From: Panaeolus papilionaceus | Lineage: Eukaryota; Basidiomycota; Agaricomycetes; Agaricales | DNA length: 64,000 nt | Direction of reading: 5' to 3' | Assembly: GCA_015501605.1 (NCBI GenBank) | Contig: JADNRZ010000019.1 | Span: forward strand, 186,001 to 250,000 | Part shown: positions 1 to 64,000 of the stretch, one piece after another | Layout of the letters: every line of letters begins with the position of its first letter | Numbering within the stretch: position 1 is the stretch's first letter | Program-made: the position numbers and the translations under genes | Notes under the pieces: generated by a model | Database searches by the model: none | What the model saw: only the letters and a program-made list of their open reading frames with translations | What the model was told of the DNA's origin: nothing

Positions 1-2600
1 CCCAGCTCCGTCTCTGTCCGAGCTGGAGCCTGCTTTCGCGAAGGTTGGTATTAATGCTGGTGAGTCGGGATTTCCCTCTTTTCTCTTTCTTCGTCGCTCT
101 ATTCTATCCTCTTGTAACCCGCCTCCGTTCACTCTTCTCTGTTGCTAAACTGAACTGTCTTTACTCTCGTTCTTTTCGTAATCGCCTACCTCTCTCAAAC
201 AAATCTCTGACCTTATCATCTCACCCGCAATCGCACCTCCTCGCGCGTTATATCCCTTATAACCCATGCCACCGTGTCCTTCGTTGCTTTATCGTCACCT
301 TCTCATATCGCTCCCTCTATCACCGATGGCATACGGGAGGAAAGGTCTGTGCGATGAGCATATGTATGGTATGACTACTGTTTTTGCTAGCGGGAATTAG
401 GATTATGATTTTGGTGTGGCAGTGGGAAAGCCGGGCGAGGAGCATTGTAGCTCAAAACTGATGATTGTGAAGCTTGCTGGCGGGACGCAGTGGATACCCA
501 TTTACTCACTCACTCGAACAACTGACATCTCGATGGCGTTGGAATACATGAATTCGAATACATCATGTAGAATAGAATTGAAAATAAAATACGATCATGT
601 AAATGTGTTTTATTCCCAATTTAGGTTTGAGAATGGCAATTCCCGGACAAGACTTGAGTTCTGTCTCGGAATTCAACCGAGTTCGTTTAATTGGAGATGG
701 AGATGGACACGCACACATTTACAAATGTTCAAACGGGTATCCCAAGGGTATAAGGTACTTATTCCGATGGTTTTTGTCCTGCCGAAAATTGCCTTCTGGC
801 TCGCCTCAGCTTCACTTCACTTCATGTGTTTGTTTGAACGATGACGTGGAACTTAGATTTTCACACTCGGGGTGGCGGAAGACACTTTAGCTTCGTGTTC
901 GAGGATGAGTGAGCAAGTAAGATAACGGGTGGATTTGGAGTTTAACATGATGGCCTTGCAAGTCCATCAATCAGTTGGATATTTCGCTTCAGCGGCTCGA
1001 ATGGTGTAGAGGGGTCCAGTTCAGCGTCAGATGATATCGATTCAAGTAATCACACTGGTACCCAAACTGTCGTTTTTCAATCTCTGGGTTTTGCAACCTG
1101 CTTGATTGTCATGAATGTATTCATATTCGTATATATTAAGTGGTCATGGTGGAGAATTGGCACTGGGAGCGGTGTCTCCTTCTACAGTGTAACGAAAATA
1201 TGCAACATGTACGCATACGGAATTCAATCAACGCAGGCTCGTTTTCTCCCGACCATGCACCTCAACCGGTCACCCAAGGAGCTACCTGATACAAGGCAGA
1301 TAAGCAGTTGAAACGACCTGCAATTCCAGGTTTACTCGACGCCAAGCTGTCACAGAATCTGATCATCTGTATGATTAAAGAGATATGAATGAACCTGCGA
1401 GTGCTTAGTGATTGGTTCACTTAAACGACTCTGTACAGAGTTCCAACAGCGACGGTCCCGTGTATGAATGATTTTCCAGCGAATCATCTATTGTATCGTT
1501 GGGTGTATCTTGTACTTTCAACCCGTCACTGACATCCGAATCGTCAGTTGTAAACGAGGCGGTATGAAACTCCTCCGAGTATTTGCGGAGTCATTTGAAG
1601 CTGATGAAATTAGAATTGGAACATCGCGACCACCCAGTGAATCAAGAGAGCAAATTGCCAGTTTGTCACAGCCCATCAACGATGAGACGCGCTCAATCTG
1701 ACTCTCACCAATTTCGAGTTCACCATGGACTCAGCGGCGGAGGCTCTGACTGCGGGAGGGTACATAATCGCCAAGGGTCCAATGATCCGAGACAACCTGC
1801 TTGAGCCAATTTCGAACATACACCAACAACCCTTCCGTATGAGATGAGAGCGGCAAATTTCAAAACCACATGGAAAAGTGGATACGTCCTTTTAGAGCTC
1901 GTTGACCGGGACGAGCATGTTGCGTTGGCGGGGATGTGTTGACCTCCAGATGATCTCTGGGACATTGAGACAACTCCTCGCCTTTACCAAGACTTCCACT
2001 CTATATCGCATTGCATCATCTCTTCAGACGGGGTGCGGCCTCTGAATAAACAAGTAGATACAATTTTGATTTCGTCCTCGGACTGACCTCCCTCTTTCGA
2101 GCCTGACGTCATGATGTGACATGACGTGGCTGTGACAATATCCCACACTTTGGGCTGACACGCCGTTTTCATTCTTCCCTTCCCCCATCATCCTCGCTGT
2201 CCAACGACCACCTACTTTTCATTGTGGGCCTAATTCCTGTCTCATATCCCGATATCCTACTTCGCTCCGTCTTCTAGTATTTGCTCCCTTTGCCGAATCC
2301 TTGCAAATAGATAGATGTGGTGGTTGAATTCAGCACCTCCCTATACGTACATAGTCGTGAGTTTCACCATTTCGTCGTTGACCTCAACCCCGTCTAACAT
2401 TTGATCTGTTCAGATGTAATTAGTATACTGAAAATTTAATACATTACCTTCCCTCATTTCCTCGCATTTTGTGTTCGTTGTCGTGTCGTCGTTGCTCATC
2501 TTCAAGTGGTCATGCTGGCAGCGGCCCGAAAAAAGGATGGATGTCTGGGGAGTACGTCCTTCCAGTCTGATATGCACAAGGAATGGACAAGTGGTACGTT
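1..2600. repeat. Diverged copy A of a dispersed repeat family
   Basis: Degenerate copy of an unidentified repeat also seen at 6,460-10,120 and 49,920-60,540. Shared landmarks include the block near position 30 (CTTTCGCGAAGG followed by a GTGAGTC-type donor-like site), which recurs near 6,830 and 50,260. The stretch at about 2,130-2,430 matches 8,000-8,300 almost line by line, including a run ending in TAACATTTGATCTGTT. No reading frame longer than about 170 codons makes sense here and none is shared convincingly between copies. Donor-like and acceptor-like sites sit at corresponding places, so the family may derive from an intron-bearing gene or retrocopy. The right boundary is approximate. 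Confidence 0.6.
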
Positions 2601-4114
2601 CCTCATTCTCGTTCATTTGAATTACCCGCCTTCGTCACTGCATGCGCCTTGGTTACTGTTAGGACAGCAATCCGTTTCATCACAATTACCGGTGAGATCA
2701 ACGTCTTCAGATTTTATATCACCTACGCCAGTTCCTCTCTACATCTACGTAGAACCACTCTGCCGCTCCCAGCCTCCCACTATCAACAATCACGTAAACC
2801 ACGGGAAAGCGATTTCGGCACACACCAACCTACCTCTCAAAGTCTCTCTCTTCTCTCTCGTCCCGAAAGTCCCAGTTTGCGTGCTGTATCCCCAGTCCTT
2901 GAACCATATCCGGAGTCTGTTGGGCTGTTGGGCTGTTCGTTTCATGAATTGAAGCGTCCTCTGGTTGGTTCGCATAGGCGATTCTTGGCTCTTCGCAGCG
3001 CATTATACCCGCCCTTCATTCAGCTCTCATTGTATCTATCTTCGCCATCGTCGCCAGTGCGTCCATCCTCACATTGGATACCCGCCACTGTCGCCTCTTA
3101 GATTACCAATTGCAATTCCGACTCTACTGATGCTCATGCACTAGTCTCTCCACTCCTTTCGCCCTCTCTCTTAGCTTCTCTCTTAGCTCTCGCAATTCAG
3201 TTGTTCACTTGACCCCTTACTCCTATCTGCCCTCTGTGTCTTGAATCTCATGCTGCGTCCAAGTATTTTCAGCGACGGCCTCACTTTATCTCCACGACAA
3301 CTACCGATATTCATATCGATGACTCCTTGCCACCTCATCGATCATCACCATCGCTGTCGTTGCCGGTTCGTCGATCATCACATGAAGAACTTGTTCCTAC
3401 GGTCCGCTTGCTCACCTATGCATTCAATTGTCGTTCCGGTCGCCTTTACGCCATAACTCACGATAATGGCATGCTCGCCTGGACTTCACCTCTGTTCTAT
3501 AATATCATTTTCCCCCAGAATCCTCATCGCGATTTTAACTCCCTTGCAGTGGAGCCATGGTTGAACGGCATCGACCAGGATATTTAATGTTTCATATGTT
3601 CTTGGTGGGTTGACGTTAGCAGGCAATCGGAGAGGTGATGTCCTGGAAGCAGCCGACGAGGGAAAGGACGAGGATGACACGGATGTTTGACTGTGTGAGC
3701 GAGCGGCGCTGAATGTCCGATGATAGCGCCCTCGCTTTGGACGTGGGTTATTAATTTATATAGAGCGTGTACGAGAAAGGGAGGGTGTAAAGTCGCCCAA
3801 GATCAGATCCGGGTTGACGACCTGAGTTGGTCAGACATCCACTACCCTTAGACATCTCCAGTGGTTTTCGATCAGTTGATTTAATCGATGGCAAGTTCAG
3901 AATAGATTAATAAAAGATTGGAAGGTTCTGAGTTAGATTACACAATCATGGTCGGCTGACAGGTGAAATGCACGAGGTGGATGTCCACATTCTGCAAATC
4001 GTGCCCAGGGACACGTTTCGTTTTCCTTCTTACTGTCATCTTGTCCACATTGACTTCTTGTCCGTGCCGAATATCTGCCTATCTCTACGTTTCTTAACCT
4101 AGTATTTTACTCCA
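2601..4114. other. No recognisable gene
   Basis: Pyrimidine-rich, low-information sequence between repeat copy A and the GTPase pseudogene. Short open frames exist on both strands but none shows a domain, a consistent splice pattern or similarity to another part of the window. The last few hundred bases probably include the promoter and 5' leader of the GTPase gene, but I see no diagnostic element. Confidence 0.5.
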
Positions 4115-5496
4115 ATGGCCAGTACTTCGACGAGGAAATATAAACATCTCAAGGTCACTGAGCCTGTCTCTGTTACACAAGTCAGAGAAGACAGCCCACT
4201 GCGCAATGATACTTGGAAAGTGCTGTCAGTGAACAGATGCAATCGTTATTTCATTATGCCTCTGACACTGTTCTGACTACAGAATTATGGGACCAACAGG
4301 ATCAGGAAAAAGCTCTGTGAGCATATGTTTAGCACTTAATACCACACGCACAGGAATAATATTCATGATTTGACTGTCCATTTTGCTTTTGTGTGTCTAG
4401 TTCATAGAGGTGCTTGGCCTCAAGGGCACCTCAAGAATATCCAGTAACGGCCTTGATGGCTGCACACAAACCATATCTGCCTACCGTTTAAACAATGTCA
4501 CTTGCAGTTATGATGGTGATGGGGTTTACCTTTTGGACTCGCCTGGGTTTGCAGATAGCAAGATATCAGAGATGTTGATTGTCACCATGCTACAGAGATG
4601 GATGAATGACAATGATGTGTGAGTCTTCTTCTGTTCATTGTTATGGCTGAAGGTCTTTTTATTAATTTCCATTATTATTTGCACCACTAATGAAATACAT
4701 GCTTCATTAGTTATTTTCATCGCATATTATACTTCACACCAATCACATCTGTTCGGTTACCAGGAAGTCAACAACAGGTTCTAAAAACATTCCAGGCACT
4801 CACTGGTGTCAGGACAGCAGACAACATAACAATAGTAACTACAATGTGGGACAATATATGGGGTGAGCATCCAGCAACACATGCAGAGAAGACATATGGA
4901 CAGCTTCGGGATAATATATGGAAGGTTTCTTGTTTTCTCATTCATTAGTCTGATCCAGTTCTAATCAATGCATTCATTTATCTACTTAGGATTTCATTGA
5001 AGCTGGAGCTCAAATCACAAAGTTTTACAACACAGAGGAATCAGCACTGTCTGTTCTAGATGATGCTCTTGGACAGGCAACTATCAAATCTTTCCCCATA
5101 GAAGATCATTGACACAACATCAAATCAAGTCCATTTGCAAACAACCTGCTCACTGATCTCCAAAATCGAATCCAGAACCTGCATTCTCATATCCCAACCC
5201 TCCAGGACGAGCTTACTCATGCTGAAGAGCAGGGTGATGAGCTGCTTGTGTCGACTCTTCTCCCAAGGCTTCAAGAAGCCGAGAACGACCTGGCTCGATT
5301 CAAGAAGGAGCTTTGTGATTCTGGTCTCCTTCCATCCCCATCCCCTTCTATCTCTTCCCCAGCAGAATTCTCGGAGGTCCAACCGGTTACAGAACAACAA
5401 CTCGTTCCAGCTCGGCGCACTTCTGGGCGATTTGTGCGGATCATGGAGATCATGAAGTGTTGGGGCCACGGTGTTGGCGAGCGTCATGAGGACTGA
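4115..5496 (+). pseudogene. AIG1-like P-loop GTPase, five-exon gene with an in-frame stop
   Basis: Exons 4115-4224, 4283-4316, 4401-4618, 4711-4924 and 4990-5496 join in frame across GT-AG introns of 58-92 bp. The product has a Walker A/G1 motif GPTGSGKSS split by intron 2, a G3 motif DSPGF in exon 3, and a TTMWD motif in exon 4 in the place of G4. This matches the G-domain family that is highly expanded in Agaricomycetes (seen in motifs; family from knowledge). The C-terminal 125 codons are a predicted coiled coil rich in Leu, Glu and Gln. A TGA at 5110-5112 interrupts the frame just before the coiled coil; the same frame then runs on to a TGA at 5494-5496. Either this is a nonsense pseudogene or a truncated GTPase lacking the coiled coil. 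The TGA could derive from CGA by C-to-T change (inference). Confidence 0.75.
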
Positions 5497-5934
5497 GCAC
5501 CTTCGTGAGTGCCTAACCTGGGCGAATTGTGACTAATACCATTGATCAATGTTTTGCCTAGTGATATCAATATATCACCATTGGTTAAGAGAGTCACATT
5601 CATCTACATTCCGTATGTCATGCTTCGTTGTCTGATTAGTTAGGTACCCGCGTCATTTTTGTTGTATTTCAGTCCCTTTCTTTCACCATTAACCTCTGTT
5701 CCGATTTTACACCTTTTCCATTTCAAACATCCTTCGTAGCGGTCCTCTGCTTTCCTTTCTTCATGAACTTGTTACACATATAATAAAAGCATATGTTTGT
5801 CTCCCATAGGGACTCATGAATAACCTTTGTGCGTATTGGCCCTTGTATCGAGCTGAATTCAAGCTTGGTCAATATGGGGATATCACGAGGATGTCATAGA
5901 TGAACTCGGCATCTCGAAAGGAACACTCTCCACG
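5497..5934. other. Intergenic, no gene seen
   Basis: AT-rich 3' flank of the GTPase pseudogene. It contains AATAAA-like strings near 5,780 that could serve 3'-end formation. No reading frame or repeat was recognised. Confidence 0.4.
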
Positions 5935-5936
5935 TA

Positions 5937-6290
5937 CTGTACCATTTCGATCAATTCGGCCTAGGGGGTTACGCGTTACACCCTTGGACACATTTCGGCC
6001 ACCGTCCATGTTGGGGGTTATGTGTTACAAATATCTAAAATTTCGGCCAAGAGACAAAAGTTCCTTGGAGTTTTTTTGCTAGGAATACGTAAGCCTTGAG
6101 CAGAGTGTTGGGCGGGCTACGAAAATTGGCTGAAAGCAGGGGGAAAAAAATAAATTCAAATTTAAAGAACTTTTTCGGAGATGTTTTGGCCTTCGGTCAA
6201 TTGTCTAATCATGCGTTACATGTAACGCATGTTCGGCCAAAACCATGGGGTCCGTTATGCGTTATGGCCGAATTGATTGAAATGGTACAG
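5937..6290. mobile_element. 354-bp MITE with Tc1/mariner-like ends and TA duplication
   Basis: The left end CTGTACCATTTCGATCAATT is mirrored at the right end as the reverse complement (AATTGATTGAAATGGTACAG), with one mismatch and continuing GGCC on the inner side. TA dinucleotides flank both ends (5935-5936 and 6291-6292), as expected for Tc1/mariner or Stowaway-type elements. There is no coding capacity. The interior holds several GCGTTAC/GTAACGC motifs, including a perfect 20-base palindrome centred near 6,220. It is a non-autonomous element; the autonomous partner is not in this window. Confidence 0.85.
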
Positions 6291-6459
6291 TAACCTGCAT
6301 GAGATCATCCTGCTAAAGGATTACCTGATTGCACTGGGGAGCAGTGTACAAGCAAGTCCACCGTCTACGGTGAAGGAAATGGGAAGGTGCATGAATTGTA
6401 TAGCTGATTGAGGTCTGGGTGAGTTTTAAACATTAAACTGCTACTGATCATTAATCCTA

Positions 6460-9400
6460 TTAATGGTGTGCGGGGTAGAGTGCCGCCAGTGACATACAAA
6501 CTCGGTCCTCAAACCCGTCGACTCGACCAAAGTTCTGATATTCACGAGCATTTGCTCTCTCGACATGACTGGAACTCGTCTAAGCTGTCCATCTGGGTTT
6601 CTACAATATCGGATTGCGACTCGTCGGTGATCCGCGTGGGTACTCAAAGTAAGCGACCTGTTCGCTTGATTCTTCAGTCGACCTTATCCGCAACGCTCAA
6701 TCTTACCCACAACGATCTCATGCAAGATACATACCCTCGTCAACCCGCTCAGTAATAATCTTCACGTTCTTCGTCATTCAACCACCACGGACCCTATCTC
6801 ACCTCGCATACCAGGCTAAGCTAAAACCTGTGTTCGCGAAGGATGGTGCACCGATCCCGCTGAGTCGAAACACCTCTGGTTGCACAATCTTTCCACTATC
6901 TCCACTCATTCCCGTTTTTCGATCATTCCTCAGCTTTCACTACCTTTTTTATATACACATTCATTCGTCCCCATCCCTTTAAAACCCCTGCCCCATCCCA
7001 TTCCACTGAATCATCTTCCCCTTCAGATGACATTGATTTTGACATTCGGCGGAATTTATATTTGTAGCAGTGAGTAAGACAACGGGGTGATTTTGCATTC
7101 GAACCTGTCGTTTTGTCAAGTCCATGAATCACGCGGGTGGTTGGCTTAGTAAGGTCAACAGTTTACAGGGGTCCAAATCTGCGTATTCCCGCCCAACTCT
7201 TTCCATAGCTCCTCCTTCTTCGATATCTGAGATTTACAACGGTTCATAAGGGTCATTCCTTTCAATATGCCAGAGCAGAGATCAGATGCTGAGTTGTACG
7301 CGCATGATCATCTGCTGGAGTGTACTCAATGTATTAGTATTATTATATCATCATAATGGTATTCCAGGCAACGGTCAAAAATCAGTCTGCACTTGCAATA
7401 CATGGCTCGTTGCCACAGATATATAAGGGATCATGTCGGAAATTTGGCACTCAGGGGTCTCTTGTACAACGTCACGGTGGATCAATGCGGGTGTCTTACC
7501 CAACCTTGAAACTCAACTCCTATTTCTACGATGGATATTGACTCTCTATCGCCCCATCGAGATCTGGAAATCTCAATAACCTCACTATATAGCATCACTC
7601 AAAGAGTTGTTTACTACAAGGTCACTAATCCGACCCATCCTATTGATGACTGTGACGTTCATCCGGGTCGATACCACCAGCTTTCTCGATATAGGGCTAC
7701 GAGAGAGCCATATAATTCGCATAATTTTCACTGGCTCTGTTAAGGTTTCTAACGACGCCGGTACTGTGTACGAACGATGTTCTCGATGCGTTTTGGTTTC
7801 GGGATGGATGAGTTTTACCCGCTCCTCGCCTTGACTGAGACTTTCACTCCGTGTTTTAATAAATTATCGCTTTAAACGTCTTTCGGGTATTTAGGATAGA
7901 CAGGTGAATACATTTCTCAATAAAGTTTCGTTGTATTCAGAGTCGTCCAACTCGTTCTCCCTGCTTAAAGTTTGATTGATGATTCAGATGATGTGGCTAT
8001 GGCTGTGACAACATTTCCGCATTTGTAGGCCGTCACGTCGGTTTTTCTTCCTTCCTCCCCCCACCATCTTCGCCTTCCCAACCACCACCTTGGGTTCATT
8101 CTGGGGTAAATCACTGTTAGATATCATGATATCCCGTAATTCTGTGCTCTCTCGTATTTGCGTTCTCTGTGCAACCCTTTTTAGCAGATGAGGAGGTGAT
8201 TGAGTCCAGATGCTCCCTAAAGTATAGTCGTGAGTTCGGATATTTCGTTGTTGAATTCAACTCTGTCTAACATTTGATCTGTTTAGATGTAATGATTAGA
8301 CAGAAATTCATTATATGTCTCATTTTTGCCTTCCTCTTGGTCATGTTGTCTCAGCTTCCGCATCGTCGTTGGTGGCGGTCTCCCCTTGCCTGGAAAATGG
8401 GATAGATATCGGAGAAGCCTATGTCGTCTCTCCACCCCATCTTCTCGCGCCCGTCTTTCCAGTACACGCGCTCCCTCTGCTCCTCGTCCCCACTCTTCGT
8501 CTTAACTCATACTTTTTCAATTCCTTCCCTCCACCTACATTTATCCTACCTCATCACATCGCCTCTTCTCCACATTCCTTTCCAATTTTCCGCATTCTTC
8601 GCTCTAATACACTCCTCCACGCTTTACCCCCCCACCTCCATTTATCGTCTCTCGTTTCCTTCATGCTTGCTCATACAGACGTCGTTTCTTTTTACAGATC
8701 TCTCTCTTATTCCTTAACTCATCCTCGTTCTTTAATGCGGACTAACCCCCTAGCTCCCAGGTAATGTCTCCCAAGTCTCTGACGGTGCTGCCACGTCATC
8801 CTCGCCAGCCACTTCGTTGCACAACGCCTCAGCCTCTCCATCCTCGCCAAGTACATTAACAGCGCCACCATCTATGTTGCCCGCCGCCCCATGTGTATCA
8901 GACCTGCCTTGATCGTCTTCCCTTCACTGTCGGTCGCCTCACCCCTCATCGCTGCCCCTTGCTCTACCCTTGAGGTCGTTCCTCGTGCACCGGTCTAGCT
9001 CCACTCTATCTATCTCTGTAAATACTTCTTGCTATCCATATTGGTGATTACAGGCGTCATTGACAAGCAGTCCATGGGACCATACCATACCGTGCCTCGT
9101 GAGTTCTCCCGATTAGTTTTTCGCGTTGATGTTCACTGATCAAGTTGATCTGGTGTAATTCTTATAGATTTTAACCTGAATACCATTACATTTTTCTCTG
9201 TGTGCCCACTTGCATGTTCCACGAAATTCTGAAACCACTTGCTTTAACATTTCCCCACATTCTTCATACCTCGGATCTCAACTTTCGTTTGTGCGCCCAC
9301 AAACAGGATCGCCCTCCTCGTATCTCGTCTTCTACTCCCCATTTCATATGAGCTCGTAGTTGCACCGCACTGGTCCTCACTGCTCGCGCGGTCGACTAGA

Positions 9401-10120
9401 CGACATGCAAGGCAGGACCAGTTGATCAGTGATTACCTGCTTCGTTATAGCATTTACGTCCTCATTTCATCCTCACTCTCAGTAGTGATTATGATTTGTG
9501 AATAATTTAACATCAATCGTTCTCCGCAATTTATTTACCGAGGTTGCGGAGCCGTCATCACCGCAGGGATGAGTGACTTGTTCGTTTGTGTTGTCAGATC
9601 ACCATATCACATCGGTTAGTTCATTTACACCGTCTTTGTCGTTCTATGGCTGAAATTCACCATGCGTTACACATATTACACCCTCTTCCCCAAATCCCAT
9701 CCTTTCTCATCGTGTCTTGTTATTTGCCATCGCCGCCTCACCTCATCCAACGCAACTCCATGACGGTTTCCTTCCCTTATGACACGCTCTCTCCTCATCA
9801 TCACCAGCACTACCGACCATATCCTTCAAACTCAGACGCGCTCTAGGTTTCCTTCATGAGATCCTCTTGCTGGACGGACTTGTTGGGGATCCATGTATGG
9901 GCGCGTCAGTGGTGATGGAAAGTGAATGGCGCGTAAAGCACATGGTTCATTTGTTGTCTGGGTGAGTTTTGCCTGCGCATTTTTCTTCTATCCTACTGAT
10001 GTGGTGCATGATCAGCCGTCGCAGCGATATCCCAACATGCTTACCAAGTCTTTCCATCTGCGTAACGGCATCTACAACCCTGTACTCCCTCCCTGCATGA
10101 TGATGACTATACGCCACTTG
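6460..10120. repeat. Copy B of the 3.6-kb dispersed repeat
   Basis: This is the most continuous copy of the family and is collinear with copy C. Examples are 7,830-7,960 with 51,080-51,210, 8,000-8,300 with 51,240-51,400 plus 54,420-54,510, 9,090-9,170 with 59,340-59,420, and 9,920-10,040 with 60,170-60,290. It preserves the empty target site of the hAT-like element (near 8,195-8,215) and of the LTR element. No intact gene is visible. Both ends are approximate: similarity fades near 6,460 and near 10,110, close to the start of the outer CACTA element. Confidence 0.7.
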
Positions 10121-10331
10121 ATTTGATCACACAAAATATTAATTGAAAATGAATTTATTTATTTTTCTGCGGAAAAACGCAGAATCTGTCAGATAATCTG
10201 CAATAGTCTGTAGTCTACGGAGGTGCGTCGAAGGACGCCAACACGCGCGTGGCCCGAATTTGGAAAATATCTAGAAAATGACCAAGTCCCTTGAGCTGCG
10301 AGCGCATAAAATGAGTAAGTCAACACATACC

Positions 10332-12649
10332 TCATGCCTCGGTCGTCGCCGATGACTCTAGCTTCTTGAGTTCAGTGCTCCTTGCCTTTCCCATCTTCTC
10401 GTAAGTCTGAACCAAATAATAAACATGATCAGACATGAAGGGTGCATCAAAACAGCAGGCGCGTACCTTCTTTTCATTGGTGGTAAGCCTATCAAAGAGG
10501 GTGTTGAATTCGTCTTGGGTGATTTCAGGGTTCTTCTTCTTCATCTCGTGGGCGAACATATTTCTAATAATAGACGGGGATAAATCAATGAAGAAAATGG
10601 ATAAATAAATGACTCACTTCGCAGAGAGATGGGTTGGATGAGGTTCCATAACCTTAGAACCGCCACGGGTTCGGGTTTCGGGAGCGGTTTCGGAATGGGG
10701 AATCTCGGTGGTCGGCTTTGGAATACTTAGACCCGATCTACAGAGGTAGGAACAAATACATCAGCAAGTTAAGCACAGTATTTAGAAACCGTGCTCTGCT
10801 ACAATGGATTAGGCTGAAAGCACTCGATTAGTACAGGCCATTAACCGATTTAGAGTAATAAAGTCGAGAACTCACTTTATTTTTTGTAGCGCGCGTAGCA
10901 CGTTGTGGGTGGAGATCACGTTGGGGTGCTGCTACATGAGTCTTGGGGTCCACGTTGTTGGTAGGTACGTCATCTGAGAGCCCAGAGTCGTTAGAGAGTG
11001 TGGCGGCGGGAGGTGCGGGATCTGTAGCTTGAATAGCTGTGTCGGAACTGGGAGGGGAATCATTACGAGATGGTGTGATTTCGTGGTCTGTGTGAGAAGC
11101 TTGAGATTGGTTTTCAGCTGGTGGGACAGGGAGGTCGGCAACGAGCTGAGGTTGAGGTGCATTCATGTTAGGAGGTGATGGACCAATGATCACGTCGCTA
11201 GGTGGAAGAGGTGGAGGCGGTGGGGACGCCTGAGGGAGGTGGAGGAGTAAATGGGAGTGAATCTATGCGGTAGAAGAGAGCACTTACCTTTTTCGATGTC
11301 CCTTTATCCATCTTTGTCCGAACCACGCGCTTTGTCGTCTTCTGGAGCTTGCCCTTTTTTTTTCCAGTTTCGTCGTCCGAATCCGAGTCTAAATTACTGG
11401 AACTCTTTTTACGCTTCTTTGGAGCCACGTCGTCATCTGAGTCTGGGATAAAATTAGAAAATAAAACTTGAAAAGAAAAAAGAAAAAATACCAGTCTCGT
11501 AGTCTCGATTCCAATCAAAGTACACTCTGGTTCCAAACTTCGCAACCTTCCAATTGTTGTTGGCATACCGAAATACTGGGAACGCGGCAGACATGGTGTT
11601 GTGAATGTACTTGAGGACCTCAGGTACACATCTCTTCCACGTGCGGGGCCGCAGTCCAGCGAGCTCCACTCTGCAGCATGCTTGCTTGAACACATTTCGC
11701 ATCTCACCTATGGCATCACTGCTCGGGGGCAGACCGTTCTCGTCTCGCAAATAATCATAAGGGGATACCTTCTCGCTGTTGTTCTTGCGAGCCCGTTCAT
11801 TTGCTGACCACTCCTTAAGTGTCCACATTACTTCATCGGGGAAGTCCTCCTTTTTCAGCGATGGAAGACTGGTGGTTTGGGGGAGAGGGGTCGTTTTGAC
11901 AGTAGCAGGTGGCTTGGTTGGGTGATTTGGAGTAATAGAGTTGGTTCGTGAGGGGAGAGAGGGTGGTCTATGACTACGATTACCAGTAGAATATGTCCTG
12001 GAAATATTTTAGTAGCGCATATATGCGCCTATATCTAAGGCATTAAAAAAATAACTCACTTAAGAGCACGTAGCTCACTTGTCACCTCAATGTAAGCCTG
12101 AAACAGTCCAAGGTACTGTGGACTGTGTGCCATCAAGAACGGATGGGAAGACCACTGCTCTTCAGACACGAGGATTCGGGTTGATGGTGGTGAGGTGTTG
12201 GAAGCTCCGATAACTTCTCTTGACGACGTGGTGCTCAAAACTTCTGCACCTGAAAATTTGCTGCTTCCAGGCCCCGAGTTAGGCTTGGTTACTTTTGGAT
12301 GCTAGACGCAAATGTTAGCATTGGAATAATATTTGATGAGTCGTACTAATTCATGTTCGCGGTTGTGGTCGGATGTAAGTCTGGGATCAAGCCATGCTAA
12401 TGGTGATGATGTTGATGTAAACGGAGTGTTGTGATAGTTGGCAAAGTTGAAATTGTTGTTCATATTGTTGAGGACGACAATGAGGACGGCAGTTTGTTCA
12501 CGGTGGTGATGGTTGGGAAACACGAAGGGAAGTTGGATTGAACGCATCAGAACGGTCTTGTTTGGTTGTGTTTGCTGTTCAAAGAACCAGAATTTCGTCA
12601 AGTCTCTTCCCTCGTTCTTAACTCTATTATTGAGTCGCACCCAAGTCAT
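10332..12649 (-). CDS. Multi-exon cargo protein of the outer CACTA, unknown function
   Basis: Reads on the minus strand from ATG at 12649 to TGA at 10332. Supported exons are 12649-12347, 12301-12060, 11997-11492 and about 11442-11290, then a Pro/Ala-rich exon near 11,230-10,871, an exon near 10,740-10,622 and a short C-terminal pair ending at 10,332. The middle holds a conserved-looking globular block beginning MWTLKEWSANERARK, followed by a Lys/Asp/Ser-rich stretch (KKRKK) that could be a nuclear signal. I do not recognise the family. Its 5' end lies about 170 bp from the divergent Tnp2 transposase start, so the two probably share a promoter. The join into the exon near 10,740 is out of phase in the simplest model, so one intron is mis-modelled or there is a small indel. 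Confidence 0.6.
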
Positions 12650-12819
12650 TCGAGTCTATTAACAATGTATTAAATATAATTAACTTCTTCTATTACCACA
12701 ATGTACCCAATTATGTGTATCGTACGATTTAATTTTCATTTTGTTTACTCAAGTCAACTCGAAGTCTGGTAGTTGCCACTGCCTGGTCTTTCAACCGCCT
12801 CTCATCTTCCCAAAAGTCA

Positions 12820-15465
12820 ATGGGTTTACTCTGTCCTTGTAAGAGATGCAAAAAACGACCCCCAGCCGTATCTCATCGAACAAGACACGGCATCTTGCCC
12901 GTGACGAAAGGGAGGCAGCTGAGAAGGCTGAGAGAAGAGCCGCTCAGGTGGCCGCATCCAGTGCTCCCAGTGCTCACCACGAAAGTGATGAACAGGATTC
13001 GGATGCGGTTACAAATGATGCTGATGAGGGAAATTCGGAGGAAGGCAACTATAGAGAGAATAGGATGGAGAGAAATCAAGTTGAGGATGATAATGAAGAC
13101 GAGCTGCCTGATGAGGATCGGTATGAGGGAGGACCTGACACTCTTACTGGGGATGGAATGGGCGCTAACAATGACGATTATGAACAACAAGTTGTACTCT
13201 TATTATTCTAACTCTCAAATGGGAATCTCATTTTTATTTTTAAATGAAAATAGGTGCATGTCGATAACCACAATGAGTCCGAGTCAGAGAGGGATGAAGT
13301 TGATATCTTTGAACCTCGAATGGACCCTGAATTCGAATTTGAACCTGAACCCAACCATGATGAAAGTGACAGTGATAGAGATATTGCTCAAGATGGAGAA
13401 GGGGACAACGACTTAGGCGAGGTAAGTTTTTTTATCTTTGTATTTAAATCTCCTTTGAGCATTCTGACATGAATACCACCTTAGCTTGATCAGGAGCGTC
13501 AGCAGGAGGAGCAACACATTCAGCACTTCTCAATGATAGAGAGTCTTGAGATTTCACAGCACTACATCGAATCCATCCGGAATGCGACCCTAGAGAACAG
13601 TGGACTCTCACAACAGACCATCGAGGAGCTTCGAAACCCAGGCCGTGACATTGAAGAGGACCTCCATGACCCAGATACACGTCTTGCTCTTGACATTTTC
13701 ATCTCCTGTCTACATGCATCAGAGGCCACTTACAATAATGTCACCAAAGCAACAGCTCGACGCTTTCCAGAGATAGAGTGCCATTCGTACTATTCTATCA
13801 GAAAGCTTTTCGAACGAGCAACTGGAGTGGTTGCATTAACCAACGACATGTGCATTAATGGTTGCCATGCATTTACGGATGCCGACGCCAATTTGGAGGA
13901 ATGCAGAAAGTGTGGTGAATGTCGTTATGACCAGAAACGTCTTCCTAAGAAGGTACCTCGAAAGACCTTCTGCACCCTGCCACTTGGACCACAGATCCAA
14001 GCACTCTGTCGCTCTCCTGACAGGGCAATTGCAATGGAGTATCAGTACCACAAGTTCCGTAGGCGCCAGGAAAATGGGAATGACAACACAATCTATGACG
14101 ACATTCAAGCTGGAAGTGATGTTCAGGAACTTTTCGAGTCCATTGGCCTAACACCCAATGATACAACACTCATATTCTCTCTTGATGGTGCTCAACTCTA
14201 TCAGAACAAGCAGTCTGATACCTGGATTGCAATTTGGATACTGCTGAACTATAGTCCAAAGGTTCGATACCAGAAGAAGTATGTTCTACCGGCACTTATC
14301 ATACCTGGCCCAAATAAGCCAAAGAACCTGGACTCCTTTCTCTTCATTGGTTTCCATCACCTATCTGCATTGCAGAAAGAAATGAGGGACAGGGTTTAGC
14401 AATCTGGAACGCTCATGAAAATAGACTTGCCTACTCCCGACTCATCCTCCTCCTAGGAACTGCAGATGCAGTTGGGTTGACTGAGTTGGACAGCCATGTT
14501 GGCCACCATGGAGCACATGGTTGTCGTCTTGGATGTACAATGAAAGGACGACATAAGCCACGAAGTGGTCATTATTTTTCAGCTCACCTTCGACCACATG
14601 GCACAGCTGATATGGAACCTGACTTTGACTTTCGAAACCCAGCCGCTCTTGAACCACACTTGAAGAAATACGATGCTAACATTGAAAAGATTCTTCGATC
14701 AACAACCCAAGGAGAATATGAAGAAAACCGGAAGGATACTGGTCTCAGCAAGCTCTCTCTTTTGAGTGGGCTTGACCAGGAACTTATGCTCCCTGTCCCC
14801 TCATGCTTTTCTGTCGACCTCATGCACCTGATATTCATCAATTTAGGTGAACTCCTCATACCCCTCTGGTGTGGAACACTCCTATGTGAGCCCAGTGATA
14901 ACAAAGGGACCTGGGACTGGGCGACACTCACAGGTGACACATGGGCAGAGCATGGTCAACTGGTAGCTGATGCTACTAAATATTTTCCATCATCATTTCA
15001 CCGACCTCCTCAAAACCCAGCCGAAAAGATCTCGAGTGGATACAAGGCTACAGAATACTATCTCTACCTTTTTGGACTAGGGCCTGCTTTATTCCGCATT
15101 GTCCTCCCGACTCAATACTACCTCAACTTCTGCCGGCTTGTGGAAGCTGTTCATATAATCTTGCAATGTACCATCTCGACAGACGACCTCCTTAGAGCAC
15201 ACAGCCTCCTTGTTCAATTTGTTGAGGAGTACGAAAATCTCTACTATCAACGCCGGCCTGATCGCCTCCACATGTGTCGTCCATGCCTACCCACACTTCT
15301 TCATGTTGTCTTTGAAGTCTTTCGAAAGGGTCCTGGTGCCCTGGATTCTCAATTCACACTTGAGCGAACCATTGGTGATCTTGGATCTGACATTCGACAA
15401 CCATCAAACCCATTTGGAAACCTCATTCAACTTGCTCTGAGGTTGGCACAGATCAATGCACTTTA
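12820..15465 (+). pseudogene. Tnp2-type CACTA transposase, N-terminal and catalytic part (split gene)
   Basis: Exons are about 12820-13190, 13254-13421 and 13485-15465. The N-terminus has a CPCKRC cysteine motif typical of basidiomycete Tnp2 proteins, then an acidic linker and the Tnp2 core (around 14,160-14,390: LIFSLDGAQLYQNKQSDTWI, then a PGPNKPKNLDSF block). Two frame breaks are visible. One near 12,888 separates the cysteine motif from the downstream frame. One at about 14,391-14,394 looks like loss of one G from a G-run, after which the frame resumes and runs 1 kb. At 15,464-15,465 the gene is cut by a giant insertion; its C-terminus lies at 48,402-49,071. It is therefore triply inactivated. 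It could have supplied transposition of the outer element before decay (inference). Confidence 0.85.
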
Positions 15466-15782
15466 CATCAGCAATTTCCGATTTTGGGTTGTACCCCCAT
15501 ATAGCATTGCCACTTATGGCCATAGCACCCACGATAGCCACAGTAGACATGTGTAGCAAGTTAGCACTACGTAGCACTTTGTACATACCCTCCTTTGCTA
15601 CATACCACTATGGATTGTGATGTCAAATTTATGTAGCTCTACTGAGTGTCTTCTCTTTAAATTAGCACTTCTGGAATTTTTCTTCTCTAGGTTGCCTAAT
15701 ATAATGAATATAAGCCTCACTAGCACTATTGAAGTAGATGTATATTGTGTTGCGATATACTAGCACAATAACATCTGTGTAT
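15466..15782. repeat. Left terminus of giant element: TIR and subterminal GTAGC repeats
   Basis: The TIR CATCAGCAAT occupies 15,466-15,475. The next 300 bp contain repeated TAGCAC/GTAGC motifs (for example around 15,525-15,575 and 15,717-15,765). At the right end of the element the same motif occurs as GCTAC/GTGCTAC. This inverted arrangement is what transposase-binding subterminal repeats usually look like. The stretch also serves as the 3' flank of the Plavaka transposase gene. Confidence 0.65.
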
Positions 15783-17525
15783 CTAAGCTTTGGATAGTGT
15801 AAGTGCATAATACAACTCTTTATCGAAGTATTTATTTAACCAGAATTCTGTACTAAACTGAAGGCTATTTAAATGAGTCAAACTTGAATTCGCCTTCCCT
15901 TCAAATCTAGGTACAATATCCACAAGAGCACGGAGCTGATTTAAAGGGATAATGTCACCCAAAAGGGCTGCAGAATTTCCTGACCTTGTGGCTCTTTTAA
16001 GAAGGTATAGGGAAGTTGAAGCTTCAGGGTAGTTTCCTCTAGTCGTGCAATTAGGATTTTGTGGGTTGGGATTGGGTTGTGGAATGATGTCATATCTCTG
16101 AATATATGCTAGAAACCTGTCAGGGATTTCTCCAACACTTCGAGATTTACTTTTTGGTGGCACAAGTCGAAAAATCATTCTAATATCCCCTATTATATGC
16201 CCTATTCAATGTAAATGGTATTCGGATATGAGCAAATAATAAAGATCAAATGGAAGCCGCACCAGCAAGTCCAGATTGGGGCCATTGTTTGGAACGGTCA
16301 ATGCAAAAAATACCAGCATTCCATCCACCATGCTCAGGTTCTGCTTTTATGGTGACTGGAGGGCATATGGCATGTGGGTAGTGATAGGCAGTGGACTGTA
16401 GGCGAACAGAGGTCCAAACCTGAAGGTTGGAAATAGGTAGAGTGCATCCAGGGAGGGAGGTGCGTTGGCCACCAATGGTTCATATGAAAATATCTGGATG
16501 ATTTCTTTTCAACCAGTTGAGATAGTCTCCAATGGCAGGCCTGAGATCATCAATATCAAACTTTTTTGACAATGTGTCGATATCAAGCCCTGCAAACTGA
16601 CTAGAAGGATCTCTAGAAAGATGAAAAGCTGTTGTTGGAGAGCTTTGGACAGTGCGATGAGGAGTTGCGGCATTAGCCATATAACCTCTCTTCAAAAGCG
16701 TAGCCCTGTAGAAATAGTTGGTAATGCCATATGTTGCAAGCCCAGAGATAGCTTGAGTGCCAGGGAGATGTCGTGTAGAGGTAATTGCCACCATAAGATC
16801 AGATGTTGTTGTTATTTGAATTGAATCCTTGGCTATTGTGTCGAAGGCAGCAGCAGAAGCTTCAAGTTGGCTGATGCCAGACTCAGGATCCCTTTCTGTT
16901 TCATCTTCCAAGTCTGTTGAGCATGGCCCCTGCTGGGTAGGCTCTGCCCCTAGGCCCCTGAAGTCAATCTTTGCTTCTCGGATAGCTGTTGCAAGATCAA
17001 AATGCCAGAGCTTATCCTGACGATCAAGAGATCTATAAACCAATGATAAAAGATTTGATATAATATGACAATGACATGAGTTAATTACCTGCAAATTTGT
17101 GGCTCATATGCTTGGTTGTTGGATGCGCGAGCTGGTTCTTTGATGAATCTGATATGAGTGTGCTCAGGAGTATCTGCAGACCATTGTATTGCAGCACCGC
17201 TATAGCATATATTTGACACTACTGTCTGAAAAAATTCCAGTTTGGGGATTTGCCAGTGTAGGATTGGTTTCTTCTGCCCTCTTCGTGCTTTAGCATCCAT
17301 AATCGCATATTTGTGTCGATGGAATATACTGAGGGATTGTGTGATCATGCTACATGTTTTTGAGGAAACAACTGGTGCCTGGGCTAGATATCGAAAATCC
17401 ATCAGAGATCGAATAGCAATAACAAATTCAGGAGTAACTGCTCCAGCAATCACTGGAACGATGTACCTCTGAAGGTCTCGATGTTCTCGGCCTGTCACCT
17501 GCTTGAGGTTTGATATTCCTTCTTT
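15783..17525 (-). pseudogene. Plavaka-type transposase, C-terminal half (split gene)
   Basis: Exons 17525-17089, 17032-16263 and 16201-15783 are in frame with each other. This half continues the gene begun at 33,168: the first codons AAA-GAA-GGA directly extend the frame that ends at 31,330, after removal of the inner CACTA and one TTT/AAA duplication. It carries the conserved block with KQVTGREHRDLQRY and, further on, QWSADTPEHTHIR. A TGA at 16480-16482 interrupts exon 2, and the same frame continues through a well-formed exon (ending ...WPQSGLAG) to the next intron, so the stop is a nonsense mutation rather than a natural end. The gene ends at 15783. With the stop read through, the full model has 1,118 codons, close to usual Plavaka length. 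Confidence 0.85.
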
Positions 17526-17915
17526 CACTGTAGACCCAATCGAGGTGGAAAAACCGCAGCGGCGGGAATTTGAGAGGGAGAATACGTACCTTATGGTCGT
17601 ACTTTCTAGTCATTCGCATCGTGAGATTGTGGTGGGGCGGAAATATACATAGCTTTTAAACCGTCTCTAAAACCCGCTGTACTTATACGTCGGAACATAA
17701 GGGAATATACGCCTGTAAGACTGAGGGCAGGGGGATTACATACGGAGCACATCGATGTCGTTTCGCGGTGTGTAAAAGACAAGAAATACAATGTTTTTAA
17801 ATAGCAAAAACCATAATATGGTATCAATATATTAAAGGGTAAGGTATAAGCAGTTTGAACATGCATATTAAAGAACATATATATGTAAATAGACCGGTAC
17901 CATATACATTTGCGA

Positions 17916-18720
17916 TTAGTATTGATTTCTGAGATAACGGACGTCGTTCCAAAGTGCTTGAAGATCGGAGTAATGTAACTTTTCGGGGAGGGTGGGTGCT
18001 CGCTGTGCGTCTGTAGCAACGAGTAGTGTGGTAGGAATGAGAAATGTGGTGCCCAAGGCCACTCTGGTCGCAATCGTTTCCGGGAGGTTGTTCACAATGC
18101 CCATCGTATCATCAAAAAAACCACCGCTACGTATACAATACGTGTTCACGTCTTGAGCCTTCGTATCCAGGTCCAATGGTAGATAATGGGAGCAGACGAG
18201 CACTTCACAGGCAGCGTCCACTAAGCCAATAATGATCATTGGGTGCCACCGATTGTTGCTGTCTGGACGTTGTGTCCAATTCCCGGTCTATCGTGACACT
18301 TAGAAGTATAACAATCTGTTTATTTATTACAACTGACCTTTGCCCGATACCAACAATCGTTGGATTTTCCCCATGCGATACTCCCTATCGACCATTTCGA
18401 GACCTCCTTTCCTCCTTCGCTGTCTTGCCCCTGTTCCTCGTAGAAGCATGCGGGTAATCGACTTATTTTACCCACTGATATCTTGTTCCCATTCATGCCG
18501 GGGTTTCTTCGTATGGAACGATTCCATCGACTTGGAGCTCGAGCGTAAGGGTCATAGCGATGGTATGCATTTCGAGTCGTTCCCCTGACGCGTGGCGTAT
18601 GTTTGATATCTAGATATGTTGCATCAATTTAGACGCCCGGAGATGTCTTTACACTTACCATGCGTTGCAGCCAACCTGGGGATAGTTTCCATCCGCGTTG
18701 ATGAAGAAGAAAAGCTTTGA
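17916..18720 (-). CDS. Hypothetical cargo protein near the left end of the inner CACTA
   Basis: A minus-strand frame stays open across two plausible splice junctions. It starts near 18,720 (block FFFINADGNYPQVGC), jumps an intron of about 98 bp with a GTAAGT donor, runs through 18,580-18,340, crosses a second intron (18,337-18,293) and finishes with a 120-codon exon to a stop at 17,916. That exon includes SNNRWHPMIIIGLVD and GGFFDDTMGIVNNL. The last exon is the best supported; the 5' end was not found, and another frame is also open over the middle exon. I do not recognise a family. Its position suggests cargo. Confidence 0.4.
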
Positions 18721-19553
18721 AAGTCGTAGATGAAATTCGAATAAAAGAAATGAAAGTGGAACAAACACAAACGATAAAAGTTAAAATGACGGAGCGCGCT
18801 TGACGCTCGGGAAAGGACAATGTAATGGTGTGTCTAAAACTTCGATACATGATTTTTGATGTAAACATCGTCGACCCGAATCACGCGTTCTATCGTGCCT
18901 AGCGAGCACTGAAGTCAGGAATACTTGGGGGAGGTGCTGCATCGCACTTTTCGGTATCGTTTGGTCCCAGGCACATCGTCATTTTCCATGAGTATTATGA
19001 TTTTGGGCGTTCCTTTTTGATTTGGTTGACTGTATAGAGGACGACGGGCGACGATCACGACAGTGTCAACGAGGATACTCAATGAAAAAGCGACGCTGAC
19101 TTACTTGAATAGCCAAAGCGCACGCAAGAAATACAGCAGCCACCCTTCCCATTGTTCCATAAGCGAGGCCGCAATCGTTGATTGTAATAGTTAGATTCTG
19201 TCTCATTGAAGTGTTAGTATTCGGTTGAAAGAATCCTAAGGTTCATTTCTAATCTGTAGCTGTTTTGCGCGGGTTCTGGAATGCGATCTGATAGTGTTAG
19301 CGCTGTTGGTCGCTTTGGGACAATGATTATTGATTTTAAAGTGCAGTCGTATTGAGAGAGAGATAAGATCGGGAGATTTAAAAGCAGAGAGTTGGGGTTT
19401 TCTTGACCTGTTGGGAGAGTCATAGTGAGTTGCGATTGACGGTGGTTGAATGGCCATGAAAACAAATTCAAATAATGGTTCATGCACTCTGGTGCATCTG
19501 CTTCAGACCAGATATAGATCAAGAAGGCAAAGGTAACTATAAACAATATGTGA
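18721..19553. other. Region with possible small minus-strand exons
   Basis: On the minus strand, near 19,207-19,104, a short frame beginning MRQNLTITINDCGLAYGTMG runs to a GTAAGT donor. It has an Ala/Val-rich hydrophobic run and a short downstream exon ending near 19,010. A 110-codon open frame at 19,546-19,214 overlaps it in another phase. None can be joined convincingly to the gene at 17,916 or to the transposase, so I make no gene call. Confidence 0.3.
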
Positions 19554-22500
19554 TCATTGGTTCAAGATTTCGGAAGACGGATGAACAACGGGAGTACGAT
19601 CTACATATGCCCATCTATTGCCCCGCCTCACCCTGCCCACGACACATTTAATTGTCGCCAAGTCTATTACTTCAAGACCATCGTCGGAATCGTGCCAATA
19701 AATGCTGTTTTCCTCCTTGATTCTGAACTCATTAACAAGTGCGACAGGCACAAGGAATCGTTCCTCTACCCCAACTTCCGGACAAATTGGAACCTCAAGT
19801 AGAATGATCTTGAGAAGCTGCCCAAAGAAGGATTCCCTGACCATTACCTCTGGCCGTGATGGGAAACGCTCGTTTCGATCCCTCTCACATTCGTACTGCG
19901 AAAGCAAATTTGAAGGTCAGAATGCTCAGTGACCAGTGGGATTAACGAAACACGCACTCGGATATAGGTGTTGTCGCGCGAGTCTTCGGACCTCTTGCTG
20001 ATTGCAGAGGCACGGATAACATCTCCGCCACCTGTAATAACAAGACGCCCAAATTGAAGAATAGGATCTGTCAAGGGAAAAGCACGCTTGACTGCTAGTA
20101 ATGGAACGCGAAGGCGCGTTGCGAGATGGACCTGAATTTTGTGTCGCAGACTACAACCTTGATCAAATGGGTTATCCAGCGTGTGTGGCCCCATGGGTGG
20201 GGTAAGCTTGTATTCTTCGTCTGATAAAAATTAATGTGTTTGAATTTGGAAATATGATGAACTTCCACTTACAGCCTTCTATAATCACCCCATTCTCAGA
20301 TTTGGGAGGGTCCAGATTCAGCTCGTCTGCCGCCTGAAACCTTAAACGAATGTGATCAAGCTGGGACGTTGCGGTCACGAAATTCGAGATAGAGGAGTAG
20401 GGATGCCGTCGACTTTTGATAGCTCGTAGCAGAGTATTACAATGGCGCTCCATTGGATACGCCCACCAGGTCCAAGCGGGACCATTTGCGCGGATGCAAT
20501 CGGCAATGTGAAGTAGCGCATGGATAGTGAGGGGGCAGCATGCAAGGCGTTGTGCAGAAAAGCCGTAATATAACCTGGTCATGTTGGTAAATGGATACAG
20601 AAGTTCAGTAAACGACACGGAGGTTAATAGATCTGGGCACATACCTCTCGTAATCTTCTACCCACTGGCGAAAGCCCATCTCGATATCTTTGATCATTTC
20701 CTGTGTGATTTCCAAGGCCAGACACAGGTTGATGAGGTAGACCAACTCCATAAAATGGGTGTAGTAGTCGTTGTTGACAAACCGATCAATCAAAACAATG
20801 GGGGCGATGAACAACGTGAAATTTGAGTACATTTCGGCCGTAAGCTTGACACTCTTCTTGGCGACATTCGGAACGACCGCTCCAAAGGCAGCTGGGATGG
20901 TTTTCGCACATGCTGCTACATCGGCGCCGACCTCTTTCCAAATGTCTGGTGGGATGTAGTAGCCTTGCCCCACGTGCGAAACGGACTCCTTCTTGAATGT
21001 GCCAGTCCAAAGCTGCATTAGATTCTTCACCGTGTTCTCCCATACCAGGTGCATGAAATCGTAAGGAAAAGATAAAGGAAAAGAAACAGACATTAGAAAG
21101 CAAAGAAGAGGAATACCTTTGATACCATAGAGCTTAGAAAGCTCGTCCTCGGCTGTTGTAGTGAGTGCCATTTGGACCTCCTGAGACTGTTGCATGAACT
21201 CTTCATGAGTACGATGCGGCAGGTTAGCAGCATCATATTCTGTGGGGCCATGTTGGGAAACAGAGGTCAGCAAATTCTGACGTGAGAGAGGAACGTAGAG
21301 CGTGTTAGCGCCCACAGAGGCGGCAATGCCATGAATATTGCACATGCGGCACGGTCTAAATCCATTGTGGCCCTTCATGCGCATCACAAGGGACATGGCT
21401 GGGATATCGCCAAAAATAACGATGAGAAAGGCACGGAGGACAAAAAGAACCAGCGCAACGCCATCAAAAGCCTCGACTCCCACTTCAAGCTTGATAAGTT
21501 CTTCGAATAAGGGCCAGCAAAAAGAGTCCCAGTCAACAGGCTTCTTCGGACCAGGGACGGTACCAACATTGATGCAGTATTGCTTTTGGAATCGCTTTGA
21601 GGGTGGAAGATTGTAGTTGAATAGAATGATGGGCCATGCAGTTTTGTCGGCACGGTCGAACGGTGCAAAACCATCCGTTGAAAGTCCAAGGGCAACGTCA
21701 CGCTCGTCAGAAAAAAAGTGGGTTGGGGGGTTTGAATCAGGGATGACAGTTCCAACAAGCGTTCGGTAGATTTCGCCATCATAGATGTCCTTGGTGATCC
21801 CTGGAATGTGCTGATTAGTCTCTTGAGAGCGATGACGCATCTCAGCCCCAAGAGTAGGGTTTCCAACCATTGCCTTCAACCACGGTATCAGGGGAAGATA
21901 GTCGAAGAACTTGCGAGGATTATCGCCTTTGAAACGAGGCTCGGAGCAAATTGGGCAAGTAGTGAGATCCTTGAAAGGGCCGGTAAAGCAAACACAGCTA
22001 TTAACGCAGCAGCTGTAGCGAACAGGCTGAAATCCAGATAGAGAGAGAGCATGTTTCTTGGCCATTTTCCAAGGGACCTGACCGCTACTGGGAAACACCT
22101 TGAATAGTTGGTTGTAGGTCCTTAGGGATAAGTGATTCTCGACTTTGAGCGTGAAAATGCGTATCAAATTGAGGTCGTACGAATCTGATAGCATGAAAGT
22201 TAGCACAATTCAATTGGCAGTCACGTTCAGCTCACCTAGTTGACGTGCAGAATGAGCCTCTCGTTGAAACTGCTGGCGGACTAACATTTCTGCATGCGCA
22301 TATCTTGCGTCCTCGCTGTCGATTACGTTCATCCCACCCATGTCGTCAGAATGAATCCCTTGCATTCGTTCCCCATCCCCACTCTCATTTGCCTCTTCTT
22401 CGAGTTCTTCATCGCGATCCTCCTGCTCCTCCCGCAACTCCTGCTCCTCCTCATCTTCCTCTTCCCCATTGTCGCTGCAATCTTCAGTCGCTCCGTAATC

Positions 22501-23046
22501 GCCCATATCTTGACCATGGCTCCCATTGTTGTCGTTGCCTTCTTCCCTTCCTTCGAGCCGTTCGTGCTCTTCTTCGATCTGTCGTTCAGCGAGCAATTCG
22601 CTTGGCCTTAAATTACCGCTCCATCTAGAGCTGGAAAAAGAATGAAGACGGCTGCTTGGGGGTTCAGAGAATCTGGTGCTCGTGCTTTCCGTTGCTTGAA
22701 AGGTATGTGGCTGGTGGGAATAGTTCTGTGGAGGTACAGGGTCGTTGATCTCCATAGAATCCTCATTTCCGCCTGGAAGAGGATTGGGGCTACCTGTCCT
22801 TCCTACACTCATGATGGGATTAGGTGTCGTGGAACTGGGTGGGGCAGGAGGATGGCGCGCTTGATGAATCGGTACGTAGGAGAACGCTTGCAACTTTGCG
22901 ATTTCAGCGAGAAGTCTTGGGCGTTCAGATGCTTTGGCATCTCCCCTGAGATGTCGCCTCGTGGTTGGACCGGAAACCTTTTCATTGCAACCACAAATAC
23001 AGCGTCGTAAGGTGCGATCAGACAGACCATCAGGATCTGACTCCAT
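19554..23046 (-). CDS. Tnp2-type CACTA transposase, complete, 1,085 residues
   Basis: Five exons, 23046-22236, 22184-20645, 20574-20273, 20220-19958 and 19895-19554, sum to 1,086 codons with all phases consistent and no internal stop. The N-terminus has a CICGCNEKVSG cysteine cluster, then a Pro/Ser-rich and a strongly acidic linker. Exon 2 has the Tnp2 core: a zinc-like CPICSEPRF segment, LGLSTDGFAPFDRADKTAW, NYNLPPSKRF, VPGPKKPVDWDSF and a DIPA...KGHNGFRPCRMC block. Exon 3 has the conserved YPMERHCNTLL stretch. Exon 5 ends in a domain typical of the fungal family (EVIDLATIKCVVGRV). Established role: DDE-type cut-and-paste transposase of CACTA elements. It is divergent from the gene at 24,588, sharing a 1.5-kb intergenic region. 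Confidence 0.93.
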
Positions 23047-24587
23047 GTGATGGGGGGGATTGGGGTACTCGAGCGATGGGGTGTTGGGGTTTTGGTAAGG
23101 CCGCCTTTATAGTGGTGTGGATCTATGGAAGAACCTGGTATATTATCCCAAGGGCAATACACAAGGGCTTCAAATCGCTAAGCATTGAACTTGGATTTGA
23201 ATATTGGACATGACTTACAGTTATCTATTGAGACGCGGATTGAGCTCGAGATAACGCTGCATGCACCATGATATTGCGCAGTTGTACGAAGCCAAGTTGG
23301 CCCAATCTCGATAAGAAAGTATACCTTGATATTGTTAGGATTGATAACCACGTTTAATTCATATGGCGATGACTTACCATTGCGCATTTTTGTGAGTATT
23401 AATCGAGTTATCACCGCTGGGGTCGGATTTAACGCACAAAGCATGTCTGCACGATATGTCGAGCGAGAGATGAAGTCTTGTTCGGGTTGGACTCTGTATT
23501 GGTTTCCTCATGGAACGGCGAATGAGAAATTGAGTTGGAGTTTACATTCGGGGAGCAAGTGTGCATAGGTGGTGGAGATTATGAGTCGGCGCAAGTAATA
23601 GGTGGAAATAAAGAGGACAAAAAGAGCGACTCGAGTCTGACTCTTTGAAAGAATACACGACCGACGCGAGTCTAAGTCGTTGGGAAGAAATTAGGCCGAC
23701 GGGAGTCTGAGCCTGGAGGGAAGGTATTTCTGTAAAACGACCGACTAGAGTCTGTGTCGTTGAGAGGGGATGGGAGACGAGGGGGAGCTGTGTGAGCTGA
23801 AAGGGGATCATGATGGTGGTTGAGAGCTAAAGAGATATAAACGACCATCGGACTTCAAAGACTTAATCTGAATTGGGAAATACATCCACGTGACACGTAT
23901 TAGTAAAGCCAACACGAGTACACAACAACGACGGCACATCTTTGTCTTCACCATTACCACCACTTCTTCAGCAGTATCGTTCTCCCTCGCAATTCCTCCC
24001 TTTCCATCCTCTCTCACCAGCAAGACGCAATCAACCCCCATCAGCCCCCCAACACAACAATCGATCTGGTGAGCCGACATGCGGACAACCTCGACCTTCC
24101 CTCTCTCCCCTTGGGTCAGACTCTCGTCGCCCATTTTTCTCCCTGTTTCTGGGTCAGACTCTCGTCGCCCGGTTTACTGAGGTCAGACTCTGTCGCCTCT
24201 TTTATCCATACCCACATTTGTCTCCCCCCCCCTCCCCCCCCCAATTCGACTTTATGTTCTCAGGTGGTCAACGGCCATCTAGCACAAGAGAATGCGTTGG
24301 CAGTCTGGTCTTCATTCATTATTAGGCGGTTAATGAGGGGTCTGTCTCACCTATCCTATCACTGAGTCAGACTCGTGTCGCTCAGCAAGGATAGACAACA
24401 GACTCTTCCACCTCCTTTTGGTGGTTGAACTGGGCTGCCCTCGTTCAATCTTAGTGTAACTTGGGGAGCAAAGCGCTCATTTTCTTTTCCCTTGTTCAAT
24501 GTACAGAATTTTGGTGGGTCAATTTGATTCTCTGAACAACAAGGTCTTTAACGTCATAAATATAGTTTTAAGAAGGAAACAGTTAGG
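23047..24587. promoter_or_regulatory. 1.5-kb divergent intergenic region with inverted motif clusters
   Basis: Lies between the transposase start (minus) and the cargo gene at 24,588 (plus). A motif close to CAGACTC-n-CGTCG occurs four times on the minus strand at about 23,627-23,760 and four times on the plus strand at about 24,114-24,385, so the two clusters face away from a central stretch near 23,800-24,100. Spacing is irregular (about 35-180 bp). The pattern suggests a repeated protein-binding site controlling both flanking genes, or internal transposase sites. The centre also contains a C-run near 24,228-24,240. No other gene is seen here. Confidence 0.55.
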
Positions 24588-26833
24588 ATGTTATACAGTA
24601 TCGACAATATAATTGCATCTCGCGATCCTGAAGGTAGGTTCTTGGAGTATTATGTGTAGATCTCATCTAATCCATTCCTGGCAGCTCCTCTGGGCGCCCT
24701 CGATGGACAAGTCGCAGCTCTAATGGAACACGCGGGCGTGAAGTATGTCATCACCACTCCGAATCGAGACTACGTACCAGTACCTCCCGTTGGCGTGCGT
24801 CAGCTTCGTCTTCGTTCCAATCTCCGCTACGGTCTGGAGGACCATACCCAGTGGCCTCAGTTTCATGTGATGGACTATCCTCACCTATTTGCCATCCTCT
24901 CAAAGCCTCACGACATCAACAATGTCCTTAGTATTCTGTGGTGGACCCCTACTCAAAGCGACTTTGAATCAGATGCTACCAGCGCGTTTTCCGGGATGGG
25001 GCACCTGCCTCGGAAGAGGGTGGAACAGTTTCAAAGTTTGAAGGCGATGCTAGAAGATTCAGTCGCCGATTTACTCTCCAGTGAGAATCTCTCTCAGAAA
25101 ACCACCCAAGTCTTAACCTCGTTCAAATTTCAAATGTACAATGCTGTTGAGCGCCTCGCAGCGTTGGCAATGCCTTTCGACGAGGTTGTGTTCAACGTCA
25201 CCGAATTCCAGCGCGTCTACCTCTCCTTGGAAGCCATGTTGCGCTACCGGCGTGTCTACCAGCCTCGTCTCAACAACCCCGATCATCTACCTCCCCCATG
25301 TCCTGACAACAACATTATTGGCGCCTTTACTATGAACGGGAGTGTGGCGCAGCACTTGTATCGTGTAGGGGTCCCTGTTTGGTTCGTCCAGGAGTGGGAT
25401 GGCAGACCATTGCGACGCAATGTTCTGCAAATTGTAGACGTTGTCATGCCATGTCCTCCTTTCAAGTTGGCTGATCATTCCCCCCCATTCCCGACTATTT
25501 TCAGTGGTCTGATGACAGACGAGCAGCGCTATACCTCAATCTGTACATACTCTCTAAAGCGGCAGTTGAGTCCTGATCCATTCATGCGAGGCAACTCTGG
25601 CGCCGCATCTGGTATGTCAGGTATCCCATTCAAGGACCATCTTACTGATATTTCCTTGCAGTGCTAGCGTCTACATCAACTTCCTCAGTATGGGTAGCGC
25701 CCTCTAACCCGGCTCCTCGTAAGCAGTGCAAGTTTCTATCTCTTAACATGAGTTTAGTTTTATTTTAGATATCGCCATTTCCAATATGGCAACTCTTCAA
25801 GGGCCCAGTCATCCGCCGAAGGCAAAGAAAAGGAAACAGGACCCTGATCGTGCGTTGCATCATCAATCTTTATTGGGGCGTTAAACTAATAATGACCACA
25901 GAGAAAGTAGTATTTACGGGTCGCAACAAGTTCGAACCTCTAGAACATCCATTTGCGCCATATTCGATCCCTGCATGGAGGGATGCTCTCGTAGCAGTCA
26001 ATTATTCGCCCGCAAAAATCGTCGATAAGGCTTCTGCAGATCACAATTGCAACCAATATGTCTTCCCCGACCCCGGTCTCATCCTGAATTCAAAGCATAC
26101 AGATGTTTACATCCTAAACTGGCTTCGTTTGGACCGTGTCTGGCACCACATTGTCGCTGAGAATGGCACTCTTAGCCCTCAAGATTGGCGGTATTTACTC
26201 TTCCTCGATCTCAGTAAACCACCTCCTGATGGGAATGCTACTGTCCAACAACGATGTCGAGAACTATATGAAAAGTTACAGACGTGCGTCAACCGGTTTT
26301 CATCAAGCGTGAAGCTTGTCGACCAATTTTCAAATGCTCCAAGATGGAACAGCCAGCCCGTCACCGCCCCAGTCCCAGAGAGAACTGTCCGCGAAATAAT
26401 GTGGACTCTCTACAAGTACAATTTCACGTTTGAATTGATTTCGCTGGACCGACGTGCGTGCCTCGAGTTGGGTCCCAATCCAACAGACGAGAAGTTGGAT
26501 GAGCGGGAAAAGTTGATCAGGGCCTGTTTTGCCGCTGCTCGTTTCAAGTTGCCAGAAATCGATCCGAAGAACATTGGACTTGCCAGCGACGAGCTCGAGG
26601 ACAGGCTACCATACATCATAGCCCTCGGCAAAGTCATCAAATCTTGGACCCTTGACCCAGATCCTGTATTGTTGCTCTGCGACCGTCGGCGGCCAGAGTT
26701 GCACCTCGACCAATCTCGTCGCCACGGATTGGAGAGGGTTGTCACACAACTGTATTGCCAAACTTTTTGGAATTATTTTGGGAGGGCAGCTCAGATCCCA
26801 CACCGTCTCCATCGGTCGAAGAATGGACTTTGA
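24588..26833 (+). CDS. Conserved Agaricomycete hypothetical protein, 680 residues, CACTA cargo
   Basis: Exons 24588-24633, 24685-25611, 25662-25718, 25769-25849 and 25902-26833 sum to exactly 681 codons with intact splice sites. The N-terminal half contains the block RDYVPVPPVGVRQLRLRSNL and then RYGLEDHTQWP, a sequence type I recall from unannotated proteins common near transposons in mushroom genomes (memory, not a search). The short exon 4 has a basic PKAKKRKQ stretch, a likely nuclear localisation signal, joining two globular halves. The C-terminal half is rich in Trp, Leu and Arg with no motif I can name. No signal peptide or membrane segment is seen. It probably acts in the nucleus with the transposase or in element control, but this is inference only. 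Confidence 0.8.
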
Positions 26834-26936
26834 GTGGATGGAATGAGGACATGTGGAGTTAGGTTTTCTTGGACACCGATAACTATTTATTTAGTTGAGG
26901 CAAGCAGCTATTTACAGATCTAAAAAAAATATTTTA

Positions 26937-28104
26937 CTAATTGAAAGTGCAGGTAATATTTAGGCGTGTGCTGGGGTATGGCCTGGTCCGAATGAAGAGG
27001 CTTGTTTTCTTGGACAATTGTAAGTATTTCTCGCAAACGTTGTACAAAAAAAAACTAACCTTTACTTCCTTCAGATTAGTTGTGATGGTTGTATTACCGA
27101 ATTTACGTTTCTCGACACGATCAGTCACCGTGTAGTCCGTCTTCTGGACAACGGCGTCGTCGTCGGGAACAAGGACTTGAGGAACCGGGAAGTTTGGAGC
27201 ATCGGCTGGCTCCTCTTCTTCCACAAGGGCATTAGCTTCTGCCAGAGCTTGGTGGTACCATGCAACATCATCATCGGCTGCAAGAACAGGATTAGGAATG
27301 GGGTTGTCATAGGCTGGAGGATGTACATTGTGGTGGATTGGGTTGAAAATGTCATTGACAACAACGGGAGGAGCAACTATGGGAGCAGGAGCAGGAGCAA
27401 TATTGGGAGCGGGGACGGCTATGACTTCGGCAGCAGGTGCAATGATGGGAGCAGGTGCAATGATGGAAGCAGGTGCAACGATGGGGGCAGGTTGAATGGG
27501 TGCACTGTCAGGAATACCTGCGTCCTCCTTGATAGAAGGAACTGGAGAAACATTGCGACCAACAGTTGCGCGTTGTGAAGCAGAGGCCGAGTTCCCTTCG
27601 GCATTGTGACCAGCATTACGACGGGTTCTCGAGGTTGAATGGACTGATCCGGGTGGGTTGGCGTCACGTCTGCGAGCTGAGGAAGAGTAAGTCGTTTTTG
27701 TCGTTCTACTGAGCGTGGTTAGCTCACCTTGCAAGCGAGCAGATCTCCTTTGTGGGCCACTGGATGGTTCTCTTTGACCTAACAATGAAGCACATCGTTA
27801 GCCATATTCTGAGGAGGAAAAATACTAATTTACCTGCAGAATTGACATCGTCAACATCAGTAGGACTATGGGTCCGGCTACCAACAGTTGCGGCAGTCGC
27901 GAAGTCATGTTCGTCGTCGCCTCTTGCGAGGCGGACACTGATCTTGCAGCAGCTGGGGAGGTTGGGGTGGACCTGGCCGGTCTCGTTCCAGTGAGCGAGC
28001 TGGTTGGGGCAAGTGCACGCAACATCATCGCCACTGTCAGAGGCAGTGACGATGTCAGAAGATTGAGAAGAAGGGATTCCGTAGATTTGAGAGTGGGTAG
28101 ACAT
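26937..28104 (-). CDS. Pro/Ala-rich low-complexity cargo protein, 370 residues
   Basis: Two exons, 28104-27834 and 27778-26937, give 371 codons. The N-terminal exon is Ser/Asp-rich with a small cysteine set (CTCPNQ and a CCK pair). The centre is a degenerate repeat of Ile/Val-Ala-Pro-Ala-Pro units (about 27,480-27,330 in the DNA), followed by a more charged segment with DYTVTDRVEKRKFG. The last 35 codons may instead be spliced, since a GT donor follows the KEVK codons near 27,060. It is divergent from the gene at 28,752 across about 650 bp. I do not recognise the family; the repeat suggests a flexible linker protein. Confidence 0.6.
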
Positions 28105-28751
28105 GGTATGTTGGTACGCTTTCTATTTTTCTAGCAGAGTATTTATGCTGATTATAACTCCCCTTTCTAGGATTTAATTATATGTTACGCGTTGTGCTCA
28201 GGGCTCAGTCTATTGCTGTCAAACGGTTCCTCTCCGCTCTCGTTTTTATTAGGTTTAGCGTCCAAATTTTAATGATTTGCGTAGAGCCCCCCCCGCAGGG
28301 GTAGGTGTCTTCGAGGAAATATGAACCTGAATCCAACCCCAGACGGTGTTGACGTCACCCATAGACACGAGTCTCGCAAGTTGTGATTGGACAGTGTTTA
28401 TAGTGCGAGTTCCATTCCTCATGACCCTTTGGATACCATGACTAAATTGTCAGTTACAGACACACCATGATGTTCCGAAGACATAACGTGTACTAAAGAC
28501 CCCTGTGTACCACTTGACTAACTTGGATTTTTTGATCTTAGAATGTGAAAAAAAACCAGGAAAATATTTGCTGTTGAGGCTTTATCAGAGCGGGTTGTAT
28601 CGGAATGTCGGGTTTCACAGTCGCTCATCCTACCCCCCTCAACTCAAAATAAGAAAAAATAATGAAGGTGTGCCTGTCTCCTGACGTGTTTAAAATCACT
28701 TGCATTTCTTAACTTTTTCCTCCAATCCAATTGCCCACAAATTTTAAACAC
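28105..28751. other. Intergenic region between divergent cargo genes
   Basis: Probable shared 5' region of the genes starting at 28,104 (minus) and 28,752 (plus). It contains a C-run near 28,288 and AT-rich stretches but no repeat of the motif seen at 23.6-24.4 kb. No coding frame is supported. Confidence 0.4.
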
Positions 28752-30831
28752 ATGTCTCATCCTACCCATTCTGCTGTTAATGCTTGCTCCCGCTATCCTG
28801 CATGGTCTCCGCAACCTCAACACCTCAATGTTCCGTCTGCGGCTGCATTGCCCACCAACCTGATGACGAGTGGTCTAGGTCCACTTCGAGTTAGCCACCC
28901 AACCCCGAACTCTCAAAGCTCGATCGCAACGATCGCGGCTGCCATGTCTCGTGGCCCATCGTCTGTAGCGCCTGTACAACCTTTTTTATCTGCCATACCC
29001 GCCCAACCGTATGTATCTGCCCAACCTTTTTTATCTGCCATGCCCGCCCAACCGCATTTATCTGCCCAACCTACCGTATCTGCCATGCCCGCCCAACCCT
29101 ATGTACCAGTGCCCACCCAACCCTACTAATCTGCAGTACCGGTCCAACCTACCTTGTCTGCAGTACCCGCCCAATCTTCTCCATCTGGAAATCCTGTTCA
29201 TAACCCCCTGGCTGCTGCTGTCAACTCTCTTGGTGCCACCACCCCAAATGCACCCCCCGCAGCCATCGTAATCCCTGCTGCTCCTGCACAAGCTCCTGTT
29301 GAAGACGTGGACGATATTGAGGACAACAACCTCGAGGACGAAGAAGAAGAAGATCATGTTGATCTTCATTCAAAGGTCGTGGAATTCCGTCGGGTTATTG
29401 CTGCACAAAAACGTATGTCGTCTCGTTGTTCGTACTTACTTGTTGTGCTAATGTTTTTCAGGTGAAATTTCCGAATTACACGCCAAAGGAGTGGTCAACA
29501 TCCCTTCTGTGGCTTTTTTGGACGATGTTCCCGACGACTCCATTCCCAGACCCGCGAAACGTGCTAGCTACAGGCTTCAGAGCTCCATGGGTCTTGAGGG
29601 CAATCGGAAAATTTATCTTGCGATGCGTGTAAGTTGTTTATTTGCTCAGTCACAATATTTTATCTAATGGATATCTCTATTAGGCTGTCGTACGAGGCTG
29701 TATGAGCCATTGCGCAGAGAATTACAAAACGGTGTGGTTGAAGCAAGACCGAGAATACGTGATGACTGTTATCAATGTGGTATGTGCAGGTTTGTATTAT
29801 TTTTCAGGGTTACTTACAATACTTTTACATTTTAGGCACGCAACTGTTGCCCGGAATTCAGGCGCTATCAAGGTGGATGGCCGATTGAGGTCATGATGTC
29901 AACCTCCGGCAAATATAAACGACGTGCCGATTCCGTCAAGGCCGCGGACCCGTTGGGCCTCAAACAAAAGAAACAGGCAAAGGCTCGACTTCAAGCAAAG
30001 GCAGCAGAATTGGTTCGTGAAGGGGGTTTGGAGGCGCTTGGTATTGCTGGACTGGCTGGGCCTGTACCACAGGCAGTAGGGATTCAGGTCAACCAGGAGG
30101 TTACAGGTGGTGTTGAGGTTAATCAGGTTAATGAAGAGCACACAGGTATTCTGGTTGGTGAGGCGGCATGCACCGAGGAAGCACCAGCCAACGAGGAACT
30201 TCCTCCTCATCTATCGCTTGGTCACGTCGCCCAACCCACCCTGCATCACATCCATTCTCCTTGCCCCGCGCCATATTTCTTCCCAACTCCTGGACTCCAA
30301 CCAGCTTTACCGCTTCTTCATCATGTTGCTCCAGAACCAGCCAGCTTCCCAACCCCTGCATCCCATCTGGCTTCACCTACCCCCCAATTTAATATCAATC
30401 ACACTCTTCTGCCAGCCTACATCGAAAATCACGACTGGCACTCCATTCAACACCATGCTCAGCTTCACAATCCGTGCGCAGAAACCACCATCAACGACGC
30501 CTGTCCTCCGGCCCATGACAACTCCCCAATACTCATCAATGTCTCGAATCTTGCTCAAGTTCCGGCAGGCGACATTTTGCCACAGGTTAACACCTTTATG
30601 CCGCCCATTGACAATGCACCTGCTATTGTTGAAGGTGGCAGGATGCTTAGGAGCCGCGCACACGCTACAACTACATCGGCAGGGCCCCCAGCAAAGAAGA
30701 CAAGGATGGAGAAGAAGGCAGCAGCAGGAGCAGCAGGTCAGGAAAACACCATTGGACAAGAGGGAGAGGGGGGACAAGCAGAGGGAAAGGCGAAGGCGAA
30801 GGCGAAGGGAAGGGCCAAGGGAAGGAAGTAG
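28752..30831 (+). CDS. Cargo protein with PAQP repeats and basic C-terminus; one in-frame TAA
   Basis: Exons 28752-29412, 29462-29628, 29684-29779 and 29836-30831 are phase-consistent over 640 codons. The N-terminal region has a minisatellite-encoded repeat of about 8-15 residues around SAMPAQP (28,970-29,190). One repeat unit contains TAA at 29127-29129 where the other units have a sense codon, mostly TTA, so a single substitution explains the stop. Downstream are an acidic run, a conserved-looking block across exons 2-4 with several Cys/His (RGCMSHCAENY, then RNCCPEFRRYQGGWP), a Pro-rich stretch, and a Lys/Ala-rich C-terminal tail that looks like a nuclear or DNA-contact tail. Function unknown. 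Read as either a one-mutation pseudogene or a shorter protein starting after the stop. Confidence 0.65.
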
Positions 30832-31326
30832 GGGGGAACAGGCCAATTGGGACAGCGGTGTAGTATTCCGCATTTTTTATAATCTTATCTCTCATGGTGC
30901 AAAGGCACGAAAATCCGCTCACATTTTATCATATCTTTTTTTTCATAATCTAATCTGCCACATATGTAGACAGAAAACCCGTCGGCTACAGGTGCAAATA
31001 TACCCCATGTTTTCGTTGCACAGTGTCTGTTTTACCAGTCGTGAGAGCCAGCGGAAATTTATTTATGATAAATACCAGTGCATAAATACTCCCAAAAAAA
31101 TACGGATATCGAAAATTTAATAAAGGAAAAACCGCTGAAGTTGTTGCGGTAAATCCGGAGGGATACCTACGGTATTCCCGAACTTTGCTAGCTGTTTGTC
31201 AACCCTCACTCCATACAACCAACCCACACATCAAGAGAGGATATTTCACACCCTGCATGTGGAATTACCTCCTCTGATTGGTGGTTCCCGGGCTGCGGGT
31301 TTTCCGCATGCGCTGGGTTCACAGTG
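30832..31326. other. Right flank and terminus of the inner CACTA
   Basis: AT-rich 3' flank of the preceding cargo gene, then the right terminal inverted repeat (CACAGTG at 31,320-31,326). No gene is seen. Confidence 0.6.
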
Positions 31327-33168
31327 TTTAAATGCCTTGAAACCCACATGCCGCTGAAGGATAGAGAAGCGAAAGTCAATTTCTTCCTTTCCAACTGCAT
31401 TTATGCACCATTTGGCATCATGGTCCCAGAATTGCTTGTGCCAATGATGGAGTGGTTCACTGGTCAAAAAGATAGAGGGATCGGAGAGAACCCAGTCTCT
31501 CCAAAACGGTTCATGAACACCATTTAGGCGGTGCTTCATTGCCTCCTTCTCATAAGCCTCCAAGTCCCAGATATCACCAACAGCACTCTTGATAACCTCA
31601 AGTGCTTCAAGGGTATGATTGGGATGTCGACGAAGATGAGGAAAAGGATCACTGAACTGCTTGTAATTCGCTAGTGTTACAGAGGAGGTTTTGCCTGCAA
31701 CACATGCAATAAGAGCAGATTCTGGTGTATCAACAATGTAAGCGGCAAGGAAAGTAAAACACCAGCACATGTATCCCAGGGGATCAGAGAGCATGTGACC
31801 AGCCTGAGCCGCAGCTTTGAGCGGCTTCAAAACAATATCCAGACACTGGTGAAAGAGGCACACTTCCAATATTCCTCGAATCTTCCATTTGCGATGGATG
31901 AACTTTGGTATGGGAAGAAGGGCGAGAAGGACAAAAGCGTGGCTGGTTGCTTTGTTTTGGTAGTCTTTGCTTAAGTTGGCAAGGGACAGCAATAAAGGGT
32001 GTGCATAGCATGCACCAGTTCCTGAGGAGATATTGGTCTTGTTGGAGGACAGGATGACACCTAGCAATGTCGCCTGGGGGTGTAATTTTTCCTATGTATC
32101 TCTTTGAGTGCCTAGTTCTATCACATGAAAAAGATAGAAAGGGATACTTACATGGATGAACCAAGCCATATCTCCTGAAAGCCAATCTCCATAAAGTCGG
32201 GTTCTTGTTTCACAAGTCTCTTCACAAAATTGCCATAGCCGATAGGGATCGAACTCAAGAAAATCTTTTACAATAGGGTTATGGAGAATCGACTGAATGC
32301 ATTTCATGGGATCACGGTAGTAGAGAGTTACAGGATTTTTTGTGGGGACTTTTGTTTCAATAGTTGTGGATAACCAGGAGGGTGTACTGGGAAGCGCTTC
32401 AGCAAGATTTCGCAAAGTCTGTGCCATTTTGAAGCTCAAGCCCAACAATTTGATCTTAGAAAAAAAGGTCAGCACTTGTTGGTCAAGAAGATTAATTTAA
32501 TTTACCAGATCAAGCTTTAGAAAGTCATCAATACTCAACATACTAAGTCCGGATTGAAGGAGAAAATAAGCCAGTTCCCATTCCGCTCTTGTGGAGAAAG
32601 GGTAGTAGACATTACTCTTTCGCTTTGAAGCATGTATATCTTGATCAAATTTGTCCATGAATGTTTGACCTTCTGTGACAAAGGTTGGGGAAATGTGAGG
32701 GTACTTTTCGATGACAGGTTTGGTAGTTGCGTGATTTGGGTTGGGATGAGCGAAGATAGATTGTTCAATAGAGGCCTGCAGCTGTGACTGAGATAATGTG
32801 AAAGCATCTTCTGCAGTATCCATGGGTGTAACATCATCCCTTGCTTCGCCTCTGCTGGGATTTATCTTGTCTAGCACAGGAGCATCAATGTCCATCTCTT
32901 TGTTGTTCTCCATGCCCTCCAACTGGAAGTCAGGCTGAGTGACAGAGCTAGGATTTTCTGGTGAAGATGTATTTATTGCCAGTTCAGCATTAGCAAGACT
33001 ATGGGAAGACTCCTCTAAAGTTTGGGTTTGAAACTCATAAAGAGCTGAGCACTTAGAGACTGGTTGGTTCATGTGTCGGAGAACATCGGTTTCAGTGAAA
33101 AAACAGTGTCCGCAACGAGGACAAGGGAGAGTTGGAACCAGGGCTTCTCTTGTAGAGTGTTTAATCAT
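31327..33168 (-). pseudogene. Plavaka-type transposase, N-terminal and catalytic half (split gene)
   Basis: Exons 33168-32506, 32454-32152 and 32091-31327 are in frame. The N-terminus carries a C2H2-like finger (CPRCGHCFFTETDVLRHM), then an acidic linker, then the conserved Plavaka sequence: a YYPFSTRAEWELAYFLLQSG block, LYYRDPMKCIQ, and exon 3 with ILSSNKTNISS, the SDPLGYMCW-type block and EPLHHWHKQFWDHDAKW, which I recognise as the family signature. The frame is broken by the inner CACTA directly after the Phe codon at 31,332-31,330. The rest is at 17,525-15,783. Plavaka proteins are putative DDE transposases of basidiomycete DNA transposons; this one presumably mobilised the giant element, since its gene ends about 320 bp from the element's left TIR. 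Confidence 0.88.
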
Positions 33169-34488
33169 GCCAGTAGTGTAGAATGTATACCAGAAGAGAC
33201 ACAAGTAGCACAGAATGTCGTGGGTTGATGATCGTGTTAAGTCCAAGCCTCAGCACAAACCGTGGGAGAGTTCTGACATGCGTTTCACAACTTTCTGATC
33301 ACAGTTCAACGTTCAAAGTTCAATCCTTCTCAGTCATTCCTCTACCTGTGCTTCCCCTTTTCCCTCATCGACCTTTTTGTTCCTCAAATCACTGCACTGC
33401 TTTATGTATTTGTACTCTCACCTCACTCAACATTCCCCACCACACACTCTCAGGTCTACTAGTTCTCATCTCACCCACTGGCACCAGCTCATCTCGACCT
33501 TTTGCTTGAATATGATGATCTTTTAGCAGTGCCAACTTACCAAGGTATCTAATACACTGTCACATACCCGATTCCCTATCAAGTTCCACAACAAGGCAAA
33601 TAATGGTGCAGTATAGATATCCCACTAGGATATAATCAGTTACTGTGCACCAGGTCCTTTACTTTCTTCCAAATCCAAAGGTAACATTCATCCTAATATA
33701 ATTACCAACTCCGAGTCTTGTCTCACACTCTCTCAAGAGGATCCCAAGCTTTTATATTTTTGCAATCAAGATGGTTCCCTCAATCAAGTAGGGAAAGAAT
33801 TGCGCCTGATCTTCATGTGCGCAAAGGTTAGTGTTCTTTATCATCGCGTTCCAAACAATAACTCATTTAAGTCCCCTACATTCACAGACTACCTTCGCCA
33901 GCTCAGTAATAGTCCCACCAGGATTTTTTGGTCCCCCTCTAATGTTCCAGCATCAGGTAGGAGATCACTCACCTCCCAACAAGCTGAGCACCCTCGCAAT
34001 GGCTCACATATTCAGCACCAAAGCCCTTATATCAACTGTCGCATCCCTTCTTACCCTATCTCCCTCTCTCAATCCAAGTCGCACCATCACCAGCCCAACC
34101 TTCACCTTGCTTGCACCACCACTTATCTTCTTGTCATCTATGACACTGTCATCCCTGATCTCTTCCCTACAGAACAGACTTCGTTTTATTCTGTGTGGTT
34201 CGTTTTGTGAGTTTTTATTTTATCTCAAAGATGAGAGCTGTCCCAAATGTACTGATGATTGATAGTGTCGTGCTGGCGATGGCAACGACAACGGATATTC
34301 TCATTTATTCCGCCCTCATCTGAAAGTTGCATAGGACAGAGGTCCTTAACCGACATAGCAAGAGGTATTGTACATCCCTCAACCTACATATATTCATACA
34401 CCAGCTAACCATCGCCCTTCGCAGTCTTATCCACCGCATCAAGAGGGTGTGGAGAAGATTCAGGAGAGACTTATATCATCTCACTACA
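33169..34488. other. Intergenic region upstream of the Plavaka gene, no gene seen
   Basis: Contains the putative Plavaka promoter on the minus strand and 1 kb of pyrimidine-rich sequence. Several overlapping open frames of 65-143 codons occur on the plus strand between 33,800 and 34,480, but no splice-consistent or domain-bearing protein emerges. It may hold decayed first exons of the gene at 34,489. Confidence 0.4.
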
Positions 34489-35429
34489 ATGGTGCCCACC
34501 ATTGCTTTCTTCCCTCCTGCTCGCACTGTGCGCTTCTCACCCAGCCATGTATCAAGTGTCATTGAAGAAGACGAAGACAAGACAAAGAGTCAGATATCAG
34601 CGACTTCACTCTCTGTTCTTGCTACTACCGAGTTGGCTACTACGACTGCTATTACGCCATCTCAAATCTCAACAACAGTTCCTCTTGTGGATGTTGTTGC
34701 TGAGCCTCCTCAACAAGTGAGAAGACACATACCAGGATACTTCCTCAACAACATCACAGAGACCGAATATAGCATCAGCTCTCCCCCACCCCGAGCCTCT
34801 CGCTGTATCTCTTCCAACGGGCATACACGTTTATCCGTCACGGTGTTCCCTACAGATGCACCTTTCACAGACGACGAAGAAGAGCATGACGACCTGAACA
34901 AAGCCAACGTCTCTTCCACACCACCAGTTCCAACATCACAGAATGCAGCGCCCAAACCGACGACATCGACATGATGTGTATCGCAGTTGACAATATCCCT
35001 GAAATTCAAGACGAAGTCACACCCATTGATGAACCTAGCGTTAGCGAGGCCAGTGTGGTGGTTGTTCCTGGGATCGCATCTGGTGCTATCACCATTGACA
35101 CAGGTGTGGCAACGAAGGATGGCGAGACGACACCCAAGGGCCTTCCACATCCTTTCTTACCTCCTCCTTCCGATTCAGCAGCTCGCTGGACACGCAGATA
35201 TGGGAGAGGCACACTGCTTCACTCGCCAGTGCTGGAGCGTCTGGGTCTGGAGCAGGCTCTGGTAATCCCCCGCCTCCTCTTGGACTAGGCCTCGGTGCTC
35301 CTGGACTCGGACATTCAAACAGCAACAGCGACGCCAATCCCGATGCGGACGTCCAATCCCACCACACCCGCTCCATCAGCGCTTTCCTCCCTCAAATCCC
35401 CGACCTCGAAAATGACAGTTAAACAGACA
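34489..35429 (+). pseudogene. Decayed Ser/Thr-rich protein gene, unknown function
   Basis: A frame starting MVPTIAFFPPARTVRFSP runs 160 codons with a Ser/Thr/Val-rich composition and an acidic DDEEEHDDLN segment. Near 34,910-34,935 the likely coding frame shifts, continuing through DDIDMMCIAVDNIPE. A second shift near 35,160-35,210 leads to a frame ending in GLGLGAPGLGHSNSNSDAN and a TAA just before 35,430. The three segments look like one protein with two small indels. No domain is recognised. Lies within the giant element, co-oriented with the TET/JBP and DUF6532 genes. Confidence 0.4.
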
Positions 35430-36719
35430 ACGACAGAGAGCAATGACGGGAAGGTGGGGGGCGGTATTAGGGTTTGGGGAGTTGAATGGGAGTCATAGGT
35501 TTGGCGTTGGTGCTGGATATGGTGCTTGTTTTGGTGTTGGCACATCAGGGCATCATTGGATGGTGATGGAAGCAGGAGTGGAATACCTAGGACGACGCCT
35601 CGGGTTGGTACTACAAATGTAAGGGTGGAGAGAGACGTGGAGATATGGATTCCAACGGAGAGGGATACAGAGAGGGTGCCTGTTACGTTGGCCAAAACGT
35701 AGGTTTTTTTCTTTCTTTTTGTCAAGGCAATTAATAATGTTTGTAATTTTACTCAAACATACAGACTTGTTACACTTTATCACGAAGAATCCTGACATGT
35801 CTGGAATTTCGTTCGCGTTTGGTGGTTCATGAAGCAGAGTGGTTACAATGTAAGTGTATTATATCTCTCATTCACCCATCTAAATATCCTGGCTTATGGA
35901 AATTTTAATATCTATGCTTGTATTCGTGGTGTTATCGTGAAATGCAAATGGGAACCCATCATCAACAAAAGCTTCAAAAAATTCCTGTCCCAATCTTCCC
36001 CCTTCCCATCCTCGTCCACATTGCTATTCCCGAACCTCGCCTCTTCCTTTTTGTTATCACAACTTCCTCGCCCTCCCTTGCTTCTACCTCCACCTCGACT
36101 TCAAGGGCGCCAAAGAATCACAGGTGTCTGTGACGACGATGACTACAATAAAGTCAAATTGGATGTCGATGACAAGTGCAGGTGGTGCTGAAAATGTAGA
36201 CGAGTTGGTCTTGGGAGATTCGACGGTGGATGCGTCGTGTGGTTATGGGGGTTGATACTGGAGGAGGGGAGGGGGAGAGTGAGTTTGGGGAATTTGAGTC
36301 TGTGTTCTGGTGTCTCGCTCAGACTCTCCACATGTTGTGGAGAGAGAAAGGGAGGGAGCAAAGGGGGGGAGGACGAGGCCAGGTGTATGGTGCTCGATGC
36401 GGGAACCACATCTGTGAGCCTGAATACTAAGTTTAGGAGGCATAGGGAAAGGGATGGAGACGATAATGGCGACATGTTGGTGAAGCCTGTGCGATAAGAG
36501 GGAGAGTAGGAGTCGGAGCACTAGTAGCAGAGGAAAAAGTGCAGGAGAAAGTGAAGTGGGAGAGACAGAAGAGGATTCGGGGTGGGAGACGGGCATTTGG
36601 GGTCTGAGGTTGAAGTTGGTGGTGATGGTGCCAGTGTTGAGTAAGCATGCGCCACTACCAGGTGCGGTGGAAGGCTATCAGACCCCGTTGTGACAAGGTT
36701 GCATTTACTTCAACCACTC
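35430..36719. other. Purine-rich and low-complexity stretch, no gene supported
   Basis: G-rich on the plus strand (GAGG and GGGAGAG runs, notably 36,240-36,640) with mirror-image pyrimidine-rich frames on the minus strand. Open frames of about 60-136 codons on both strands reflect the skewed composition. I see no splice-consistent coding region. Confidence 0.45.
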
Positions 36720-37225
36720 ATGCAATGGAATCAGAATCTACATCCTCCCGGAGAAGTGGATAAGGTAAGGAAATGCTGTTAAAGAAGATTAAGCTAAGCC
36801 TACCATCATCTCTAGTAAGTGCGCCTACCTGGAGTTAGACCAATGACTAATGTTCTTCTAGAAACACTGTTCATTTACTGCACCATCAATAACAGGTGTA
36901 CTTGTCAATGATATCACCCTCGCATCGCCACCAACCACTCTTCCACAACCCACTTTAAATATCTAGGCTGTCTTTGTATGTTTCCTTAGTTGTTAACATT
37001 TCAAATGTTAAGTTTTTTTTTATAGCATATCCGCGAAAAGGAGCAACGCATTAGGGGAGAGCATTTGGAGTTGAAACAAGTGACACAGTACATCTCTGCT
37101 ACCACTCCTGCTTTGCATGTATTTATTCAACGGTATACACCACAGGATCGCTTACAATTCCTGGGGTCGTGGATCCTTACCTGTGCAACGGGTGGTGTTG
37201 GAATCTTGGAGCACAGCTATTATGG
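36720..37225 (+). pseudogene. Fragmentary coding exons, unknown protein
   Basis: The best segment is an exon following an acceptor near 37,024, starting HIREKEQRIRGEHLELKQ and continuing to a GT donor near 37,224. A possible upstream exon begins near 36,861 with KHCSFTAPSITG but ends in a stop at about 36,966. Frame joins are not clean. It may belong with the decayed gene at 37,880-39,120. Family not recognised. Confidence 0.3.
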
Positions 37226-37879
37226 TAGTTCACTCTCTTTCACCTAAGGTTGTGTGCTGATTGAAATTCGACTTAGGGGTTCTGTACCTGTGATCAACTT
37301 CACCATTGACTCCTTACGGATATCACCTGACACATCTGCCACTGCTTTCGTCGCATGAGGGCACACTCACCCTCCATAGACATCCACCACCCCAAGCCCT
37401 CAACTGACCTCTGCCTACCATTACCGTCTCGCGAGACTGAGAAGCACACACCCACGGTCGACACTGAACCCTCTCCCAGGCCTATCCTGCTCAGTGCCCA
37501 CAACACCCCCAACGCCCTAGCACGCAAGCTTGTGGTACATTCATTATTCTGTTCTCTTTTCTCCATTCCCATATACACACCCACTGACCACATGTAGCGC
37601 CATCCTTTTACTTGACTCAAACACGCCTCTCAAGTATTTTATTGCCACCTCTCTCTCTCAATTCCTGCATCCAACAATGCACTCCAAGAACTTTGAACCA
37701 GCATCACCCAACCACAAGCATAGATTGTATGTTTTATATGTTTCCTCCTGCCTATGCCTTATCTAACAGCATATTTATAAATAGATCCATAAACAACACC
37801 TCAACCACACCTTGTCGCGGTATGCGAATATGACCTACAGCACTAAAACCCTGATGAAGGAAGTTCTGGCTAATGCAAT

Positions 37880-39120
37880 ATCTTGACTGTGCGCATCTTT
37901 CTGCTGTATATTTTACTTTTCATTCATTCTAACATCCAACTAGAAATCGTAACTGCCCAACTAGGAACACCACCTCGCACTTTACGATCGTCAAGTCAGT
38001 CCAAGCAGAACCTGGGCATGAAGCAGACACGTCTCAGCAACAGGAGGAAGAAGAGTGTCAGGTTCGGGAAATGTCCATGAGCCTCTCAGACAACGAAGAT
38101 GAAGAGGAGGAGGAGAGGGAGGTTTGTGAGATGTCTATCGAAGTCTCTGAAGATGAGAACGAGCAAGAAGACGAGCAACCTCTCGCCCTTTCTGCTCGTA
38201 TACCCTCCTTACCCCAAGAGTCATCTCATCCACCTGCACCTGCTCCTGGGGCAGAGGTCCAAGCTCAGTTTCAAATCCCAACACAACAAGAGCCTGCAAC
38301 TGAACACTCACCTGAACATCTTGACGGTCAGCCACCTCAACCTCGTCAAGAGACCCCTCACTTCCTCCTTGACGAGGACAGTCCCATGCCCCTTCATGAA
38401 TCTCATGCTCGCTTTGATGTTACTCCGGAGGTCGGAGACGAAAGCAAGGATACAGATGCTGATCCAGGTCTCGTCAAAATTATCAGTTCGGATCCCAGAG
38501 CTGCTGCGCATGCTGCTGCTATTCTCAAACAGGTACGTCTTCTGTGTTCACCACCCACTTTGATACCAGAATAACTGTTTCAATAATAGCACGACTATGA
38601 ATGTTACACTAAGCTTATGAAGCGCAAGCATTCACAAGGCTTCGGCCCAATCCATCCATTCCACCCAGGACGAATCTTTTGTGTACACCAAGGACGACGA
38701 CGGGACCCTCCATCTCGTGTCCTCCTCATCCTTAAAACCCTCAAAGTCCCCCATGGTCAACAACAAGAGACTCGAGTGGGGCGATTTCATGATCACTTAC
38801 GGGCGCATGTTGGATGCCATGGGCGAGGCTGGGTGGCCTGACCAATGAACAGAAATGTTCGGCAGGTTCTGGGGGGGTCTGCAGGTGCACAAATGGGCTC
38901 GTGTCCATGACAGCTCTGGAGTGGACCAGAGAGCTCTCCTCATCTATCAAGGGGAACAGCGGCGCGTGTGGCACCTTATGGCAACTCGGGGTGATGCCCT
39001 TCCTGATTTATCGGTGCTCAGCGAGCCACTACTCAACATCGTGCGAGCCAATGCAATGAAGATACATATGCTTTGTTTTTCAGCGCCAGGGGGGGATAGA
39101 TCCCTTGTAAGACAAACGGT
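37880..39120 (+). pseudogene. Decayed gene: acidic linker plus conserved globular exon with TGA and frameshift
   Basis: An acidic exon (about 38,071-38,532, beginning MSMSLSDNEDEEEEE) ends at a GTACGT donor. The following exon starts near 38,590. After about 38,625 the plausible frame is offset by one or two bases and reads ...RLEWGDFMITYGRMLDAMGE, meets a TGA at 38,846-38,848, then continues in the same frame through DQRALLIYQGEQRRVWHL. The latter block resembles an unnamed protein type I associate with transposon-rich Agaricomycete loci (memory only). One frameshift plus one nonsense codon indicate a pseudogene. No catalytic motif is visible. Confidence 0.45.
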
Positions 39121-40347
39121 ATGTGATTTCATCTCTCCTTCGCGAGCTCCTGTTGACCAAAAATCTCTTCTTTCCTTCTATCTTATGACTACGTTGCTGG
39201 GATATCGCATACCGCTTGGTACTTGTTGCTGGATGCCTGATGCTTGTTTGCTGGATGCTTGAAATCACGCTGCTTGGTTCCAGGGGCAACAGAACATCCC
39301 TCGGCATCTCCAATCAGGTTGTTTTTCCTGTCGGAGTGAGCGGTCATTGTCACCGTCCCGCTCCTCCCTTGTGCTCATGCTCAATCCCACTTGTGTTCAC
39401 CTTTTCGCTCCCCCGGAAAATCTCACCAGGGTTTTTCACTGGGCGCAGGCGCAAAAGTCCTATCCGCCTGCGCAGTCCGCTTGGGACGACACAAACACGA
39501 TGTCAAGCACTGCAGGGCAACAGAGACCTTCGACTCGAAGTTCCCTTAGAGAAAGCTTACTCGCCCGAACTCAAGCTCTGCACAAGAAGCAAAGATCACA
39601 TCTGCAACAACACCTGGTGTTTCACCTTCTCAACGCACTTCACCCAGACCCTAACACCTTGCCATGATGAAGGTTCCAGATTCCAATCCTCTCGGAAGGC
39701 AAGGATCTGCTGATTTATGGGTTGGGGGAGAGGGATGCAGAAGCAATGACGACAGTGACAGATGTGTGCATTATGTTTCTCCTTCATAATTGGGTTTCGA
39801 ACTAATCAGAACCTATACAGGGTTCACGCCCACTCACCAGTCCATCCACTTCCTCTTCATTCGCCTATATCTCCAATATTTCTACATTTGACAAAGCCAA
39901 CCCACCATGGATTTGTTATGGGGAGTGTGAGCGGCGCGTTTGTTGCGGATGATGTGAGCATCTGAGGGGTTAAAATTCAGAACCATACATCTGGTGCTGC
40001 ACTCAGAGAAAGTCAGGAGTTCACGAGGTCAGTGGATTACTTATTCCTTGTGTTTGATAGGCGTTTTCATTCTATGTTCATAGGTATGATATACCCTTTC
40101 ATAGTTTATTCAGACTTGTGAAAAGGGATGTTTCATAAGGTTTGGTGGATGGCGGAAGGGTTTGGTTCTTGCACCAGCGATGGTGTGTATTTGCCCTTCA
40201 TCTATTCTCAGCATACTTGACTGACTGACCTGCGTACCCTTTCATTTCATTCAGGATGTCGATACTATCCACGCCAGCATTCTAGAGGTGGTAATGATGT
40301 GCGTACCCCTCACCTGCCTCCAATTCGCTTCGGCTCCCAATATGCGT
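39121..40347. other. No recognisable gene
   Basis: Short overlapping open frames on both strands and scattered donor/acceptor-like sites. Segments near 40,258-40,300 (frame DVDTIHASILEVV) and 40,398-40,429 could be upstream exons of the TET/JBP gene; only the latter splices in phase to the next exon. Confidence 0.35.
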
Positions 40348-40381
40348 GGGAAAGTTCAGACATCAACTTCTGAACTTTCCC
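40348..40381. repeat. Perfect 13-bp inverted repeat with 8-base loop
   Basis: GGGAAAGTTCAGA is followed after CATCAACT by its exact reverse complement TCTGAACTTTCCC. It lies just upstream of the first supported exon of the TET/JBP gene. It could be an RNA hairpin in the 5' leader, a dyad binding site or chance; the perfect 13/13 pairing makes chance less likely. Confidence 0.7.
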
Positions 40382-40522
40382 TCTGTGTGTTTCGCTCTTG
40401 AAGATTTATCCCATATTGCTGCCATCCTGGTAAGTCCCAATTCACAAACACCTTTTACAATACTTACTCGACAATAAACTGATTATCATTTCCAGGTTAT
40501 TGCTTGTTGCAAGTTACAACTC

Positions 40523-43500
40523 ATGGACTCGTTGTCACTCACTTGGGATGAAGCGCAGGCGCTTCACACTTTCCTTATCACCCATTCGGGGCCCGTGGAC
40601 CAGTCAAGTTCATACAATACCCTTGGAAGTGTGCAGGTCAAATTAGCAGCCTTGTTGGGCATGACAGAGGAGCAGCAGCCCGAGCTGGCGATGGTGAGTC
40701 TCACATATTCATCTCATTAGCTCCCTGTCTGATCACACAAAAGCTCAATGATGCCCCTTCCACCCTATCTACGCCAGTCTCTGCACCAACCCCTGAGTCT
40801 AGCAGCGCAGCTACCAAACCAGCCCGCAAGGGTTGGTCCTCTGGTTCCAAGAAGTCGCAAACCAAAACCAAGGTCATCAGTACAGAAGCACCCAACCCTC
40901 GTCGTTCGCGTGTGAAAAATTCAGTTGATCGTAGGGGTGGTATGGCACTGGAGTCCCGGCGTTTAAATGATGGGGAATACCTAGATTCCGATGAGGCCAT
41001 GCCTCATGAACCTGCTGCAAGTCATGTTCTCGATCATGTACAGACCTCCTCCCCAATTCTCGAATCTCAAGTACTCTTGTGTCTCCCATTACAGTTCTTC
41101 CAAGGCATTGCTACTCTCTGCAGGGACATTCTTCGCAAACCTGCACATGAGGCGTCTATAGTGTTGGATACTATCAACCTCATATTCCATGGACTATCCG
41201 GTTCTGGAGATCACAGCAACACTCAACGTGTTATGAGTGTGAATTCACCTGCTAATTTGGTTCGCCGCTGTTATATGGCGAAACAAGGAAGTAATCTTTG
41301 TGTCTTCAACTATATGATCAGCACCATGTGCCTGTCTATCTATGTGCAGAGGTATGTCTCTCTAATTTGTCATATTCTTGGTATCTTAATGCTCCTTAGG
41401 CGACAGCAGATGACTCAGGACTCTGAGGAGGCCATCTTGAAACAAGCGGCCATCCAAACACCAACTGGTGTGCTGAGTTCTAGAACTATGAGAAGGTATT
41501 TTGGCGATGGCCAAAGATGCATTATCATGGCTGGAGCTGGTGAGTCGTATATTCCAATTGCTTCATGTATAACTCACCCTTTTTTAGGAACTATGCTTTT
41601 ACTTGCTCTTATCGCATGTCATGAGCAAAGTTCAGGAATATCATTCTTCAAGCTTACACACGATGCTTTGATGAGGATATCCCACCTCATTAGGGCACCT
41701 ATTGGTACGACCATTTCCTCCCTGTCACACAAATTAATATTTAACATCAGCATAACATTAGAAGATGAAAAAGGAATGCAAGTCATCGACTACATAATTC
41801 CAGCCATCGCTCTTCTTCGCAAGCAACATCGGTTGAAGTTTGGTACATATTTTGAAGAGGGAATGCTTATACCTAGTGGCGTTAGAGGAGAACTCGATAT
41901 ATCATCGGATTTATCTGATTCTGATAGATTTTTTAACTCATTCTTGCCCAAGTATGTATCTACCTTTGCGATAAACATTGATATTTGGGGCATTAACTTT
42001 TTTCAATCCAGTACCATGATTCCCCCTAGGTGTCATCGGGTCTGGGCTCCTTGTCTTATACCTGTGGATAATGGAGATGCATTTCCAATCCACCTTCTGC
42101 AGTTGTCTATATTTCAGTCACTCCCTTCCACTACCAATCAGCCATATACACTTATAACAGCCAATCCAGATAGGTTTCCTTCGCCTATGTCTCCTCTTAC
42201 AGCATTGGAGGATGAAGAATTCCCTATGGACTGGGAAAATTCCCAGTATCCTCCAGTAGAGCTAGTGGTCATCAATACGCCATTGGACCTCAGTCATCCT
42301 TATAATCGGTCAAAAAAATACCCTGTTACTTCTTCTCTTGAAAAGTCCCGACAATACACCAATATTCACTGAAGGTTTGCTGACAGCGCCCACCTTGCAT
42401 CATCTATTGAGGATGCAGAAGAGCAGGTGAGTTTATTTTTTATATGGAAGCTATTGACATCTAATGCACTGGATCATTTTCAAGCTCAACAGTTTTCTCT
42501 CTGCGGGTTATCGACATTCGCCTTCAGATTACGTTCAAATCACACCAGAAATACTCACAGGGTACTTTCTCAGCTCCTCTGACATGCACATGCAGCTAAC
42601 ATTCACAATTTAGGCGTCGACTTCGTATAAATGGCAAAGATGGAAGTTTTCTTGCTGCATTACTTCCAGACTTGCCTGAAGATCTGCGCAAAAATCTTTT
42701 GAATGCAATAAAGACTACCTTCTTTGATCAAGAGGTTCGCCATACATCTTCTTGTGAAAAGATAGAGAATTTCTCTAGTCTTCACTTTGTTTGGTATAAC
42801 CGATACTCGCTCCAGGTAAGTCCTTAGGACTTTAGCAGGTCATATTTTAGCTGATGCTCTGACCAGGGTGACAACGCAGAACCAGGTGAACACCCTGTTG
42901 AGTATGAGAGACGCCAACAGAAGAATAAGAAGTGTGGTACACCACAGACCATGCCTCGAATATCAACAGAGACTCAGCACAATCTGGAAGAGTATACGAC
43001 ACTTTGTGATGTTCTTGATCCTGTATTCGAATGGCTATATGGTGCTGTTAGTCCTTTTCATCCCCTGCCTTTTTTTTTTCCCTCGAGAGATATAGACTGA
43101 TTTTTCTAACATAGATCAAACATGTTATTCCAGGTGAAATCCAGCTTATTGCTAGGCTAGCTGAAGATTTGCCTGGAGGAGGACAATCTCCTGCATTGCC
43201 TTTTGGTGGTTTTGTCATTAACTTCAATGTATGCACAGAAGTTCACCGGGATGAGAAGGATGCAGGGATTTGCGTTGTTCTTGCTTTGACAGAGGATTGT
43301 ACAGGAGGGGACTTATGTCTAATGGAGGCTGGGTTGCGCATATCTTTGCGATGTGGTGATGCTATTGTGTTCGTTTCAAATGGTCTTTCCCACTTTAATA
43401 TCCATTATGTGGGAGAGAGAGTCAGCATCGTCTTTCATACTGATGGAGCTTTAGCTATATGGAACTCCAGACGCAATGGCTGGTTGCCCTCAGGGTTTAT

Positions 43501-43528
43501 GATTAAAGGGGTGTCCTCTCCAGAGTAG
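40523..43528 (+). CDS. TET/JBP-like Fe(II)/2-oxoglutarate dioxygenase gene (in-frame TGA in the middle)
   Basis: Exons 40523-40693, 40744-41351, 41400-41539, 41588-41951, 42012-42426, 42485-42561, 42614-42815, 42867-43046 and 43115-43528 total 857 codons in phase. The last exon holds the double-stranded beta-helix: FGGFVINFNVCTEVHRDEKD gives the HxD iron ligands (His at about 43,244), SHFNIHYVGERVS gives a distal His and the Arg expected to bind 2-oxoglutarate. The spacing matches basidiomycete TET/JBP proteins, which oxidise 5-methylcytosine or thymine (family knowledge). The 5' two thirds is conserved-looking but unnamed (RCIIMAGAG block). A TGA at 42370-42372 (codon 548) splits the frame; this may be a nonsense mutation, or two adjacent genes. 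An upstream in-phase exon ending at 40,429 is likely, so the start is provisional. Located inside the giant element. Confidence 0.8.
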
Positions 43529-43775
43529 CTTGTAGTACATATCTTCGAGAGATATTTCTAATCATGTGACTTATCTTGAATACTTCCCACTGGCATTGCT
43601 CTTGAGGTTGTAATATCCAATGATTATGAATAGTTGATCATTATACTTTCACACACATCATCTTTCTCATCCACCACCATTACCGCACTCTCTGTTGCTC
43701 TGGTGAGTGATCTACCTTATATTCTACAGTGCAATACTAATCAAAGCCACAGAGCATTTGTCGTTTGCCAAGACG

Positions 43776-44128
43776 ATGAGCTCAACAGCAAATAATAACC
43801 CTCAGCAAACCATGGTGCTATGCCCAGCGAAATCAATCTTTGAGGACACATTGGATGACATAGGTTCAACACTAGTACATATCTATTAGATTTGGGACTC
43901 AGAACCCTTAATAAATATCTTATAATCTCTTCAATCCAAATATCCAAGGCAGAGCCCTTTTTAATCGTTTCACAAGGCATTGCAGATGACCTAATTGCAA
44001 AGGCTACCAAACTGCATGAGCATCATTTCCAATTAAAAGAGCAATCTCTTCGAAGACTTGAGCAAGCTACAAAAGATCTTGAACACGCAGAAGAACAGCT
44101 TTTTCTTCTTGATCAAAGAATAGGCTGA
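43776..44128 (+). CDS. Small coiled-coil protein, 92 residues
   Basis: Two exons, 43776-43874 and 43949-44128, join in phase 0 across a 74-bp GT-AG intron (GTACAT donor, CCAAG acceptor) to give 93 codons. The N-terminal 30 residues are polar; the rest has heptad-like spacing of Leu/Ile with alternating Glu, Lys and Gln (for example QSLRRLEQATKDLEHAEEQL), consistent with one long coiled coil. Lies between the TET/JBP and DUF6532 genes, co-oriented, with about 250 and 500 bp spacers. No known family; possibly an oligomerisation partner encoded by the element (inference). Confidence 0.55.
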
Positions 44129-44634
44129 CTATCCTATGCCATTCATGTCTCAGGATATGTGGCACCACTGGCTTTACATCATCACCATCCTAACTCACAG
44201 TTAATGGTTGAAAAAGGTAGCTACATGTATACAATGATGGTGCACTCTTCTGTATAAAGCTGATACCATCATATTTATATTCTCTAGATGTTGCGACTGC
44301 CTTCAACGATAAGGGCCATTCAGTATCTGTAATTCTGGACTGACTCTATATCCTGTAGTTTCTTGAAGCTGTTTATTACTTCTCTAGGCTTTGGCAGCCT
44401 ACATCTTTTGCACCGAACTGTCTATTATATGGTAAAATTTGCTTGAGTAGAATGAGGTTACTCCTGGGAGTGGTCGAACCTGAAACAAACAACCATAAAC
44501 CCTCTGAACCTGAAAGCCAACTTCAACATTTGCTATTTTTGTCTTTACCCTACTGTCAGAGCCATCTCTCAAATTTACGATTTCATCCATTCTCCTATTA
44601 TTTTTGTCTTCTAACCATAACCTCCAAACACATT
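44129..44634. other. Intergenic, promoter region of the DUF6532 gene
   Basis: AT-rich spacer of about 500 bp. No reading frame, repeat or hairpin of note was recognised. Confidence 0.5.
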
Positions 44635-47600
44635 ATGCCTGCTGCTGCTAGGGGCGCTAAAGGTAAGTCCTTTTTCTACTACATTCAGGTTTGTTTGTTA
44701 TAGTCTAAAAACAATGGGGTTTAGGTTCAGCGTCTGAGAATAAAGGTTTGCTCACCTCATTTGCTAGCTTATGAGACTTACCATATCCTTTTTAGAGAAT
44801 AGACCATCTGAGTCACTTGCTTTAGGCAGGGAAAGACGGAACATTAAAAGTACCATTGAGAATAGGGACAAATTGACTCAAACTTTAGTAGGCCAACCAA
44901 AACCACCAAGGGGATCCACCAAGTCAACTACTGTAAAGGCTGTAAAGTCTATGGCTGTAGCAAAAACGATGCCCTCAGATCTACCAGATAATCCCATGGC
45001 CCCAAGAGCCATTCTTCATCCACCCCAGAAACGGGTAAAGCCCAACCAAACCATAGCTGATGTGTGTACTCTGTCTTCAAAATTGGGTATTACTGACATT
45101 TATTTTCAGCCTGCATCTAGCAAAGATGCGCCGCCATTGTCTATTGACCCTTTCCAGCACTGGCATGCAAGCTACAACCTTCGTCAGTTGAAACCCCCAG
45201 CCGCACTCATGCTAGATGCAGGCTTGGAGCTCAGCACTCCTCTTCAAAAGGCCTCCACCAGTCAGATAATAACACAGCCATCTGAAGTACTCTCCTTATT
45301 GCTCTCTTATTTCTTTTGATTAACTTGAACACTGGCTCTTTAGGCGACTGTTGGGGAACATGACTGGAATAGTATTAAGGCTCCTAAAGGTGTTAACGCT
45401 GAGACCACTTCTGGAGTTCCACCTTCCGCCAATGAAGGAGAAGACATTGATATGAATGATGATCATGGTAAGCCAATTCAGAATTCCACAATATTCTGAC
45501 TTCTGATCATGTTACCATAGGGGCAGCCCAGGATTTGTCCTCCAGACTTGTTAGAGTCACATATAGTGGTCTCAGAAAAAGATCTAGGATCATTTATGAG
45601 TCTGAAGATGAATACGCATATGATAACAATAACATTGAAGAGGACACCAAAGGGCACTCTGTTAATGGCAAAGACGAACATGAGGAAGAAGCGCAGAGCA
45701 GCAATCATAGTGACATGGAGGATGATCCAATAGAAGGCTATAACTCTTTGAGAGAACCTCGAGCGCTAACAGAGGACATAACTTGTATCTAATATTTATT
45801 TTTTATGATGGTGGCTTACTAATGCAAGCATGTAGTATCCCCCAAGCTCTATTTACATCGTGAACCTAGTTATTATCCAGGCATGGAAGAAGACAACAAT
45901 TTGGAACAAGAATATGCTCCTGGCGAAGGTAAATCACTGTCACTATCTCCCCTTGTGTAACATGTTCTGTCTTCCTTGCGTTGGGCTAAATTGTAAAATT
46001 TTCAGGTTATATATACTCATTCTTTATCTTGGCTTTTTTTCCAGGGCTTAATCTGTATATTTTTAGAACCCAATCAACAAGATATCAAGGACAGGGACCA
46101 AAGGGAAACTCCCCTCTATGAAGATCAGCAAAGAGTGAGTCATCAATTCATCCAGGATAATTTTTTAGATCTGTGTTCCCTTATTATTAATTTAACTTGC
46201 TCAGGCCCCTGTTGTGCAGGACGTTCTGGCTAACCACCACACTAAAAATCCTGCTCGAAAATTACCCCAGGAGGATCGTCTACAATGTGCTGCTGAACAC
46301 CAAGGACGACTGAGCAATGTGGCAAACAACAACCTTGAAGAGGATTCCCAGCATGAGAGCAATGAAGAACCTACTGACTCAGAAGATGAAGCTCCAGTCG
46401 CTAAACGAGCTGTCAGGATTTCTCCAGATGAACCCAACCCAACAATGCTCCGGTTTTATTCCTCCTCTGGTACCTGGAAAATGGTTTTGGTCGAGTCTAA
46501 GTATTTCATTCAACTGTATATTGTGTCAGAGTCTGCCTTTCCTCACAGAGAGAAAAACCTTAGCATTGCCTCCAGCATTCTTGCTGAGCGTATTCAATAT
46601 CACATCAAGGAAAACAACATTGAATTCGATCCTGGTATGTTTAAATTTTCGGCCTTCCTTTGTTCGTCGCTCATTCGCTTTGGTTTTGTCTCAAGAATTC
46701 TCCCATACACGAAGCATGGATGTATTGGTAAGCTAGGATTTTATTAATTGGTATGCAGTCTTTGCACTAAGAGGTATATACAGATCTTCAAGGAGTGTGC
46801 AACGTTCCGAGGGAAGATGAAGGAGATTTGTAGGAATCTGGTTGCAAAGGAGAAGTTTTATGGGAAGCACTTTGAACTTCCTGATGAAGGCGAAGAAGGG
46901 TATATTGATGGTGCTCATAGTCAAGCTGAGGCACATTCTGTCATCGCCAAACAGGTTTGTGAACTTCAGGAGGGGGATAGTGGGGCCAGATGGCATTGCA
47001 GACCTGTGGATCAGAATGTTCATATGCTTCAAGTATAAATACTCCTTGCAATCTCATATACTAACTTATCTATAGGGAAAGAAGTCTAACTTCGCTCATC
47101 CTTGTATCAGGGCACTTGTTTTAGAGTTCTTTTACAAGAAGAAGGATTCTCTGGCTCGCCAATTTCCAGATCATTTTGATGAAGCGGTTCCTATCCAGGC
47201 ATTGGCTCTTGCTGCCATTTGCGTATGTATATATTTCAGTTACTGGACGCTTTTAGCTGACTATCTGTTATAGATATACAACTGTATTGATGAATACTCT
47301 CAGGGAATGTTCATTGCCATCCCCTTTGAAGGTACTGTTAGATTTATTTGTTAAACTTACTTGCTGTGCTTCAACGTGCCTTATTATTTCTTTTATTTAC
47401 CAAGCAAACACACTGCAAGTTCAACCCTCGCTTATGTTTCTTTCCTTTTCTTTCTTCGTGTTTCTATTGTGTCCATGCACGACCACATCATTGCGTCGCT
47501 TAGTTCTCTGAGTCTCACTTATACTGGCCGTTTTCATTTCTGATCACCTCAGTTGTTTATCCCCAAACCAACTGAGTCTGTTTCTTATAGGTACCCTTTA

Positions 47601-47712
47601 TGCAGACACCTACGACAATATCATCACTGTCTTAGGTGTTGTCAAAGAAGATAAATATCATGGAAAGAAGTTGGAGAACATGCTAAAGTCCTGGGCCGAA
47701 GCAGGAATGTAG
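44635..47712 (+). CDS. DUF6532 domain protein, about 13 exons
   Basis: Exons run 44635-44662, 44725-44745, 44796-45286, 45344-45467, 45521-45784, 45836-45928, 46067-46134, 46205-46634, 46696-46726, 46784-47032, 47076-47222, 47274-47331 and 47591-47712, ending at TAG 47710-47712. The N-terminal half is disordered, with Lys/Ser/Pro-rich then acidic stretches. From about 46,490 it matches the DUF6532 fold as I know it: FPHREKNLSIASSIL, a FKECATFRGKMKEICRNL helix, FAHPCIRALVLEFFYKKKDS, then LALAAICIYNCIDEY. DUF6532 proteins are abundant in Agaricomycetes and of unknown function. All joins keep frame and no stop is seen, so the gene looks intact. It is the rightmost gene of the giant element. Confidence 0.82.
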
Positions 47713-48401
47713 GAACATGCCTTCTTATATTTGCGCTCATCTCTGATATCTATTTTTTTTTTCTCTTAAAGGGCTCTGATCAACCCTCCCAAAATAAAGA
47801 AGGGAAAGCACATCGGGTGTATATTGGATTAGTAGTTTCTTATTTTCCAGTTTTTTCTGTCCTATTGGGCATTCTGATTTTATTCGCTTTTGTTACATAT
47901 AATACCCTTTTTCCCTAGTAGAATACTATTTCTCAATAATAATAATTGCATACTGCTATAATTTACATGCTAGGCTGTTCATGGAACTACTCACTACCAC
48001 AAATTTGGTAGCAATGCTGCTGTGATCTGTGCTGCTTTGTAGCTCAACATCCAAATACTGTAAAGACCTGAAGGCAGTTCATAGAACACTGTAGCAGAAA
48101 CACACTGTTACGCAGCACTACATATACAAAGGTTATCTAGTTGGTTGTCTCTTGATAAATGTTTATAGCGGCACAGAGCCAATACTGACACCTTGGTACT
48201 GCTACTGGGGGTTCTATGAATGGAGCAGAGTCTCCTGAGAGTGCTACAGAGTGCTACAGAGCATTACTGATGCCATCAATTGAGCTACAGACAGTTACCA
48301 CGTCATTTAGGCTGACTACGTAAGGGGTACCCTCTGCTATGGCGCTACAGTGCTACAGAGCGCTACGTAACGCTCCATAGCAGACCCAGACATTGCTGAT
48401 G
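47713..48401. repeat. Right terminus of giant element with subterminal GCTAC repeats and TIR
   Basis: Non-coding 690 bp rich in GTGCTACAGAG, GCTAC and GTAGC motifs (dense at about 48,090-48,380), ending in ATTGCTGATG at 48,392-48,401, the inverted copy of the left end. Orientation of the GCTAC motif is opposite to the GTAGC motif at the left terminus. Typical of transposase-binding subterminal arrays. Confidence 0.7.
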
Positions 48402-49071
48402 TATGCCATTGTCCCAGAGCTTGATACTTTTCAAGCAAAGCCACCCCAAGGATCAATGGATATTGGTGGAGGTTATGTATATCTTCGACCACAAGATCGA
48501 AATTGGGCTCAACTTCAGCCAGCTGAAGAAGAACTTGTGTACACAATGTTCCAGACAAAGAAGGTCCGCCGATGGGGTCGATTGCTTCTTCCCACAGGTC
48601 AAGTGACTCGAAGCATGTATGCTGAAAACAACAAGAAATCGAGGTCCAATTTGCGGGTTGCTCGAAATGTCAAGGTACATTAAATGAACCACTATACTCA
48701 ATGGGTTCGGACTCCTATCTGACATCACTCTTTAGATTTTCTATCATGGCACCCAGCGCTTTGCTGAGGTGCAGTTTTATTTTTCTCTTCCAAATGAGGG
48801 AGGCAGATATGCCATGGTTTCGCTATATGGAACACAACATCTAGGTATCTGGGAGGAGTCATTGCACACACTCTATGCATGTTCATACAGTGGTCAGGGA
48901 TCGTTGGCAATTATCAAGCCAGACGACATACTTTCCCTCGTTTCGATGCAGCCCCTGCCCCGAAAGCCAACTGATCCTGAGAACCTGTGGTTTGTCATCG
49001 AGAAATCTGGTCTCGAGATACTTATCAGTGATGCAGCAGGACCTCAGCCAGTTCCTGACGAAATTTGGTAG
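48402..49071 (+). pseudogene. Tnp2-type transposase, C-terminal part (continuation of 12,820-15,465)
   Basis: Exons 48402-48674 and 48736-49071. Starting from the TA duplication, the frame reads YAIVPELDTFQAKPPQGS, which directly continues ...RLAQINAL at 15,463. It contains LRPQDRNW, a VRRWGRLLLPTGQVTRSMY block and, in the second exon, RFAEVQFYF and ILSLVSMQPL, all features of the C-terminal region of fungal Tnp2 proteins. The stop is at 49,069-49,071. No start codon context of its own exists, supporting the reading as a severed tail rather than a separate gene. Confidence 0.88.
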
Positions 49072-49102
49072 AAGTTTTGCAATAGAGTATACTTTGAACT
49101 AT

Positions 49103-49629
49103 TTACATTTCCGCATGAACAATCAACTCCAAAATTTCTATGCGACCCTCTAATTTAGTTAAGCGGGCCAAAACCTCCTTTTTGAAATCATAAAAGATCT
49201 CCCTAATGGCATTGTTATTGATATTGTTCACGACACACTGATTACCCAAATCAGACACTGTCTGATTTAAGTCCCAGGTTTGCTCAAATGCCAAGTCAAC
49301 AGCGCGCTCCAGGCATCTAATTTCGCTTTTTATGCATTTTAGGTCCGTTGAGAGTTTTTTTTTGTTCGATCCTATAATAATGAAAACAGGATTCATTACT
49401 TAACTTGAAAATTGTGTCACGGCTCAAAATTAAATGCATACATACCAGCATCACAGTGTGTTTCAATGCTTGTTGTGGCTGTTAACATACTATCAACTGA
49501 GATAGCAGGGAAGAATGTAATCTGGAGGAGGTCACTTTCAGTGTACATCATATGATGACGACGACGACGTACAGGCTCAGATGCCGGGTTCAGAGAGGAC
49601 TGGTCTTTGATGTGATCCATTGGGGACAT
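49103..49629 (-). CDS. Small coiled-coil protein, 150 residues, outer CACTA cargo
   Basis: Exons 49629-49446 and 49371-49103 (151 codons) joined across a 74-bp intron with a GTATGT donor. The N-terminal half includes a basic RRRRHHMM stretch. The C-terminal half (LKCIKSEIRCLERAVDLAF, then LARLTKLEGRIEILELIV) has heptad-like hydrophobic spacing of a coiled coil. It is convergent with the Tnp2 tail, stop codons about 30 bp apart. Function unknown. Confidence 0.6.
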
Positions 49630-49919
49630 GAGCGATGCTGGAGAATACCTAAGATGTGATAATATATGGTCAAAGGGACCTTCGTTATTATTTGAGCATA
49701 CATCTACATGTGTTCATATCTACAGAACACCGACTACAAGTGACACCAGAAGGCAGTCTTCTTATCCTCGGAAGTTAAATTTCTCAGGTATTCTCACGCG
49801 TTTCAGGAAGCTGCAGAGTTCAACAGAAATTTGTATTTTGCGCAGAACGGCGCAGAAAAAGGCCTAAAATCCCTGAATCCGCAGAAATCCGCAGAGCCGT
49901 TTTTGACTGGGCACTGTCA
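49630..49919. repeat. Right flank of outer CACTA with TCTGCGG-type motifs
   Basis: On the minus strand this stretch holds repeated TCTGCGGATT / TTCTGCGC motifs (49,835-49,905). Related TCTGCGG-n-CGCAGA sequence occurs near 10,165-10,190 in the opposite orientation. It probably represents the right subterminal region of the outer CACTA; the exact end was not determined. Confidence 0.4.
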
Positions 49920-51414
49920 CCCTTTCACCCCCTTCCTTGCATTCCCAGTCATTTGTTCTCTTGACACGACCTAATCCTGTCTGCACTGTGCAGCTGAGTT
50001 ACTCGAATCACGGCTTGCAACTCCAACGGGGATTGAGATGTGGGTGGGTGCCGTTGGTGTATCTGCGCATGGCGAATCAGGGAACGGGACCGCTTCGTTT
50101 AATCCTGCAGCCGACCTTATCCCCAACTCTCAACCAAGTACCCTCCCTCCTCAATGCACTCTGCGACAATCAACAATCGTGGCAATCTCCATAAATTCAC
50201 TTTTCGCTCGTACGCCGGCCCTGCTCACTTCACATCCCTGCTCCGGCTCTGGATAAGCTGAAGTCTGTGATCGCGAGGGATAGTACTAATGCTGGTAAGT
50301 CAAGATTTCCTTATTTTCTTGTTCGCACTGTCTTTTTATCCTCCTCCACTCACTCTTCTCTTTCCTTCGCTGGCCATCTGAACTCTCTTCAGTCGCGTCC
50401 ATTTCGTATCTTTCCTACTTATATATCCACCATAACCCCACATTTGCGTTCACCTTCCTCTCTCAATACACATCGTTCCCTCATCCCATTCTCTACGAAA
50501 CTGTCTTATCGCATTGGCTCTTTCATATATGTTGCATTGAGTTGAATAATGATGTAGGTTTCCACATTGGGTGGAGGCCCAAGGAAGTATTGCTTCGTGT
50601 TAGAAGTACTTTGTAAAAAAATGTAGCTTTGCGAGAGGTACGTATATGCAACAGTGGCCCAAGTTCGTCTATTTGTGCTCGTGTAAGTGAGCTTTGATTG
50701 GCGATTGGAAAGCCAGCCAAGAGACTTTGAATTCGAACCTGACGTGTTGGACGTTTCACTTCTTGGGCTTGCTTGATGATGTGTTCATCGAAAGAGCTCA
50801 GGTGAGTGTAGAATAATGTCTGCTTCAGTACTCTCACCCAACTCTTTTCATACCTCTGGCTTTTTCGGTTTCTGGGATTTGCAACGATACGTGTGGGTGA
50901 TCCCTCATACGCCTGGGCAGGGATGGGGAATTTTACCCTCATTTTCATCTGCTTGAGTAAATGATAAATACTCGAGTACAATCATATTTGGGGGGGAAGA
51001 TACATCCAACTCAGAGCTTGTCGTTTCTGATTGATTGACAACATCTCCCCAAACAAGACGCACAGAGCTGCTGCTGGCCTTTACCGAGACTTTCAATCCG
51101 TGTTTTATTGAAATATGGCTTGAAACGTTTTATGGGTATTTATACTAGACAAGTGGATACAACTCTCAACAAGGTTTTGTCGTTTTCAGACTCGTCCGAG
51201 TCGTTGTCCCTCTTCAAAGTCTAATCATGTGACCGTCACAATATTTGTGCATTTGTGGACTGTCACCGTCACGTCAGTTTTCCTTCCTTCCTCTCCCCCA
51301 TCATCCTCACCTTCCCAACCACTACGCGTTGATTCTGGGTATATCGCTACTCTGTGCTATCTCGTATTCACGTTCTCTATGCAAGCCTTTTTAGCAAACG
51401 CCGAGGTGGTCAAG
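49920..51414. repeat. Copy C of the dispersed repeat, first segment
   Basis: Collinear with copy B from about 6,640 to 8,195. The strongest matches are at 50,090-50,130 and 51,080-51,210. It is interrupted at GGTCAAG (51,408-51,414) by the hAT-like element; the repeat resumes at 54,418. No intact gene is seen. Confidence 0.7.
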
Positions 51415-52149
51415 CCCAGTGAAACTCGCATCTGATTGCAAGGTACTCTAACTGAGTCTGTCTGAGCATAGATGTGAAGATGCGAGTAAATCCGTGCGTA
51501 GCTGAGCACTCCGTTCTGAATCGAACTGAATCAAACTAATCTGAGTATTACTGCGTGCACATGAGGCTGTCTGAGCAACAAATTTTTATCTTGTCGAATG
51601 ATATTGAATGAAATGTTCAAGAGCCTTCGATAAATAAAATTCGTTACCCCAAGGATGATCACATGATACGGACCTCTTTAATCACTTCTTCCAGAGTAAT
51701 TCAAAGTCCCACCCCTTCCTTCTTACCACCACAAACAGCTTCACCCCCATCACATCCTCTCGATTGCCATGCCGCATGCCCCCTGCTAACCCTTCGGTCA
51801 CATCGATAAGCACATCCCTTATGCCATAGGTGTGTTAGCTCAAAGGATGTGTTGGAAAAATGCGCATATATGCGCCTGTTTTAGGGTATTTTCGCCTCAG
51901 CTGATGTTTCAACGACGAACTGATTAACGCAAGGTATGTCTGTCATTCTCTTTTCATCAATTGATGTTAATCGCACTCCAGGGTCCTTCTCTCTACACCG
52001 ATTACCTCAAAGATCCTGGAAATGGCATTATCTCCACGTTCCGCATGACATTAGGAGCCCCCAACTCCGTTACACTTAAGGTGAGTATTGTCTTCGTTGC
52101 GCATCATGCTCCCATACAGTCATTTATTGTCTTGCGTCTTTCCGTTCGC

Positions 52150-52335
52150 TCGTCATCCAGAGGAGGTAGTAGCCTAGAGGCTACAGCTTGGGGGTGGAAA
52201 GAGGGCGATGGCCCGAAGACCACTGCCCCACTTCCCAGGTCAAGAGCCAATGGTCGGATGAGGATGCGCCCCCAAAGCGAGCAAGGCCGCCCAGCCGATG
52301 ACGAACATTGGCTCGCCCCAAACGGCGGGTGAGAG
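52150..52335 (+). other. GC-rich self-complementary segment
   Basis: Contains GTAGCC-TAGA-GGCTAC, and GAGCCAATG at about 52,244 pairing with CATTGGCTC at about 52,307. It directly precedes the hairpin array, so the whole 52.15-52.96 kb region may act as one structured transcript. An open frame of 123 codons overlaps it, but its sequence is low quality and I do not call a protein. Confidence 0.35.
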
Positions 52336-52405
52336 AAGCGTACCTAATAGCCTATATGCCACATAGCTTGTCTGTGGACCAACAAGCAGGTATATAAAAA
52401 ACCCA

Positions 52406-52955
52406 TGCAGCGAGATGTTAGGATCGCTAGTGGGTGTGTAAACCCAGGTGCACGATGTCAGACATCACGAGGTGTGTAAAACCCCGAGGGACCCGTTAGA
52501 GTCATGAGATAATAGGGTGTGTAAACCAAAGGCGAAACGTTAGAATCGCAGGGGTGTGTAAACCCCGACAGGTGTGTAAACCTGTGAAAAATGGGTGTGT
52601 AAACCCAGACGCGAGACGTTAGACATCGCGGAGGTGTGTAAACCTCAAGTTAAAAGGGTGTGTAAACCCCAATGGGTGTGTAAACCCGGCTGACGACATG
52701 TTAAAGTCGCAGAAGGTGGTGATAACCACCGAGTAATTGGGTATGTAAACCCAAGCGCGAGACGTTAGAATCGCAGGAGTGGTGGTGACCACTCCAAGGG
52801 GTGTGTAAACCCGCCCCACGACACATTAAGAGTCATGAAGAAGTGGTGTTAACCGCATAATGGCTGTGTAAACCACAGGGGACCCGTTAGAGTCATAGGA
52901 ATGGTGTTAACCATAGGTATGGGTGTGTAAACCCAAAGGACCCGTTAGAGTCATG
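52406..52955. repeat. Array of about 26 alternating small hairpins with co-varying stems
   Basis: Two hairpin types alternate. Type A has a core like GTGTGTAAAC with matched flanks: TGGG/CCCA, GGGG/CCCC, AGG/CCT, GAGG/CCTC, GGTGG/CCACC, GAGTGG/CCACTC and ATGG/CCAT occur in different units, so stem arms change together. Type B has a core like CGTTAGA with arms such as GCGA/TCGC, CGAC/GTCG, AGCGA/TCGCT and GAC/GTC. I count about 16 type A and 10 type B units at roughly 20-30-bp spacing. The array fills the middle of the hAT-like element. Confidence 0.85.
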
Positions 52956-54417
52956 ATAGGCCATGGCGAATCCCCCCGATCGACACGCCAGCATCAAACA
53001 GAGGTGATAATCACATATTGGTGGGCATGTGGACTGGTGGTTTTGATGTTAGCTGACGCGCTGGGCGCAGACAGTTTCGCATCCAAAGAGAGATCTGGTT
53101 GTGTTGGAGGGTTTGAGAGGTAGAAGAGGGAGGATACGAGGAAGAGTAGCTGATGGCGAGATGTGGTGAATGGATCATTGGATAGTGATAAAGACAGGGT
53201 GTGATGATTGGGGACGAGGGAGGAATATTGGATAGCGATGGGTAGAGGTTGAGGGGGATGTAGAGAAGGGGAGATTGTCATATGGTATTGCTTACCTGCG
53301 ATTCTTGAGGTCTGGTGTAATCGGGATTGGGGTGACTGCTTGAGTTTGGCCAAGCGAGTATGAGAAGAATATGAATCGCCCTACTGACGTAGGTGGAGAA
53401 GTGTTCTGGGAGTGTCCTGCAAGGAGTGGAGGGGGGAGATATGTTGCGTTATGAGGAAATGATGGGATACGCATCTGATTTTAGCCATCTTGTATTCCTG
53501 GTTGGCTTAGGGAAAGGGAGTAGCGGTAGTTCTCCAGTTTTGTAGCCCGTAGCTGGTCAGGGTAGAGAGTTATGAGGATCTGGTGGTCTCATAGACCCTC
53601 CTGGCGAAGAGTCGCCCGTCAATTCTTGCATTCTTTGTTCATGAAGTTGTCAGGTTGGTGAGGCGTCAGGTACAGGCTATGTTGCAGCTCAGTTAGTGTG
53701 CTGCAATGGGTGTCGACACAGATGCAGGTGATGAGCTGGCAGAGTATCAGTGTCGCCAGTGTTGTGGTGTCCCAATTAATGTCGGTCTTAGAAGGAGATG
53801 TATCCAGAAATTAAAAGGATAAAGATATAGAGAGCCGAGCGAGAGACGCTGAACCGGCGAGAAGGCGAGGTGGTAAAGATAATACAGATACGGAGTGGAA
53901 TGGATGGCGAGTGTTGCGGCTCGCTCACGTGACCAAGAAGAGCGATCTGTGCGAGCACAGATCTTCTCAATACCTCCGTTTCTCCAGAGATACGAGGCAA
54001 GAGTGCAACAGAAAAAGAGGGAAGCGTCCGAGCCAATGTCCAAGGCGGCGTGCAGGGAGGCAAGGATCGGGAGACGTAGGGGAGGTTATATGGGACAGTG
54101 CTTTGTTACGCAGATATACCGTATTTACTCAGATGTGCTCAGATGTACTCAGAGGATATCAGAAATAAAATATATATTCTACGTTATCTCTTCATATGTG
54201 GCTCTCAGTCGAAGTCAGTATCTATCAGATGTGCTCAGATGCTGTCGGATTTCAGCAATGGTGCTTTAAGAAATGTGCACTCATTCTCCTCAGATGTGCT
54301 CATTTGAGGGGGAAATTGGATGAGCACCAATGATTACATCTGAGGGATATGTTCGCTCAGATTTTCTCAGCTCTGCTCAGTGGTGCTCGGATGGACTCAG
54401 ATGTGAGTTTCACTGGG

Positions 54418-55166
54418 GGTCAAGTCCCAGATGCTCCCTAATACATAGTCGTGAGTTTGGTTATTCCTTCTTGTATTCAACTCTGCCTAACGTTTGACCT
54501 GTTCAGGTGTAATTAAGTACTGGACTGCAATTCATAATATACCTCATTTTTGACTTCCTCTTGAGCCTGTCGGCTCAGTTTTCGCATGATCGTTGGTGCC
54601 AGTCACCACTCGCCTGGAAGAGGGATCAATATCGAAGTGGCCTACTCGTCAACAGTCGCCCCTGCATGTTTCCTCTCACGTCCCTATTATCCCCTTAACT
54701 CAATCTTTCCATCCAATTCCTCTCCTAGCTCACTTCGCTTCAATGAATGTATCCCCGGTTCTTTGTCTCTCCACCCCAACTTCTCGCTCCCGTCTTTCCA
54801 GTACACGTGTCTCCCTCTGCTCCCATTACCCACTCTTCGTCTTGACTCATACTTTGTTTAATTGCTTCCCTTCACCTACATTTATCCTCCCTTGCTCATA
54901 CACACGTCGTTTCATTTCACAGCTCCCTCCCTCCATTCCTTTCTGTCTTATCCCCCAGGTAATTACTCTCAAATCTCTGACGGTGTCGCCGCCCTCGCCC
55001 ATTAATAGCGCTACCATCAGCGTTGGCCCCCGCGGCATGGGTGTTCGCCATTTTCCCCGTCCTCATTGGCGCTCTCCTCATCCTCATACCCGCCCCTTCA
55101 ACCTCTTGCTGTACACTTAAGCTCGCTCCTCATCCGCCAGACAAGATTTACTTCACCTGTCTTCGT
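54418..55166. repeat. Copy C of the dispersed repeat, second segment
   Basis: Continues copy C after the hAT-like element and aligns with copy B at about 8,205-9,000 (AGATGCTCCCTAA landmark). It ends at TCGT (55,163-55,166), the left target duplication of the LTR element. Confidence 0.7.
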
Positions 55167-55720
55167 TGATGTACGCGTTACGGTAAGTCTAGATATGAAA
55201 TGAAATATAATAAAGTATGATGTGTGATGATATGAGGGTGGTGTGATGATGAGTGAGTAAGCGCGACGTTGCAAGATCGTGGGGTCTGCGAGTGCTAAGG
55301 GAAAGGTGTGTAACGAGAGGAAGGGTGGTGCCGAATGCACGCGGAACGACGAAATACAAACGAAAACGAGACGAACTACGAAATACGAAGACGACGAGGG
55401 ACGATGACGACGAACTGGGGCGAAACTGAGGTGAAACTTCTCTATTCTGTGGTGGAAATTGTACAGTAAATAATATACATGAGTTGCAATGGTGCTACGA
55501 AGGTAAACTAAATAGGCAATACGAATGAAAACAATAAGAAATTGAAAGGATTTAAGCAAATTAGCGCCGAAGCGTTTCAAGGAAGCGAAAATAGAATGAA
55601 AAATGAATGAAATAAACCGAAAGAAGGAGGTACCGTGCAGTCGGGGAATGGAGGAGGAACGATAATTGTAAAAATACCGAAAATGCGGAATTGGGAGGGA
55701 TGCGGCTTCGGAGCTCATCA
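55167..55720 (-). repeat. 3' LTR of the retrotransposon
   Basis: 554 bp, TGATG...CATCA ends. On the minus strand it contains an open frame of about 185 codons shared with the other LTR; composition rather than domain content suggests this is incidental. The polypurine tract lies immediately beyond its inner end. Confidence 0.88.
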
Positions 55721-56335
55721 TATTCCCCTCTTGCTGAGAATGTGACTGTCCCCAGTCACCTGAGGACGTCGAATCTTCCTAAAACGCGAAACGGAAGCGG
55801 AACGGGGATGAAAGTGAACGAAAGGCGACGAGAACGGGTGAAGAGAATATACTACAAACTGAATAAAATGATGAAGTGATGAAATGGAGCGCCAACGGGT
55901 AACGAAAACGAAGTAATGGATGAAGATCGGATGAAACTGCGGCAAATATGTGATAAACCTGGTAAATACGGAGGCAAACGGATGAAAACACAAGAAAATG
56001 GATGAAATACGGATACTACATGGGCGAAATGCGCCTCGAATCCGCTTAATAAAATGAAGAAAGCGGTGAGCCCTCAGTAGATCATCACTGGGCTAACGAT
56101 GCGCTCAAACGAATCGCGATAATAATGGGAAACGGATGACGAAACTGAAGGGTGAATGTTGAAGACAAAAGGGGTCAGAATCACGACAAAGGTAAAGTGA
56201 ACCCGAAAAATGCGAAAAATAATGAAATAAAATCGAAAAATAGGGGACTCAACCATATATTCCCCTCTTGCTGAAATTCTGACCGTCCTCGGTCACTCCT
56301 ACTCGAATACCTCTCTAACCAATGCTCCTAAATCC

Positions 56336-58567
56336 TCAAATGCGTCGCGAAAATCGTCTATTTCGAACGTGGGCTCGTGGTTTCGTCGATACTGAACCTG
56401 CTTGCGGCCGAATTGTGATGCTAGTGCTGGAACGACGCGGCGAAATATGATGGGACTGAATGGAACGGATTGACTTCGTAATGATGACCTGCTTCGCTGG
56501 AACAATATCGGAGCGGGTAGGGCGCTTGTTTCGAATCAAAACGACGTCGTTGTGCGATGATTGATGTGGACGGTGGTGAATAGGAGCGGGTGGCGATGAA
56601 ACTTGATGGAAAAGCGTTCGAAATCGGTGAAGGGGCGAATACAGGAGCGAAGATGGACGTTGTGGTTGAGAAAGATGACGAAATTCCTGTAAATATGAGC
56701 GCAATATAGAACCGGAAACAAATACAATGATAAAAGGGGCGATAAAGACGAATAATTGTGAACAAAAAGCGAATATGAATCGAGTATAAAACGATAGAAA
56801 AACGAAAATAAATGTAACAAAATCGGAGATAAGTGAGAACAAAGTACGAATGCTACTAAAAAGGAACAATAACTGTAATACCACGAAAGGCGAAAACGAC
56901 GAAATATGAGGTGACTGAATGAAACTATAAAATGGTGAATCAAGCTCTGGGGGTGATAACGAAGAAGGACGATCAACAGACGAATTCGATGCACTAAAAT
57001 TCGATGGGAGCGGGGCAATGGAAGGGAGCGATGACGACGAAGCAGTGGTGATGGGTGGGGGATCTAGTTTACTGTGAATAGGCTGATTTTCGATCGACAG
57101 AGCTGCGCTGAGTGACGCTGATGAAACCGGATCGGATTTAGGTGCTGTGGCGACGATTGGCTTGTCCTCTGGCTTCTCGAGACTGAATGTTGCGACGAGA
57201 CGAGTGTGGCTGGACGCTGGAACGCACTGGGACGACGTGATGTCCTGAGATGAATGCTGAGACAAATAAACCAAGTTGTCATTTGACGCTGAGACGATCT
57301 GAGAGGGCGGCGATGTTGTGAGCGACGAAGGTGAGTCGGAATTCGAGTGTAATGGAGGCGCTGGAGCGGAAGAAGTCGACGAAGGCCAAGGAAATGGTGA
57401 AGGAACGACCTGGGGCTTGTGAGACGATGTCTGGGTGGCACGGAGCGTAATGAGCTCAGCTTCTAATGCAGCGATACGAGCATCGATCGAAAACGAATCG
57501 TTGAATGTGGGCGACGAACGATGGTGACCTGGAGTGATAGCATGAAAGAACTGGGGAGCGGCAACCTGATTCGGATTGAGGCGATGATATTCGTCGAATT
57601 TCTCCTTGAGGATCGTACCAGGGATGCTCGAAGGAACGAAGGCGCCGGATGGGAGGACGACTTTACCATAATGGTTGCGCTGACACTTTCCGCTTCGAAT
57701 ATAATCGATGACTGTGTAGCATTTTCCGATGAAGTGACTGGAGCTACCACAAAAATGACATGATCTGCGTGAACTGGGTGCTGATCTCGAATGAACTTTG
57801 AGCCGTGACTGCTGAATGACCTCGTGAACCGATTTCGTGAGTTCCTGAGTGAGGGCTGAGACTAGGGTCATGACATCATTCAATGGGACGATTCCCAATG
57901 AAGACGAAGGTGGAGAAGAGGGAGCGGGACGAGGGTGATGAGGTAACACTGGCGATGCTGATGACGAAGGAATGGAATTGGCTGAACATCGAAGAATAAA
58001 ACAAGCCGCATCATAAACACGATCAAGGGGATAGGGATCGTCATAATGAAAATCTGGGAACTTCACCTGTAAACGAGCTAAAATCTTGTCCTGGAGCTGG
58101 TCTGGAAAGCCTGTAACGAAGAGGCGGCGGCGATCGATGTCTGAGAGGCGGGATTTCGAAATGAGGAAGTTGGATATGTGAAGAAAGCGACGATAATACT
58201 GTCCTAGAGAGTCGATATTGTGAATTCCGGCGTGATGGGTCTGGAAAATGAGCTGCTGGAGGTCGGCGATCGTGAACTTATTCTGAGTCAAATCGGTTTC
58301 GGGGTAGAGCGCGAGAACGGCGTTCTTGAAAGCGGTGTAATCGGGAGGCTGAGCTGAGAACTGAGGGAGCGACTGCCAGAAATCGGATATCTCGAAGTCT
58401 GCGTAGAACACAATGGCGTCGATCCATTCACGTGTGCTAGTGATCTGTGCTTGCTTGAGTAAGAATTCTACGGTCTCGAAATAGCGGTGAATTTCTCGGG
58501 TATGCGCGTGAGTGAAAGTGGGAGCGTTCTTGGATCCTCGAGTTGGTAAAGGAACAATGATGGGCAT
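56336..58567 (-). CDS. Gag-like polyprotein, 743 residues, with zinc knuckle and membrane-like segment
   Basis: Single exon from ATG at 58567. Residues 1-200 resemble retrotransposon capsid (Trp/Leu-rich helices, for example FWQSLPQF and a later FVTGFPDQLQ). Residues 270-283 form a CX2CX4HX4C zinc knuckle (CHFCGSSSHFIGKC), followed by a block ending PSGAFVPSSIPGTIL that I associate with gag-like proteins of Agaricomycete gypsy-type elements. Residues about 290-555 are Ser/Pro-rich. Residues about 560-622 are strongly hydrophobic, enough for two or three membrane helices, and the last 120 residues are Arg/Ser-rich and basic. A hydrophobic membrane-like region in gag is unusual. The frame is fully intact. 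Confidence 0.85.
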   Translation of the reverse strand: MPIIVPLPTRGSKNAPTFTHAHTREIHRYFETVEFLLKQAQITSTREWIDAIVFYADFEISDFWQSLPQFSAQPPDYTAFKNAVLALYPETDLTQNKFTIADLQQLIFQTHHAGIHNIDSLGQYYRRFLHISNFLISKSRLSDIDRRRLFVTGFPDQLQDKILARLQVKFPDFHYDDPYPLDRVYDAACFILRCSANSIPSSSASPVLPHHPRPAPSSPPSSSLGIVPLNDVMTLVSALTQELTKSVHEVIQQSRLKVHSRSAPSSRRSCHFCGSSSHFIGKCYTVIDYIRSGKCQRNHYGKVVLPSGAFVPSSIPGTILKEKFDEYHRLNPNQVAAPQFFHAITPGHHRSSPTFNDSFSIDARIAALEAELITLRATQTSSHKPQVVPSPFPWPSSTSSAPAPPLHSNSDSPSSLTTSPPSQIVSASNDNLVYLSQHSSQDITSSQCVPASSHTRLVATFSLEKPEDKPIVATAPKSDPVSSASLSAALSIENQPIHSKLDPPPITTASSSSLPSIAPLPSNFSASNSSVDRPSSLSPPELDSPFYSFIQSPHISSFSPFVVLQLLFLFSSIRTLFSLISDFVTFIFVFLSFYTRFIFAFCSQLFVFIAPFIIVFVSGSILRSYLQEFRHLSQPQRPSSLLYSPLHRFRTLFHQVSSPPAPIHHRPHQSSHNDVVLIRNKRPTRSDIVPAKQVIITKSIRSIQSHHISPRRSSTSITIRPQAGSVSTKPRAHVRNRRFSRRI

Positions 58568-58683
58568 AATGATATAACGAAGGTGACGGTGGTACTGTGG
58601 AGCGAATAACGGATCGGCGTGATAACGAGTTACGAGATGATGGTGTTAATGGGTGTGGGACACTGGGAGCACTTCAAACAAAC

Positions 58684-58701
58684 CCCTCGCGGTGGGCTCC
58701 A
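58684..58701 (-). other. Candidate primer-binding site
   Basis: On the minus strand, four bases inside the 5' LTR, TGGAGCCCACCGCGAGG begins with TGG as expected for annealing to a tRNA 3' CCA end. The matching tRNA, with a 3' end of GGTGGGCTCCA, was not identified from memory. Confidence 0.6.
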
Positions 58702-58705
58702 AATT

Positions 58706-59259
58706 TGATGTACGCGTTACGGTAAGTCTAGATATGAAATGAAATATAATAAAGTATGATGTGTGATGATATGAGGGTGGTGTGATGATGAGTGAGTAAG
58801 CGCGACGTTGCAAGATCGTGGGGTCTGCGAGTGCTAAGGGAAAGGTGTGTAACGAGAGGAAGGGTGGTGCCGAATGCACGCGGAACGACGAAATACAAAC
58901 GAAAACGAGACGAACTACGAAATACGAAGACGACGAGGGACGATGACGACGAACTGGGGCGAAACTGAGGTGAAACTTCTCTATTCTGTGGTGGAAATTG
59001 TACAGTAAATAATATACATGAGTTGCAATGGTGCTACGAAGGTAAACTAAATAGGCAATACGAATGAAAACAATAAGAAATTGAAAGGATTTAAGCAAAT
59101 TAGCGCCGAAGCGTTTCAAGGAAGCGAAAATAGAATGAAAAATGAATGAAATAAACCGAAAGAAGGAGGTACCGTGCAGTCGGGGAATGGAGGAGGAACG
59201 ATAATTGTAAAAATACCGAAAATGCGGAATTGGGAGGGATGCGGCTTCGGAGCTCATCA
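58706..59259 (-). repeat. 5' LTR of the retrotransposon
   Basis: Sequence matches the repeat at 55,167-55,720 across all compared positions. Its outer end adjoins the TCGT duplication at 59,260-59,263. Confidence 0.88.
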
Positions 59260-60540
59260 TCGTAATTCTCTATTTCGCTCTAGATTGGTGATCACGGGCA
59301 TGTTTCAGAAGGAGTCCACGGGATCAGACAATATCACCCCTCGTGAGTTCTCCTGACTGATATTTCGCGTTGCCGTTCACTGACCACATTTTTCTTGATT
59401 AGGTGTAACTTCTCTAGCTTTTAAATTTGAATATCATCATAATTTTTTCTGTCTAACCACTCGCAGATTCCACGAATTTCCGAAGTCGCGTGCCTCAACG
59501 TTTCCCGATAGGCTCCACACCTTGGAACTCAACCTTCGTTGTGCGCCCACCAACAGCCTCGCCCTCTTCACATCTCGTTTTCTCCTGCCCATTGCGTGCG
59601 AGCCTGTAGCTGCACTGCACTGGTCCTCACTACTCATGTTGTCGACTGGACGATATGCAGGGAGGACCATTTAACCAGTGAGTGCCTGTTTTTCTCCCTT
59701 ATTTACGTCCCTCATTTCATCGTTACTGTCAGTAGTGTTTATAATTTATGAATATTTGAACATGGATCGTTCCCCGCAATTGATTTACTGGGGTTGCAGA
59801 GCCGTCATCACCGCAGGGATGAGCGACTGTCATCATATCAAATCATATCGGTTAGTTCATTTTAAAGTTTTTTTATCGTTTTATGGCTGAAATTCGCCAT
59901 GTGTTACATGTACTACAGCCTCTTCCGCAAATCCGTCCTTGCTCGTCGTGTTTTGTTATTTGCCATCGCCGCCTCACCTCATCCAACGCAACTCTATGAC
60001 CATCTCCCACCCCGCTCTCCCCTTACGACACGCTCTCTCCTCATCATCACCAGCACTACCGGCCATAACCTTCAAACTAGGATGCACTCTAGGTTTCCCT
60101 CATCAGATCGTCCCGCTGGACGGACTTGTTGGGGATTCATGCATGTGCGCGTCTGTGGCGACGGGAAGTGAAATGGTGCGTAAAGCATATGGTTCATTTG
60201 TGGTCTGGGTGAGTTTTGCATGTTCATTCTGCTTCTATCCTACAGATGTGGTGCATGATAACCCGTCGCAGCGATGTACAAACGCCCTCGTCAAATGTTT
60301 GCACCCGCGCCATTGCATCCCTCACTATTTACTTTCCTTCCATGACCTCAACCCGCCTGAGTTGTCCCTCGGTGTTGCTAGAATCATGGATCGCGACTCT
60401 AGCTCCTACTGGCGTCGTTGGGGAGTGATGATGGGTGGGAGAGAATACATTTGGCGCATCTGCATGCGCGACGATGATCCATAGAACGCGATTTCCTCCA
60501 TCGCGCACTACGTATAACGGTACGGCTGAGAGTTTGGCTG
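59260..60540. repeat. Copy C of the dispersed repeat, third segment
   Basis: Continues copy C after the LTR element. It aligns with copy B at about 9,030-10,110, including the CATCGGTTAGTTCATTT and GCGTAAAGCA-ATGGTTCATTTGT landmarks. The two copies share a partial frame (RKAxGSFVVWVSFAC type) that may be incidental or the trace of an ancestral coding exon. The right edge is approximate. Confidence 0.65.
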
Positions 60541-60659
60541 AGCAGTATAAAGTCTATGTTTGGGGAGGATGCTAGCGCTGCTCATGTCGGTGAGTTGGCT
60601 TGCTATATTCCTATTGTCTTCGCGCTGCTCTTTTTCGCGCGCACTATTCTCGACTGCCT

Positions 60660-61340
60660 GGTATGGTAAGCCATCTGCAATTTTATTCTTTTGCGCATAT
60701 ACATAGGTGACCTACTATATTTGATGCGTAATTTAAGATTATGAGGTGCACATATGTGTATCGAGTGCGTGCATGTAGAAATATGAGGTGTGTGCATTCA
60801 AAACGGGCCATTTTCGGGGTGCATATCCAGAAATGTGGTGTGTGCATCTACATTTTGGGAGTGCACATACAAATTTGGGGTGTGCGTATAGAATCTAAGG
60901 GTGCTCTTCTACAATTATAAGTTAAAATATGATTTTTGAAGTGTGCACATACATTTTGCGTGCGCAGACGACGTTTGTTAGTGTGGGCGCACACACTCAA
61001 GAGGAGAGCGCGCACATAGAAATTGTCACATGCCCACCAGATCCGACACGGTGATGACATCAAATTCGGCTCCGAGCTCCCATCATATGGGGCGCCGCAT
61101 GCCCGAATATTATTTCATTTAAACTCTTCATCCATTTTCGTTACACAAACTCTAATTCTGTATTTACCAGACAAATTTAATGTTCTTCAAAACTATATTG
61201 GGCGCTTTCTACATTTCTGAAACATCTATCGAGCGCTTGACATGTTCCCCAAACATCTCTCTGGCGCTTGTCAAGTTTTTCAAATATTCTTCGAGCACTT
61301 ATAAGACAGGATTTCGTCTCCACAAAACATTTAGAGCGCT
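60660..61340. repeat. Two degenerate tandem repeats
   Basis: From about 60,690 to 61,020, units around GGTGTGTGCAT / GTGCACATACA recur every 30-45 bp with much divergence. From about 61,195 to 61,340 a second family around GAGCGCTTGACATGTT...CAAACATCT recurs four or five times. No coding potential. Both lie between repeat copy C and the Spt5-like gene. Confidence 0.55.
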
Positions 61341-61696
61341 TAAAGAACAATAAATTATTTTAATATAGAGTACAATACAGCCGAAGTAATACAAGTTATA
61401 ATAAAAGTGCACTAATTGCAGCTGAATATCGGAAATGATCGGAGCTTTAATATGCGCCGGCATGAGAAGCGGAGCTTGAAATAGACATCAATATTATCAG
61501 CGGAGCACCAAGTAAAGAAAAAAGGCCCACCCTAAACATTCCTGTGCTGATGGTGCTCACATGTCGTACTCTGGATTCTCTTTCTCCCACCACAACTCCG
61601 TCGCACGTAGCACCTCTCTTTCGAGTTTAATTACAACAAATTTAGGTAGATAATTGAGTTAACATACATATACCTACAATACAAATTAAGCCGACC
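61341..61696. promoter_or_regulatory. Upstream region of the Spt5-like gene
   Basis: AT-rich 350 bp with no coding frame. Presumably contains the promoter and 5' leader of the gene at 61,697; no specific element was recognised. Confidence 0.35.
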
Positions 61697-64000
61697 ATGA
61701 AGAGGATTGAAAGTTCAAGACAAAATAAACCAGATACGACTCCGCCGCGCTCTCTGAAACGGAAATGGCAGGCAATGGTAAGGAGAGATGGATGAAGGCA
61801 GATTCACAATGCCTAAACTCATCGATCTTTCCTTGCCAGAATGAAGGAGACAGCCGGCACAGCATCATAATTGGGGCAACTATCCATCCTGAAGGTGATT
61901 ACATTCAATGAATAAAGGGATATGGACGTATAATGACAAAGATTAAATTCCAGATAGCCCTCACCTCGACGAAGACAATGTCACAATGAACGAAGATATG
62001 GACGACGAAGAGGGAGAGGAAGAGGACGACGGAGAGATGGACGAAGAGGGAGAGGACGACGAAGAGGGAGAGGACGACGAAGAGGACGACGAAGAGGGAG
62101 AGGACGACGAAGCGGATGAAGCGGAGGAGGAGGATGAAGAGGAGGAGGATTTGAGGGGCCAAAGTCTTCAACGGCGAGATAAAGGGAAGCGTAGGGCTAA
62201 TCCCTTCATCGATGACGAGGCTGCGGGAGGGGAGACATCGGACGATGAAGATCACGATGTTCAGGCCACAACGTTTGTGGATGATGATCAAGACAACGAC
62301 TCGCCTGAAAACCACCTTGGTATGTTGCTTCATATATGAACTCGGTCCAGGTTCTAATAAATGAACATTAGAAATCCATGCACAATTTCTACAACCTGAC
62401 GACAGCGAGGCACGTCTGTATTGCTGGGATCGGCTACTTGACAGAGCGTATGAACGAGTGAGACGTGGTGAAGGCTGGAAATCTGCTTTGAACTATGACG
62501 ATGGCAATGACGACGAGTACCCCATTTCCACTGCAGACTTGCTCTGGGTTGTATGTACCCTGCACGGTATGTTAAGCATGTCCTTTATTTCAGTTTCACT
62601 ACTAATATTGAAATCTACAGGTGGGCCACGAAGAAAATGCGGTCTTTGCCATATTCAATCGTGCCACCCACCCGTCATCACCAAACTCTGCAGGGCCAGT
62701 AGCCATGTTCAATCCTTCACGTCCTGGGAGGATATATGTTGAGGCTCGCACTGAGAACCTTGCTAGAGCGACTGTAGCAGGAATACCTGCTCTATTTCCC
62801 TCGCGGTTACAGGTGGTGCCGCACGGAGAGCCTTGGCGGTGTCTTTCCCATTCTCCGAGACGTATCCCGCTTTGGGTTCGTATTCGTGATTCCAGGTCCA
62901 AATGGAAGGCCATCAATGGGACAATCGGTATTGTTGTGCCCAATCTCAATAGGGAGTACGAGGAGGAGGTGTGGAACGTTGTCGTTGCACATAAAGACCC
63001 AATGGAGGCGTCAGCACCCTGGTCATGGGAAGCAGTCAATTTCAACGATATCCGTTTCACAATCAATGTGGACGAGTTACCAACAGTTATGGACATTCAG
63101 CGGTTTTCAGGATGTGACATTATCAACAAATACACCCTCAGTGTACTCTTTGAGCGCATTTACCGCACCAACATACGTCCAGGTGCCCGCGTCATTGTCA
63201 CCACAGGAGAGTTTGTCGGGTTGATGGGGGAAGTGGTCATGTCGTTGGGTACGACGGCCAAACTCAGATTCGAGGATGGTACATTACAGGATGTACCACT
63301 TCGTGAACTGCGTCGGCACTTTGTAATTGGTGACCAGGCAGTCATATCTACACTGCCATGGAAGGGGATTACGGGTTGGGTGGTTAATGTTGAAGCTAAG
63401 CATGTCACCATTTGGTCGGACTCAGAACAAAGCGAGGTATTGTCCCTGTAACTTTATTTTAATAACGGCACTCATCATAAACTGGACCAACAGTATCGAG
63501 TTGCTGCTATTGAAGCAGAGTTTTTCACGTCCTCCTTCCGCCATTTCCCTGCTCTTCCCCCAAAAATTAAACACCGAAACGTGTCAGAGTTCAATATCTA
63601 CGAGCGTTTCAGGGGGAGGGCAGTATACATTACTGGCCATCACCCTCTCAGGATATATCAAAAACACTCACCCAGACAGTCGATTCTGGATTCAAATGGA
63701 ATCTATCCTATGTGGAAATGCACCACTGATTTTCAAGCATGCCGATATATCTCTGATGTAAGTGGTCAATAAGCATATATGGTACTTTAAGCACGTTGTC
63801 TGACTGCTACCTCATCCAGTGATGATTTGACAGAGCATTTAATTCCCATAACCCCCAAACAGTCGAGCATCGCACATGCAACCCCATTCAAGGCACCATT
63901 TTCTACCATTGGTTCCAAAACGGAGGAACCAAGTTGCCCAGAGAGTCAATGCTCACTGGCCGAAGATCTCCCTATAATCAATGATTCAACTACCTTCCCG
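61697..64000 (+). CDS. Spt5-like KOW-domain protein, partial at window end
   Basis: Exons 61697-61777, 61840-61894, 61954-62319, 62372-62550, 62621-63436 and 63494-63757 are phase-consistent; further exons run past the window. The N-terminus has a basic PRSLKRKWQ signal, then a long Asp/Glu run encoded by GAC-GAA-GAG repeats and a KGKRRANPFIDDEA block, the layout of Spt5. Exon 5 starts with an NGN-like segment (VGHEENAVFAIFNRATHP) and has KOW-like beta motifs near NGTIGIVVPNL, TTGEFVGLMGEVV and PWKGITGWVV. True Spt5 pairs with Spt4 on RNA polymerase II. Agaricomycetes carry many divergent Spt5-like paralogues near transposons, and this is more likely one of those than the housekeeping gene (inference from the divergent KOWs and context). 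Confidence 0.75.

Follow-up and report, generated by a model that had tools for sequence, protein, structure and literature searches.

The 64-kb window analysed here, a stretch of one contig of Panaeolus papilionaceus, very probably contains a PlavakaB transposon in which a core of transposase, TET/JBP-like and DUF6532 genes is combined with a patched mosaic of host-gene fragments, and which has been split by a CACTA element. In the core, the transposase gene is read toward the left end, and the TET/JBP-like and DUF6532 gene(s) are read toward the right end. The initial annotation had described a giant element with exact terminal inverted repeats (TIRs) and a TA duplication, and this was confirmed: the element extends over 15466..48401 with a copy of TA on each side, and its total span of 33 kb consists of a 19,132-bp Plavaka element and a 13,801-bp nested CACTA element (positions are those of the window; contigs are designated C4, C6 and so on).

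The left junction reads TA+CATCAGCAAT at 15464-15475 and the right junction reads ATTGCTGATG+TA at 48392-48403. The sequence TACATCAGCAAT occurs twice in the 64-kb window, compared with a mean of 0.01 in shuffled sequence. The TIRs match perfectly over 10 bp, the left one at 15466..15475 (+) and the right one at 48392..48401 (-); further inward the two ends diverge. TGTAGC, counted on both strands, is found seven times in the right 400 bp, three times in the left 400 bp and not in the 3-kb TET region; outside the element it is found once in the left 1-kb flank and not in the right flank. The left terminus is common to large elements on C56, C17 and C67 and to 22 small relatives. The 2-bp flanks match in all four large elements (TA in the window, AA on C56, TA on C17, CT on C67) and in 18 of the 22 small elements with both ends at hand (1/16 expected; p 1e-18). 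Because the duplications of the relatives are of various sequences (TC, TT, AA, CA, TG, GG, CG, AC and CT), TA does not represent a target preference.

The element interrupts a gene that was annotated as Tnp2. The 5' part of this outer gene lies at 12733..15465 (+), including the TA copy at 15464-15465, and its continuation at 48402..49066 (+) begins with the second TA copy (48402-48403), as determined by alignment to an uninterrupted copy on C4 that is 99% identical. The in-frame insertion stands, and the name Tnp2 is weakly supported, as the match to Transposase_21 (within 13485-14396) scores 17.4 bits with an E-value of 0.0027 against a cut-off of 28.6. In the empty site on C4 (L082, C4:1555301-1556100), positions 1-137 align to 15329-15465 at 99.3% identity and positions 136-800 align to 48402-49066 at 98.5%, and therefore both sides share exactly one TA. 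The joined frame that had been predicted, QINAL-YAIV, is read through the junction on C4 as ...QINALYAIV..., and each flank is about 99% identical to this single contiguous copy, as expected if the two halves come from one gene copy. The C4 frame meets a stop about 95 bp past the junction, so this copy is damaged too. A second uninterrupted copy, on C22 (L083), is 90.0% and 81.6% identical on the two sides and has a 172-aa open frame spanning the insertion site. Neither empty site is an allele from a different isolate; both are paralogous copies located on other contigs. No pair of outer CACTA termini with matching 3-bp flanks was found among the candidates listed, at 9-60 kb.

The nested CACTA element (17526..31326) has CACTG ends, a TTT target site duplication (TSD) at 17523-17525 and 31327-31329, and a Pfam match to Transposase_21 at 20608-22209 (-). 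Its interior has collinear matches on C21, C32, C25, C71 and other contigs, and a sister of the outer element on C56 (17,245 bp) is continuous at the nest insertion base, in agreement with the earlier estimate of about 19 kb before the nested insertion. The nest divides the Plavaka transposase gene into a 3' part encoding the C-terminal region (16249..17525, -; DUF6830, PF20722, E 2e-14) and a 5' part (31327..33168, -; PF18759, E 7.7e-65), the latter match upholding the assignment of a Plavaka-type transposase to one large element. On C56 the reading frame of the gene is the same to the left and to the right of the nest site. The 3' part is 86-91% identical in amino acids to the C56 copy with dN/dS of 0.13-0.21, and the segment 31327-32133 has dN/dS of 0.13 against C56. 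As its transposase gene is split, the window copy is at present non-autonomous.

Elements of the PlavakaB type are described as having CATCA..TGATG termini and a 2-3-bp TSD (Kojima 2025, PMC12730594). With 5'-CATCA..TGATG-3' termini, a 2-bp TSD (TA, with the corresponding empty site) and a PF18759 transposase, the window element is a PlavakaB-type transposon as judged by termini, TSD and transposase domain. Plavaka elements had been assumed to be normally a few kb in length, which fails in this genome, where relatives of 17.2, 15.1 and 13.4 kb have identical termini and related Plavaka transposases. Exceptional size as a peculiarity of the window copy was accordingly rejected, the C17/C67 family reaching 13.4-15.1 kb. 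The C17 and C67 elements are 99.6-99.8% identical up to their termini and occupy different sites, and in this comparison they show the mobility of large units. Matches to the cargo of the C17/C67 family mark about nine additional candidate loci, and six of these have a PF18759 match at a distance of about 4 kb or less.

To the right of the mosaic lies a TET/JBP-like dioxygenase gene (BJ165DRAFT_1531881; protein P0001, 811 aa; 40523..43525, +), which was tentatively assigned from a motif and from a PF12851 match of 28.6 bits, below the cut-off of 34.9; among six genomic matches to this family, of which four others lie on C24, C61, C10 and C23, only the C56 copy exceeds the cut-off (36.5 bits). 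The catalytic exon (43115-43525, +) contains H-R-D, and the HRD, distal H and downstream R of the putative iron-binding HxD...H site, assigned by motif and not structure, are identical in the window and C56 copies. In the PE type reported from Plavaka, HxE replaces HxD, whereas both copies here have HRD. AG-type (CcTET-like) proteins have Gly (or Ser) at 5 residues and Asp at 11 residues past the first iron-binding His (Gly331 and Asp337 in CcTET numbering), and at ungapped offsets these positions are D and V in the window protein. Searches of the PDB with the TET-like protein returned no TET chain and only chance-level matches (E 0.69 and 1.3; myosin-binding protein), two AlphaFold models had useless pLDDT values of 31.7 and 32.8, and homology searches with a 606-aa ORF and P0001 returned P0001 alone, a result that the exact-word choice of candidates may limit. 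The combination of low dN/dS (0.11-0.25) with a putative HxD in place of the PE-type HxE is a new point of this analysis.

The conserved right-end gene(s) (43910..47339, +) encode a DUF6532 domain (PF20149, about 47082-47333, E 2e-12), have dN/dS of 0.13-0.19 against C56 in five segments, and have a distant counterpart in the C17 element. All dN/dS values were obtained by simple counting on local alignments, in which stop codons and introns that had been read through were either left out or counted, depending on where they fell, and without a significance test. Against C56, dS is 0.33-0.34 for the transposase and 0.68-1.20 for the TET and right-end genes, and because of this difference the window element is probably itself a recombinant.

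Between the transposase and TET-like genes (33181-40520), 3,531 of 7,340 bases (48%) match five loci, which are spread over four contigs, with a pair on C6 that is 787 kb apart; each donor was found once outside the element, and all five have the orientation of the TET gene. The matching pieces, all on the + strand, begin with a fragment of a DUF6534 gene named from the Pfam match of its donor (34113..34440; C6:852034-852354; 80% identity), followed by a fragment from a 532-aa donor ORF (34441..35434; C56:1663873-1664859; 78%) and one with an internal deletion relative to its donor (36676..37047; C70:917343-918223; 76-78%). The first part of an aspartyl-protease fragment (37530..37999; C67:421165-421792; 78-85%; donor PF00026) is interrupted by a fragment from C6:65047-65687 (37999..38632; 83%) and by a second piece of that donor (39548..39699; C6:66314-66544; 76-83%), and resumes at the adjoining donor base (39702..40285; C67:421166-420308; 78-80%). 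The C6:65-kb piece retains a putative 58-bp GT-AG intron, and the captured pieces are for this reason considered DNA-level copies; introns are retained in captured fragments of plant Pack elements. The remaining 52% is without a match and includes three gaps of 0.5-1.2 kb between pieces; two weak low-complexity matches to the C6:65-kb donor were dropped. Five of the seven joins have overlaps of 0-4 bp and two have 2-bp gaps; the joins are too few to prove template switching, and four belong to a single donor.

The counterpart on C56 matches six other loci over 4,692 of 5,430 searched bases (86%; about 200 bases were unsearched, and two weak overlapping C6 matches with E about 1e-6 were dropped), and the two mosaics share a single 18-bp match (E 0.006). 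The six loci are putative donors, assigned from the matches alone, and the C56 fragments are left unnamed because a six-frame Pfam search of that mosaic yielded just one sub-threshold match. The mosaic search was compared with the multicopy interior of the nested CACTA element rather than with an ordinary single-copy host stretch; the matches over the 8 kb searched were mainly long, collinear and multicopy. Positions 1-7340 of the window were rejected as a control of the same length, as this part of contig C11 consists of tandemly arrayed genes and gave 99 matches. Values of dN/dS between captured pieces and donors (0.2-0.5 over longer stretches) were likewise discarded, because indels break the frames and the values mix element and donor history. 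The element had been credited with several unrelated genes; these are conserved element genes (TET/JBP-like and DUF6532) together with a mosaic of host-gene fragments, and are not intact accessory genes.

Bases in donor CpG sites differ in 156 of 448 cases and other bases in 456 of 3,148, and where the donor has CpG the element has TpG or CpA in 124 cases, against 22 cases of the reverse. The observed/expected CpG ratio is 0.80-1.06 in the donors (whole loci) versus 0.48-0.74 in six element pieces. Directly beside the element the ratio is 0.56 on one side and 0.72 on the other; it is 0.64 in the C56 element (0.76 in its mosaic), 0.82 in the C67 element, and 0.81 in the C17 element with 0.73 in one of its flanks; CpG depletion is thus neither unique to the window element nor equal among its relatives. 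The decay relative to the donors suggests past cytosine methylation.

In the explanation we favour, the transposase would bind the terminal and subterminal repeats and excise the element, breaks within the element would be repaired with sequence from other loci through template switching to give the mosaic, and the dioxygenase would aid the element against cytosine methylation, with CpG decay as the trace. Since the CACTA element has split the transposase gene, the window copy would depend for its movement on transposase acting in trans, for example from a C56-like relative. More tentatively, the interval between the divergent transposase and TET-like genes may be a capture bay, repeatedly patched to form a different chimera in each copy, with the TET-like gene acquired independently of the PE type.

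An ordinary TET-bearing PlavakaB element whose middle holds the remains of old insertions, with no real capture process, would account for the broken frames of the fragments and the unmatched half of the window region, and nested insertions are evidently frequent here. Under this account the matches should be to repeats, as is the case for the nested CACTA element. They are instead to parts of loci that were each found a single time, and several of these loci have long ORFs; the change is polarised from host to element and the sister holds a different set at the equivalent place, which makes this account unlikely. Similarity alone gives no direction, and the host loci might descend from element-borne genes and be transduplicates, but the CpG asymmetry and the higher donor ratios oppose this strongly, if not absolutely, as the asymmetry could also arise if only the element had decayed through methylation. 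A donor ORF (3-1598, 532 aa) also exceeds the captured part (273-1259 of 1600), and we consider this direction very improbable. Finally, the analysis rests on assembled sequence, and two Tnp2-like copies could have been joined around unrelated sequence; given the exact 2-bp TSD and TIRs, flanks that both match one contiguous C4 copy, and a nest verified by the independent C56 sister, such an artefact is the most improbable of these accounts.

Besides the features of the TET-like gene, what is new is the mosaic, with pieces matching five host loci in a mushroom element that also has a demethylase-like gene and six other loci matched in a sister, and the CpG decay relative to the donors. If this is general, such transposons could supply fungi with new chimeric genes; the presence of a conserved TET-like gene next to CpG-depleted sequence also makes it possible to test directly whether methylation and a transposon are in an arms race. 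If the capture bay and the independent acquisition of the TET-like gene are real, mushrooms would harbour a methylation-resistant, exon-shuffling element.

Starships are large fungal elements with extra genes and a tyrosine-recombinase captain at one end, whereas the Panaeolus element has TIRs and a Plavaka transposase. It had been likened to a cargo-bearing island without such a captain; no Pfam match to one was found in the 30 ORFs scanned of the 44 of at least 150 aa, or in further frames, which took in the minus strand of the mosaic in part, and this aspect of the proposal held. As the cargo is not one of intact accessory genes, a Starship-like island is not the best comparison.

Host-gene-fragment cargo is best known from plants. 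Capture of gene fragments by cut-and-paste transposons has been described in plants (PMC8903248) and animals (PMC8277862), and none of the literature searched, which lacked most subscription papers and all supplements, described host-gene mosaics in Plavaka. The TET-bearing Plavaka elements of Agaricus bisporus and Gymnopus confluens (PMC12730594) likewise have CATCA..TGATG termini, a 2-bp TSD, a Plavaka transposase and a TET/JBP-like gene in an Agaricales host; the Panaeolus element adds the host-gene mosaic, and that paper does not name the genus Panaeolus for TET-bearing Plavaka, nor does its main text contain the terms 'gene fragment' and 'CpG'. A host gene is also carried by a fungal cut-and-paste transposon in the described histone H3 transduplication in hAT (PMC6710886), where one gene, captured as a transcript in Pyrenophora, was amplified, in contrast to the several genomic fragments in two elements here. 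Host-gene fragments between TIRs are shared with the Pack-TYPE, Pack-CACTA and Pack-MULE elements described in plants (PMC8903248, PMC13317346) and with animal Pack-TIRs, for which short junction homology (median 2 bp) is reported (PMC8277862). Pack-TYPE elements are non-autonomous by definition (PMC8903248, PMC13317346), whereas the Panaeolus lineage, which differs in superfamily and kingdom, encodes a transposase, its gene being present though split in the window copy, and a TET-like gene. The element is a Plavaka transposon in the Pack style, from a lineage that encodes a transposase, with a putative capture process and a presumed enzyme activity.

Both ends of the Plavaka transposon at 15466-48401 are exact, with TA-CATCAGCAAT at 15464-15475 on the left and ATTGCTGATG-TA at 48392-48403 on the right, in agreement with the inverted ends and TA on both sides proposed in the initial annotation. 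TACATCAGCAAT occurs twice in the window (G000:C11:186001-250000 of a 50.85-Mb assembly in 71 contigs), both times at the element ends, where 0.01 occurrences are expected. The frame ...QINAL-YAIV..., predicted for the outer Tnp2-like gene after removal of the element and one TA, was found in a copy of this gene on contig C4 (L082, C4:1555301-1556100), in which the base corresponding to 15465 is joined directly to 48402 with a single TA (99.3% and 98.5% identity) and the frame stays open over the join (...QINALYAIV...). Both flanks match this one contiguous copy, contrary to an origin of the two halves from different Tnp2 copies. Owing to an in-frame stop ~95 bp past the insertion site, the C4 sister is not an intact gene. 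A second uninterrupted copy, on C22, is more distant than that on C4 and has a 172-aa open frame spanning the insertion site. The Tnp2 label of the outer gene corresponds to a Pfam match below threshold, and a search for the ends of an outer transposon gave no pair with matching 3-bp flanks among the candidates listed between 9 and 60 kb. The C4 copy differs at 11 of 802 aligned bases (~1.4%), which probably places the insertion after the split of the two genes, although gene conversion could mimic this.

The Pfam HMM for Plavaka (PF18759) matches 31249-32091 (E 7.7e-65), and the element has both the CATCA..TGATG termini and the 2-3-bp target site duplications (TSDs) by which PlavakaB is defined in Kojima 2025 (PMC12730594). 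Its small relatives were counted where both ends were in hand (n=22), excluding single-end loci and counting an element fetched twice once. Identical 2-bp flanks of many kinds border 18 of these, TA in one case, and the flanks of the other four do not match; this variety rules out TA as a target preference. A few of the 22 came from a TA-based search. Nineteen of the 22 are 1.5-1.8 kb long and similar to the window element at their ends, and three are 128 bp. The 128-bp MITE (L032, L033 and L035, on C2, C7 and C56) has CATCAGCAAT ends and end sequences unlike those of the window family, and is presumably fed by a different Plavaka lineage.

A nested CACTA element (17526-31326, 13,801 bp, CACTG ends, TSD TTT, Transposase_21) splits the Plavaka transposase gene; the window copy is unable to make a whole transposase and retains both ends. 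The sister element on C56 (TSD AA) is continuous through the nest site and lacks the CACTA, and the transposase matches on either side of that site share a single frame. Without the nest the window element measures 19,132 bp, as estimated earlier (about 19 kb). The anatomy originally described was right, but its size stands out less than supposed, as related elements span 17,245 bp (C56), 15.1 kb (C17) and 13.4 kb (C67). Since the C17 and C67 copies are 99.6-99.8% identical over three aligned blocks reaching the termini and occupy different sites with different TSDs, units of 13.4-15.1 kb have probably moved recently. About 1.8 kb of C17 is absent from C67, and ~0.1 kb the reverse. The edges of the C17 extra segment (L026/L027 versus L080/L081, otherwise 99.7% identical) share ATCC and no transposon ends were seen at them, making a deletion in C67 likely.

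From the transposase limit (33180) to the TET/JBP-like gene (40523), the window and C56 elements have only an 18-bp match in common. Of the 7,340 bases of this stretch in the window, 3,531 align at 76-85% identity to five loci, each single outside the element. Two of these loci are on C6 (a DUF6534 gene at 852 kb and a gene at 65 kb); the others are a 532-aa ORF on C56 (1664 kb), an aspartyl-protease gene on C67 (421 kb) and a C70 gene. Pfam names two of the five. No donor matched 35435-36675, 37048-37529, 38633-39547 or the first 0.9 kb. Adjacent pieces either share 0-4 bp or are separated by 2 bp, and the aspartyl-protease piece is interrupted by the C6:65-kb piece, beyond which it picks up at the next donor base. 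Going by their longest ORFs, all five window donors are oriented in the sense of the TET gene. The C56 mosaic matches six other loci (C14, C2, C16, C5, C3 and C23) over 4,692 of 5,430 searched bases at 75-92%. Retention of a putative 58-bp GT-AG intron in the window mosaic argues for copying from DNA. By contrast, 8 kb from the nested CACTA aligned mainly in long collinear blocks with other copies, and the cargo in 7.1 kb of the C17 element recurs at ~nine other loci; neither stretch looks patched together from single donors.

A control of equal length taken from the window was uninformative because it falls in a tandem array. Sequences at 1-10072 and 51279-60319, around the outer transposon, are tandemly repeated over ~C11:10-280 kb; the segment 1-7340 had 99 matches, among them many on C11, and parts of 9018-10072 are found again at 59262-60319 (72-88% identity). 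Identical 300-bp copies at 55166-55465 and 58705-59004 (spacing 3.5 kb) adjoin a 769-aa open frame lacking a Pfam match (56339-58645, minus strand). A short-repeat cluster containing TGTGTAAACC (52431-52958, units of 31-65 bp) may be the subterminal part of a different transposon, and an open frame at 62612-63448 has weak Spt5 NGN/KOW similarity under Pfam cut-offs.

Donor CpG corresponds to TpG or CpA in the element at 124 positions and the opposite is seen at 22, an asymmetry that indicates a host-to-element direction and points to methylation of the element. In the Plavaka parts, observed/expected CpG is 0.38-0.58, against 0.85 for the nest and 0.88 and 1.01 for two outer stretches; the immediate flanks, which are part of another transposon, are also low (0.56 and 0.72). 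Depletion is weaker in the relatives (C56, 0.64 versus 0.82-0.87 in flanks; C67, 0.82 versus 1.02-1.09; C17, 0.81 versus 0.91 and 0.73). The high value of the nest fits a late arrival; the CACTA lineage may also simply be less affected.

The TET/JBP-like gene (40523-43525, plus strand, 811 aa, GenBank BJ165DRAFT_1531881) scores 28.6 bits against the Tet_JBP cut-off of 34.9 and its C56 copy 36.5 bits, with HRD and the distal His and Arg kept in both. PF12851 matches six loci in the genome at E <0.001, one exceeding the cut-off. The right-end region (43910-47339) matches DUF6532, also present in the C17 element. Between window and C56, dN/dS is 0.11-0.25 for TET (three segments), 0.13-0.21 for the transposase (three) and 0.13-0.19 for the right end (five). 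Because dS is 0.33-0.34 in the transposase and 0.68-1.20 in the TET and right-end parts, the two halves of the window element probably have different histories.

Alongside the observed structure, TSD, empty sites, conservation and mosaic, we propose that the Plavaka transposase would excise and insert the element with a 2-bp stagger, that internal breaks would be patched from other loci, yielding the mosaic, and that the TET-like enzyme may counter methylation of the element, a role proposed for such genes by Kojima 2025 (PMC12730594). What is new is the combination of a transposase-encoding PlavakaB lineage, an HxD TET-like gene and host-fragment mosaics differing between two copies; no Plavaka with this combination was found in the published literature searched. 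The PE-type TET reported in Plavaka has HxE, whereas the window and C56 copies have HxD, so either a second TET type was taken up or the TET classification is wider than described. For the window and C56 mosaics, the closest fit is the gap-filling model discussed for animal Pack-TIRs (PMC8277862).
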